A DNA stretch of 37,616 nt from Pelotomaculum isophthalicicum JI (GTDB lineage Bacteria; Bacillota; Desulfotomaculia; Desulfotomaculales; Pelotomaculaceae), in assembly GCF_029478095.1 (NCBI RefSeq), contig NZ_JAKOAV010000033.1, positions 1 to 37,616 of the forward strand, read 5' to 3'. Within the stretch, counting starts at the first letter, position 1. Every line of letters starts with the position of its first letter. Positions 1-37,616 of this stretch are shown here, in pieces. The notes beneath the pieces were generated by a model. That model was not told the DNA's origin. It worked only from the letters and a program-made list of their open reading frames with translations, and searched no databases. Both the position numbers and the translations under genes were made by a program.

Positions 1-97
1 CATCTGTCTCAGCTAATATTCAATTATTTAATTAATATAAGCCATGCCCGGACTTCTGTCAATAGTTTAAACAGCTTAAAACAACTTAAAATGTTTA

Positions 98-127
98 TTG
101 ACATGTAATTTATTCTGTGATTATAAT
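98..127 (+). promoter_or_regulatory. sigma-A type promoter for the 5' riboswitch and trmO-fmdE
   Basis: A perfect -35 TTGACA (98-103) and a perfect -10 TATAAT (122-127) are separated by 18 bp. Transcription would start near 134, about 25 nt before the structured leader RNA. Confidence 0.8.
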
Positions 128-156
128 TGTTGCAAGGAAAAATTAAGAACAGAAAA

Positions 157-253
157 TTTCTCCGAGCCTTTTTGCCTAAAGGTATATCTCATGGCAAGCA
201 GGCCATTTGGGTATGGCGGGAAACGGTCATGCCTCCCTTATGGAAAGGAGACA
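157..253 (+). promoter_or_regulatory. Moco-type riboswitch aptamer, copy 1
   Basis: Structured leader. P1 pairs UCUCC (159-163) with GGAGA (247-251). An internal arm carries CCUAAAG opposite CAUGGCAA, resembling a GAAA-tetraloop receptor. A GGG/CCC-flanked hairpin with the GGGAAAC apex follows, then GCCUCCC. The same layout recurs at 2852, 3013, 10322, 10721, 12606, 21201 and 21373 with compensatory changes in P1. Assignment to the molybdenum/tungsten cofactor class rests on remembered consensus and on the FmdE-type gene downstream. The distal GGAAAGG (242-248) is a perfect complement of CCUUUCC (335-341) in the terminator, so P1 and an antiterminator exclude each other. That implies an OFF switch on ligand binding. 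Confidence 0.7.
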
Positions 254-334
254 ATAAGCTGCAGGACCTTATGGTCTGTGAGTAATTATTACGTCTTCCT
301 CCGGAAGTCGTTTTTTATTACCGCTTGTTATTAT

Positions 335-364
335 CCTTTCCGTTTATGGAAAGGTTTTTTTATA
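335..364 (+). terminator. intrinsic terminator of riboswitch copy 1
   Basis: CCTTTCC (335-341) pairs with GGAAAGG (348-354), followed by a run of Ts. It lies between the aptamer and the first gene, so it serves as the expression platform. Confidence 0.8.
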
Positions 365-442
365 CTCTAGGGATAAGGAAGGAACTGCCGAGTACAATAA
401 AGAAGAATCTTTAGAAATAACTTGAAAAGGTGGTTCTGATAA

Positions 443-1258
443 ATGGAAATGTTGCAGATTACTCCGGTGGGGATTGTTCATTCTCCTTACAATGACCCGG
501 CGACAATTCCTGTACAAAACTACAGCGTGACTATCGAAGTTTTCCCCGCGTATGTTCAGGGGCTATGGGGAATTGAAGCGCACTCACACCTGTGGATTTT
601 ATCCTGGTTCCACAAGGCGCGGCGCGATCTGTTGCGGACCGTTCCAGGCAGAGTGAATCCGGACGCTCCTGAATACGGCGTATTCGGGCTGAGGGCGGCG
701 GGACGCCCGAATCCTATCGGGCTCTCTTTAGTAGAGTTGGTGAAGGTAGAGGATAACATTCTGCATGTGCGGGGTTTAGATGCAATCGACGGCTCACCCG
801 TTGTTGACATTAAGCCCTATTTTGAGCACGATATTATTTTTTCTCCCCGGGCTCCATACATAAGACCAAAAGACAGAGTAATGCGCTACCGGATGCTGTT
901 TAAGCAAGCATATAATCACCACCAGGAAGAATGCCGGGATTTTCAACTTGCCCTTCGCATGGCGATGGTGGCTGTGGATGAGTTTGGCAAGCTTAACTCC
1001 CCGGAGCTTAAGGTATCGGTTAAAGGGTCGGGTTGCCTGGCCGACACTATTCAGGGGTTGTCCAGAGCCAGGCTGGCTAACCCGGCCAGGTTTGAATACC
1101 AGGAGAGCGCGAAGAGTGTTGTAAACTGGTCGAATGGCACAAAGGGATTATCCATAAGTCTCGTTGGAAACCCGACTGTGGAAGAACTGCTGGACCTTGA
1201 TAGTACTGATTTCCTGGAAATAAAAGTTTTGGGAAAGGATGGTGGTGTCTATGTCTGA
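443..1258 (+). CDS. TrmO (TsaA-like) methyltransferase domain fused to an FmdE-like domain
   Basis: 271 residues. Residues 1-145 match the TrmO/TsaA family, which N6-methylates t6A37 in tRNA using S-adenosylmethionine. Visible motifs are GIVHSPY near the N-terminus, GRPNPIGLS and DIKPYFEHD. Residues 160-265 resemble the FmdE family, named from the molybdenum formylmethanofuran dehydrogenase operon: a helix like QLALRMAMVAVDEFG, then a GSGCLADTIQGL segment and a short strand-rich tail. Typical FmdE metal ligands such as HxxxCPG are not seen, so this half may be degenerate. ATG at 443 follows the SD-like AAAGGTGG. The gene sits behind a Moco-type riboswitch with its own promoter, which fits a role around Mo/W enzymes. 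The TrmO call is firm; the function of the fusion is unknown. Confidence 0.8.
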   Translation: MEMLQITPVGIVHSPYNDPATIPVQNYSVTIEVFPAYVQGLWGIEAHSHLWILSWFHKARRDLLRTVPGRVNPDAPEYGVFGLRAAGRPNPIGLSLVELVKVEDNILHVRGLDAIDGSPVVDIKPYFEHDIIFSPRAPYIRPKDRVMRYRMLFKQAYNHHQEECRDFQLALRMAMVAVDEFGKLNSPELKVSVKGSGCLADTIQGLSRARLANPARFEYQESAKSVVNWSNGTKGLSISLVGNPTVEELLDLDSTDFLEIKVLGKDGGVYV

Positions 1259-1291
1259 ACATGTCCAAATAGCAATATCGGGGGTAGCGTA

Positions 1292-2521
1292 ATGCCTACT
1301 AAAACCATCAAGCAAACCCTGGAGTACCGTTTTCCCGAATGGCTCAAGCTTACTGAAGGATTGTTCAATGAAGTTACAGCTTTTTACTTCAGTATAATCA
1401 AGGAGCATGATCTGATACTCGGACTAACCAATAAAAAGGCATTAACCGAACTTGAACGGTTGACCCACAAGACCAAAGACAACCCTTCACCACTTTTCCC
1501 TTTAAGATGGGACATACCGGCAATGTTCCGGCGGGCTTGTATAAACACCGCCATTGGGGCAGCCCGGTCATTCTTCTCCAAGCTGAAAAGATGGAAAGAT
1601 GCCAAAGCCAAGGCCGAAGCCAAGGGGAAAAAGTTTAAATACAGGCCGCCGGTGCCGCCCAGAGAGTGGCAGCGCAACACTTTGTTTTATACCGGCCAGT
1701 ACAAAGGCTACACCGGCAAGTCTATAATGCTGAAGTTGTACGACGGCAGCACCTGGCGCTGGGTGAAGTACCATTTAACCGGCAGGCGGGTTCAGGACGG
1801 TTGGAAGATAGGATGCCCTCGCGCAGTAATCAAGAAGAACCGGATTGAGCTGCATTTCCCGGTTGAAAAGGAAAAACCGGCGGTTAAGTCGGTTGCCGAA
1901 CAGGTTAAAGACCCAAACCTTAAAATTTGCGCTGTTGACTTAAACACGTGCGACAAGCTGGCGGTATGCGGTATATTCAAAAGCGACGGCACGCAGGTAG
2001 CCACCCGGTTCATCCGGGGCGGCGATAACCTAAACGGCCGTAGGAAACGACTTTTGGGCATAATCGCAACCAAGCTCAGTCTTACCGGTTCATTAAACAA
2101 GGATGAGCAGGACAATAAGGCCTTGTGGAATAAGATCCATAACATCGACGATAATGAAGCCCACCGGGTATCCCGCAGAATACTGGACTTTGCCCTGGAA
2201 CACGGAGCGAGTATCATCGTGTTTGAACACTCGAACAGTTTTAAACCCGAGCAGGGCAAATACAGCAGGCGGGCCAACTCCAGGCGTTCCTACTGGCTCC
2301 GGGGCAGGATATTCCACTATACCAAATACAAAGCCTGGGAGTATGGAATAATCACCAGCCGGGTCAACCCCAAGGACATAAGCCGGTTATGCGCCGGCTG
2401 CGGGGCGGAAATAGACCGGCGCGCACCGTTATTCACTTGTAAATGCGGTAAGAAAGGCAGTGTTGATCTAAACACCGTAAGAAATATAGGCAAAAAGTTC
2501 TTTTTAAGATACACGGCCTGA
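1292..2521 (+). CDS. tnpB: RNA-guided endonuclease TnpB family protein
   Basis: 409 residues, the usual TnpB length. The RuvC triad is visible: Asp in AVDLN (about residue 214), Glu in IIVFEH (about 311) and Asp in SVDLNTVRNI (about 391). Between the last two lies a zinc ribbon, CAGC followed by CKCGKKG. The N-terminal half has the basic region typical of OrfB (KAKAEAKGKKFKYRPP). TnpB proteins of IS200/IS605 elements are omega-RNA-guided DNA nucleases that help retain the element at its donor site. All catalytic residues are intact, so it is probably active. It starts 33 bp after the preceding stop codon; ATG follows GGGGGTAG. Confidence 0.9.
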   Translation: MPTKTIKQTLEYRFPEWLKLTEGLFNEVTAFYFSIIKEHDLILGLTNKKALTELERLTHKTKDNPSPLFPLRWDIPAMFRRACINTAIGAARSFFSKLKRWKDAKAKAEAKGKKFKYRPPVPPREWQRNTLFYTGQYKGYTGKSIMLKLYDGSTWRWVKYHLTGRRVQDGWKIGCPRAVIKKNRIELHFPVEKEKPAVKSVAEQVKDPNLKICAVDLNTCDKLAVCGIFKSDGTQVATRFIRGGDNLNGRRKRLLGIIATKLSLTGSLNKDEQDNKALWNKIHNIDDNEAHRVSRRILDFALEHGASIIVFEHSNSFKPEQGKYSRRANSRRSYWLRGRIFHYTKYKAWEYGIITSRVNPKDISRLCAGCGAEIDRRAPLFTCKCGKKGSVDLNTVRNIGKKFFLRYTA

Positions 2522-2790
2522 GCGGAAATAAGCGCGAACAAAGCCCTAAAGTCCGAAAGGCAAGGGTGTTCCCGCTCCCCATGAGCTGTAAATCCAAAAT
2601 GGGAGCAGGAACGGGCTTGGCACCGCCCGGTGTATCCGTCGCCCACTACGCTCTCAATGCGGTAGAGGCCACGCCTCAATTTACTGCGGGCAGCGACTAC
2701 GCACGGGTGCCCGAAGAAGCTGCCGGGATTCATCTCCCGGAGGAGCAGAGTGTCACAAAGTGCCTGAAATTAGGGCAAGAATAAGTTAAC
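2480..2790 (+). ncRNA. probable omega-RNA (TnpB guide scaffold)
   Basis: Omega-RNAs span the 3' end of tnpB and the right end of the element. Here about 270 nt of non-coding sequence after tnpB is rich in stems. One long stem pairs 2568-2582 with 2599-2612 (GUUCCCGCUCC with GGAGCAGGAAC), and a compact hairpin CCGGGA-UUCAUC-UCCCGG lies at 2723-2740. The 3' boundary is a guess. Confidence 0.55.
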
Positions 2791-2814
2791 GAAAAAGTAT
2801 ACCCCGGCAGGAAA

Positions 2815-2842
2815 TTGTTTTTTAATGTTGAATAGTTATATA
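2815..2842 (+). promoter_or_regulatory. promoter for tandem riboswitches and HdrD/ECF operon
   Basis: -35 TTGTTT (2815-2820), 16 bp, then -10 TATATA (2837-2842). The same arrangement, with surrounding sequence conserved (GGCAGGAAATTG before it, GTTGAAT in the spacer), precedes the paralogous riboswitch pair at 21164. Confidence 0.6.
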
Positions 2843-2851
2843 AAACAAAGA

Positions 2852-2952
2852 ATTCTCCGAGCCTGGCATACCTAAACAAAAGCAGGGTACGGTAACCAGG
2901 CCGTTAGGGTACGGTGGGAAACTCCTGTACCTCCCGGTGCGGAAAGGAGAGG
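2852..2952 (+). promoter_or_regulatory. Moco-type riboswitch aptamer, copy 2 (first of tandem pair)
   Basis: P1 UCUCC (2854-2858) pairs with GGAGA (2946-2950). The receptor arm is GCCUGG...CCAGGC enclosing UACCUAA and UACGGUA. The hairpin GUACGG/CCUGUAC carries a GGGAAAC apex and is followed by CCUCCC. AAAGGA near the 3' end can pair with UCCUUU in the terminator loop. Confidence 0.7.
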
Positions 2953-2963
2953 TTTTTGGAAAA

Positions 2964-3003
2964 AAGCTTTGTCCTTTTGCAACGGGCAAAGCTTATATTT
3001 TTT
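2964..3003 (+). terminator. terminator of riboswitch copy 2
   Basis: AAGCTTTGTCC (2964-2974) pairs along 11 positions with GGGCAAAGCTT (2984-2994), followed by a T-rich run. Confidence 0.85.
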
Positions 3004-3012
3004 AATGATGAT

Positions 3013-3112
3013 TACTCTCCGAGCCATATGACCTAAAGCTTTTAAGCCATGGTTTTCGGCCGGTAGGGTGTACCGGGAAACCGGTATGTCTCCCATTGCG
3101 AAAAGGAGAGTT
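3013..3112 (+). promoter_or_regulatory. Moco-type riboswitch aptamer, copy 3 (second of tandem pair)
   Basis: P1 ACUCUCC (3014-3020) pairs with GGAGAGU (3105-3111), 7 bp. The arm CCUAAAGC/GCCAUGG forms the receptor-like loop, and ACCGG-GAAA-CCGGU is a clean GNRA hairpin. GCGAAAA (3098-3104) is the exact complement of TTTTCGC (3147-3153) inside the terminator, giving an antiterminator. No separate promoter is evident, so the two switches probably act in series on one transcript. Confidence 0.75.
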
Positions 3113-3130
3113 CTTGATCCGGCTTATGTG

Positions 3131-3178
3131 CCGGGCTAACTTTGTTTTTTCGCAGAGTTTGCCCGGTATTATTTTTTG
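3131..3178 (+). terminator. terminator of riboswitch copy 3
   Basis: CCGGGC (3131-3136) with GCCCGG (3161-3166), and inner AACTTTG/CAGAGTT, followed by TATTATTTTTT. Confidence 0.85.
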
Positions 3179-3236
3179 CATGGCTGGAATAAGTTTTGCA
3201 GTAAAGGACCAGGCACTAACCGAAAGGAAAGGCAAA

Positions 3237-5255
3237 GTGGAGATTTATATTTTTTTTGTCCTCATGGTCATATCGTTAGGTTATTTTCTATGCGAGGTAT
3301 ATTGGCGCTGCCGCTACATAAAGTTGGGCAGGCCGGAAAACCGTTTTGACCGCCCGCTTGAACGCTGGAAATATTTTCTCACCCATGTGGCCGGCCAAAA
3401 GAAAATTATGAATAAACCCCTGTTTGGTTTTCTGCACGGGTTTATCATGTGCGGCTTTTGTGTCCTGTTGCCGGGCATCCCCAATATGGTTGCGGAAGGC
3501 CTTTTCAAAACCAGTATTCCTTATATCGGAGATAATCCCGGCTACCTTTTCATCAAAGATATTTTTATCGCTTTAATCATCTTCGGGATCGGCGGCAGCT
3601 TTTTGCGGCGGGTCGTTAAAAAGCCGGTCTGGCTGAAGAACACTCCCGTGGTTTTTGTAATCCTTGGATTGATCCTGGTCATCGCGATAACGGAAGTCCT
3701 GTTTCACGGAACCCGGCTCGCGCTTGGCGAAGGAGCCGCTTTAAGCGGGGCCGCCCCGCTGGCTGCGGCTGTTTCAAGGTTTCTGGAGGGCTTTAATGAA
3801 AATGCAATTCATGCCGCCGGGATGTTTTTCTGGTGGACCCACTACCTGGCTATTTTCTCATTATTGTTCATCATCCCCCACTCGAAACACCTGCATATGG
3901 TGTTCGCCCCTTTCAACACCTACTGGCACTCGCTGGAACCAAAGGGCGCTTTGCGTAAAATTCAATTTGACGACGAAAATGTTAAAACTTACGGGGCGAG
4001 CAAACTGGAGGACCTTACCTGGAAGCAGCTTTTCGAGGCTTACGCCTGCGTAAAATGCGGCCGCTGTGATGAAATCTGCCCCGCCCATCAGAGCGAAGAA
4101 CCGACCAAACCAAAAAGGTTCAACGGCCGCCTGCGCAATCACATAGAAAAAATTGCCCCGGTGCTTTTAAACCGGAAAGTCTGGCATCCAAAAGCTGCAA
4201 AGCAAAAAGCGGCGGAAGGTTCAATTTCCTACAAGACTAAAAAGGGCGTCAAGAAGAAAAACCTCATCGGTGACGTCTATGAAGAAGAATTTATTTGGAG
4301 CTGCGCCACCTGCGGGGGGTGCATGGAAACCTGCCCGATCTCGATCGAGCATACCTCCAGGCTGTTCGACCTGCGCCGTTATATTGTCTCGTCGGGGAAG
4401 AACGTGCCTGGGAAAATCAAGCAAGCCATTGCCGGCATGGAAAATTACGGCAACCCCTGGGGTGTCAGCCGCGAAACCGGATATGACCTGGCAAAAGAAT
4501 TGGAGATGCCAACCCTGGCCGAAAAACCCGACGCGCAGTACCTTTATTTTGTGGGCTGCGCCGGTTCGTTCGATGAGACGGCCGGGAGAGCAGCCGCCGC
4601 GTTTGTTAATATATTGAAGAAAGCAGGCGTCAGTTTCGCCGTGCTCGGACGTGAAGAATGGTGCTGCGGCGAGACGGCCCGCCGGATGGGAAATGAGCAC
4701 CTGTTCCAAAGGATCGCGCAAAAGAATGTATCGCTTTTCAACAAGTTAAATGTAAAGAATATTTTAACTGCCTGTACCCACTGCTTTAACACTTTGAAAA
4801 ACGAATATCCCCAGTTCGGCGGGAGATATAAAGTCATCCCGCACTCCGTTTTTTTAGCCGGCCTGCTGCACGAAGGCAGGATCAAGCCAGGCAAAAGTAT
4901 CGGCAAAATAATTACCTGTCACGATTCATGCTACCTGGGCCGTTACAATAATCTTTATAATGAGCCGCGGGAAATTCTGAAGTCCATACCGGGCGTCCGC
5001 CTGGCCGAAATGCCCCGTTCCAGGGAAAAATCTTTTTGCTGCGGCGCGGGGGGAGGCAGGTTTTGGATGAAAAGCGGGCCCGAAAACTTGATCGGCCAAA
5101 ACAGGGCCGGGGAAGCCCTTTCGACCGGAGCCGAGGTGGTCTGCACGACCTGTCCGTATTGCTTGGCCACTCTTTCTGAACAAATCAAGGTTAAAGGCGT
5201 TAATAACAGTATCAAAACCCTGGATATAGCTGAAATTCTGGAAATGAGCCTCTAA
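3237..5255 (+). CDS. membrane-bound HdrD-like Fe-S oxidoreductase (DUF224 / ETF-menaquinone reductase type)
   Basis: 672 residues from a GTG at 3237 preceded by GAAAGGAAAGG. The frame stays open back to 3096, but that part is riboswitch and terminator; ATG 3180 is an alternative start. The N-terminal 240 residues hold several membrane helices (NarI/cytochrome-b-like). Two 4Fe-4S motifs follow, CVKCGRCDEICP (about 269) and CATCGGCMETCP (about 355), then two CCG domains: CCGE (about 475) with ACTHC, and CHDSC (about 560) with CCGAGGG and TTCPYC. This is the layout of proteins proposed in syntrophs to pass electrons between EtfAB and membrane menaquinone. No etfAB is in the window, so the partner is unknown. 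First gene of a seven-gene run behind tandem riboswitches. Confidence 0.85.
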   Translation: MEIYIFFVLMVISLGYFLCEVYWRCRYIKLGRPENRFDRPLERWKYFLTHVAGQKKIMNKPLFGFLHGFIMCGFCVLLPGIPNMVAEGLFKTSIPYIGDNPGYLFIKDIFIALIIFGIGGSFLRRVVKKPVWLKNTPVVFVILGLILVIAITEVLFHGTRLALGEGAALSGAAPLAAAVSRFLEGFNENAIHAAGMFFWWTHYLAIFSLLFIIPHSKHLHMVFAPFNTYWHSLEPKGALRKIQFDDENVKTYGASKLEDLTWKQLFEAYACVKCGRCDEICPAHQSEEPTKPKRFNGRLRNHIEKIAPVLLNRKVWHPKAAKQKAAEGSISYKTKKGVKKKNLIGDVYEEEFIWSCATCGGCMETCPISIEHTSRLFDLRRYIVSSGKNVPGKIKQAIAGMENYGNPWGVSRETGYDLAKELEMPTLAEKPDAQYLYFVGCAGSFDETAGRAAAAFVNILKKAGVSFAVLGREEWCCGETARRMGNEHLFQRIAQKNVSLFNKLNVKNILTACTHCFNTLKNEYPQFGGRYKVIPHSVFLAGLLHEGRIKPGKSIGKIITCHDSCYLGRYNNLYNEPREILKSIPGVRLAEMPRSREKSFCCGAGGGRFWMKSGPENLIGQNRAGEALSTGAEVVCTTCPYCLATLSEQIKVKGVNNSIKTLDIAEILEMSL

Positions 5256-5300
5256 CTGTTGATATGAATAATTTGTAAAGGGGTGAAAGGTTTAACTTAT

Positions 5301-5570
5301 ATGGAGGCAAAAGAAGTGTTGATAAAATATGTGAAGGAAACGGGTGGGACAAAATGCTTTCTCGGGGACGACAGCAGCCGGGAGGATGTGCGCGCGACCA
5401 TGGTGCTTGCCACAGCCTGCCCGCTTTACAAGGATGACAATGAGGAGGAAATCTACCTGGAAGGCGTGCTGACCTGCTACAACTGCCGCTACCGCAGGTG
5501 GACGCGCCCCGGATTCAGCTGTTTTAAGAACTTCCCGGTGATACTCTCGACAATTAATAATTCTATATAG
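5301..5570 (+). CDS. small Cys-rich conserved protein, copy A
   Basis: 89 residues from ATG 5301, with SD AGGGGTG at 5278-5284; the paralogue at 21585 has the same start context. I do not recognise a family. The C-terminal third is nearly identical to the paralogue (CYNCRYRRWTRPGFSCFKNF) and holds a CxxC pair plus a third Cys. Two more Cys, at KCFLGDD and TACPLYKDD, precede it. It is acidic in the middle and has no signal peptide or membrane segment, so it is probably a cytoplasmic metal- or cofactor-binding protein (inference). Its association with Moco-type leaders at two loci suggests a Mo/W-related role. Confidence 0.65.
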   Translation: MEAKEVLIKYVKETGGTKCFLGDDSSREDVRATMVLATACPLYKDDNEEEIYLEGVLTCYNCRYRRWTRPGFSCFKNFPVILSTINNSI

Positions 5571-5588
5571 ACTAAACGAGGTAATGTT

Positions 5589-6026
5589 ATGTCGTTAAAT
5601 AAAAAAATTATAATCAGCATCGTTCTGATTATTTTAGCCGTAGCCGGTTCCTACCTGTTGGAGAACCTTTCAAAAGAGCGGGGGCTAAAATCCGCCACGG
5701 TGATCAAGATGCAGGAGAACAACAACCTTGTCGCTCTCATGGGTGTCGATGTGCTAAAAACGCTAAAAGATCAGGAGTCCCCCGGCGACAAGGATGCTAA
5801 AGGTCTGAGCCTGCTGTATGCCATGGGAGCGGCGGGCATCGGCGAGTTCAATCAAATCGAGGTTAAAGGCGTGGACAACAAATCTGTTTTCCAGGCAAAT
5901 AAGAACGAGATTACCAGGGACTATCTCTTGTACTTTACGGATCATGGAACCGTTAACTTGTGCCGGAAAAATGACTATCAACGTTTCCTTGTCGAGGATG
6001 TCAGTGAAATCAACAAAATAAATTGA
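5589..6026 (+). CDS. membrane-anchored protein of unknown function, upstream of ECF transporter
   Basis: 145 residues. An N-terminal signal-anchor (IIISIVLIILAVAGSYLL) is followed by a soluble extracytoplasmic domain. The end of that domain (IEVKGVD..., YLLYFTDHGTVNLC, YQRFLVEDVSEI) faintly recalls the small Ig-like/molybdopterin-oxidoreductase-type domains found near ECF genes in anaerobes. This resemblance is weak and unverified. SD GAGGT precedes ATG 5589. It lies 18 bp after the Cys-rich gene and 16 bp before the S component, so it is co-transcribed and may be an accessory binding protein of the transporter. Confidence 0.55.
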   Translation: MSLNKKIIISIVLIILAVAGSYLLENLSKERGLKSATVIKMQENNNLVALMGVDVLKTLKDQESPGDKDAKGLSLLYAMGAAGIGEFNQIEVKGVDNKSVFQANKNEITRDYLLYFTDHGTVNLCRKNDYQRFLVEDVSEINKIN

Positions 6027-6042
6027 TAAAGAGGTAACTGCG

Positions 6043-6624
6043 GTGGAGGATACAGCAAAGAAATACCAGGAGGAAAAAGCGCCGGTAGCGGAAAAATTCA
6101 TTTTCAGGCTCGGACTGGCCGATGTGCTCAGACTGACCATGTTCGGGACACTTATCTCGATCACCAAGGACATAACCAGGCTGCCGCTGCACCTGCCAGG
6201 ACATACCAGCATATATTGGATGGGGATCCTGGTTCTGGGCAAGGGGCTGATCCCCAAGTTCGGAGCGGGAATAATCATGGGCATTGTTTCAGGTGCGCTT
6301 GCCGTGCTGTTGGGGCTGGGGAAAGAAGGAGTGTTTGTATTTTTCAAATACTTCGTTCCGGGGTTATTAATCGACTTTCTCGCCCCGGTATTTTACAACA
6401 AGCTCGAAAACCCTTTCGTCGGCGCCATCTGCGGCACATTGACCAGCCTGTCGAAATTAGTTGCGAACCTCGTTCTGGGAATATTGCTTAAGATGCCGAT
6501 GGGATTTATCGCCCTGGGTCTGGGGTTCGCCTCGGCTTCCCATGTTTTGTTCGGCGCCGCGGGCGGACTGATCGCCGCGGTATTGATCAAGCGGCTGAGG
6601 CCAAGATTATCCACCTGGGAGTGA
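6043..6624 (+). CDS. ECF transporter substrate-binding (S) component, substrate unknown
   Basis: 193 residues from GTG 6043 (SD GAGGTAA). After a soluble 25-residue start come about six hydrophobic helices typical of ECF S components, and the two ATPases and the T component follow directly. The start LADVLRLTMFGTLISITKD is followed by PGHTSIYWMGILVLGKGL. I cannot assign a vitamin or metal substrate. The complete dedicated module (S-A-A'-T) indicates a group I ECF arrangement, which in known cases often moves metals or vitamins. Expression should fall under the tandem Moco-type riboswitches upstream. Confidence 0.7.
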   Translation: MEDTAKKYQEEKAPVAEKFIFRLGLADVLRLTMFGTLISITKDITRLPLHLPGHTSIYWMGILVLGKGLIPKFGAGIIMGIVSGALAVLLGLGKEGVFVFFKYFVPGLLIDFLAPVFYNKLENPFVGAICGTLTSLSKLVANLVLGILLKMPMGFIALGLGFASASHVLFGAAGGLIAAVLIKRLRPRLSTWE

Positions 6625-7458
6625 ATGAACATTATTGAACTGATCGACGTCACAAAAGAATACGACACCGGCCATTCGGATAAAAAACGCGCCCTCAAAA
6701 ACATAAACCTGGCCATCCGGCAGGGCGAGTACGTCGGGCTGATCGGGATGAACGGGTCCGGGAAAACCACCCTCGCCCGTCTCATCAACGGCCTGATTCA
6801 ACCCACGGCGGGCAAGGTGTATGTAAACGGACTGGACACGGCGGACAGGAGTTCTCTTAACGAAATCAGGCGCCAGGTGGGGATGGTCTTTCAAAACCCC
6901 GACAACCAGATTATCAGTTCCATCGTGGAGGAGGATGTCGCCTTTGGCCCGGAGAACCTGAGACTCCCGCCCGCGGAAGTAAAAGAGCGCATCGACTGGG
7001 CGCTGCGGTCCGTCGGCCTGGCGGAACTGCGCCATCACGCCCCGCACTTGCTTTCCGGCGGCCAGAAACAAAAAGTAACCATAGCGTCAGCCCTGGCCAT
7101 GCGGCCGGCCTGCCTGGTCCTGGACGAACCCACGTCCATGCTCGACCCGCGCGGCAGGGAAGAACTCATTGTGAACTTAAAAGAACTGAACGAAAAGCAC
7201 GGCATCACGATCATCCTGATCTCGCACAACATGGAAGACGTCGTCCATGCACAGCGCCTGATTGTGCTCAATGAAGGCGCCGTTTGCCTCGAAGGAGCGC
7301 CGTGGGAGGTTTTTACATCAGAAGAAAACCTCATAAATACGGGTTTAAAACCGCCCGAAATCGTCCAGTTGGCCAACGGCCTGAGAAAACGCGGCCACGC
7401 AATCGATAAAAAAATCATCAGCATGCGGCAGATGGTGGAATATATATGTCAATTATAG
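6625..7458 (+). CDS. ecfA1: ECF transporter ATPase subunit A
   Basis: 277 residues. ABC ATPase with Walker A GMNGSGKTT, Q-loop in VFQNPDNQ, signature LLSGGQKQK, Walker B CLVLDEPTSMLD and the H-loop in LISHNMEDV. The VFQNPDNQ form and the GPENL stretch are typical of CbiO/EcfA. It abuts the S component stop and overlaps the second ATPase by 13 bp, consistent with coupled translation. Confidence 0.9.
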   Translation: MNIIELIDVTKEYDTGHSDKKRALKNINLAIRQGEYVGLIGMNGSGKTTLARLINGLIQPTAGKVYVNGLDTADRSSLNEIRRQVGMVFQNPDNQIISSIVEEDVAFGPENLRLPPAEVKERIDWALRSVGLAELRHHAPHLLSGGQKQKVTIASALAMRPACLVLDEPTSMLDPRGREELIVNLKELNEKHGITIILISHNMEDVVHAQRLIVLNEGAVCLEGAPWEVFTSEENLINTGLKPPEIVQLANGLRKRGHAIDKKIISMRQMVEYICQL

Positions 7459-8306
7459 ATGTGAAAAACCTAACCCATACCTACTTGCCCGGCACTCCTT
7501 ACGAAAAAAAAGCCCTGGATGACATCACCCTTTCCGTAAACCAGGGCGAGTTCCTGGGCGTTGTGGGAGCGAACGGTTCCGGCAAATCAACGCTGATCCA
7601 GCACTTTAACGGACTGCTCAGCCCAACCAGCGGGGAAGTGACCGTTTGCGGGCGGGAAACATCCGACAAAAAACACAGGAATGAATTATGGAAAAAGGTC
7701 GGCCTGGTTTTCCAGTACCCTGAGCAGCAGATCTTCGAGGCCACCGTCTTCGAAGACGTGTCCTACGGACCCAGGAACCTGGGGCTTGGCTCCGCGGATA
7801 TTGAGCGCAGAACAATGGAAGCGTTGGAAAAAGTCGGCCTGGAACCGGGCACAGTGGCGGGACTGTCGCCCATCAGTCTCAGCGGCGGCCTGCGCAGGCG
7901 CGTGGCTATAGCGGGCGTGCTGGCCATGCGGCCGGAGATCCTGGTATTGGACGAACCGACCGCCGGCCTTGATCATTCGGGCCGGGAGATGATCTTGGAG
8001 CTGATCAAAAAACTGCAGCGGGAAGACCACATCACCATAGTGATGGTTTCTCACAGCATCAGGGAAATAATCCTGGTTGCCGGCCGCGTCGCTGTTTTGG
8101 AAAAAGGGAGATTAGCCGCTTACGGCGACACGGAAGAAGTCCTGCGCCAAAAAGGTTTCCAGAACCTGCCCGGCGTCATGCTGCCGGACTACCTCCAATT
8201 AATTTATACACTAGCCGGACGCGGCCAAAACGTAAACCCCGGAATCGTCACCCTGGCGGAGGCGGAGCTGGAAATAGCAAAACTCCTTGAGGAAAAAAAC
8301 AAATGA
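7446..8306 (+). CDS. ecfA2: ECF transporter ATPase subunit A'
   Basis: 286 residues. Walker A GANGSGKST, Q-loop VFQYPEQQ, signature SLSGGLRRR (departing from LSGGQ at the last position), Walker B ILVLDEPTAGLD and H-loop MVSHSIREI. It pairs with the preceding subunit to form the heterodimeric ATPase. It overlaps both neighbours (13 bp upstream, 4 bp downstream). Confidence 0.9.
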   Translation: MSIIDVKNLTHTYLPGTPYEKKALDDITLSVNQGEFLGVVGANGSGKSTLIQHFNGLLSPTSGEVTVCGRETSDKKHRNELWKKVGLVFQYPEQQIFEATVFEDVSYGPRNLGLGSADIERRTMEALEKVGLEPGTVAGLSPISLSGGLRRRVAIAGVLAMRPEILVLDEPTAGLDHSGREMILELIKKLQREDHITIVMVSHSIREIILVAGRVAVLEKGRLAAYGDTEEVLRQKGFQNLPGVMLPDYLQLIYTLAGRGQNVNPGIVTLAEAELEIAKLLEEKNK

Positions 8307-9127
8307 AACAAATGAAACAAACGAAACAAAAAAAACAAGCGAGAGGTCTGAAGCTGGGCCAGTTCGTCCTGGGCAATTCGGTCATCCACCAGCTTGACCC
8401 CAGGACCAAGATCATCGGCTGCTTTGTCGTCATCTTTTCAGTATTGATGAATTTCAAGTGGTACGTGATCCTGCTCAATATCTCCATCATCATAGCGGTC
8501 ATTTTATTGTCGCAGGTAAAAATAGCCCGTATTCTGCGCGGCTTGCGCAAGCTGAGGTACTTGTTTCTGTTTTCGTTTATCTTCCAGGCAATTCTCACAT
8601 CTGGCGAGCCGGTTTTTCACCTGGGCGGCGTTAGTGTGACCAGAGAGGGCATCGCCCTGGGCACGTCCACGATCTTTCGCCTGCTGATCCTGTACCTGGC
8701 TTCCTCCCTGCTGACTATGACCACGTCGCCGCTGAAGCTGGCCTCCGGGATCGAGTCCCTGCTCTCGCCACTGCGCTATCTGAGGATACCCGTGAGCCAG
8801 TTTTCCATGCTTATCAGCACCGCCTTGAGATTTATTCCGACCATCATCGAAGAAGCGGAGACCATAACGCGCGCCCAGAGGTCCCGCGGCGCGCAGTTTA
8901 ACTCACCTAAAATTATCACCAGGCTGAAAAGCTATACAGCCGTCCTGATCCCGCTGCTGGCGGCGTCACTGCAGCGGGCCAACGACCTGGCCGTCGCCAT
9001 GGAAAGCAGGTGCTACACCGGCGGCTCCAGCCGGATCAGAACCGGCAGCCTGCGTTTTAAGGGAAAAGACAGACTGGCGATAGGGTTTGTTTCCCTGGCC
9101 TTCGTGCTGTCAGTTGTATTGATCTAA
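8303..9127 (+). CDS. ecfT: ECF transporter transmembrane (T) component
   Basis: 274 residues. A very basic, Lys/Gln-rich N-terminus (from short CAAATGAAA-like DNA repeats at 8299-8337) precedes the EcfT core: GQFVLGNSVIHQLDPRTKI, several hydrophobic helices, and the coupling motifs RAQRSRGAQ and AMESRCYTGG, which match the A-R-G/S motifs that contact the ATPases. ATG 8303 overlaps the previous stop; ATG 8312 is an alternative. Confidence 0.9.
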   Translation: MKQMKQTKQKKQARGLKLGQFVLGNSVIHQLDPRTKIIGCFVVIFSVLMNFKWYVILLNISIIIAVILLSQVKIARILRGLRKLRYLFLFSFIFQAILTSGEPVFHLGGVSVTREGIALGTSTIFRLLILYLASSLLTMTTSPLKLASGIESLLSPLRYLRIPVSQFSMLISTALRFIPTIIEEAETITRAQRSRGAQFNSPKIITRLKSYTAVLIPLLAASLQRANDLAVAMESRCYTGGSSRIRTGSLRFKGKDRLAIGFVSLAFVLSVVLI

Positions 9128-9130
9128 TTA

Positions 9131-9178
9131 GGGGACATTCCTCGTCAGTAAAAGAATACCTATAATTGAGGTGTGTCC
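9131..9178. repeat. imperfect inverted repeat GGGGACA...TGTCCCC
   Basis: Between ecfT and the next gene, GGGGACA and TGTCCCC flank an inner CCTC...GAGG pair. No long T-run follows directly. It could be a weak terminator or a small palindromic repeat unit; a similar GGGACA/TGTCCC hairpin terminates the gene at 23520. Confidence 0.5.
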
Positions 9179-9211
9179 CCTTACCTTAGAGGAAAGAAAG
9201 GATGATAATCC

Positions 9212-10129
9212 GTGTTTGCCGGCAGAAAAAACCTTTTTGTGAAGTCAGCCGTCTTATTGCTGTTGTTTTTATTCTTTGCCTCCGCCGCTTTTGCCGCCCA
9301 GGGAGGGGAAAAATCATCTTCCCCAGGAATACCCGGTCAAAAGCCGTTAAGTTTTGTTTCAATTACACTAGTTGACGGCGGCGGCAATGTGCAGGACGCC
9401 GCCGACGTACCCACGGAACCGAAATTCAAGCTGGAGTTCGACAAGAACGTGGTCAACAGCACCATCTGGGGGATTAACCAGAATTGCTTCAGCCTGTTCT
9501 CCGAAAACGGTGAGAACATCCCCGTTAGCGTGACCAAAGTGGATGACAGCATCGATTTTTCCCAGAGAAACAACGTATTCGTCCAGCCGTCCAGCCCTTT
9601 AAGTCCTGGAACATCATATACTTTAAAAGTGTCGCCGGACCTGAAAGCGAAAAATGGCGTTTCCGTCCTCGGAGGGACCACGTCCGGCCAGGGGTTAAAC
9701 ATTTCCTTCAAGACCCAGGGACAGGCGATATCACAGGCGGTAACGAAACCTGTTACGCAGCCTGCGGCACAAACCACAGCCGCCACCCAGCAGCCGGCTT
9801 CGCCTGATTCCCAGCCTGCCCTGCCGGGCGAAAAGAACGCCGCACAAGCAAACAGTGAGACCGCGCAGCTCCAGGCCAACGCCGGCGGCAATGAGGCAAA
9901 TACCGGTCAGGAAAACAAGTCGCCGGGAGCGGCGGCAGCCGGGCAGCAGCAAGTTGCCGGGAATACAAGCGGGGAAAGCGCGGCATCCGGGCAGACAGGA
10001 AAGCCGGAGAGCCCCGCGCAAGCCGGTATGGGACTGGATTACACCAATTTGCTGACTATCCTGACCGTCGTTTTAATCGCCGGCTGGATAGTGGTGGAAT
10101 TGTTTGTCAAGAAGAAAAAAAGGAGTTAA
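9212..10129 (+). CDS. secreted, C-terminally membrane-anchored Big_5-type Ig-like protein
   Basis: 305 residues from GTG 9212 (SD AAAGGATG). A signal peptide ends near ASAAFAA. Residues about 45-175 form an Ig-like module recurring in this window (FDKNVVNS, ENIPVSVTKVDDSIDFSQ, LSPGTSYTLKVSP). A low-complexity Ala/Gln/Pro/Gly linker of about 85 residues follows, then a C-terminal membrane helix (LLTILTVVLIAGWIVVEL) and a KKKKRS cytoplasmic tail. The domain therefore faces outward on a flexible stalk. It lies 84 bp after ecfT and may be co-transcribed, which would place a surface protein with the transporter. Function unknown. Confidence 0.7.
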   Translation: MFAGRKNLFVKSAVLLLLFLFFASAAFAAQGGEKSSSPGIPGQKPLSFVSITLVDGGGNVQDAADVPTEPKFKLEFDKNVVNSTIWGINQNCFSLFSENGENIPVSVTKVDDSIDFSQRNNVFVQPSSPLSPGTSYTLKVSPDLKAKNGVSVLGGTTSGQGLNISFKTQGQAISQAVTKPVTQPAAQTTAATQQPASPDSQPALPGEKNAAQANSETAQLQANAGGNEANTGQENKSPGAAAAGQQQVAGNTSGESAASGQTGKPESPAQAGMGLDYTNLLTILTVVLIAGWIVVELFVKKKKRS

Positions 10130-10171
10130 TTGTAACACCGACTCTAAGATAGCAATAGTTTGTCTTAATCT

Positions 10172-10213
10172 AAAAATCTTTTGCAATTTTTTTGCAAAAG
10201 ATTTTTCGTCGAC
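10172..10213 (+). terminator. intrinsic terminator after the Big_5 membrane protein
   Basis: AAAAATCTTTTGCAA (10172-10186) pairs with TTGCAAAAGATTTTT (10192-10206). The arrangement is symmetric, so it could work on both strands. Confidence 0.7.
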
Positions 10214-10271
10214 ATGGAATGACATATTTCTCATCAGTTGTATGATAAAATAAACCATATTGATTATCATA

Positions 10272-10297
10272 GTGGTAAATGAAGATTAATTTACCAC
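10272..10297. repeat. inverted repeat upstream of riboswitch copy 4
   Basis: GTGGTAAAT (10272-10280) and ATTTACCAC (10289-10297) form a 9-bp stem without a T-run. It is either an operator-like palindrome or a leader hairpin. Confidence 0.45.
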
Positions 10298-10321
10298 CGC
10301 TAGGGACGAAAATTTAATAAT

Positions 10322-10418
10322 TTTATCCGAGTCTAACCGCCTGTGGCTACGGCTATGGCGGCAGACCTTCAGGGTTTAACTGGAAACGGTTAAGCCTCCC
10401 GGTATGGAAAGGATAGGT
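10322..10418 (+). promoter_or_regulatory. Moco-type riboswitch aptamer, copy 4 (first of tandem pair)
   Basis: P1 has covaried to UAUCC (10324-10328) with GGAUA (10411-10415). The receptor arm is CCGCC-UGUG-GC...GC-UAU-GGCGG, a variant of the CCUAA/AUGG loop. The hairpin UUAACUG-GAAA-CGGUUAA keeps the GNRA loop with a wholly different stem sequence, so structure rather than sequence is conserved. Confidence 0.7.
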
Positions 10419-10430
10419 TTTTTAAGAAGA

Positions 10431-10472
10431 AAGCTTTGTCTTTTTTATTAACCGGACAAAGCTTTTATTTTT
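10431..10472 (+). terminator. terminator of riboswitch copy 4
   Basis: AAGCTTTGTC (10431-10440) pairs with GACAAAGCTT (10455-10464), then TTATTTTT. Same terminator type as copies 2 and 7. Confidence 0.85.
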
Positions 10473-10720
10473 AATTGAAATTATTCTTTTCGTGATGTGT
10501 GGATAAAGTGGGTTTAGGCATAAATAAGAGAGCGATTTGTTATGGTAATATAGGATTATATTTCAAAAAGCGGGACTATTGTCCATATTAATTTAAGACC
10601 TAATACTTATTTACAGATTAAGACATTGCAGATAAAATATGTTCAATACTAAGGATTTATCTGTTAATATGACTTAATTATTCATTAAATTAAATAATTT
10701 GTATTTTTAAACTTAAATAT
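10473..10720. other. AT-rich spacer between tandem riboswitches
   Basis: About 250 bp of very AT-rich sequence with no supportable gene. The other two tandem pairs have only about 60 bp between aptamers, so this is an insertion, or it holds a separate promoter for copy 5. I could not pick a convincing -35/-10 pair. Confidence 0.5.
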
Positions 10721-10820
10721 TTCTTTCCGAGTCAATTAACCTAAAGCGTATAACCATGGTTTTTGGGCCTGCAGGGTGCGCCGGGAAACTAACGTGCCTT
10801 CCATTGCGAAAAGGAGAGTT
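10721..10820 (+). promoter_or_regulatory. Moco-type riboswitch aptamer, copy 5 (second of tandem pair)
   Basis: P1 CUUUCC (10723-10728) with GGAGAG (10813-10818). The receptor arm is CCUAAAGCGUAUAACCAUGG, then GGGUGCGCCGGGAAACUAACGUGCC. TTGCGAAAA (10804-10812) is the perfect 9-nt complement of TTTTCGCAA (10855-10863) in the terminator, a clear antiterminator. Confidence 0.75.
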
Positions 10821-10835
10821 TTTGATCTGGCTTAT

Positions 10836-10885
10836 GATGCCGGGCGAACTTTGTTTTTCGCAAAGCTTGCCCGGCATCATTTTTA
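10836..10885 (+). terminator. terminator of riboswitch copy 5
   Basis: GATGCCGGGC (10836-10845) with GCCCGGCATC (10869-10878) and inner AACTTTG/CAAAG pairing, then TTTTTATA. Same type as copies 3 and 8. Confidence 0.85.
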
Positions 10886-11068
10886 TATAAGTGACCTTTG
10901 GACATACATTAGCGATGGTATTAGGGCCGTAGCGCTATATGCCCTAAGGTTGCCGAAGGCGAATTTGTTGTCACAAATACGTTGCCGGAAGTGATGAGGA
11001 AAAAGGTAAAACAAAGGCAATAAAAGGGTAACCGATTGAAAAAAAATATTTTTAGGAGGGAAAAGTTC

Positions 11069-12367
11069 ATGTTTAAAAGCAGGTTTTTCAAAAAGAGCGC
11101 CAAAATAGTCTCCCTGTTGGTGGGAGCGACTATGCTGTTCGCTTCATTTGCCCCGGGTGCTTTCGCCCTGAACTACAACGGCAACGGCAGCGGCGCGGGC
11201 AACAAGGCGTTTAACTGCAACGGCTACAGTTACACGCAAAGCACCAAAACCTTAAAGATCTTCTTCAGTAAGCAATCAGTTAACACCAATGAATTTGATT
11301 CGAGCCAGTTTATAGTTACAAGGCAATATGACAGCTCTAACCCGTCGTTCAGTTACTCCAAGAATTCGGGAAGCGGCTGCAGCGGTATTAGCGACAGCAA
11401 CCTCAACAAGGGGACGACCGTAACCCTGACCTTTGATAACGCGCTGGCTTTCAACGAGCTTTACGACGTGACGATCAAAGCGGCTACCGTTGCTGACGAC
11501 AATCTTTTGACCCTGGGCAACTACCGGAACAGGAGCGACTTCACCTTCACTTTCAGGACTCCTTTAAACGTCACTCCTGCAAATGACAATGCTTTCAGTG
11601 ATAGTGTTGCGCCAGTTGTCACCTACACTGTGGGCACCTCAAACGTGCCTTATGAGCCCAACGTGGGCGTCATTTTTGACCGGCCCGTCAACTCCACCAC
11701 TGCCGCCACCTTATTAAGTTTAAGTGATCCCAACGGCCTGGTGGCAAACTATAAAAAAGGCGGTACGGCAGTTGTCTATGACGACACTATCGATGCCTAC
11801 GCCGTTTCAGGTGCCGAGAATTACAAGCCATTTGCCAATACCGCGAACACCTTCTTCTTCTTCCCCGAGACGGTCCAGGGCAATACCAATACCTGCTATA
11901 ACCGGGATTATTCCGCCGGCACCCACAGCTATACCCTGGACGTGCCGCCTGTCACTGACATAAGCGGCAATTCCTGGACCCATGCCCAAATAACCAACAA
12001 CCAGCTCAGTTTCAGCTCACTTAGCAACGACCTCCCCGCCTGGTTGGACAACAGGCCCACGGTTGATACTCCAACCAGCACCACGCTGACAGTGCACTGG
12101 AACGCCAGCGGCATCACCAATTCTAGCGCAACCGAAGCGTATGACGTCTACTATTCCACCAACCAGTGGACGGGCTTTACGAAACTTAATGTAAGTGACA
12201 TCACCGGTACCGCTCCTTTCTCATTCGTGGCCGGGGACACTTCGGATAATAGTGCATATGAGCTAAGCCCTCTTACCACTTATTACTTCCGAGTCGTGCC
12301 CAAGAATACCACCTACACCCTTGAAGCGGGTTTTTCCGCGGCCGGATCAGGTGCTACGACCTCTTAA
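11069..12367 (+). CDS. secreted Ig-like / fibronectin type III surface protein
   Basis: 432 residues from ATG 11069, 9 nt after AGGAGGG. The signal peptide (SAKIVSLLVGATMLFASFAPG) ends near AFA. The mature N-terminal half is rich in Asn, Ser and Gly and resembles a Big_5-like module (KIFFSKQSVNTNEFDSSQF, LAFNELYDVTI). A second beta-rich module follows (VPYEPNVGVIFDRPVN), and the last 100 residues look like FN3 (TLTVHWNASGI, LTTYYFRVVPKN). There is no SLH, LPXTG or membrane tail, so its wall attachment is unexplained. A leader of about 180 nt separates the second riboswitch terminator from the start. Function unknown; control by tandem Moco-type switches is the striking point. Confidence 0.75.
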   Translation: MFKSRFFKKSAKIVSLLVGATMLFASFAPGAFALNYNGNGSGAGNKAFNCNGYSYTQSTKTLKIFFSKQSVNTNEFDSSQFIVTRQYDSSNPSFSYSKNSGSGCSGISDSNLNKGTTVTLTFDNALAFNELYDVTIKAATVADDNLLTLGNYRNRSDFTFTFRTPLNVTPANDNAFSDSVAPVVTYTVGTSNVPYEPNVGVIFDRPVNSTTAATLLSLSDPNGLVANYKKGGTAVVYDDTIDAYAVSGAENYKPFANTANTFFFFPETVQGNTNTCYNRDYSAGTHSYTLDVPPVTDISGNSWTHAQITNNQLSFSSLSNDLPAWLDNRPTVDTPTSTTLTVHWNASGITNSSATEAYDVYYSTNQWTGFTKLNVSDITGTAPFSFVAGDTSDNSAYELSPLTTYYFRVVPKNTTYTLEAGFSAAGSGATTS

Positions 12368-12393
12368 AATCAGGTGAAATGAGCTGTTATTCT

Positions 12394-12424
12394 CAGCCCC
12401 GGCCGTCAGACCGGGGTTTTCCTA
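12394..12424 (+). terminator. terminator after the FN3 surface protein
   Basis: CCCCGG and CCGGGG, with a CCGTCAGA loop, followed by TTTTCCT. Confidence 0.8.
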
Positions 12425-12511
12425 CCTAGACAAATTTTTTTAAGCGGGTAGGAATTTGTTCCACAATGTAGAATATCATGGTATATGTTCATAGAACCAG
12501 ATCAGTATCAT

Positions 12512-12605
12512 ATCATCCGAGTAACCCGCCTGTGGCTATTTGACTTATGACATACTGGTTTATTGCTTTTCAACCAATGTTTACCGGAAACTAACAATTT
12601 CATAC
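12512..12605 (+). promoter_or_regulatory. degenerate Moco-type aptamer (partial copy)
   Basis: Begins CATCCGAGTAACCCGCCTGT, nearly identical to the start of the complete copy at 12606, and later has UUUACCGGAAACUAACA. It lacks the GCCUCCC segment, the GGAAAGG distal strand and a terminator. It looks like a decayed first member of a tandem pair. Confidence 0.55.
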
Positions 12606-12728
12606 CACCACCCGAGTCTACCCGCCTGTGGCTATTTGGCACATTATCCTTGGCTTTAAGGGCTATGGCGGCTGACCGATAGGGTATACCTTGAAAAGGG
12701 TATGCCTCCCAGTGCGGAAAGGGTCTAG
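12606..12728 (+). promoter_or_regulatory. Moco-type riboswitch aptamer, copy 6
   Basis: P1 is ACCC (12610-12613) with GGGU (12721-12724), another compensatory version. The receptor arm is CCGCCUGUGG...GGCUAUGGCGG with an enlarged loop. The hairpin ACCUU-GAAA-AGGGU carries the GNRA loop and GCCUCCC follows. CGGAAA (12715-12720) complements TTTCCG (12758-12763) in the terminator loop. Confidence 0.7.
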
Positions 12729-12742
12729 TGCCAGTTATCTTC

Positions 12743-12784
12743 AACGGCTGTGTGCGTTTTCCGTACACGGCTGTTTTTTGTTTG
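12743..12784 (+). terminator. terminator of riboswitch copy 6
   Basis: AACGGCTGTGTGC (12743-12755) pairs over 13 positions, including G-T pairs, with GTACACGGCTGTT (12763-12775), then TTTTTTG. Confidence 0.8.
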
Positions 12785-12956
12785 CGGGAGATTGACTAGA
12801 GATTTTTTTGGGGGGGGTGATAGTTGGGTAAACCATGATGTAGATGCCGGATTTAGCCAGGAGCGATTTGAACAGGAAAATTCATCGGAAGATTCGTAAA
12901 AGTCATCGGTTATTTTGCCCGGCGGCAACACCATTAGCAAAGGAAGTGATATCATT

Positions 12957-15900
12957 TTGCGCTTCAGAAAATTAATTATTGGTTTGTTAACCGCGGCGCT
13001 GCTCTGCCTAGGTGGGACCTTCGCTCTGGCGGGTAGCGCCGTAACAGCCGCGGCCGGCGGCGCTACCCCGGAGATGCAGGCGAAAATGGCCTCCGTCCAA
13101 GTGCCCTTCTTGCCAAACGAGGGCCAGATTAAAGACGAGCGAGTTAAGTTTTACGCCGGCACTTTCGCTGGAACCGTCTTTGTCACTAATGACGGCCTAA
13201 CTTACGCCTTGCCCAAAGGTGAAGACGGTGGCTGGGCGGTAAGAGAGGAGTTTGCCGGGGCCAGGGCGCTGGCGCCGGCCCCGGTGGGAGAACCGGGCGC
13301 CTCCGTCAACTACTACCTCGGCGACGACAGCGGCAAGTGGCGGACCAACCTGCCGTCTTACGGCATGATCACCCTGGGCGAGGTTTACGACAAGATCAGC
13401 GTGAACCTTAAAGCTCACGGCGACAACGTGGAGAAAATCTTTACCGTGGCCCCCGGCGGCGACCCTGCCGCCATCGCGGTTAAAGTTACCGGCGCGGACA
13501 AGCTCACCGTCAATGACCGGGGCGAGCTGGAGCTGTCCACAAAATTAGGCACGGTCGAAATGACCCGCCCGTCCGCCTACCAGGAAATCGGCGGGCAGCG
13601 CGTTGAAGTTAATGTCGCTTACGTGGTAAACGGCGGCAGTTACGGCTTTGAACTAGGCGAGTATAACCGCGCCTGTCCCCTGGTGATCGACCCGCTGCTG
13701 GGTTCCACCTTCCTGGGCGGCAGCGGGGCGGAAACGGGCTACTGCATCGCCCTGGACAAGTACGGGTACGTCTACGTGGCGGGCACCACCAAGTCGCCGA
13801 CCTTCCCGGGCGCGTCGCAGGGTTTCGGGAATACACAAATAGACACCGCCAACGGTGACATGTTCGTGGCCAAAATGAGCCCCGACCTCACCCGGCTCCT
13901 CGCGGCCACCTATCTGGGCGGGAGCGCTGCCGATTCAATTAATAATACCGGCAATTGCCTGGCGGTCGCCCCGTCGGGCGAAGTCTACCTGACCGGGTAC
14001 ACCATGTCGCCCGACTTTCCCCACCCGGGCGGGGCATATCAAGGTTACGTTGACACGCATTCATCCAGCGACATTTTCGTTGCCAGGCTGAGCGGCGACC
14101 TCTCCCAGCTCAAGTCTGCCACCTATTTGGGGGGCGCTGACAATGACCGGCCAAACGCCATTGGTATAGACAGCCAGGGCAACGTCTTCGTGGCCGGGAC
14201 AACGTACATGGACGGGAATTTACCCACCACCTCCAGCGCCTACCAGCAGGCGCACAAAGCAACCACCGCGATTACCGACGGGTTCATCTCCAAGTTTAGC
14301 CCCGACCTGTCCGAACTACGCGCCTCCACCTACCTGGGCGGCGCGGCCGCAACTACCATATATTGCATGTCCATCGACAGCAGCGACAATGTCTACGTGG
14401 CAGGAAATACTGTATATAACGCGTCAAAAAACTTGCCGGTCACCCCGGGCGCTTATAACCAGGTAAAAAACACAAATGCCAACCTCCAGAGTTTTGTATC
14501 CGAGTTGGATAACAATCTGGCCAACCTCCTGGCCTCCACCTACCTCGGCACCGGTAGCGGCGGCGAAACCCTCGTTTCAATTGCCCTGGGCAAGGACGCC
14601 GGCGGGAACACGGTGGTATACGCCGGCGGATATACGACAGAAACTGATTTTGTCTCCGCCGGCCCTGGCTACGCCTCAGCCTACCAGACGGGCAGCAACG
14701 GCGTCAATGAGATGTTCATCGCCGAGCTGAACGGCGGCCTGACCCAGCGGCTCGCCGCGACCTATCTCGGCACGAGCGTCGCCGATACACTGAGGAAAAT
14801 AGTTTTGGATTCCGGTGGCAATTTATATATTGAAGGTACTTCTTCGAGTCCTAGTTCCTACCCGTGCTCTGCTGGGGCCTACAGCACGGCTAGAAACGGC
14901 ACCAGCGGCACCGACATCGTCATCAGCAGGATGAAGGGCGACCTGACCAGGACGGCCAGCGACCCGTCAGGCCTGCTCGCCTCCACATACTTCGGGGGGG
15001 CCAACAGCAATGATACACCCTATGACATGACGCTGGACGCCTGGGGCAACGTCTACCTGACCGGGTTGCCCGCCGCCAGCGGCTTCCCGATTACTACCGG
15101 CGCATGCCAACCTTCGCTTAGCGGCGCCAGTGACGCCTTCGTTGCCAAGTTCACCGGGGACCTGACTCATGACGGTCCTGCCGACACCACCGCGCCCGTC
15201 TGGGTTGACGGAGGTTCGCTGACCGTTTCCAACGTGACTTACAGCGGGCTCACCCTGACCTGGACTCCCGCCTCGGATAACGTGGGGGTGACCGGCTATC
15301 AGATTTACCAGGACGGCGCGGTGGCCTATACCGTGAGCAGCGCGACGTATACGCAGGCGGGCGGCCTGGTGCAATACAACCTCACTGGCCTGAACAGCAG
15401 CGCCACTTACAACTTCAGGGTGGAAGCCGTCGACGCCGGCAACAACTGGAGCACCGGCGGGCCGACAGCCAATGCCTCGACCCCGGCCGAGCCCGATACC
15501 ACCCCACCTTACTGGACTAACGGCAGCTTGACGCCTTCCGGCATTACCAAAAACAGTGTGTCCCTGACCTGGTCTGACGCCCAGGATAACGTGGGAGTGG
15601 CGGGCTACCAGATCATCGGCAGCGGTAGCGTTGTCGCTACCGTCTACGGGGACACGACATATAACATCACCGGCCTGACTGCAAGCACTCCATACACTTT
15701 CCGAGTGCAGGCGTTCGACGCGTTGGGCAATTATAGCACCGACGGTCCCAGCGTTGACGTCACCACAGCAGCGGACGTCGATATAGTGCCGCCCTTCTGG
15801 CCGATTGATGGCAAACTTTCGTATGTTTCTCTTTCCGACACAAGTATTCGCATCAGCTGGCCCGCTGCCACAGACAACGGGAGTGGTTTGGCCGGTTACA

Positions 15901-18842
15901 AGATCATTATGGCCACCGCTACGAATAATGGAGTGCCTGTTGACCCGGTGATCACCAACGTTGACGACGCATCCATTACAAAATATACCTTCACCGGCCT
16001 GACCACCGGCCAGGGTTACTATTGCAAAATCGAAGCTTTCGACAGGGTCGGCAATGTAAGTGCCAATGGTCCATCCAGCACGATCTCGCCTGGAGCAGGC
16101 ACATACCTTTCCTGCGCCTACCTGACCACCATCAGCGGCACTCCCCCGTCATCCACCACCAGAGTTGCCATTGAGGGGAATAGCGGTGTGCCGCTAAGGC
16201 CCACGATTAAGCTGATCTTTTCCAATAACGTGGTCAACGACGGTGTTTGGGATAACAGCACCTATTCCAACAAGAACTGCATCAGCCTGCAGATTGCTTC
16301 CGGTGAAAATGCTGGACAAAGTGTGCCTGTTAACGTGTTCAGGATACCGGACCTTGAAACGGCCAGTACGCCGAAAGACACGATTAATTTCCAAGAAAGA
16401 AACAATATTTTCGTATCTCCCTTAAATGATCTGACGCCCGGCGTACAGTATAAAATCATTATCAGCGGTAATCTAATAGCCAAAAATACTGATCGCGGCC
16501 CCATGGGATACGAACGCGACATCCTCTTTACTACGGCACCCGCTGTTACCGGCGACGTGACCGTCGCCGCCGGCAGTAAAGACTTGCTGATCACCGGCGG
16601 CACACCTTCCGGTACTACGGTGACGGTTCCCGGCAGCGTTACGGACGCGACGATTAACGTATCGGCGTTTTTGGGCGCCCCGGCGGGTGGTACGGTAACG
16701 ACCAGCGCGCTGCCGGCGGTTACGATAAATGCCAACACCACAATTAACGCGAGTCCGGTACAGGTACAAATCCCGGCTGGAGTTACAATCAGCGCTCCTG
16801 CGTCCTGGGACGGCACCATCAACGTGCCCACCGTCAAGCCCAACAACTCCGTGGCGGTGACGGCCGACCAAGGCAGGACCGCGACGGTGAATGCCGCCGT
16901 CGAGATCGGTTTCGGAGATATTCCGCTGACCTTCGATAATGCAGTTAAGATAATCATTCCCGGACAGGCTAGGAAAGACGCCGGATACGTCAGGGGCATC
17001 ACCTTTACCAAGATCAGCACGGTCATGGCCGAGAACACGCAAGCCGCCGGAGATGCGCTGCCGGCCGGCGGGGACGGCAAAATTGACGACGGCTCAGATC
17101 TCGTGATCTGGACCAAGCACTTCACCCGGTTCGTCACATATACCCAAACCAACTCCGATAGCGGCAGCAGTACTGACACAGGTCCTCCCACCTGGCCGAG
17201 CGGCAGCACTTTAACCGGTGAGAAGGTCGGCTCCGATGTGGACCTCAGCTGGACTCCAGCCGTTGATGACATGGGTATAATCGGCTACAAGATTTATATG
17301 GACGGAGGCAAGATCGCAGAAGTAGGCAGCAGCCCCAGGCTCTATAAAGTCACCAATGTCCAGGGGCCGCATACGTTCAAGGTGGAGGCGGGCGACAACG
17401 CCGGCCACTGGAGCACGGACGGCCCGGAAAAATATGTGACCGGGACGGGCGATAAACCGCTGAATTTTGTAAGCGCCCTGACCACTCTCACCGGCAGTAC
17501 CTCCAGCTTCACCGATGAGATTGAAGGGAAATCTAACGTACCAGTCAAGCCCGTGATCAGACTCGTCTTTGACAAGAACGTTACTACCGAGTTAATCTGG
17601 CCCGCCAACGAGCAGTGTTTTACCATGCAGGACAGCAATGGTGTTAGCGTACAAATCAGCGTTACTCATGTAAGAAATGATGTTAACTTTGATGAAAGAC
17701 AGCACGTGTATATCACCCCGGTAAGTAACCTTACCCCAGGTAAGACGTACAAAATCATCATCAGCAAGAATCTGGTCGCCAACAACGGCAACACCTTGGG
17801 CAGCGACGTGACCATCAACTTCACCGTTGCGGGAGGTACCTCACCTCCCGACGATATCCCTGTTCTCGACCCCGACGCCCCCGTCTACACCACCGGCAGC
17901 GGTTCGGTTGACCCGGCCCTCGGGGCGGCGGTGGGCCTGGGTGATAAAGCCAGAGTGATCATACCTAAAAACGCACTTAAAGAAACATCTTCAGTTACAG
18001 TAACCGTCAAGGAGGTGACCTCGCCCCCGGCGGCTCCTTCCGGCTTCAAGATCGCCGGCAAGGTTTACGAGTTCACCGTAGGCGACCAGTCCACCTATAC
18101 TTTTAATTCCAACGTCGCCATCACCCTGAGCTTTGACCCGGCGGCCATCGGTCCAGACGAAACAGCGGCCGTGTATTACTACGACGAGTCACAGAAAAAT
18201 TGGGTCAGCCTCGGCGGCACGATAACCGGCAATACCGTTACCGTACAGGTGAACCACTTCACCAAATTCGCCGTGTTCGCCGTGAAGAAGACGGAAGTTC
18301 CCGTGGTCGCGCCGGGCACCCTGACCGACATCGCCGGCCACTGGGCCGAAGCCAATATCAGGAAACTGGTGGAACTGGGTGCGGTCAGCGGCTACCCCAA
18401 CGGCACCTTCAAGCCGGACAACACCATCACCAGGGCCGAGTTCGCCACCGTGCTGGTGAAGGCCTTCAAGCTCGACCTCAGGAACGGCAGGGTGTTTCAA
18501 GACACCGCCGCGCACTGGGCCAAGGACTACATTTCCACGGCGGCTGTCTTCGGCATTGTCAGTGGCTACGAGGACGGCAGCTTCGGACCGGACGACCTGA
18601 TCACCCGCGAGCAGATGACCGTGATGATTGTCAAGGCCGCGAAGCCGGAAGCGGTGAATGAGGAAGCCACGTTCGCGGACAGCGATGGCATCTCTGTCTG
18701 GGCCAAGTCCGCTGTCGCCACGGCGGTCAAGTACGGGATCATGAAGGGTTATCCGGATAACACCTTCCAGCCCCAGGGCAGTGCCAAAAGGGCCGAGGCC
18801 GTGACGGTGATAGTCAACGCCCTACGCCTGCAGATCCACTGA
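12957..18842 (+). CDS. giant S-layer-anchored SBBP/FN3/Ig-like surface protein
   Basis: 1961 residues from TTG 12957, about 8 nt after AAAGGAAGTG; a signal peptide (LIIGLLTAALLCLGGTFALA) follows at once. Order of modules: DUF7948-like N-terminal domain with VPFLPNEGQ (30-245); about eight SBBP beta-propeller repeats marked by STYLGG and GNVYVAG (250-735); three FN3 domains starting near 741, 846 and 942; a Big_5 Ig-like domain (1049-1190); a Val/Thr-rich beta domain (1197-1400); a fourth FN3 (1406); a second Big_5 (1501-1630); a ZU5-like domain (1640-1770); and three SLH domains (1788-1961: AGHWAEANIRKL, TAAHWAKDYIS, ISVWAKSAVA). SLH domains bind pyruvylated wall polymers. Likely an S-layer or adhesin/stalk protein. 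Confidence 0.9.
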   Translation: MRFRKLIIGLLTAALLCLGGTFALAGSAVTAAAGGATPEMQAKMASVQVPFLPNEGQIKDERVKFYAGTFAGTVFVTNDGLTYALPKGEDGGWAVREEFAGARALAPAPVGEPGASVNYYLGDDSGKWRTNLPSYGMITLGEVYDKISVNLKAHGDNVEKIFTVAPGGDPAAIAVKVTGADKLTVNDRGELELSTKLGTVEMTRPSAYQEIGGQRVEVNVAYVVNGGSYGFELGEYNRACPLVIDPLLGSTFLGGSGAETGYCIALDKYGYVYVAGTTKSPTFPGASQGFGNTQIDTANGDMFVAKMSPDLTRLLAATYLGGSAADSINNTGNCLAVAPSGEVYLTGYTMSPDFPHPGGAYQGYVDTHSSSDIFVARLSGDLSQLKSATYLGGADNDRPNAIGIDSQGNVFVAGTTYMDGNLPTTSSAYQQAHKATTAITDGFISKFSPDLSELRASTYLGGAAATTIYCMSIDSSDNVYVAGNTVYNASKNLPVTPGAYNQVKNTNANLQSFVSELDNNLANLLASTYLGTGSGGETLVSIALGKDAGGNTVVYAGGYTTETDFVSAGPGYASAYQTGSNGVNEMFIAELNGGLTQRLAATYLGTSVADTLRKIVLDSGGNLYIEGTSSSPSSYPCSAGAYSTARNGTSGTDIVISRMKGDLTRTASDPSGLLASTYFGGANSNDTPYDMTLDAWGNVYLTGLPAASGFPITTGACQPSLSGASDAFVAKFTGDLTHDGPADTTAPVWVDGGSLTVSNVTYSGLTLTWTPASDNVGVTGYQIYQDGAVAYTVSSATYTQAGGLVQYNLTGLNSSATYNFRVEAVDAGNNWSTGGPTANASTPAEPDTTPPYWTNGSLTPSGITKNSVSLTWSDAQDNVGVAGYQIIGSGSVVATVYGDTTYNITGLTASTPYTFRVQAFDALGNYSTDGPSVDVTTAADVDIVPPFWPIDGKLSYVSLSDTSIRISWPAATDNGSGLAGYKIIMATATNNGVPVDPVITNVDDASITKYTFTGLTTGQGYYCKIEAFDRVGNVSANGPSSTISPGAGTYLSCAYLTTISGTPPSSTTRVAIEGNSGVPLRPTIKLIFSNNVVNDGVWDNSTYSNKNCISLQIASGENAGQSVPVNVFRIPDLETASTPKDTINFQERNNIFVSPLNDLTPGVQYKIIISGNLIAKNTDRGPMGYERDILFTTAPAVTGDVTVAAGSKDLLITGGTPSGTTVTVPGSVTDATINVSAFLGAPAGGTVTTSALPAVTINANTTINASPVQVQIPAGVTISAPASWDGTINVPTVKPNNSVAVTADQGRTATVNAAVEIGFGDIPLTFDNAVKIIIPGQARKDAGYVRGITFTKISTVMAENTQAAGDALPAGGDGKIDDGSDLVIWTKHFTRFVTYTQTNSDSGSSTDTGPPTWPSGSTLTGEKVGSDVDLSWTPAVDDMGIIGYKIYMDGGKIAEVGSSPRLYKVTNVQGPHTFKVEAGDNAGHWSTDGPEKYVTGTGDKPLNFVSALTTLTGSTSSFTDEIEGKSNVPVKPVIRLVFDKNVTTELIWPANEQCFTMQDSNGVSVQISVTHVRNDVNFDERQHVYITPVSNLTPGKTYKIIISKNLVANNGNTLGSDVTINFTVAGGTSPPDDIPVLDPDAPVYTTGSGSVDPALGAAVGLGDKARVIIPKNALKETSSVTVTVKEVTSPPAAPSGFKIAGKVYEFTVGDQSTYTFNSNVAITLSFDPAAIGPDETAAVYYYDESQKNWVSLGGTITGNTVTVQVNHFTKFAVFAVKKTEVPVVAPGTLTDIAGHWAEANIRKLVELGAVSGYPNGTFKPDNTITRAEFATVLVKAFKLDLRNGRVFQDTAAHWAKDYISTAAVFGIVSGYEDGSFGPDDLITREQMTVMIVKAAKPEAVNEEATFADSDGISVWAKSAVATAVKYGIMKGYPDNTFQPQGSAKRAEAVTVIVNALRLQIH

Positions 18843-18885
18843 GCACAGGCAGGCGGCGCTGAGGCCGGATTGAATTAAAATGCAG

Positions 18886-18925
18886 GCAGAGGGAATCCTT
18901 ACGGGTTCCCTCTGCTTTAAAGTTT
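18886..18925 (+). terminator. terminator after the giant SLH protein
   Basis: GCAGAGGGAA (18886-18895) pairs with TTCCCTCTGC (18906-18915), followed by TTTAAAGTTTT. Confidence 0.85.
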
Positions 18926-18978
18926 TCAGACTTATTATAAATAATAACACTTTTTCTAGGATTATGACTATCCATACC

Positions 18979-19007
18979 GTGACAACTCGTTTAAGAATGG
19001 ATAAAAT
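18979..19007 (+). promoter_or_regulatory. promoter of the hicBA operon
   Basis: -35 GTGACA (18979-18984), 17 bp, -10 TAAAAT (19002-19007). HicB proteins usually autorepress such promoters; no clear operator palindrome was found. Confidence 0.6.
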
Positions 19008-19041
19008 ATAATCAACAATGATGAAGAACGAGGTGACCACA

Positions 19042-19263
19042 GTGACTCAACAGTATTGTGCCCGTTTGATCCCCGAAAATGATGGCCGTTGGACAGTCGA
19101 GGTTCCGGCCCTTCCCGGATGTGTAACGTGGGGTAACACGAGGGAGGAAGCATTAGAGCGTATCAAAGAGGCCGTAGAACTATATTTAGAAGTGCTAAAA
19201 GAAGAGGGGAAACCCATCCCTGCTGACAAAAGCATTTTTACAAAAATAGAGGTAGCCATATGA
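19042..19263 (+). CDS. hicB: HicB-type antitoxin
   Basis: 73 residues from GTG 19042, which has a well-placed GAGGTG SD; ATG 19018 or 19021 would add 7-8 residues. The core GRWTVEVPALPGCVTWGNT and EEALERIKEAVELYLE matches the partly degraded RNase-H-like HicB fold. It is a short HicB without an obvious C-terminal DNA-binding domain. It precedes hicA and overlaps it by 4 bp; this antitoxin-first order is common outside Enterobacteria. Confidence 0.85.
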   Translation: MTQQYCARLIPENDGRWTVEVPALPGCVTWGNTREEALERIKEAVELYLEVLKEEGKPIPADKSIFTKIEVAI

Positions 19264-19490
19264 GCCACCTTCCCCAAATTACCGGCCTGGAGCTTATCCG
19301 GGCTTTACAACGGATTGGGTTCTATGTGCATAGAAAGAAGGGCAGTCACCGTTTTCTATATCATCGAGAAGATCACTCACGGCTAGCAATTGTGGCTGTG
19401 CATAAAGGAGAGACCATTCCACCTGGTACTCTCACTACAATATTGCGTACAGCCAAAATTACTTTAGATGAACTAAGAAATAATATATAA
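19260..19490 (+). CDS. hicA: HicA-type mRNA interferase toxin
   Basis: 76 residues. A dsRBD-like fold is implied by the pattern GLELIRALQRIGFYVHRKKGSHRFLY, with the catalytic His in GSHRF, then VPVH-like AVHKGETIPPGTL and a C-terminal TLDELR helix. HicA toxins cleave mRNA and are neutralised by HicB. The gene appears intact. Confidence 0.9.
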   Translation: MSHLPQITGLELIRALQRIGFYVHRKKGSHRFLYHREDHSRLAIVAVHKGETIPPGTLTTILRTAKITLDELRNNI

Positions 19491-19585
19491 AATCACATCT
19501 ATTAACAACTGGCCGGTAACGGCTGCAAAAGAATAAAAATATGCCCCGGTTCATGGTAATAAGCATAGTATGGGGGAAAAGGGAA

Positions 19586-21121
19586 ATGAGATTGAAAATG
19601 AGATTCAAACCACTGATTGTTGTTTTATGCACCATTATAATGCTTTTGCAGGGCGCGGTGTTCGGCCTGGCTGCCTTCGCTGAAGGCGGCAAAGGCACCG
19701 GCGGCGGCACCGGGGGCGGTAAAAACCTGCCGCTCATTACCGAGTGCGGCGTGTATAGTTACGACCCCGGCAGCAACACCACCCCGCCCGGCCCTATTGG
19801 AGAAAAACTCACCGCGGCGCCCTGGAAGCTCACCCGGGTGCCTTATGTCTTTGACGAAAATGTGGCCATCGGGATCAAATTTGCCACCAACGTCGCGGTG
19901 GACGCCCGCTTTAGCAAAAACCAAAACGTATTTCAACTGCTGGACGCCTCCAATAAAAGCGTCGGCATCAAAGTCAGCCGGGCGGGCGACGGCACTCCTT
20001 CGGACAAAAATAGAAACTACCTCTTTGTGGCGCCCCAGTTTCCTTTGCAGCCGTCCAGTTCTTACAAGATTATCGTCGGCCCGGCCCTGACCAGCAACAA
20101 CGGCATGTCGGCGGGCGTGCAGCAGGAAGTGGATTTTACCACCGCTTCCGGTAAACCGGCGCCCGCCCCCGCCAATTCCACCACCGGCTCGGCCATGGTT
20201 AACCCGGCGGGCGGCGGGACGGTGGGCTTGGGTGGTGATGCCAAGGTGGTGATCCCCGCCAACGCGCTTAACGGCGCCGATCCTGTGGCAGTTAGCGTGC
20301 GCAAGGCGGACACGCCCCCGGCGGCTCCTGCGGATGCCAAAAAGGCCGGTGACGTATTCGAGTGCACGGTGGGGGGGAAATCCGCTTACACCTTTGCCAA
20401 GAATGTCACCCTGACCCTCGGCTTCAACCCGGCAGTGGTTGACGCGGGTGAAAGCCCGGCTATTTTCGCCTACGATGAGGCGGCTGGCAAGTGGGTCAAC
20501 CTCGGCGGCGCCGTGGCAGGCTCAGATATCTCCGCGCAGGTGAACCACTTTGCCAAGTTCGCCGTGTTTGCCGTGGCGAAGGCGTCCAGTCCGGGAACCT
20601 TCAGCGATACCGCCGGCAACTGGGCGGAAGCAAGCATCAAGAAACTGGTGGAATTGAAGGTGACCAGCGGCTACCCCGACGGCAGCTTTAAGCCCGATGC
20701 CACCATTACCAGGGCGGAATTCGCCACCATGCTGGTAAAAGCGTTCAACCTGGCGCCCCAAAGCGGCAAAATTTTCAGCGATACAAGGAATCACTGGGCC
20801 AAAGACAACATCGCCACGGCAGTGTCCCACGGGATTGCTGGCGGTTACGACGAAGATACCTTCGGGCCGGACGACCTAATCACCCGCGAGCAGATGGCCG
20901 CGATGATCGTCAAGGCCGCCAGGCTTACCACGCTATATTCCCAGGGAACATCCTTCGCGGACAGCGCGGACATTTCTCCCTGGGCCACCGGGGATGTGGC
21001 CGTGGCGGTACGAAACGGCGTGATTAGCGGGTATCCTGGCAATACCTTCCTGCCGCAGGGCCAGGCTACCAGGGCCGAGGCGGCCACAGTGATCATGAAC
21101 GCCCTCAAGCTGCCCAGATAA
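19586..21121 (+). CDS. SLH-domain surface protein with Big_5 and ZU5-like domains
   Basis: 511 residues from ATG 19586 (upstream GGGGGAAAAGGGAA; ATG 19541 and 19598 are alternatives). The signal peptide (LIVVLCTIIMLLQGAVFGLA) ends at AFA. A Gly-rich stretch is followed by a Big_5-type Ig-like domain (about 45-185; FATNVAVDARFSKNQNVF, LQPSSSYKIIVGPAL), a ZU5-like domain (190-345; GGGTVGLGGDAKVVIPANAL) and three SLH repeats (350-511; AGNWAEASIKKL, RNHWAKDNIAT, ISPWATGDVAV). The last 320 residues parallel the C-terminus of the giant protein at 12957, so the two probably share an ancestor. No Moco-type leader precedes it. Confidence 0.85.
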   Translation: MRLKMRFKPLIVVLCTIIMLLQGAVFGLAAFAEGGKGTGGGTGGGKNLPLITECGVYSYDPGSNTTPPGPIGEKLTAAPWKLTRVPYVFDENVAIGIKFATNVAVDARFSKNQNVFQLLDASNKSVGIKVSRAGDGTPSDKNRNYLFVAPQFPLQPSSSYKIIVGPALTSNNGMSAGVQQEVDFTTASGKPAPAPANSTTGSAMVNPAGGGTVGLGGDAKVVIPANALNGADPVAVSVRKADTPPAAPADAKKAGDVFECTVGGKSAYTFAKNVTLTLGFNPAVVDAGESPAIFAYDEAAGKWVNLGGAVAGSDISAQVNHFAKFAVFAVAKASSPGTFSDTAGNWAEASIKKLVELKVTSGYPDGSFKPDATITRAEFATMLVKAFNLAPQSGKIFSDTRNHWAKDNIATAVSHGIAGGYDEDTFGPDDLITREQMAAMIVKAARLTTLYSQGTSFADSADISPWATGDVAVAVRNGVISGYPGNTFLPQGQATRAEAATVIMNALKLPR

Positions 21122-21163
21122 GCAGAACGATATTGATAAAAAAAATTGCAAACTGGCAGGAAA

Positions 21164-21191
21164 TTGTTTGTTGGTGTTGAATAAGTATATT
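21164..21191 (+). promoter_or_regulatory. promoter for the second tandem riboswitch/Cys-rich locus
   Basis: -35 TTGTTT (21164-21169), 16 bp, -10 TATATT (21186-21191). Homologous to the promoter at 2815. Confidence 0.6.
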
Positions 21192-21200
21192 GTGTGAAAG

Positions 21201-21300
21201 AATCTCCGAGCTTGGCATACCTAAGCAAACAAGGTACGGTAGCCAAGCCGTTAGGGTACGGATGGGAAACCCCCGTACCTCCCGGTGCGGAAAGGAGGAG
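21201..21300 (+). promoter_or_regulatory. Moco-type riboswitch aptamer, copy 7 (first of tandem pair)
   Basis: P1 UCUCC (21203-21207) with GGAGG (21294-21298). The receptor arm GCUUGG...CCAAGC covaries with GCCUGG...CCAGGC of copy 2. Hairpin GUACGG/CCGUAC with a GGGAAACC apex. AAAGGA can pair with UCCUUU in the terminator loop. Confidence 0.75.
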
Positions 21301-21311
21301 TTTTTAGAAAG

Positions 21312-21353
21312 AAAGCTTTGTCCTTTTTTACAGCGGGCAAAGCTTTTATTTTT
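21312..21353 (+). terminator. terminator of riboswitch copy 7
   Basis: AAGCTTTGTCC (21313-21323) with GGGCAAAGCTT (21335-21345), then TTATTTTTA. Confidence 0.85.
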
Positions 21354-21372
21354 ACTCAGGAATTCTTTATAC

Positions 21373-21472
21373 TACTCTCCGAGCCTAAAGACCTAAAGCT
21401 TTTGAGCCATGGTTTTCGGCCGGCAGGGCGTACCGGGAAACCAGTATACCTTCCATTGCGAGAAGGAGAGTT
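21373..21472 (+). promoter_or_regulatory. Moco-type riboswitch aptamer, copy 8 (second of tandem pair)
   Basis: P1 ACUCUCC (21374-21380) with GGAGAGU (21465-21471). Receptor arm CCUAAAGCUUUUGAGCCAUGG, then the CCGGGAAACC apex. GCGAGAA complements TTTTCGC in the terminator with one G-U. Closely similar to copies 3 and 5. Confidence 0.75.
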
Positions 21473-21485
21473 TTGACCTGGCTGC

Positions 21486-21538
21486 TGTGCCGGGCAAACT
21501 TTGTATTTTCGCAAAGCTTGCCCGGCATTGCTTTTTAG
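21486..21538 (+). terminator. terminator of riboswitch copy 8
   Basis: TGCCGGGC (21488-21495) with GCCCGGCA (21520-21527), inner AACTTTG/CAAAG, then CTTTTTAG. Confidence 0.85.
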
Positions 21539-21584
21539 CGGGGTTGAGATAAATAATTCAAAAAGGGGTGAAGAGTTTACTATC

Positions 21585-21821
21585 ATGGATACAAGGGAAG
21601 TGTTATCAAAAAGCATGGAGGAAACGGGTGGGGCAAAATGTTTTCCAGGAGACAACAGCATTAACGCGACCGTGGTTTTCGCCACATCCTGTTCGTTTTA
21701 CAAGGATGATGTTGAAGAGGAAATCTACCTGGAAGGCGTGCTGACCTGCTACAACTGCCGCTACCGCAGGTGGACGCGCCCCGGATTCAGTTGTTTCAAG
21801 AACTTTCCGGTTATGCTCTGA
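21585..21821 (+). CDS. small Cys-rich conserved protein, copy B
   Basis: 78 residues from ATG 21585 with SD AGGGGTGA. Paralogue of the protein at 5301: the N-terminus (REVLSKSMEETGGAKCFPGD) and the CYNCRYRRWTRPGFSCFKNF block are shared. Five Cys are present. Copy B has lost about 10 residues in the middle compared with copy A. Here it follows the tandem riboswitches directly, without the HdrD-like gene found at the first locus. Family not recognised; a cytoplasmic metal or cofactor role is inferred only from Cys content and regulation. Confidence 0.65.
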   Translation: MDTREVLSKSMEETGGAKCFPGDNSINATVVFATSCSFYKDDVEEEIYLEGVLTCYNCRYRRWTRPGFSCFKNFPVML

Positions 21822-21950
21822 CACTTAATAATTATTTACATGTCGAATGAATTAAAACATATAAGTATTAATTAGAATGACTTTTGATAATATGCAATGA
21901 TTGCAGCGTATTCGTATAATACGAACGGAAGAGGGAGGTTTTTCGGTAAA

Positions 21951-22700
21951 GTGCGAATAATTGTGTGTATTGACGACACCGACAATATCGACAGCGACTG
22001 GGGAACAGGAGAACTGGCGGCTAAAATATCGGAGACCATGGAAGAACTGGGGTGGGGAAAGAGCTACGGGGTGACCCGGCACCAGTTGCTTGTACACCCT
22101 GACATCCCGTACACATCCCACAATAGTTCAATGTGTTTTGAAGCCGAAATAGCTGAACCTTATCTTGATGTTCTAATCGATTTCGCTTCAGATTTTTTGT
22201 CTCAGGAAAGCGCTGAAGGATCGGACCCCGGCCTGTGCGTTGCCGTGCCTGAACGGTTAAGCAAGCCCGGGCTCCTGATCGATTTTGGCCGCAAAGCCAA
22301 GGAAACCGTTGTAAGCAAACAGGAAGCTTATAATCTTGCCCAACAGCTTGGGATACACCTGTCTGAGCACGGCGGCGACGGCCAAGGCGTGATCGGGGCG
22401 CTGGCCGGGGCGGGACTGCGCCTGAGCGGCAACGACGGCCGCTTGAGGGGTAAACTTAAAATAAAAAATGCAAGCGGCGTGATCAGCGTCCGCGACATCA
22501 TCTCCCAAACCTGTGTTGACGTGGTGAGAGTTCTTGATGGGGCGGCGCTGAATAATGATGAGACGGTCAGGCTGGGGAAGACGGTAAAGCCTGTTTTGCT
22601 GGAAGGCAAGTTTGTACTGTTTGTATTCCCCGCCGGCGCGGAAGAGAAAATAGACGCCCTGTGGCAAACATGTACCAAAGAGCAGTTAAGAAAATATTAA
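21951..22700 (+). CDS. TiaS N-terminal-domain-like protein
   Basis: 249 residues from GTG 21951 (SD GGGAGG; the frame is open back to 21897 but without a better start). It opens with IIVCIDDTDNIDSDWGTGEL, which matches the IDDTD nucleotide-binding start of TiaS, the archaeal tRNA-Ile2 agmatinylcytidine synthetase. The middle (HGGDGQGVIGALAGAGLRLSGNDGRLRGK) also fits such bacterial and methanogen stand-alone homologues. The RNA-binding and zinc domains of true TiaS are absent, so the substrate is unknown. It stands alone, with its end 32 bp from a convergent gene. Confidence 0.6.
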   Translation: MRIIVCIDDTDNIDSDWGTGELAAKISETMEELGWGKSYGVTRHQLLVHPDIPYTSHNSSMCFEAEIAEPYLDVLIDFASDFLSQESAEGSDPGLCVAVPERLSKPGLLIDFGRKAKETVVSKQEAYNLAQQLGIHLSEHGGDGQGVIGALAGAGLRLSGNDGRLRGKLKIKNASGVISVRDIISQTCVDVVRVLDGAALNNDETVRLGKTVKPVLLEGKFVLFVFPAGAEEKIDALWQTCTKEQLRKY

Positions 22701-22731
22701 TATGCTGATATATTCCGCCAAGCGGCGCGGT

Positions 22732-23316
22732 CTAACCCGCGGTCCTGAATGTTATCGTCACAGCTTGGCCGGAAGTGCTCTGGCCGAGAGTTTCGCCGGC
22801 CAATGACATCAGCCCCGGTGAAATGCTCAATGTGTAAGTTGTGCCTGGAGTAAGAGGATTTACAGGTTCGATATAAATATATTGTCTTAAGGAAAAATCA
22901 ACGGTGTCATCAACCTTTGTAACATTTAAAGGAACATTTTCATTGCGTTGAGAGACGAGAGTGAAGCTTTTTACGTTATTCTCCCAGACCTTGCTGTTTA
23001 CAACATTCTTATCAAATCTCAGGGTAAACTTTGGTTTTACGGGTACATTTGAGGCTCCCCGGACATCCCTGCCGCCTTCGGTTATTGAAATGAAATGCAA
23101 CGGCTTTCGACCCGGCGCTCCCGGCATTTCTTTACCGGCGCCGGCGGGAAAAGGACTTGTCGCCGGACCCGGCGCCGGTATGTTGATTACCTGTCCCGGG
23201 AAAATAAGGCCCGGGTCCGCTAACTGAGGATTGGCCGCGATCAAGGCGTCCAGGGTTACGCCGTATTTTTGAGCGATAAGAAATAAGGTTTCTCCCGCTT
23301 GCACAGTGTAATTCAA
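22732..23316 (-). CDS. LysM and Big_5 domain protein without signal peptide
   Basis: 194 residues from TTG 23316 (SD AAGGGGGT). Residues 1-48 are a LysM domain (YTVQAGETLFLIAQKYGV, IFPGQVINIP), which binds peptidoglycan N-acetylglucosamine. A Pro/Gly/Ala linker leads to the recurrent Ig-like module (RFDKNVVNSKVWENN, NENVPLNVTKVDDTVDFS, TPGTTYTLSISPGL). No signal peptide precedes LysM. That is typical of forespore or mother-cell spore-coat LysM proteins and also of proteins leaving by other routes; which applies here cannot be decided. Confidence 0.75.
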   Translation of the reverse strand: MNYTVQAGETLFLIAQKYGVTLDALIAANPQLADPGLIFPGQVINIPAPGPATSPFPAGAGKEMPGAPGRKPLHFISITEGGRDVRGASNVPVKPKFTLRFDKNVVNSKVWENNVKSFTLVSQRNENVPLNVTKVDDTVDFSLRQYIYIEPVNPLTPGTTYTLSISPGLMSLAGETLGQSTSGQAVTITFRTAG

Positions 23317-23444
23317 GATAAAACCCCCTTGCCGGATTGTTAAATGTTGTAATATTTTATGGCAAGGGTTCTAAATAGGTTACTATAACGAAACTGCGGC
23401 CTTACTTTAAGGTGAAAAAATTACCCAAAGCTGTGCGGGGTTTG

Positions 23445-23490
23445 ACGGAAAAAGAAAAAGGGACAAACCTCTTAAACGTTTGGATGTCCC
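23445..23490 (-). terminator. terminator of the mos-like operon
   Basis: On the minus strand GGGACA...TGTCCC with an inner AAAC/GTTT pairing is followed by TTTTTCTTTTT. Confidence 0.75.
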
Positions 23491-23519
23491 CGATGAATGT
23501 TCCTAAGAATGTATTCTGT

Positions 23520-24353
23520 TTACTTGTCTTTGTATATGATGGTACCCACATATTCACCGTTTAAAGCTCTGGTGATGTTGCCTTCTTTGAGGCCGTTGAC
23601 AATTTGAATTTGTTTCATGTTCTGGGAACGGGTGAGCAGCTCCAGCACAACCCTTTCCACGACCAGGTCGTCCTGGTCCCTGTCCAGCAACTCTTTAGCG
23701 CCAATCTTTGGAATGAATTCGGCATCCGGATCTACTTTCGGATTGTTCGCATACAAACCGTCAACGTCTTTAATCAGAATGCAATGCCTGGCTCCAATCA
23801 CCTCAGCAAGTAAAAACGTCCCGACATCGGTGCGGTTGCTGGGAATGCGGCCTTCCTCCGGCGGGTGCTCCCAGTACCCATACGGCGGCATGCCGTGAAT
23901 CACCGGAATGCAGCCCTGGTTAAAATAGGCGCCCAGTTTTGGAATGTCGTCGTGTCCGACCTTGATCCCCCCGTGAGGCAGCAGCAGCATGCTTATCATC
24001 AGGGCATTTTGCTCGGATATGCTCTGGCCCAGCTTTGATATTATCCCTGTTGGCATACCCAGTTCCATGGCGATGGCGTAAGCGTGCCTGGAGCGGGTTC
24101 CACCACCGGTCGCGATGATCATTTTGTGTTTGCCGGCGTTTTCGACAATCTCTTTTATAATCGGCAGGACTGATTTAGCCCCCATGTCGGTAATACTCTG
24201 GCCGCCGATTTTAAGCACATTCACGTCGGGCAAGATTTTAAACGGTTCCCTGTACTCCAGACTTTTTAAAAATGTCTTGCCCACGAGGGTCTCGCCCATC
24301 AGCTTGCTTTTGACATGCAGCCTTTTACTATCCTTTTCACGGATCAGAGCCAT
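23520..24353 (-). CDS. molybdenum storage protein (MosA/MosB)-like amino-acid-kinase family protein
   Basis: 277 residues. Similar throughout to the Azotobacter molybdenum storage protein subunits: VNVLKIGGQSITDMGAKS, IATGGGTRSRHAYAIA, LGMPTGIISKLGQSISEQNA, GMPPYGYWEHPPEEGRIP, RTDVGTFLLAE, ILIKDVDGLYANNPK and a closing TRALNGEYVGTII. In the known protein an (alpha-beta)3 cage stores polyoxomolybdate or tungstate clusters in an ATP-dependent way. UMP kinase is the nearest other family, but the MPPY and GLYANNP context favours storage. Only one subunit gene is seen, so a homohexamer is possible. SD AGAAGG, 16 bp after a small acidic-tailed gene. Confidence 0.8.
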   Translation of the reverse strand: MALIREKDSKRLHVKSKLMGETLVGKTFLKSLEYREPFKILPDVNVLKIGGQSITDMGAKSVLPIIKEIVENAGKHKMIIATGGGTRSRHAYAIAMELGMPTGIISKLGQSISEQNALMISMLLLPHGGIKVGHDDIPKLGAYFNQGCIPVIHGMPPYGYWEHPPEEGRIPSNRTDVGTFLLAEVIGARHCILIKDVDGLYANNPKVDPDAEFIPKIGAKELLDRDQDDLVVERVVLELLTRSQNMKQIQIVNGLKEGNITRALNGEYVGTIIYKDK

Positions 24354-24369
24354 ATTCTAACCTTCTTTT

Positions 24370-24603
24370 TTATTCATTGTCGTCGTCATCGAGGTCATCA
24401 TCTTCCTTGTTGTCTTTCCCGGCCTTCAGGTATACAACGTCAGCCCCTATGACGCCGGCGATCTCTTCTATTTCCATTTTCCTGATATGCTTTGCCTTGA
24501 TCTTTAGATCCACGCCCGCCACGGCCACCACAAAATAACGCGGCTGTTTCTCTTTTTCTCCTACTTTGCGCCGCTCACGAACAAAAATTTTTGCACCTGC
24601 CAT
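24370..24603 (-). CDS. small protein with acidic tail, partner gene of mos-like protein
   Basis: 77 residues from ATG 24603 with a strong GGAGGTG SD. The basic N-terminus (GAKIFVRERRKVGEKEKQ) is followed by a beta-rich middle (RYFVVAVAGVDLKI) and a tail of nearly pure Asp/Glu. I do not recognise the family. Co-transcription with the storage protein suggests an accessory or chaperone role; the acidic tail could bind cations or the cage surface (inference). Confidence 0.7.
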   Translation of the reverse strand: MAGAKIFVRERRKVGEKEKQPRYFVVAVAGVDLKIKAKHIRKMEIEEIAGVIGADVVYLKAGKDNKEDDDLDDDDNE

Positions 24604-24784
24604 ATTATTCACCTCCACTATTTTGGTGATTATCTTATCAAAATATGAAGAATATTGCAATTTTTTACCGGGGAAACATTTTGTAATCAAAATGAAGTCA
24701 TTTTTATTAAATAGGAATTATGGTTTGTGCTGTCGAATTGAATTATAGATGCAGGTAAAAAAACATTGCGAGGGGTGAGTTTAA
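24604..24784. other. divergent promoter region between mos-like and MOT1 operons
   Basis: About 180 AT-rich bp separate the two divergent units. No riboswitch and no ModE-like palindrome was seen, so these Mo genes seem to be controlled differently from the riboswitch genes. Confidence 0.4.
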
Positions 24785-25948
24785 ATATCTCAAACGGAAA
24801 GCACTGATACTGCGGCAGTTAAAACCCCGCGTAATCGCTTTGATCGTTATGAGTGGGCCGGCGCTTTTGGCGATTTGGGAACATTTATACCTTTTGCAAT
24901 GGGCTATATCATGATAATGAAGATAGAGCCGCTGGGTTTGTTGGTTACATTCGGCATCCTGTTAATTTGTTCAGGGTTGTATTACCGAACGCCTATTCCT
25001 ATTCAACCCATGAAAGCGATCGGCAGCGCCGCAATCACCCAGGCGGCCGCCATCACACCGGGTATGGTCTGGGGGGCCGGAATTTTTACCGGTATATTCT
25101 GGCTGGCCATGGGACTGACGGGGACTCTTGATATTATCTCCCGAATGGTTACCAAACCGGTTGTCAGGGGTATCGTTTTAGGCTTGGGCCTGTCCTTTAT
25201 CATGGAAGGTATCAAAATGATGAAGTCCGATTTTATCGTGGCTGTTATCGCTCTGGCAATTACTTTTATGCTGCTTGCCGGCAGGCGAATCCCCGCCATG
25301 TTTGTCTTAATCATCTTTGGATTAATTGCCGCTCTGGTAAGGAATCCTGAGCTTTTTAAGGAATTGTCCGGTATCCATTTTGATTTCCAACTGCCCCACT
25401 TTGTATTAGGACAAATCACATGGACTGACTTCGTAAAGGGCACGCTCATTTTGGGCATTCCCCAGGCGCCGTTAACCCTCGGTAACGCTGTTATTGCCAT
25501 AACAGCTGAAAATAACAGGTTGTTTCCTGAACGGCCTGTCACCGAAAAGAAAATTGCTGTTTCCCAGGGGATTCTAAACCTCATTTCCCCGTTATTTGGG
25601 GGTATCCCCATGTGCCACGGGGCCGGGGGCATGGCCGGACACGTTCGTTTCGGCGCCCGGACCGGCGGGGCTTTGATAATCGTGGGTGTTTTTTTATTGA
25701 TAACAGGACTATGTTTCAGCAGTTCGGTATTGTTAATATTTAAAATTTTTCCTTTGAGCGTACTGGGTGTAATTTTATTTTTCGCCGGCTTGGAGCTGGC
25801 TGCTTCAGCCCGTGATGTGGGCAGGGAAAAGAGTGATTATTATACGTTGTTGGCAACAGCCGGATTTGCCATTTGGAATATGGGCGCCGGCTTCATAGCG
25901 GGAATAATAATACAAGAACTGTTTAAGAGAAAGGTGTTTAAGGTATAG
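24785..25948 (+). CDS. MOT1-family molybdate (sulfate) transporter, probable AUA start
   Basis: 387 residues if translation starts at ATA 24785. The first conventional start (TTG 24875) would remove RFDRYEWAGAFGD, which joins the MOT1 signature GDLGTFIPF. A strong SD (GAGGGGTGAG, 24770-24780) sits about 5-8 nt before the ATA, a TAA stop precedes it, and no ATG, GTG, TTG or CTG lies in frame before 24875. Further family motifs: PIPIQPMKAIGSAAI, GIPQAPLTLGNA, FGGIPMCHGAGGMAGHVRFGARTG. About ten membrane helices. Family members import molybdate. It is divergent from the storage protein, which supports a molybdate uptake-and-storage locus. Confidence 0.8.
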   Translation: MSQTESTDTAAVKTPRNRFDRYEWAGAFGDLGTFIPFAMGYIMIMKIEPLGLLVTFGILLICSGLYYRTPIPIQPMKAIGSAAITQAAAITPGMVWGAGIFTGIFWLAMGLTGTLDIISRMVTKPVVRGIVLGLGLSFIMEGIKMMKSDFIVAVIALAITFMLLAGRRIPAMFVLIIFGLIAALVRNPELFKELSGIHFDFQLPHFVLGQITWTDFVKGTLILGIPQAPLTLGNAVIAITAENNRLFPERPVTEKKIAVSQGILNLISPLFGGIPMCHGAGGMAGHVRFGARTGGALIIVGVFLLITGLCFSSSVLLIFKIFPLSVLGVILFFAGLELAASARDVGREKSDYYTLLATAGFAIWNMGAGFIAGIIIQELFKRKVFKV

Positions 25949-26131
25949 GGTTTCAGTAACAGTGCACAACACAATTGGTATATCGGATAAAGAAGAATTG
26001 GCTTCATCTGCGAGTAATCTTGAGAAAGTTGCAGAGGCCGTTTAAGGCGCCTGGTTATATAACAAAGGGGGAGAAGCGGAAATAAAGTCACATGGGCATC
26101 GTTCCCCCCCCAGTGCTGCCACATTCAATTA
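25949..26131. other. convergent intergenic region with possible gene remnant
   Basis: Plus-strand reading around 25976-26046 gives DKEELASSASNLEKVAEAV then a stop. It resembles a fragment of a chemoreceptor-like helix but is too short to call. Otherwise nothing is seen. Confidence 0.3.
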
Positions 26132-26914
26132 TTAATCATGAAAAACAGGTGAGCGTTTTTCAAAAAAAGCTTTAACACCTTCCTTGACATCTTCACCCTT
26201 ACATAATTTACCCAATAATTCCGCTTCGACAGCTAAACCATCACGTAAAGAAAGCTGTTTGCCAAGTTTAACAGCCTGTTTTATCGCCTGTATTCCTAAC
26301 TGCCTTTTAGACGCTATTTTTTCAGTTAGTTTGATTGCTTCATTCAGAACCTGCCCTTGGGGGACCACCCGATTGATCATCCCTATCCGGCAGGCTTCCC
26401 CGGCAGTAATTAATTCTCCGGTATATAGCATTCCGTACGCATTACACAAGGGAACCATTCGGGATATCCGCTGAGTTCCTCCAAAACCTGGCATAACACC
26501 AAGGTTTATTTCTGGAAATCCGAGGCGAGCGTTGATATCGGCTAAGCGAATGTCACAAGCCAATGCCAGCTCGCTTCCCCCGCCAAGCGCCGGACCGTTA
26601 ATAGCAGCTATGGTTGGAATGGGTAAATCCGCGATTTTTTGCATTATACTCTGACCACGGTGCATAAAATTTCGCGCGGAAACCTCATCTAATGAAAGAA
26701 GTATCTTGATATCTAATCCGGCAATAAAAGCGCCACCTGCCCCGGTTATGATTACGGACTTAATCTCTCTTTCCGCCAAAATATGGTCTAGAGCTTGATC
26801 TATAGCATTAAGGGTTTCAATGCTTAGGGCGTTTACTGGTGGATTATCAATAGTCAATATAACAGTGCTGTTAACTTTTTTTAGTCCCACGGGTTTACTG
26901 TTTTCACTGAACAT
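26132..26914 (-). CDS. enoyl-CoA hydratase/isomerase (crotonase) family protein
   Basis: 260 residues from ATG 26914 with SD GGAGGG; the frame extends to 26935 without support. Crotonase-fold motifs: NPPVNALS, an oxyanion-hole region GAGGAFIAGLDI, GPALGGGSELALACDIRLA (first catalytic Glu in GGGSELA) and FPEINLGVMPGFGGTQR (second Glu in FPEI). Both Glu are kept, so hydratase activity with 2-enoyl-CoA substrates is likely. It stands alone here, so its pathway (butyrate/fatty acid or amino acid) cannot be told. Confidence 0.9.
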   Translation of the reverse strand: MFSENSKPVGLKKVNSTVILTIDNPPVNALSIETLNAIDQALDHILAEREIKSVIITGAGGAFIAGLDIKILLSLDEVSARNFMHRGQSIMQKIADLPIPTIAAINGPALGGGSELALACDIRLADINARLGFPEINLGVMPGFGGTQRISRMVPLCNAYGMLYTGELITAGEACRIGMINRVVPQGQVLNEAIKLTEKIASKRQLGIQAIKQAVKLGKQLSLRDGLAVEAELLGKLCKGEDVKEGVKAFFEKRSPVFHD

Positions 26915-27103
26915 ATTATCCCTCCAATTAATCATGAAATTAATATAAACACCGACTCCGTTTGAGTATAATTATATCCCTATACAGATTAATGTAAATC
27001 CTTAACATTTTTATCAAGAAGGCTTTTTTCAGTATCATTACTGCAAACTTCAACTTCAGTTAACAATATCAAGCATTTTGCCCCCATAAACGCCGATTGG
27101 TTC

Positions 27104-27157
27104 AAAATAAAAATCCCCACCATCAATACTCTATCTTATATAGAAGAGGTGGGGTTT
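27104..27157 (-). terminator. terminator of the tandem-Ig protein gene
   Basis: On the minus strand AAACCCCACCTC pairs with GATGGTGGGGATTT across a long loop holding a second small stem, then TTATTTTG. Confidence 0.75.
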
Positions 27158-27207
27158 AAATTATGGCTATATTTTTCCGTTGGTCGGTTGCTGCCGATGA
27201 GCCGGGT

Positions 27208-28221
27208 TTAGGCCTGAATGGTAAGGCTAAATGCTTGGCTCACGCTAACCGACGCGTTGTCTGTTACTGTTATCGTAAAGTTCCAGGTGCCCGCGGTAGT
27301 TGGGGTGCCGCTGATCGTTCCGTTGCTAGCCAGACTTAACCCCGTGGGAAGGCCTCCGCTGGTTAAGCTGAAGCTGTACGGTGATGTACCGCCGGTGACA
27401 CCGATACCGGCGTTATATTCGCTATTCACCAGGCCGTTTGCCAGTGCCGTGGTCGTGATGTTGAGCGCCGTTTGGTCGATGGTAAGGCTATATGCTTGGC
27501 TCACGCTGACCGATGCGTTGTCTGTTACCGTTATGGTAAAGTTCCAGGTGCCCGCGGTAGTTGGAGTGCCGCTGATCGTTCCGTTGCTGGCCAGACTTAA
27601 CCCTGCGGGAAGGCTCCCGCTTGTTAAGCTGAAACTATAAGGTGATGTACCGCCAGTGGCACTGATGCCGGTATTATACGCGCTATTCACTTGGCCGTTT
27701 GCCAGTGCCGCGGTCGTGATGCTGAGCGCCGTTTGGCCGGGAGTGGTGGGAGTCTGTCCTGCTATTAACTCCTTAATATTTTCCTTAAACTGATCCATCG
27801 TCATACCTTGGGCGGCAACGATATCAGAAAATTTTTTGTTGGCCTGCAGGTCGGATTTAAGCTGATCAGTTGTCATTCCCAACGCTTGAGCAACTAGATC
27901 AAGACCGTGTCCGTTCACCTTCACCTTGTAATTGTTAAAGTTTCCTTTACGTATTTGACCCTTGTTCTTAAAGAAGCCAAACTTTGACAAAAATCGGTGT
28001 TGTTTATCACCTGAAGTAAAGCTCTGGCTGGTAAAACTCTGGCAAAAGTCGTTGTCCGCGGCGCTAAAGTCTGTGTTGTACACGAAAAACCCTTGGTTCA
28101 TGTTGCTTACAACAGCTTTGGGATTGTTGGAACTGGCAAATGATGCACTGCTAAAAGCCCCTGTCAGGATAACCGCAGCTAAAAGAATAGCACCAACACG
28201 CCATTTTTTTGATTTCAACAT
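27208..28221 (-). CDS. secreted protein with two He_PIG-type Ig domains
   Basis: 337 residues from ATG 28221 (SD AGAAGGGG). The signal peptide (VGAILLAAVILTGAFSSASFA) is followed by a helical segment of about 150 residues with two related stretches (LVAQALGMTTDQLKSDLQAN and IVAAQGMTMDQFKENIKEL). Two near-identical Ig domains of the putative-Ig (He_PIG) type follow (SPYSFSLTSG, LPAGLSLASNGTISG, TTAGTWNFTITVTD). No SLH, sortase or membrane anchor is seen. Export is likely; its function is unknown. Confidence 0.8.
   Translation of the reverse strand: MLKSKKWRVGAILLAAVILTGAFSSASFASSNNPKAVVSNMNQGFFVYNTDFSAADNDFCQSFTSQSFTSGDKQHRFLSKFGFFKNKGQIRKGNFNNYKVKVNGHGLDLVAQALGMTTDQLKSDLQANKKFSDIVAAQGMTMDQFKENIKELIAGQTPTTPGQTALSITTAALANGQVNSAYNTGISATGGTSPYSFSLTSGSLPAGLSLASNGTISGTPTTAGTWNFTITVTDNASVSVSQAYSLTIDQTALNITTTALANGLVNSEYNAGIGVTGGTSPYSFSLTSGGLPTGLSLASNGTISGTPTTAGTWNFTITVTDNASVSVSQAFSLTIQA
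27230..27740 (-). repeat. tandem ~255-bp coding repeat encoding the two Ig domains
   Basis: Two DNA copies (about 27230-27485 and 27486-27740) are nearly identical over most of their length, for example CGTTGCTRGCCAGACTTAAC and AAGTTCCAGGTGCCCGCGGT in both. This indicates recent duplication or gene conversion. Confidence 0.8.
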
Positions 28222-28413
28222 AAAACCCCTTCTTTCATTTTATATGAATCGGTACACCGATTAATTTTATATTACCACTTAAAAATTATCATTTGGTGTT
28301 CATTTTGTGTAAGTATTGTTTATATATTGTGAACTTTTTGTGTGCATTTGTGGGTTAATTGCAAATTATGATCCATGATATACCTTTTTGATTCATTCTT
28401 GAATAACAGTGAG

Positions 28414-28452
28414 GTTGCAAACGTTACGCTGCCTACGTTGCAAACTACGCTA
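28414..28452. repeat. short direct repeat
   Basis: GTTGCAAACGTTACGCT (28414-28430) and GTTGCAAACTACGCT (about 28437-28451) recur 23 bp apart. They lie near the end of the DedA-like gene and in the upstream region of the Ig-protein gene, so they could be an operator. The remaining 28222-28413 is AT-rich with no gene. Confidence 0.45.
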
Positions 28453-29094
28453 ATTATTGTTTGTCCCGGTTGATTTGTTTTTTGTATTTAAGGCTAAATA
28501 GAGCTTTCTGGCAATATATGTGATTACAACTAAAACAAAAATAAGGAGCCCGAGCTGTCCTATTTGACTTACCAGCAGAGCGGTCTGCTCCCACGAATCA
28601 CTAAACCAGTAGCCCAAACCCAAATAAAAACAACTCCACAACAACTCTCCAATGGCGGTTGTCACAAAAAAGATACAAAATTTAAAATCAGTAATCCCGG
28701 CAAAAGCATTTACGAAAGTGCCTAAAGCTGACAGGGGAAAACGGGAAATGACAATGGCCGTCTTGCCATATCTGTGATGATAATCTGCAGCTTTTTGCAA
28801 ACCCGGTTTTAAAAAATTGTTTATCATTGGAAAACGCGACAGAATGTATTTCCCAAGGTTCTGCCAGAGCCAATAGCTCAGAATGTCACCCAATAGGGAA
28901 AACAGCCAAATTGCCCCCAGCAATTCAAGCAAGCTGAACTCCCCATAAAAAGCTAAGGCTCCGGAAGCCATCACGATCAGATTGGACCCAAGGGGAATCC
29001 CATTGTTTTGGAGTATGAGCAAACTACCTAAAAACCAGAGATTGTACTGCCGGAAAAACTCGATTAATAAAATTATATAGTCATTCATGATCAT
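28450..29094 (-). CDS. DedA/VTT-family membrane protein
   Basis: 214 residues. Motifs of the DedA (SNARE-associated/VTT) family: NNGIPLGSNLIVMASGAL, GDILSYWLWQNLGK, then HRYGKTAIVISRFPLSALGTFVNAFAG. Five to six hydrophobic segments. Bacterial members act in phospholipid flipping or envelope homeostasis. Start codons ATG 29094 and 29088 overlap the end of the upstream gene, so the two are translationally coupled. Confidence 0.85.
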   Translation of the reverse strand: MIMNDYIILLIEFFRQYNLWFLGSLLILQNNGIPLGSNLIVMASGALAFYGEFSLLELLGAIWLFSLLGDILSYWLWQNLGKYILSRFPMINNFLKPGLQKAADYHHRYGKTAIVISRFPLSALGTFVNAFAGITDFKFCIFFVTTAIGELLWSCFYLGLGYWFSDSWEQTALLVSQIGQLGLLIFVLVVITYIARKLYLALNTKNKSTGTNNN

Positions 29095-29443
29095 TGCCTG
29101 CCGGGTCTGTTATTTTGAGCAATTGGCGCAAATTTGATTGCATTTCGGAAGGGGATTTATTGTACTTGTTCCTTAGCGCTCTGAGGCTTAGTTTTTCATC
29201 ACCTTGCTCCGGATTGATTTGGAGTGCCTCAAAAACATCCTTTTCGGACACATTGTATTTTTGAGCTATTTCACTTACTGTCATCCACTTTTGAGTTTGT
29301 AAATAGCTGCTTTGCCTGCTTCTATTGTGAGGTAATTCAACTTGATGCAGGTTGTGATAGATTATTGCCGATTGTCTGAATATCAGCAATGTCAGTAAGA
29401 TTATTAGCCCGATGAGGAGGAAAAACTTTAAACGCCTATTCAT
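29081..29443 (-). CDS. membrane-anchored small protein with HTH-like domain
   Basis: 120 residues, ATG 29443 (SD GGGGG). A single N-terminal transmembrane segment (FFLLIGLIILLTLLIF) precedes a soluble domain whose WMTVSEIAQKYNVSEKDVFEAL looks like a helix-turn-helix or LysM-like helical motif, followed by a second helical part (LRALRNKYNKSPSEMQSNL). The family is not recognised. Coupled with the DedA-like gene, so a shared envelope role is possible. Confidence 0.6.
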   Translation of the reverse strand: MNRRLKFFLLIGLIILLTLLIFRQSAIIYHNLHQVELPHNRSRQSSYLQTQKWMTVSEIAQKYNVSEKDVFEALQINPEQGDEKLSLRALRNKYNKSPSEMQSNLRQLLKITDPAGNDHE

Positions 29444-29671
29444 TTTCCCCCGGTGCCCCTTTCGTTATAAGATTTAGCATCTGGAATATAGTGATCATTT
29501 TAGTCCGTTTGCTCGCATTTATATTGTAACGCAAGTGCCACGACCAAGCCATAACAAGTATTGACTATGAGCCGGCATTCATTTCACAAGGAAACTGTGC
29601 TTGTAACAAAGAAAAGCATGTTTTATAATCTGAATAGACAGAAAATTAAATACTTCAAAGGTGTGGACCTG

Positions 29672-31066
29672 ATGGCAAAAGAAACTCATTTGCGTCTGAA
29701 TCGTCAAACTGTGAAACTAGGGCTGATAAAAGTTACCCAGGACATGTTCCCCGGGGAAACTTTAAAAACCGATTATTCCATTCATGAGGGGGTTTTCTGC
29801 AAACTTGCCGGCTCGTCGCTCTCAGAGAGAGAAGTAAAACAGATTGGCATCAAGCTGCAGGAATGGTCTGATTATGACAGTTTGATTCAATTAATTTGCC
29901 GGGAAGGAGGGTATTATCACTATAAGGTGGGTAATGCCATTATCAAAGTATTGTATCCGGCGAATAACCGCTCTTCAAAGATTGATAATTTTAGATTAAT
30001 TCCCTTTTCTTCGGGCTTTATTATTGACTTTACTGAAATAAAGAAAGAAGGAGTAAAACCTTTTACTTTACCCAAAAAGTTGGCCGAGACATATGATAAA
30101 ACTCGCAAGTGGCTGGATAATCTTAATTTGGAGCTTGTTCCCGACGTGAATGAATATATTGCCTCGGGGCAGAGCCTGGAATTGCTCAGCATAGCGGAAG
30201 CCTTGCAGGAAAAGGAAATTTCCGATATTGCCGATATGATTATTCAACAGCGCCGCGCTGTGCGTGTAATCCTCATATCCGGCCCTTCCTCATCAGGAAA
30301 AACAACTTTTATGCGCAGGCTTTCCACTCAGTTGCGGGTCAATGGATTAAAGCCGATTCCTCTTTCACTGGACGATTACTATTTAAACCGGGAGCAGACT
30401 CCGCGCGATAAAGACGGCAATTATGATTTTGATTCCTTGCAAGCTCTTGATCTTAAACTAATGCAGCAGCATATAAAAGATCTCGTCAAGGGGAAAATTG
30501 TAGAAACCCCCATTTTTGATTTTGTATCAGGCTGCCGCACCAACAAAACAAGAACCATGCAACTGGGCCCTGATGAAATTCTCCTGATTGAAGGTATTCA
30601 CGCATTAAATCCCGGCCTGTTGCCTAACATGAGCAGAAATCTTTTTTTTAAGATCTACATTAGCGCGCTGTTCGAGCTCAATATCGACTTAATGAACAGG
30701 GTCCCCACCACGGAGGTTAGGCTGATCCGCAGAATGGTCAGAGATGACCGGTTTAGAGGATATATTCCCGATATCACCTTCTCTCAGTGGGATAGTGTGC
30801 GCAAGGGTGAATCCAAGAGTGTCTTTAAATACCAGGAAGAATGCGATGTTATGTTTAATTCGAGTTTGCTTTATGAGCTGAACGTCTTGCGTTCCTTCGC
30901 GGAAGCTTCCTTGCAGAAAGTCAATGAAGATTCTCCCCATTATGCGACAAAAGAGCGACTGATGAACCTGTTGTCATTTTTTAAGCCGATGGAATTTTCC
31001 AAAGTTCCTTTAAATTCTATCCTTAGAGAATTTATCGGAGGCACTATTTATTCAGATAAAAGTTAA
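29672..31066 (+). CDS. nucleoside (uridine kinase-like) kinase
   Basis: 464 residues from ATG 29672 (SD AAAGGTG); the frame is open from 29561 without SD support. The C-terminal half is a P-loop kinase of the uridine kinase/phosphoribulokinase class: Walker A ISGPSSSGKTTF (about residue 203), LSLDDYYLNREQTP, a lid-like DFVSGCRT, and ILLIEGIHALNP. The N-terminal half corresponds to the threonyl-tRNA-synthetase-like region found in this kinase family, but is short and lacks a clear TGS domain. Predicted to phosphorylate a nucleoside; the substrate is not certain. Transcribed alone, with a terminator at 31077. Confidence 0.8.
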   Translation: MAKETHLRLNRQTVKLGLIKVTQDMFPGETLKTDYSIHEGVFCKLAGSSLSEREVKQIGIKLQEWSDYDSLIQLICREGGYYHYKVGNAIIKVLYPANNRSSKIDNFRLIPFSSGFIIDFTEIKKEGVKPFTLPKKLAETYDKTRKWLDNLNLELVPDVNEYIASGQSLELLSIAEALQEKEISDIADMIIQQRRAVRVILISGPSSSGKTTFMRRLSTQLRVNGLKPIPLSLDDYYLNREQTPRDKDGNYDFDSLQALDLKLMQQHIKDLVKGKIVETPIFDFVSGCRTNKTRTMQLGPDEILLIEGIHALNPGLLPNMSRNLFFKIYISALFELNIDLMNRVPTTEVRLIRRMVRDDRFRGYIPDITFSQWDSVRKGESKSVFKYQEECDVMFNSSLLYELNVLRSFAEASLQKVNEDSPHYATKERLMNLLSFFKPMEFSKVPLNSILREFIGGTIYSDKS

Positions 31067-31072
31067 TAATAA

Positions 31073-31116
31073 AACCTTCCCAACGGCGAAGCCGGCGCGG
31101 GAAGGCAATTTTGCTT
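31073..31116. terminator. bidirectional terminator between kinase gene and small minus-strand gene
   Basis: CCTTCCC and GGGAAGG flank a GC-rich inner stem (GGCGAAGCCGGCGC), followed by CAATTTTGCTT on the plus strand and TTTTATTA on the minus strand. Confidence 0.7.
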
Positions 31117-31128
31117 ATATCTAAAATA

Positions 31129-31317
31129 TCAACTGTCATAATAAACGGATCTTTGAAACAGTTTATAACGCCAGAACTGCAGATGCCATAGTTCCTTCTG
31201 TTTGCGGAGCAACTTTCTCTTTTCTTTATAATTCTTAGCTATCATTGCCTGTTGCTTTAGTTCTTTGAGTTCCTGCATAGTACAGATGAAGGCATCAAAT
31301 AGTTCCTGGGGTGTCAC
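31129..31317 (-). CDS. small basic coiled-coil protein, unknown
   Basis: 62 residues from GTG 31317, preceded by GAGGTGGT at good spacing (GTG 31329 is less well placed). Composition is highly helical and basic: MQELKELKQQAMIAKNYKEK and RKLLRKQKELWHLQFWRYK. No family recognised. It lies 57 bp downstream of the transporter gene's stop codon and could be the last gene of that transcript. Confidence 0.5.
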   Translation of the reverse strand: MTPQELFDAFICTMQELKELKQQAMIAKNYKEKRKLLRKQKELWHLQFWRYKLFQRSVYYDS

Positions 31318-31373
31318 GGCGCAAACCACCTCACTTAAAACTTGTCAGGTAAATTTGTCCAGCATTAAAAAAC

Positions 31374-32741
31374 TTATTTGTTTAACATCTTGAAAATTAG
31401 TTTTGAAAGTATAGCAAGAACTACCGCGATACCAAGAGTTGCCAACATGCTCATGCTATGGAACAAGTACCATAAAAGAAGGTAACCCGTGGATACCACT
31501 ATGGACGTCAGCATTAGCGGAAAAGCGATCTTCATATAATTAACAAAGCTGATATGCAGCCCTTCTTTTTCGGCTATACCCAAAACGACAACATTTGCCG
31601 AGGCGCCTATGGCTGTTCCATTGCCGCCAAGGCAGGCGCCCAACGACAGCGACCACCACAGCAGGTTTAAGTCCGCGATACCTCCCAAACGGCCCATGTC
31701 TTGAATGAGCGGGATCATTGTAGCAACAAAAGGAATGTTGTCAACAAAGGCCGAGGCTATGGCGGACAGCCAAAGAATCAGCATAGCGGTGGGCACCATG
31801 ATGCCACCTGTTACATCCAGTGACCATTTAGCCATTGCTTCAATTACTCCTACCTTCTCTAAAGCCCCAACCACTACGAATAGGCCAACAAAGAAAAAGA
31901 TAACAGGCCACTCCACCGCATATAAGGCATGCTCCGGGTCACTCATTGTAACCAGAAGCAATAAGCTGGCGCCTGACAGGGCTATAACTGATGATTCAAG
32001 GTGTACATATTGGTGCAAGACAAAACCTAGAACGGTTAGGAAAAGTACAATCAGACATTTATTTAAAAGCTTTTGATCCTTTATCTCATCCTTTTCATTA
32101 ATTTCCATAATATTATCTTTGAGTTCAGGTCTAGCCACCAGTTGTCTTCTATATATGATCTGAATAAAGAAAATGGTCAAAATATATATAACAATTATTA
32201 CAGGGGTCAGGTTAAAGACAAAGTCCATAAAGCCGAGACCAGTGGCGCTACCAATCATGATGTTCGGCGGGTCGCCAATTAAAGTGGCTGTGCCCCCAAT
32301 ATTGGAGGCGATGATTTCAGAAATCAAGAACGGCAATGGGTTAAGTTCAAGCTGCCTCGCTATGGCAAAGGTAACAGGCACAATTAATAGCACAGTGGTA
32401 ACATTGTCTAAAAACGCGGATAAGATAGCTGTTATCAAAGACAGGGCGGCGATAATTTTGATCGGTTCCCCTCTTGAACTTTTGGCTGCCTTAATTGCCA
32501 AATATTCAAAAATACCGGTTTGCTTGGTGATACCCACAATGATCATCATACCCACCAGCAAGCCAATGGTGTTAAAATCAATAGCTTCAACAATTTGTTC
32601 CAGACCTAATATTTTTGTTAAAGCCATTAAACTGGCTCCTACCAAGGCAACCACAGTGCGATGAATTTTTTCTGTAACTATTACCGCGTATGTAATTAAA
32701 AAAATTGCCGTAGCAAAAATGACCTGACTACTTTCCGACAA
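31374..32741 (-). CDS. ArsB/NhaD-family ion transporter
   Basis: 455 residues from TTG 32741 (SD GGGAGG). Twelve or so membrane helices with the family's repeated motifs: AIDFNTIGLLVGMMIIVGI, AFLDNVTTVLLIVPV, ASNIGGTATLIGDPPNIMIG, and in the second half ASAFVDNIPFVATMIPL and CLGGNGTAIGASANVVVLG. Members move arsenite, Na+/H+ or organic anions; the substrate here is not evident. It lies behind a c-di-GMP-type riboswitch with its own promoter, an unusual setting for this family. Confidence 0.85.
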   Translation of the reverse strand: MSESSQVIFATAIFLITYAVIVTEKIHRTVVALVGASLMALTKILGLEQIVEAIDFNTIGLLVGMMIIVGITKQTGIFEYLAIKAAKSSRGEPIKIIAALSLITAILSAFLDNVTTVLLIVPVTFAIARQLELNPLPFLISEIIASNIGGTATLIGDPPNIMIGSATGLGFMDFVFNLTPVIIVIYILTIFFIQIIYRRQLVARPELKDNIMEINEKDEIKDQKLLNKCLIVLFLTVLGFVLHQYVHLESSVIALSGASLLLLVTMSDPEHALYAVEWPVIFFFVGLFVVVGALEKVGVIEAMAKWSLDVTGGIMVPTAMLILWLSAIASAFVDNIPFVATMIPLIQDMGRLGGIADLNLLWWSLSLGACLGGNGTAIGASANVVVLGIAEKEGLHISFVNYMKIAFPLMLTSIVVSTGYLLLWYLFHSMSMLATLGIAVVLAILSKLIFKMLNK

Positions 32742-32848
32742 GATCTAACCTCCCTTTCACATATCAATACATCTGAAATATTAAGTTTTATCTTCACCTC
32801 CAGGTAAAATTTATATAATTTAACACAATCCTAAAGAAACGCAATAAA

Positions 32849-32886
32849 AAAGAGGTGGGAACAGTCATATAAGACTATACCCACTC
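32849..32886 (-). terminator. terminator of the c-di-GMP-type riboswitch
   Basis: On the minus strand GTGGG..ATAGTC pairs with GACTGTTCCCAC, followed by CTCTTTTTT. It lies between the aptamer and the transporter start (about 110 nt upstream), so it is an attenuator. Confidence 0.8.
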
Positions 32887-32896
32887 CAGTAAAGTC

Positions 32897-32998
32897 AATG
32901 TCCTTGTCGCCTGGCAATCATGGCATATATACCAGCTTTAGACCCATGGCTTAGCGTCCCCGGTTTTCACACGGGTTTGCCCAACACGATGTTACGAT
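32897..32998 (-). promoter_or_regulatory. c-di-GMP-I (GEMM-I) riboswitch upstream of ArsB/NhaD transporter
   Basis: The minus strand reads UGUUGGGCAAACCC, a hairpin with a GAAA apex, GGGGACGCUAAGCCAUGGGU, then CUAAAG and finally CAUGAUUGCCAGGCGACA. These match the GEMM-I blocks GGGCAAACC, GACGCAAAGCC, the CUAA tetraloop receptor and the GCCxGG 3' strand. P1 can form from UGUUG and CGACA. One deviation is GCUAAGC in place of GCAAAGC. Confidence 0.8.
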
Positions 32999-33011
32999 AT
33001 TATTTTTTTTT

Positions 33012-33040
33012 ATTATATATTTATTGCATGCATAGTACAA
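33012..33040 (-). promoter_or_regulatory. promoter of the c-di-GMP riboswitch-transporter unit
   Basis: Minus-strand -35 TTGTAC (33040-33035), 17 bp, -10 TATAAT (33017-33012). The transcript would begin a few bases before the aptamer. Confidence 0.7.
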
Positions 33041-33110
33041 TATTTTTTTCATGTTTGATGTCCCATCGTTATATATTACCTTGCTGATTTGCAGGTAGCC
33101 ATAATAATAT

Positions 33111-34889
33111 TTATTTAGCTATAACTCGATTCCGGCCGCTCTGTTTTGCTTCATAAAGAGCTGCGTCTGCCCGTTCAATCAACTCTTCGATGCGTTCGCC
33201 CTTTTTGAAGGAAGTCACACCCAGACTGCATGTTTGATGCCCCGCTCCGGGGAACACCGTTTGTTCAACCGCAGCCCTGATTTTTTCCGCCACGACCAGC
33301 GCGCCATCGAGCCCGGTTTCCGGCATGGCGATGAGGAATTCCTCTCCACCCCAGCGGCTCAACATATCCGGAGCGCGCACTTGCTTCTTGATGATCTTAA
33401 CGATGTTGACGAGGAACGCATCTCCGGCAATGTGCCTGTATGTGTCATTCACTTCCTTAAAAAAGTCTATGTCCAAAATAATGATTGAAAACTCTGAACC
33501 GTACCGTTCACACCGGTTCTTTTCACTGTTCAATAATTCGCAGGCCTTCACCCTGTTATAGGCCTGAGTCAAGAGATCTGTTTCAGCCAGCCGCCTAGTT
33601 TCTTTATTGGCTATTTCCAGTTCATCCGTGACCGCCCTAATGAAGTGGAGCAAACGGGAAATGAACCGGGAATGTTGGTAAGCAAAAAGATCCGCGTCCT
33701 CCTGAAACAGCGGCTTCCTATGCCCATTTTGGATTTGCGCGGCTTTCCCGCCGTAATTGCGCTCTTTCATGCCTACCGCCACCATAGTGTAATTGAGATG
33801 ATTGATGCTGTTCGGGCTGCTGTTTATTTCTCCATGTGTATAGAATCCGGATGTCGGTGCAATATTTTCAAATGGTTTTGTCTCTAACTCCACATCGTTA
33901 TGCAAGAAAGCTCGCCTGGCGGCACAGCTATAAAGGAAAATAGATTCAGGCTCGAAGGCTGCCAGCAGGCTTTGCACTGCAGCAGCCTGTTCAATAATTG
34001 TGTTTGGATCGCCGTAACCGAAGAGAACTGTTTCACCCTTCTTTAAATCAGCAAGGAATAAGATAGCATTTTCCTCGTTGACTGCCATAGCGGGCCTGGC
34101 GTACTGCCTGCCATCTCTTTTTACCATCAATGGAAACACTATGGCGTTATGCTGGAAGCTCTTATCATTTTGAATATCCAGATATCGCCGATATATTTTG
34201 AAGGCAGGTTGACCGTCGATTTTTTTCACCCAATAGCCGTTCACTTCCGTGATAACCATTTCCTTACCTAACGGATGCCAGCCAAGATAGTTATGTGTTT
34301 CAATCTTAATCCCATCTCCCAGAAAAGCAACCGCGACCACACCCTTAAAGGTGTGCCGGGAGTTGCAGAAAATCAGGGCTTTCATTTCTGATACCGGTGA
34401 TGAATACTCGCCTGCGCCACCGCCGAAAACAGGATAGGCGACTTGAGCATCGGCAAAGCCTGTTAAAAAATCTGACACGTCCATCGTTGTAGTTGTCGTC
34501 AGCAACAACACACCCGCTATTTTCGCGCACGTGTTTTCAATATCGGCGCGTAAAGTTTTCCCCAAATCAACTTCTCCGCCGGTTGCGGCGTCCAATATAA
34601 AGGCTTTTACGGTTGTTTCTTTAAAAAACGTTATTGAAATGACCGTAGAGTTAGTGAATAGCTGGCCGTTAGCAATCTCTCCCGAGGTAGAAGCGCCGAC
34701 GATAATCGCCCCCGGCAAATTTTCGTGCAAAATGGTTTCAATGTTCTTAACCCATTGCGGATTTGCTTTTGAGGTGAAGACTTGAATAAAAATTGCAGAG
34801 GCATTTTTCGCTAGTGTTTTTATCTTACCGGTATTTACCAAGCCTTTCAAAACATCTAAAGTTCGTATTACAAGTATCCTGGTGATCAT
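33111..34889 (-). CDS. FIST domain-GGDEF diguanylate cyclase
   Basis: 592 residues from ATG 34889 with SD GGAGG; the frame runs on to 34958 but that part is aptamer. Residues about 15-200 are a FIST_N sensory domain (GAIIVGASTSGEIANG, FLTGFADAQ, PVFGGGAGEY) and about 210-370 FIST_C (GWHPLGKEMVITEVNG). A helical linker leads to GGDEF (about 430-590): DLLTQAYNRV, LDIDFFKEVNDTYRH, and the active site RWGGEEF. An I-site, RAPD, sits five residues before GGEEF, so product inhibition is expected. The usual YGHxxGD reads YRHIAGD. No membrane segment, so a cytoplasmic sensor cyclase is predicted. Confidence 0.9.
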   Translation of the reverse strand: MITRILVIRTLDVLKGLVNTGKIKTLAKNASAIFIQVFTSKANPQWVKNIETILHENLPGAIIVGASTSGEIANGQLFTNSTVISITFFKETTVKAFILDAATGGEVDLGKTLRADIENTCAKIAGVLLLTTTTTMDVSDFLTGFADAQVAYPVFGGGAGEYSSPVSEMKALIFCNSRHTFKGVVAVAFLGDGIKIETHNYLGWHPLGKEMVITEVNGYWVKKIDGQPAFKIYRRYLDIQNDKSFQHNAIVFPLMVKRDGRQYARPAMAVNEENAILFLADLKKGETVLFGYGDPNTIIEQAAAVQSLLAAFEPESIFLYSCAARRAFLHNDVELETKPFENIAPTSGFYTHGEINSSPNSINHLNYTMVAVGMKERNYGGKAAQIQNGHRKPLFQEDADLFAYQHSRFISRLLHFIRAVTDELEIANKETRRLAETDLLTQAYNRVKACELLNSEKNRCERYGSEFSIIILDIDFFKEVNDTYRHIAGDAFLVNIVKIIKKQVRAPDMLSRWGGEEFLIAMPETGLDGALVVAEKIRAAVEQTVFPGAGHQTCSLGVTSFKKGERIEELIERADAALYEAKQSGRNRVIAK

Positions 34890-34968
34890 ATGTGCCTCCG
34901 CTACAACGATGATTAAAACTCGTGGCTTTGCGTAGTATCCTTTCAGGTAGTTTGCCAAATATTTAATT
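34883..34968 (-). promoter_or_regulatory. c-di-GMP-I (GEMM-I)-like riboswitch overlapping the start of the FIST-GGDEF gene
   Basis: The minus strand reads UUUGGCAAACUACC, UGAAAGGAUA, CUACGCAAAGCCACGAG, UUUUAAUC, AUCGUUGUAGCGGAGG. The GGCAAAC and ACGCAAAGCCACG blocks and the GAAA hairpin match GEMM-I; the receptor arm is more diverged. P1 can pair AUAUUUG with CACAUAU (one mismatch). The latter includes the AUG start region and lies next to the GGAGG SD, so ligand binding should hide the start. There is no terminator, consistent with translational control. Confidence 0.7.
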
Positions 34969-35359
34969 AGTGTGATGGATTAAAATCCCATGTTGCAATA
35001 TTCTTTATTTTTTGATTATATTAGACTTTAGTCCTATAGTTCAATAGGACTAAAGTCCTTTTGGCGAAACTGGGGAAACTTGGAGCGAATGTATTATTAG
35101 TATGTTGTAGCTGTTCCAACTTGGATTTTGAGTAGAGAAATCATAAATATTTACAGGTAAAAAAGATTATAATTATGAAATAGGTTATGGGGTGTCTGCG
35201 GATTTAAAGAAAGCTTCCAGAGCTGATTTGGACAGGATGTTTGAATCTGGGAATTTTTTAGAAAAATATTAGGAAGCAGTGAGTTTTGTTTATCTCATCC
35301 TTCGTAACGGGGGTTATGGGGGTCGCGCATTAGCGATACGATTGCCGCGATGGTAATTT
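34969..35359. other. intergenic region with a palindrome and possible gene remnant
   Basis: Nearly 400 bp. It holds the inverted repeat at 35022-35059 and, on the plus strand around 35185-35271, a short open stretch GYGVSADLKKASRADLDRM ending at a stop, with no start or SD. Probably a decayed gene fragment. No other gene is seen. Confidence 0.35.
35022..35059. repeat. inverted repeat (AGACTTTAGTCCTAT / ATAGGACTAAAGTCC)
   Basis: A stem of about 14 bp with a short AGTTCA loop, itself made of the palindrome GGACTTTAGTCC, followed by TTTT on the plus strand. It could be a terminator or a dispersed palindromic element. Confidence 0.7.
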
Positions 35360-36568
35360 TTATAGATAATTCTGGATAACAGTAAAGTAAGAAAGGGCAA
35401 TGAGAGTCAATAAAAGAGTTAATGGAAAACCCACTTTGAAATAGTCAAGGAATTTTATTTGAATTCCCTCATGCTTAGCAGTTTCAATAACTATAAGGTT
35501 AGCAACAGACCCTGTCACCGTAAGGTTGCCCGCTAGGGTACTGAAAACCCCCAGACCTATCCACCAGAAACTTACATCTGAAGGGATAAAAGACTTAAGT
35601 AACATTACAGCTGGAACATTACTAAATATATTGGAAAGCGCTATCGTTAAGATGGAAAAAACCCTAAAGCTCTTAAAGCTGAAGATTTCCATAATACGAT
35701 TCATAAGCCCACTTTGTTCCACACCGCCCATCACAACAAATAAACCAATAAACATAACTAATAAGTTAAAATCAATTCCAGCATAAATTTTATCGGGTTT
35801 AAGTCTCCGTGTTACCAGAAGGTATGCCGCCCCAAGACTGGCTATGATAGCTGGTTCCTTGCTGACAATAAAACCCGCCAGAATACCCAATGTTACTACT
35901 AGGCTTTTCCCCAACAGATATCGGTGGTAACCCTTTCTTAGGGGTTCACCGCCAGTCAAATCCCCTTCAAGAAGGTCTCTGTAAAACCAGCTTATTACTA
36001 AATAGTTGATTAATAGCCCTACTACCGCCAATGGAAATGCAATAACAATATAGGAGAAAAAAGATACATTTGATATGCTCCCGATTAGAATGTTTTGCGG
36101 ATTTCCCAGCAACGTTCCGGCGCTTCCGATATTGGAGGCTGTCGCCACTGCCATTAAGTAAGGTAAAGGAGGAATCTTCTCTTTTTTGCATATTATAATG
36201 ACGATGGGGGTTAAAATCAGGCAAACTATGTCATTAATAAAAAATGCGGATAATAGTCCGCTTGTAATAACTACCCCAAAAAGAAATCCCTTCCGGGTTT
36301 TTAAGTTCTTTATCAAGTAATTACCTATAAACCGGAAGAACCCAGCCGATTTGAGACTGGTAGTTACGATCATCATGGAAAAAAGCAGAATTATGGTCCT
36401 AAAGTCCACCGATTGAACGGCTTGGTTGAAAGTGAGTACCCCGGTGGCCATAATTAGTGCTCCGCCGATAATAGCGGCCCCAGCCCGATCAACCCGAAAG
36501 ATAGGAATTTTCCCTATTCCAAAGACTATCAAAGTTGCTACGAGAATTATTCCTGATACAATCATCAT
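35360..36568 (-). CDS. ArsB/NhaD (SLC13-like) anion transporter, second copy
   Basis: 402 residues from ATG 36568 (or 36565). Shorter than the transporter at 31374 but of the same superfamily: SVDFRTIILLFSMMIVTTSL, SAFFINDIVCLILTPIV, ASNIGSAGTLLGNPQNILIG, and in the second repeat SNIFSNVPAVMLL and NLTVTGSVANLIVIE. The LLGNPQNILIG loop is typical of the anion-permease branch. Substrate unknown. No riboswitch precedes it, and the SD is weak. Confidence 0.85.
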   Translation of the reverse strand: MMIVSGIILVATLIVFGIGKIPIFRVDRAGAAIIGGALIMATGVLTFNQAVQSVDFRTIILLFSMMIVTTSLKSAGFFRFIGNYLIKNLKTRKGFLFGVVITSGLLSAFFINDIVCLILTPIVIIICKKEKIPPLPYLMAVATASNIGSAGTLLGNPQNILIGSISNVSFFSYIVIAFPLAVVGLLINYLVISWFYRDLLEGDLTGGEPLRKGYHRYLLGKSLVVTLGILAGFIVSKEPAIIASLGAAYLLVTRRLKPDKIYAGIDFNLLVMFIGLFVVMGGVEQSGLMNRIMEIFSFKSFRVFSILTIALSNIFSNVPAVMLLKSFIPSDVSFWWIGLGVFSTLAGNLTVTGSVANLIVIETAKHEGIQIKFLDYFKVGFPLTLLLTLIALSYFTVIQNYL

Positions 36569-36639
36569 TCTGTCAGATTACCAGACTTTCTGTCTTGTTT
36601 CAATTAATATTCGTCGAAAATGGTTCCACAACTCCTAGC

Positions 36640-37596
36640 TTATATTAAGTATTTGCCGATTATGCGCTCAGTTGCACGGCCACCAAATAGTATTTTGCCA
36701 TCCAGGGTGATTAATTTCACAATATTAAACTCCATTCCTGTGTTCCCTTGCTCAATTGATGTACCAGTGCCATCCCAGAGCTTGTTTTTAATCATATAAT
36801 AGCCAAATGCGCTGTTGCCTGATCCAGTGGCGGGGTCCTCCAAATATCCGAATCGGGGAGCAAAAACCCTGGTGTGAGCTATATTTTGTGTGCTTTGTAC
36901 CTCTTTGGTAAATATCAGAATAATATCAATGTCATGGTCTAAACAAAAATTTTTAAGTTGTTGTTCATGCGGATAAACATTAACTTCATCTTTAAGTGCA
37001 GTAAGAGGCACGATTAATGTTCTTAATCCGGCATCTATTATATCTATCGGATACTGATTGCAAATCTGTTCCGATCTCAATTTCAAATTTTGTGCTATAA
37101 TTTCTGATGGTAGATCTGTGCCAATATGTTTAGGTTCGGGAGCGGTGATAAATACCGCATCCTGTTCGGAAATCCGGTTATAAACTATCAGGTTACCCTT
37201 ATTATTTGTTTCTATAACTAGCTCGCTTTTTTCCATTAATTCAGCGATGCTCTTAATAAGGCTGTACATGCATGCAATAGTGCCATGCCCGCAGAAATCT
37301 ACTTCACATTCGGACGAATAATAAATCAATTTATAGTCAGCAGACGAAGATTCGCTGCAGTATATAACTTCTGAAACAAAGCCCTTGTGCTGTCTGGCGA
37401 TTGCCAGCATCTGATCTGTACTCAGAGTTTGACCGTTTCCCAAATAAATGCATGCCGCTGGATTGCCCAGCGACTTTTCCGATGTAAAATGTTGCCGCTC
37501 AGTTTCCCTATCGGGAAATGAATAGTTTTTTCTTGCCAAAGGGGGCGGTAATCTGAGACAATAATTGACGTGTGCAGCCGGAGGTTGCGCCGACAA
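36640..37596 (-). CDS. PhzF-family isomerase-like protein, N-terminus uncertain
   Basis: 318 residues in the open frame from TTG 37596. PhzF-fold motifs: LGNPAACIYL, the catalytic Glu region GFVSEVIYC, DFCGHGTIACMYSL and DPATGSGNSAFGYYM. Family members catalyse proton shifts (isomerase/epimerase type); the substrate is unknown here. The first 36 residues (MSAQPPAAHVNYCL...) do not look like PhzF, whose usual opening strand (xxxVDAFT before GNPAA) is replaced by ERQHFTSEKS. The true start may be downstream at a non-standard codon, or the 5' end was altered by rearrangement. Another frame is open over the same stretch. Confidence 0.75.
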   Translation of the reverse strand: MSAQPPAAHVNYCLRLPPPLARKNYSFPDRETERQHFTSEKSLGNPAACIYLGNGQTLSTDQMLAIARQHKGFVSEVIYCSESSSADYKLIYYSSECEVDFCGHGTIACMYSLIKSIAELMEKSELVIETNNKGNLIVYNRISEQDAVFITAPEPKHIGTDLPSEIIAQNLKLRSEQICNQYPIDIIDAGLRTLIVPLTALKDEVNVYPHEQQLKNFCLDHDIDIILIFTKEVQSTQNIAHTRVFAPRFGYLEDPATGSGNSAFGYYMIKNKLWDGTGTSIEQGNTGMEFNIVKLITLDGKILFGGRATERIIGKYLI

Positions 37597-37616
37597 TCAT
37601 TATGTCAGGAGCAGCG
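37508..37616 (-). CDS. partial ORF entering from the right edge (possible 3' end of next gene)
   Basis: On the minus strand a frame open from the window edge reads AAPDIMIVGATSGCTRQLL to a TAG at 37508. It overlaps the atypical N-terminal extension of the PhzF-like frame. It may be the 3' end of the neighbouring gene; too short to identify. Confidence 0.25.
   Translation of the reverse strand, partial: AAPDIMIVGATSGCTRQLLSQITAPFGKKKLFISR

What the first reader, a model, noticed from the sequence alone, without database searches (positions are those of the whole stretch)
157..21472. Seven complete Moco-type riboswitches (plus one remnant) within 21 kb, three sets in tandem
The same structured leader recurs at 157, 2852, 3013, 10322, 10721, 12606, 21201 and 21373, with a decayed copy at 12512 (eight entries plus the remnant if tandem members are counted separately). 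P1 covaries (UCUCC/GGAGA, UAUCC/GGAUA, ACCC/GGGU, ACUCUCC/GGAGAGU), the GNRA hairpin stem changes freely, and each complete copy has its own terminator whose loop or arm complements the distal aptamer strand (for example TTGCGAAAA with TTTTCGCAA at copy 5). Such a density of one riboswitch class is rare. Assignment to the Moco/Tuco class is from memory and from Mo gene context.
Basis: partly seen in the sequence, partly recalled or inferred. Interest (0 to 1): 0.85.

Follow-up and report, generated by a model that had tools for sequence, protein, structure and literature searches.

The report
Molybdenum/tungsten-cofactor riboswitch cluster controlling importer
A Pelotomaculum-like anaerobe carries eight copies of a known molybdenum/tungsten-cofactor RNA switch within 21 kb; they are a known kind, but two duplicated double switches head an uncharacterised import system that may take up a pterin cofactor or the metals themselves.

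Summary
Confirmed: all eight elements match Rfam RF01055 (Moco riboswitch) above the curated score (48.8-75.4 bits). There are eight complete copies, not seven; the remnant is a 30-nt partial duplicate. All eight lack stem P3, the form that Regulski 2008 links to tungsten cofactor, and each is followed by a terminator-like hairpin. The genome has 21. Multiplicity, tandems and the P3-less form are known, and three relatives carry more (up to 30), so the switches alone are ordinary.

What the cluster controls is less ordinary. Two double-switch leaders are copies of one cassette (386 aligned columns, 83% identical). They head the two parts of a conserved gene set: ECF transporter (S, A, A', T), a membrane-anchored protein whose predicted fold matches pterin-binding PruR and the sulfite-oxidase Moco domain, an HdrD-like oxidoreductase, a TiaS-like protein and a small Cys protein. 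A second ECF family sits with sulfite-oxidase-fold surface proteins; Moco riboswitches lie within 2 kb upstream in 8 of 13 regions examined.

Best reading: off-switches for Mo/W acquisition. Boldest: an importer for molybdopterin-type cofactor. Against: de novo synthesis looks intact (MoaC in 11 of 11); no substrate is shown.

The parts
148..267 (+). Moco riboswitch aptamer 1 (P3-less), before a TrmO-like gene 443-1258; terminator 335-354
   Evidence: RF01055 75.4 bits; hairpin -9.0 kcal/mol + U7; TrmO
2806..3177 (+). Leader cassette 1: aptamer A (2843-2965) + terminator 2964-2994, aptamer B (3005-3124) + terminator 3128-3169
   Evidence: RF01055 67.3 and 65.9 bits; 83% identical over 386 aligned columns to cassette 2; hairpins
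3240..5255 (+). HdrD/CCG-type membrane Fe-S oxidoreductase (first gene after cassette 1; exact start not fixed)
   Evidence: Pfam CCG, Fer4_8; NCBIfam TfrB/LdhH-like below cut-off
5283..5570 (+). Small Cys protein (P0001), resembles 21585-21821
   Evidence: No Pfam/NCBIfam match; 93 encoding places found in named genomes, best 80 kept
5589..6026 (+). P0002: one predicted N-terminal helix (membrane anchor by sequence) plus a domain predicted with PruR / sulfite-oxidase Moco-domain fold
   Evidence: AF2 pLDDT 87.3; Foldseek 7kom E 1.2e-3; VIA Z 8.4-10.0 for five PruR entries, 5.1-10.3 for SUOX-family entries, about 105 residues
6043..6624 (+). P0003: ECF S component
   Evidence: PF09819 E 2e-5, 25.1 bits vs cut-off 25.2; AF2 pLDDT 77.5; 5edl VIA Z 16.7, Foldseek E 2.6e-3
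6625..8306 (+). EcfA1 (6625-7458) and EcfA2 (7446-8306)
   Evidence: NCBIfam TIGR04520 358.6 bits and TIGR04521 334 bits, both over cut-off
8303..9127 (+). EcfT (CbiQ family)
   Evidence: PF02361 2.6e-41
9212..10129 (+). Big_5 domain protein with C-terminal hydrophobic stretch, part of the conserved set
   Evidence: PF13205 2e-8; conserved neighbour
10313..10430 (+). Moco aptamer 4; terminator 10429-10466; 3' part shared with type A copies
   Evidence: RF01055 74.9 bits; 82% over 79 nt to cassette 2
10713..10832 (+). Moco aptamer 5, type B; terminator 10834-10880; precedes an Ig-like surface protein 11069-12367
   Evidence: RF01055 55.5 bits; in the type B clade; 81% over 163 columns to the 21365 copy; Big_5 weak, 21.2 bits vs cut-off 23.6
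12514..12542 (+). Remnant: partial duplicate of the 5' half of aptamer 6
   Evidence: 90% identity over 30 columns; no RF01055 match
12598..12740 (+). Moco aptamer 6 with insert in the P2 loop; terminator 12745-12773; precedes 1965-aa beta-propeller/fn3/Big_5/SLH protein 12945-18842
   Evidence: RF01055 48.8 bits
21155..21536 (+). Leader cassette 2: aptamer A (21192-21313) + terminator 21311-21347, aptamer B (21365-21484) + terminator 21484-21531
   Evidence: RF01055 63.5 and 64.2 bits
21585..21821 (+). Small Cys protein 2 (P0009), first gene after cassette 2
   Evidence: Sequence resemblance to P0001
21897..22700 (+). TiaS/methanogenesis-marker-11-like protein (P0008)
   Evidence: NCBIfam TIGR03280 E 1e-11 and TiaS 6e-8, both far below cut-off
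23520..24353 (-). Molybdenum storage protein subunit homologue
   Evidence: phmmer E 1e-68 to MoSto beta chains
24875..25948 (+). MOT1-family molybdate transporter
   Evidence: PF16983 5e-47

Best explanation
The eight elements are P3-less Moco-family (RF01055) riboswitches acting as transcriptional OFF switches in a Pelotomaculum-like, tungsten-using anaerobe. When W/Mo-pterin cofactor is plentiful, the ligand-bound aptamer holds its distal strand (..GGAAAGGAGA), the downstream terminator folds and the genes stay off. When cofactor is scarce, the distal strand is free to pair with the terminator arm or loop and RNA polymerase reads on. In the two A+B cassettes the A terminator tail ends about 10-20 nt before P1 of B, leaving little room for a promoter, so B is probably reached only by reading through A: two gates in series, giving a lower leak and a steeper response. 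The genes released are for Mo/W acquisition: an ECF transporter with an extracytoplasmic pterin-binding-fold protein and its conserved partners (HdrD-like, TiaS-like, small Cys protein), plus Ig-like/SLH wall proteins. Shown: class, P3 absence, cassette duplication, terminator-like hairpins, conserved gene set, predicted folds. Inferred: OFF direction, ligand (W- rather than Mo-cofactor), series gating, acquisition role. The transported molecule is not established.
For: Class; 21 in genome. P3 absence in all 8: alignments. Terminator-like hairpins 8 of 8. Cognate aptamer/terminator pairing. Cassette duplication and tree. Tungsten context: TupA-like and TupBC-like genes behind riboswitches of this genome, TupA-like/TupC-like genes behind riboswitches in G019 and G015, AOR family in 10 of 11 genomes with the ECF set. 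ECF set: P0002 and P0003 (60% identity or more for P0003) found in exactly the same 11 of 113 genomes, adjacent in all (window). Riboswitch link: 28 of 80 loci with the small Cys gene hold a Moco RNA, 50 hits in 1.05 Mb, against 372 in about 171.5 Mb in own genome plus 59 relatives (that search used stricter filters, so its rate is a lower bound). Second ECF family: Moco RNA within 2 kb upstream on the same strand in 8 of 13 regions.
Against: No ligand binding or expression was tested. The ECF set itself has a riboswitch in the fetched region in only 3 of 11 genomes of the order (own, same species, G019), so control by this RNA is not an obligate feature. Aptamer/terminator pairing is weak for two of the three type B copies, and in only 1 of 20 copies is the own partner the best of all (C19b, whose pairing includes sequence beyond the terminator). 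In-silico folding of the whole leader is not a switch assay; for some copies the minimum-energy fold disrupts the aptamer. The surface-protein targets have no known Mo/W role.
Confidence: 0.75

Rival explanations
1. The ECF systems import a pterin cofactor or precursor (molybdopterin, Moco/Wco or a breakdown product). The SUOX/PruR-fold extracytoplasmic domains catch it, the S component takes it through the membrane, and kinase/MobB partners of the second system re-activate it inside.
For: Riboswitch ligand is the cofactor (PMC2408646). P0002 fold: PruR pterin-binding proteins and SUOX/YedY Moco domains. Second ECF operons pair the S component with PF00174 surface proteins, MobB (E 5e-22 in L196, 2e-23 in L204) and APH-type kinases (L196, L204, L205). 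Gram-negative forms add TonB (Pfam in L062, L104) and a TonB-dependent receptor, and L053 (Bacillus) has a FecCD/Peripla_BP_2 importer in place of ECF, transporter types used for large scarce cofactors or chelates (recalled). Two SUOX surface proteins (own 464-aa, L184 501-aa) have Sec-like, not twin-arginine, starts by eye.
Against: MoaC present in 11 of 11 genomes with the first ECF set, so salvage is not essential. PruR's site is described as likely too small for Moco (PMC13259868 passages). Pocket residues were not tested in P0002. Free Moco is described as unstable (PMC9793310 passages).
Confidence: 0.33
2. The ECF systems import the metals themselves, as oxyanion or as a chelate (a Mo/W-phore); P0002 and the SUOX-fold surface domains are metal- or cofactor-scavenging binders or electron-transfer proteins.
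For: Neighbouring Mo/W genes: MoSto homologue and MOT1 in the window, MoSto-like gene beside TiaS-like and Cys genes in Citrifermentans (L102). FecCD-type importer (L053) and TonB receptors fit chelate uptake. H. influenzae MolBC is a FecCD-type molybdate importer (recalled).
Against: TupABC-like and MOT1 genes already cover oxyanions in the same genome (TupB by eye). No ECF S component for an oxyanion is known to me (recalled). Does not explain the pterin-binding fold.
Confidence: 0.35
3. The ECF modules move a flavin or other cofactor outward or inward for surface redox proteins; the riboswitch ties this redox system to W/Mo-enzyme status.
For: ApbE precedes the second S component in L195 and L202; FMN_bind fused to PF00174 and a Fer4_5/FMN_bind protein in L204. 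ECF-related flavin export for ApbE-type flavinylation is shown in Listeria (PMC9973259 abstract).
Against: No ApbE or FMN_bind match among the ten window proteins from 443 to 10129. OFF control by the cofactor fits scavenging better than export.
Confidence: 0.17
4. Types A and B sense different ligands (for instance Wco and Moco), so the tandem is a two-input gate rather than two gates for one ligand.
For: A and B within a pair are only 47-52% identical while copies of one type are 68-82% identical (the A-position copy at 10313 is diverged, 51-54% to the other two); order A then B kept in three leaders.
Against: Both types lack P3 and keep the conserved core; old divergence explains the difference. 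Tandem Moco/Wco doublets are already classed as same-ligand pseudo-cooperative systems (PMC9481103 passages).
Confidence: 0.12

Closest known systems
Moco/Tuco(Wco) riboswitch, RF01055 (Regulski 2008, PMC2408646; tandem survey PMC9481103)
   Same: Sequence/structure model match, P3-less group, terminators, tandems, many per genome (S. wolfei at least 15, D. hafniense 8, triple array in S. wolfei)
   Different: A+B cassette duplicated as one leader in front of two parts of one gene set; targets include an ECF transporter and Ig/SLH wall proteins. Five in a row in L117 exceeds the triplets reported in the passages I saw
ECF transporters, S components near PF09819 (YkoE family, name recalled)
   Same: S fold (5edl), EcfA, EcfA', EcfT adjacent
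   Different: Moco-riboswitch control, SUOX/PruR-fold partner, unknown substrate; Geobacterales forms with TonB and receptor
PruR / DcpA pterin signalling
   Same: Extracytoplasmic SUOX-type fold
   Different: P0002 is coded with an ECF transporter and seems membrane-anchored; 11-16% identity over the aligned part, binding untested; DcpA was not searched for
TupABC, MolBCA, MOT1, MoSto
   Same: Mo/W acquisition and storage; Tup-like genes and MoSto/MOT1 homologues lie in this genome or window
   Different: Not ECF; no pterin-fold partner (recalled)
Listeria FmnA/EetB ECF flavin exporter
   Same: ECF subunits placed with ApbE/FMN_bind proteins in the second family
   Different: No Moco riboswitch or SUOX-fold partner in the abstract (only the abstract was read)

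Membership tests
RF01055 Moco riboswitch | Score above gathering threshold over the full model | tested here: met
   8 of 8, 48.8-75.4 bits vs 36, model 1-135
RF01055 Moco riboswitch | GAAA tetraloop on P4 | tested here: met
   GAAA in 8 of 8 window copies
RF01055 Moco riboswitch | P1 pairing kept by compensatory change | tested here: inconclusive
   Pair 4 exceeds shuffles (14/5000); pairs 3, 5-7 do not
RF01055 Moco riboswitch | Binds Moco/Wco | not testable with these tools
   Needs in-line probing or reporter assay
Tuco/Wco subgroup | No P3 stem | tested here: met
   P3 columns deleted in 8 of 8 alignments
Tuco/Wco subgroup | Host uses tungsten | tested here: met
   Four AFOR_C matches in own genome; Tup-like genes behind riboswitches. 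Genes only, no metal measured
ECF transporter | S component fold | tested here: met
   Predicted model: 5edl VIA Z 16.7 over 166 residues; other S components 8.7-13.8, mixed with unrelated helical proteins up to 10.2; PF09819 at the cut-off
ECF transporter | EcfA, EcfA' and EcfT coded alongside | tested here: met
ECF transporter | Transport of a known substrate | not testable with these tools
PruR / SUOX-fold pterin-binding protein | SUOX-type fold | tested here: met
   Predicted model only: VIA Z 8.4-10.0 to PruR entries, up to 10.3 to SUOX family; one entry of unclear relation (9a64, YlaL model) at 8.4, next clearly unrelated row 5.0; Foldseek best E 1.2e-3
PruR / SUOX-fold pterin-binding protein | Pterin-contacting residues | not tested
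   No residue-level superposition available; few polar residues conserved in A3
Molybdenum storage protein | Sequence homology over the chain | tested here: met
   E 1e-68 to beta, 5e-47 to alpha chains

The most novel reading that the evidence does not exclude
Two ECF transporter families, both linked to Moco/Wco riboswitches and to extracytoplasmic sulfite-oxidase/PruR-fold proteins (the second also to MobB and an APH-type kinase), are uptake and salvage systems for molybdopterin-type cofactor; in Gram-negative forms a TonB-dependent receptor brings it across the outer membrane. This would be, to my knowledge, the first dedicated bacterial importer of a Mo/W pterin cofactor.
Probability: 0.3. 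Interest if true: 0.88.

Novelty: new variant of a known kind. Interest (0 to 1): 0.6.

Why it matters
The riboswitches are a known class, but coenzyme riboswitch regulons are how vitamin ECF transporters were recognised (PMC3766115 passages). The same logic here points to an unassigned ECF transporter in Clostridia and, in related form, Geobacterales, tied to a pterin-binding fold. How pterins cross membranes is stated to be unknown (PMC13259868 section 10), and uptake of exogenous Moco was said in 2022 to have been neither examined nor observed outside C. elegans (PMC9793310 passage). If the reading holds, both become testable with named genes. In the library I had, 3 papers hold 'energy-coupling factor', 'tungst' and 'riboswitch' together and 1 holds 'ECF transporter', 'molybdenum cofactor' and 'S component'. 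I read passages of two of those four (PMC13119186, PMC3766115), and neither describes such a system in the passages seen; the other two I did not open.

Tried and rejected
Rejected: a new riboswitch class (strong RF01055 hits). Rejected: tandems as simple local duplication of one aptamer; A and B are 47-52% identical, whereas the whole A+B leader is duplicated. Rejected: 'rare density' as an argument for novelty. Considered: a simple thiamin-type reading of the S component from PF09819; the riboswitch and partners do not fit, but the substrate is open. P0003's two weak hits in G015 and G013 (28%) proved to be members of the second S family.

Led nowhere: alignment A1 mixed strands because minus-strand loci are not turned, so it was redone as A2 (one sequence of A1, L044, left out). 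RNAalifold on A2 missed P1, so model R1 is mostly sequence. I rescanned with Rfam 13 of its 28 hit loci (all 29 R1 hits of those 13 confirmed) and 11 of the 13 EcfS2 regions (14 of 14 R1 hits); L184's two copies were seen by Rfam through overlapping L144; L205 rests on R1 and on the Rfam-based. The simple terminator scan missed the hairpins. My ORF picker lost genes in GC-rich Geobacterales loci: after 50 riboswitches 7 had no called gene and 13 were 'other'. C62 was left out of the pairing test because it has no terminator; leaving out C19b too gives 149 of 20000, and C45p and C45m as well 218 of 20000. No residue-level test of the P0002 pocket was possible. EcfS2 regions: 13 of the 33 matches were examined. 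Ten are the ten best matches (8 of these 10 have the riboswitch within 2 kb); the other three (L204, L205, L206) I picked knowing that a Moco RNA lay on the same contig, and 0 of 3 have it within 2 kb.

Full report
OBSERVATION. cmscan finds RF01055 at all eight stated places on the + strand, each across the full model and above the gathering score. So there are eight complete copies, not seven. The remnant at 12512 is a 90% duplicate (30 columns) of the 5' part of the 12598 copy without an Rfam match of its own. The whole genome (3.61 Mb, 93 contigs; the window is contig C33) has 21 copies over threshold, eight of them in this 37.6-kb contig. The organism is Pelotomaculum-like: same-species genome G112 has a contig of 11,859 bases carrying the same genes, matching in length and content MVQK01000039.1, Pelotomaculum sp. 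PtaB.Bin013.

KIND. In the eight alignments the P3 stem is absent. Regulski et al. (PMC2408646, sections 5, 6 and 11 read) found 58 of 176 Moco RNAs without P3, tied these to tungsten-cofactor use, and reported at least 15 copies in S. wolfei, eight in D. hafniense and tandem and triple arrays. PMC9481103 (passages) lists 13 doublets and two triplets for Moco and classes Moco/Wco tandems as same-ligand systems. In a search of this genome and 59 relatives, 59 of 60 have at least one copy, and G019, G048 and G015 exceed this genome with 30, 26 and 23. Multiplicity, tandem and P3-less form are therefore known. L117, a Syntrophomonadaceae MAG, has five in a row, all over the Rfam threshold.

ANATOMY. 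Each copy is followed by a hairpin with a U-rich tail (-9.0 to -31.8 kcal/mol). A tree of the 21 copies groups 3005, 10713 and 21365 (type B, 68-78% identical), and 2843 with 21192 (type A, 82%); A and B within a pair share 47-52%. Window 2806-3177 and 21155-21536 align over 386 columns at 83%, so the leader was duplicated whole. The A terminator tail ends about 10-20 nt before P1 of B in both cassettes (coordinates), so both gates very probably lie on one transcript. In the third pair the gap is about 240 nt; promoter-like matches in 10130-11080 are slightly above chance (6 found on both strands, mean 3.5, sd 1.9), so it may be two units. The distal aptamer strand pairs with the downstream arm or loop better with its own partner than with swapped ones on average, with individual copies ranging from convincing (10313, 7/1000 shuffles) to not (21365, 416/1000). 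This supports an OFF switch but does not prove it.

TARGETS. Genes after the window copies: TrmO; HdrD-like oxidoreductase, small Cys protein, P0002, ECF S, A, A', T and a Big_5 membrane protein; an Ig-like surface protein; a 1965-aa propeller/fn3/Big_5/SLH protein; a second small Cys protein and a TiaS-like protein. A MoSto homologue and a MOT1 transporter follow. Elsewhere in the genome copies precede TupBC-like and TupA-like genes, a molybdopterin oxidoreductase, a hydrogenase-like pair (by eye), cytochrome c assembly proteins, an HdrD-like protein (by eye), a sensor kinase and surface proteins; for C13, C44 and C45m I assigned no clear target.

THE CONSERVED SET. P0003 and P0002 relatives occur in 13 and 11 of 113 order genomes; the two extra P0003 hits are 28% matches to another family. 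In the 11 shared genomes the ECF genes, the Big_5 membrane protein, P0002 and usually the HdrD, TiaS-like and Cys genes lie together (exceptions in the fetched stretches: L174 is cut by its contig end, L175 shows no HdrD, TiaS-like or Cys gene, L182 no HdrD, L178 and L181 no Cys gene, and L180's EcfA1 was not called). The set also occurs in Sporomusa ovata (L087; without HdrD in L052) and, cut before the S component, in a Thermoanaerobacterales MAG (L084). In the window it is split in two, each part headed by a cassette; in G019 and L084 one Moco RNA heads the joined operon. In the other eight genomes of the 11, no Moco RNA was found in the fetched region.

BEYOND THE ORDER. Of 80 loci with the small Cys gene (L051 is the same species as the window) 28 hold a Moco RNA by model R1, 50 hits in 1.05 Mb; 13 of the 28 were rescanned with Rfam and all confirmed. 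The rate is about 2.2 per Mb (372 in about 171.5 Mb, own genome included, summed). First genes downstream: tandem member 10, Big_5 9, TiaS-like 5, Cys 2, EcfA 2, HdrD 1, TrmO 1, other 13, none called 7; HdrD and TrmO are both in L051. In L053 (Bacillus sp.) the TiaS-like/Cys pair lies with a FecCD permease, ATPase and Peripla_BP_2 lipoprotein by Pfam; L097, L107 and L130 look the same by eye except that L107 shows no lipoprotein. In Geobacterales and relatives it lies with EcfA, EcfT, a distant S component, TonB (Pfam in L062, L104) and a TonB-dependent receptor (Pfam in L062, L059, L104; 52-65% identity to the L062 receptor in L115, L119, L128; 25-29% in L089, L109); L059 has the receptor and an ATPase but no T or S match.

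SECOND ECF FAMILY. In G019 a tandem Moco RNA precedes an S component (PF09819 E 8.5e-17; 30% identical to P0003) and surface proteins with the PF00174 molybdopterin-binding domain and SLH. Relatives occur in 25 of 113 order genomes, 33 matches. With G019's I examined 13 of these: Moco RNAs lie within 2 kb upstream on the same strand in 8 of 13 (L184, L195, L197-L202; in L201 a TupA-like gene lies between), at about 4.7 kb with same-strand genes between in L204, elsewhere in L205, and none in the own-genome region L196, L203 and L206 (L205 by R1). Among the ten best matches it is 8 of 10; three more were picked with knowledge of a Moco RNA on the contig (0 of 3 within 2 kb). In the own genome copy C22b lies about 14 kb upstream on the same strand. 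Some operons add MobB and an APH-type kinase (L196, L204; kinase also L205), ApbE (L195, L202) or FMN_bind proteins (L204).

FOLDS. P0002 (AF2, 14 sequences, pLDDT 87.3) matches PruR pterin-binding proteins at Z 8.4-10.0 and sulfite-oxidase-family Moco domains at Z 5.1-10.3 over about 105 residues; one entry of unclear relation (9a64) scores 8.4 and clearly unrelated rows 5.0 or less. Identity is about 10-17% and Foldseek E-values are modest (best 1.2e-3, none at 0.001 or below), so this is a fold statement. P0003 (pLDDT 77.5) matches ECF S components, best 5edl at Z 16.7; unrelated helical proteins reach 10.2.

READING. Solid: riboswitch class, duplication, linked ECF systems. Likely: OFF control and a role in Mo/W acquisition. 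Open: the substrate. The cofactor reading (0.3-0.35) rests on riboswitch logic, the pterin-binding fold, MobB/kinase partners and receptor types. Against it stand intact de novo synthesis (MoaC in 11 of 11; other moa/moe genes were not searched), the report that PruR's site is likely too small for Moco and Moco's instability. The metal/chelate reading is about as likely. A flavin-traffic reading is possible for the second family. The small Cys and TiaS-like proteins and the HdrD-like enzyme have no assigned role here.

LITERATURE SEEN. Sections: PMC2408646, PMC13259868. Passages: PMC2408646, PMC9481103, PMC3766115, PMC13119186, PMC13259868, PMC9793310, PMC11334425. Abstract and outline: PMC9973259. 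Search listings. Not finding a described Mo/W-cofactor importer is limited to those searches of an open-access library.

Noticed in passing
window 32902-32991 (-): c-di-GMP-I riboswitch (RF01051, 52.9 bits) before a CitMHS-family transporter gene (31374-32741 -), next to a FIST-GGDEF gene (33111-34958 -).
   Followed up: no
L117:882-1913: Five Moco riboswitches in a row (all over Rfam threshold) before a gene that looks by eye like a NuoG/formate-dehydrogenase subunit, in a Syntrophomonadaceae MAG; more than the triplets in the papers I saw.
   Followed up: partly
L202:5128-5594 and L097:8418-8998: Triple Moco riboswitch arrays.
   Followed up: partly
L141, L142 (G019 contig C210): Six Moco riboswitches precede secreted-looking proteins of 240-2979 aa that resemble surface proteins of the window's genome; two of them were scanned with Pfam and hold Big_5, NHL, Shr-like_HID or dockerin domains.
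   Followed up: partly
window 1292-2521: TnpB gene without an obvious TnpA between TrmO and cassette 1; kept at the same place in the same-species genome (93% identity).
   Followed up: no
window 24370-24690 (-): 106-aa protein beside the MoSto homologue, no family match; relatives lie near small Cys, TiaS-like or MoSto genes in L052, L076 and L102.
   Followed up: no
window 19018-19490: HicB/HicA toxin-antitoxin pair inside the riboswitch cluster.
   Followed up: no
L130:15682-15731: Na+ riboswitch (RF03071) in Sporotomaculum syntrophicum.
   Followed up: no
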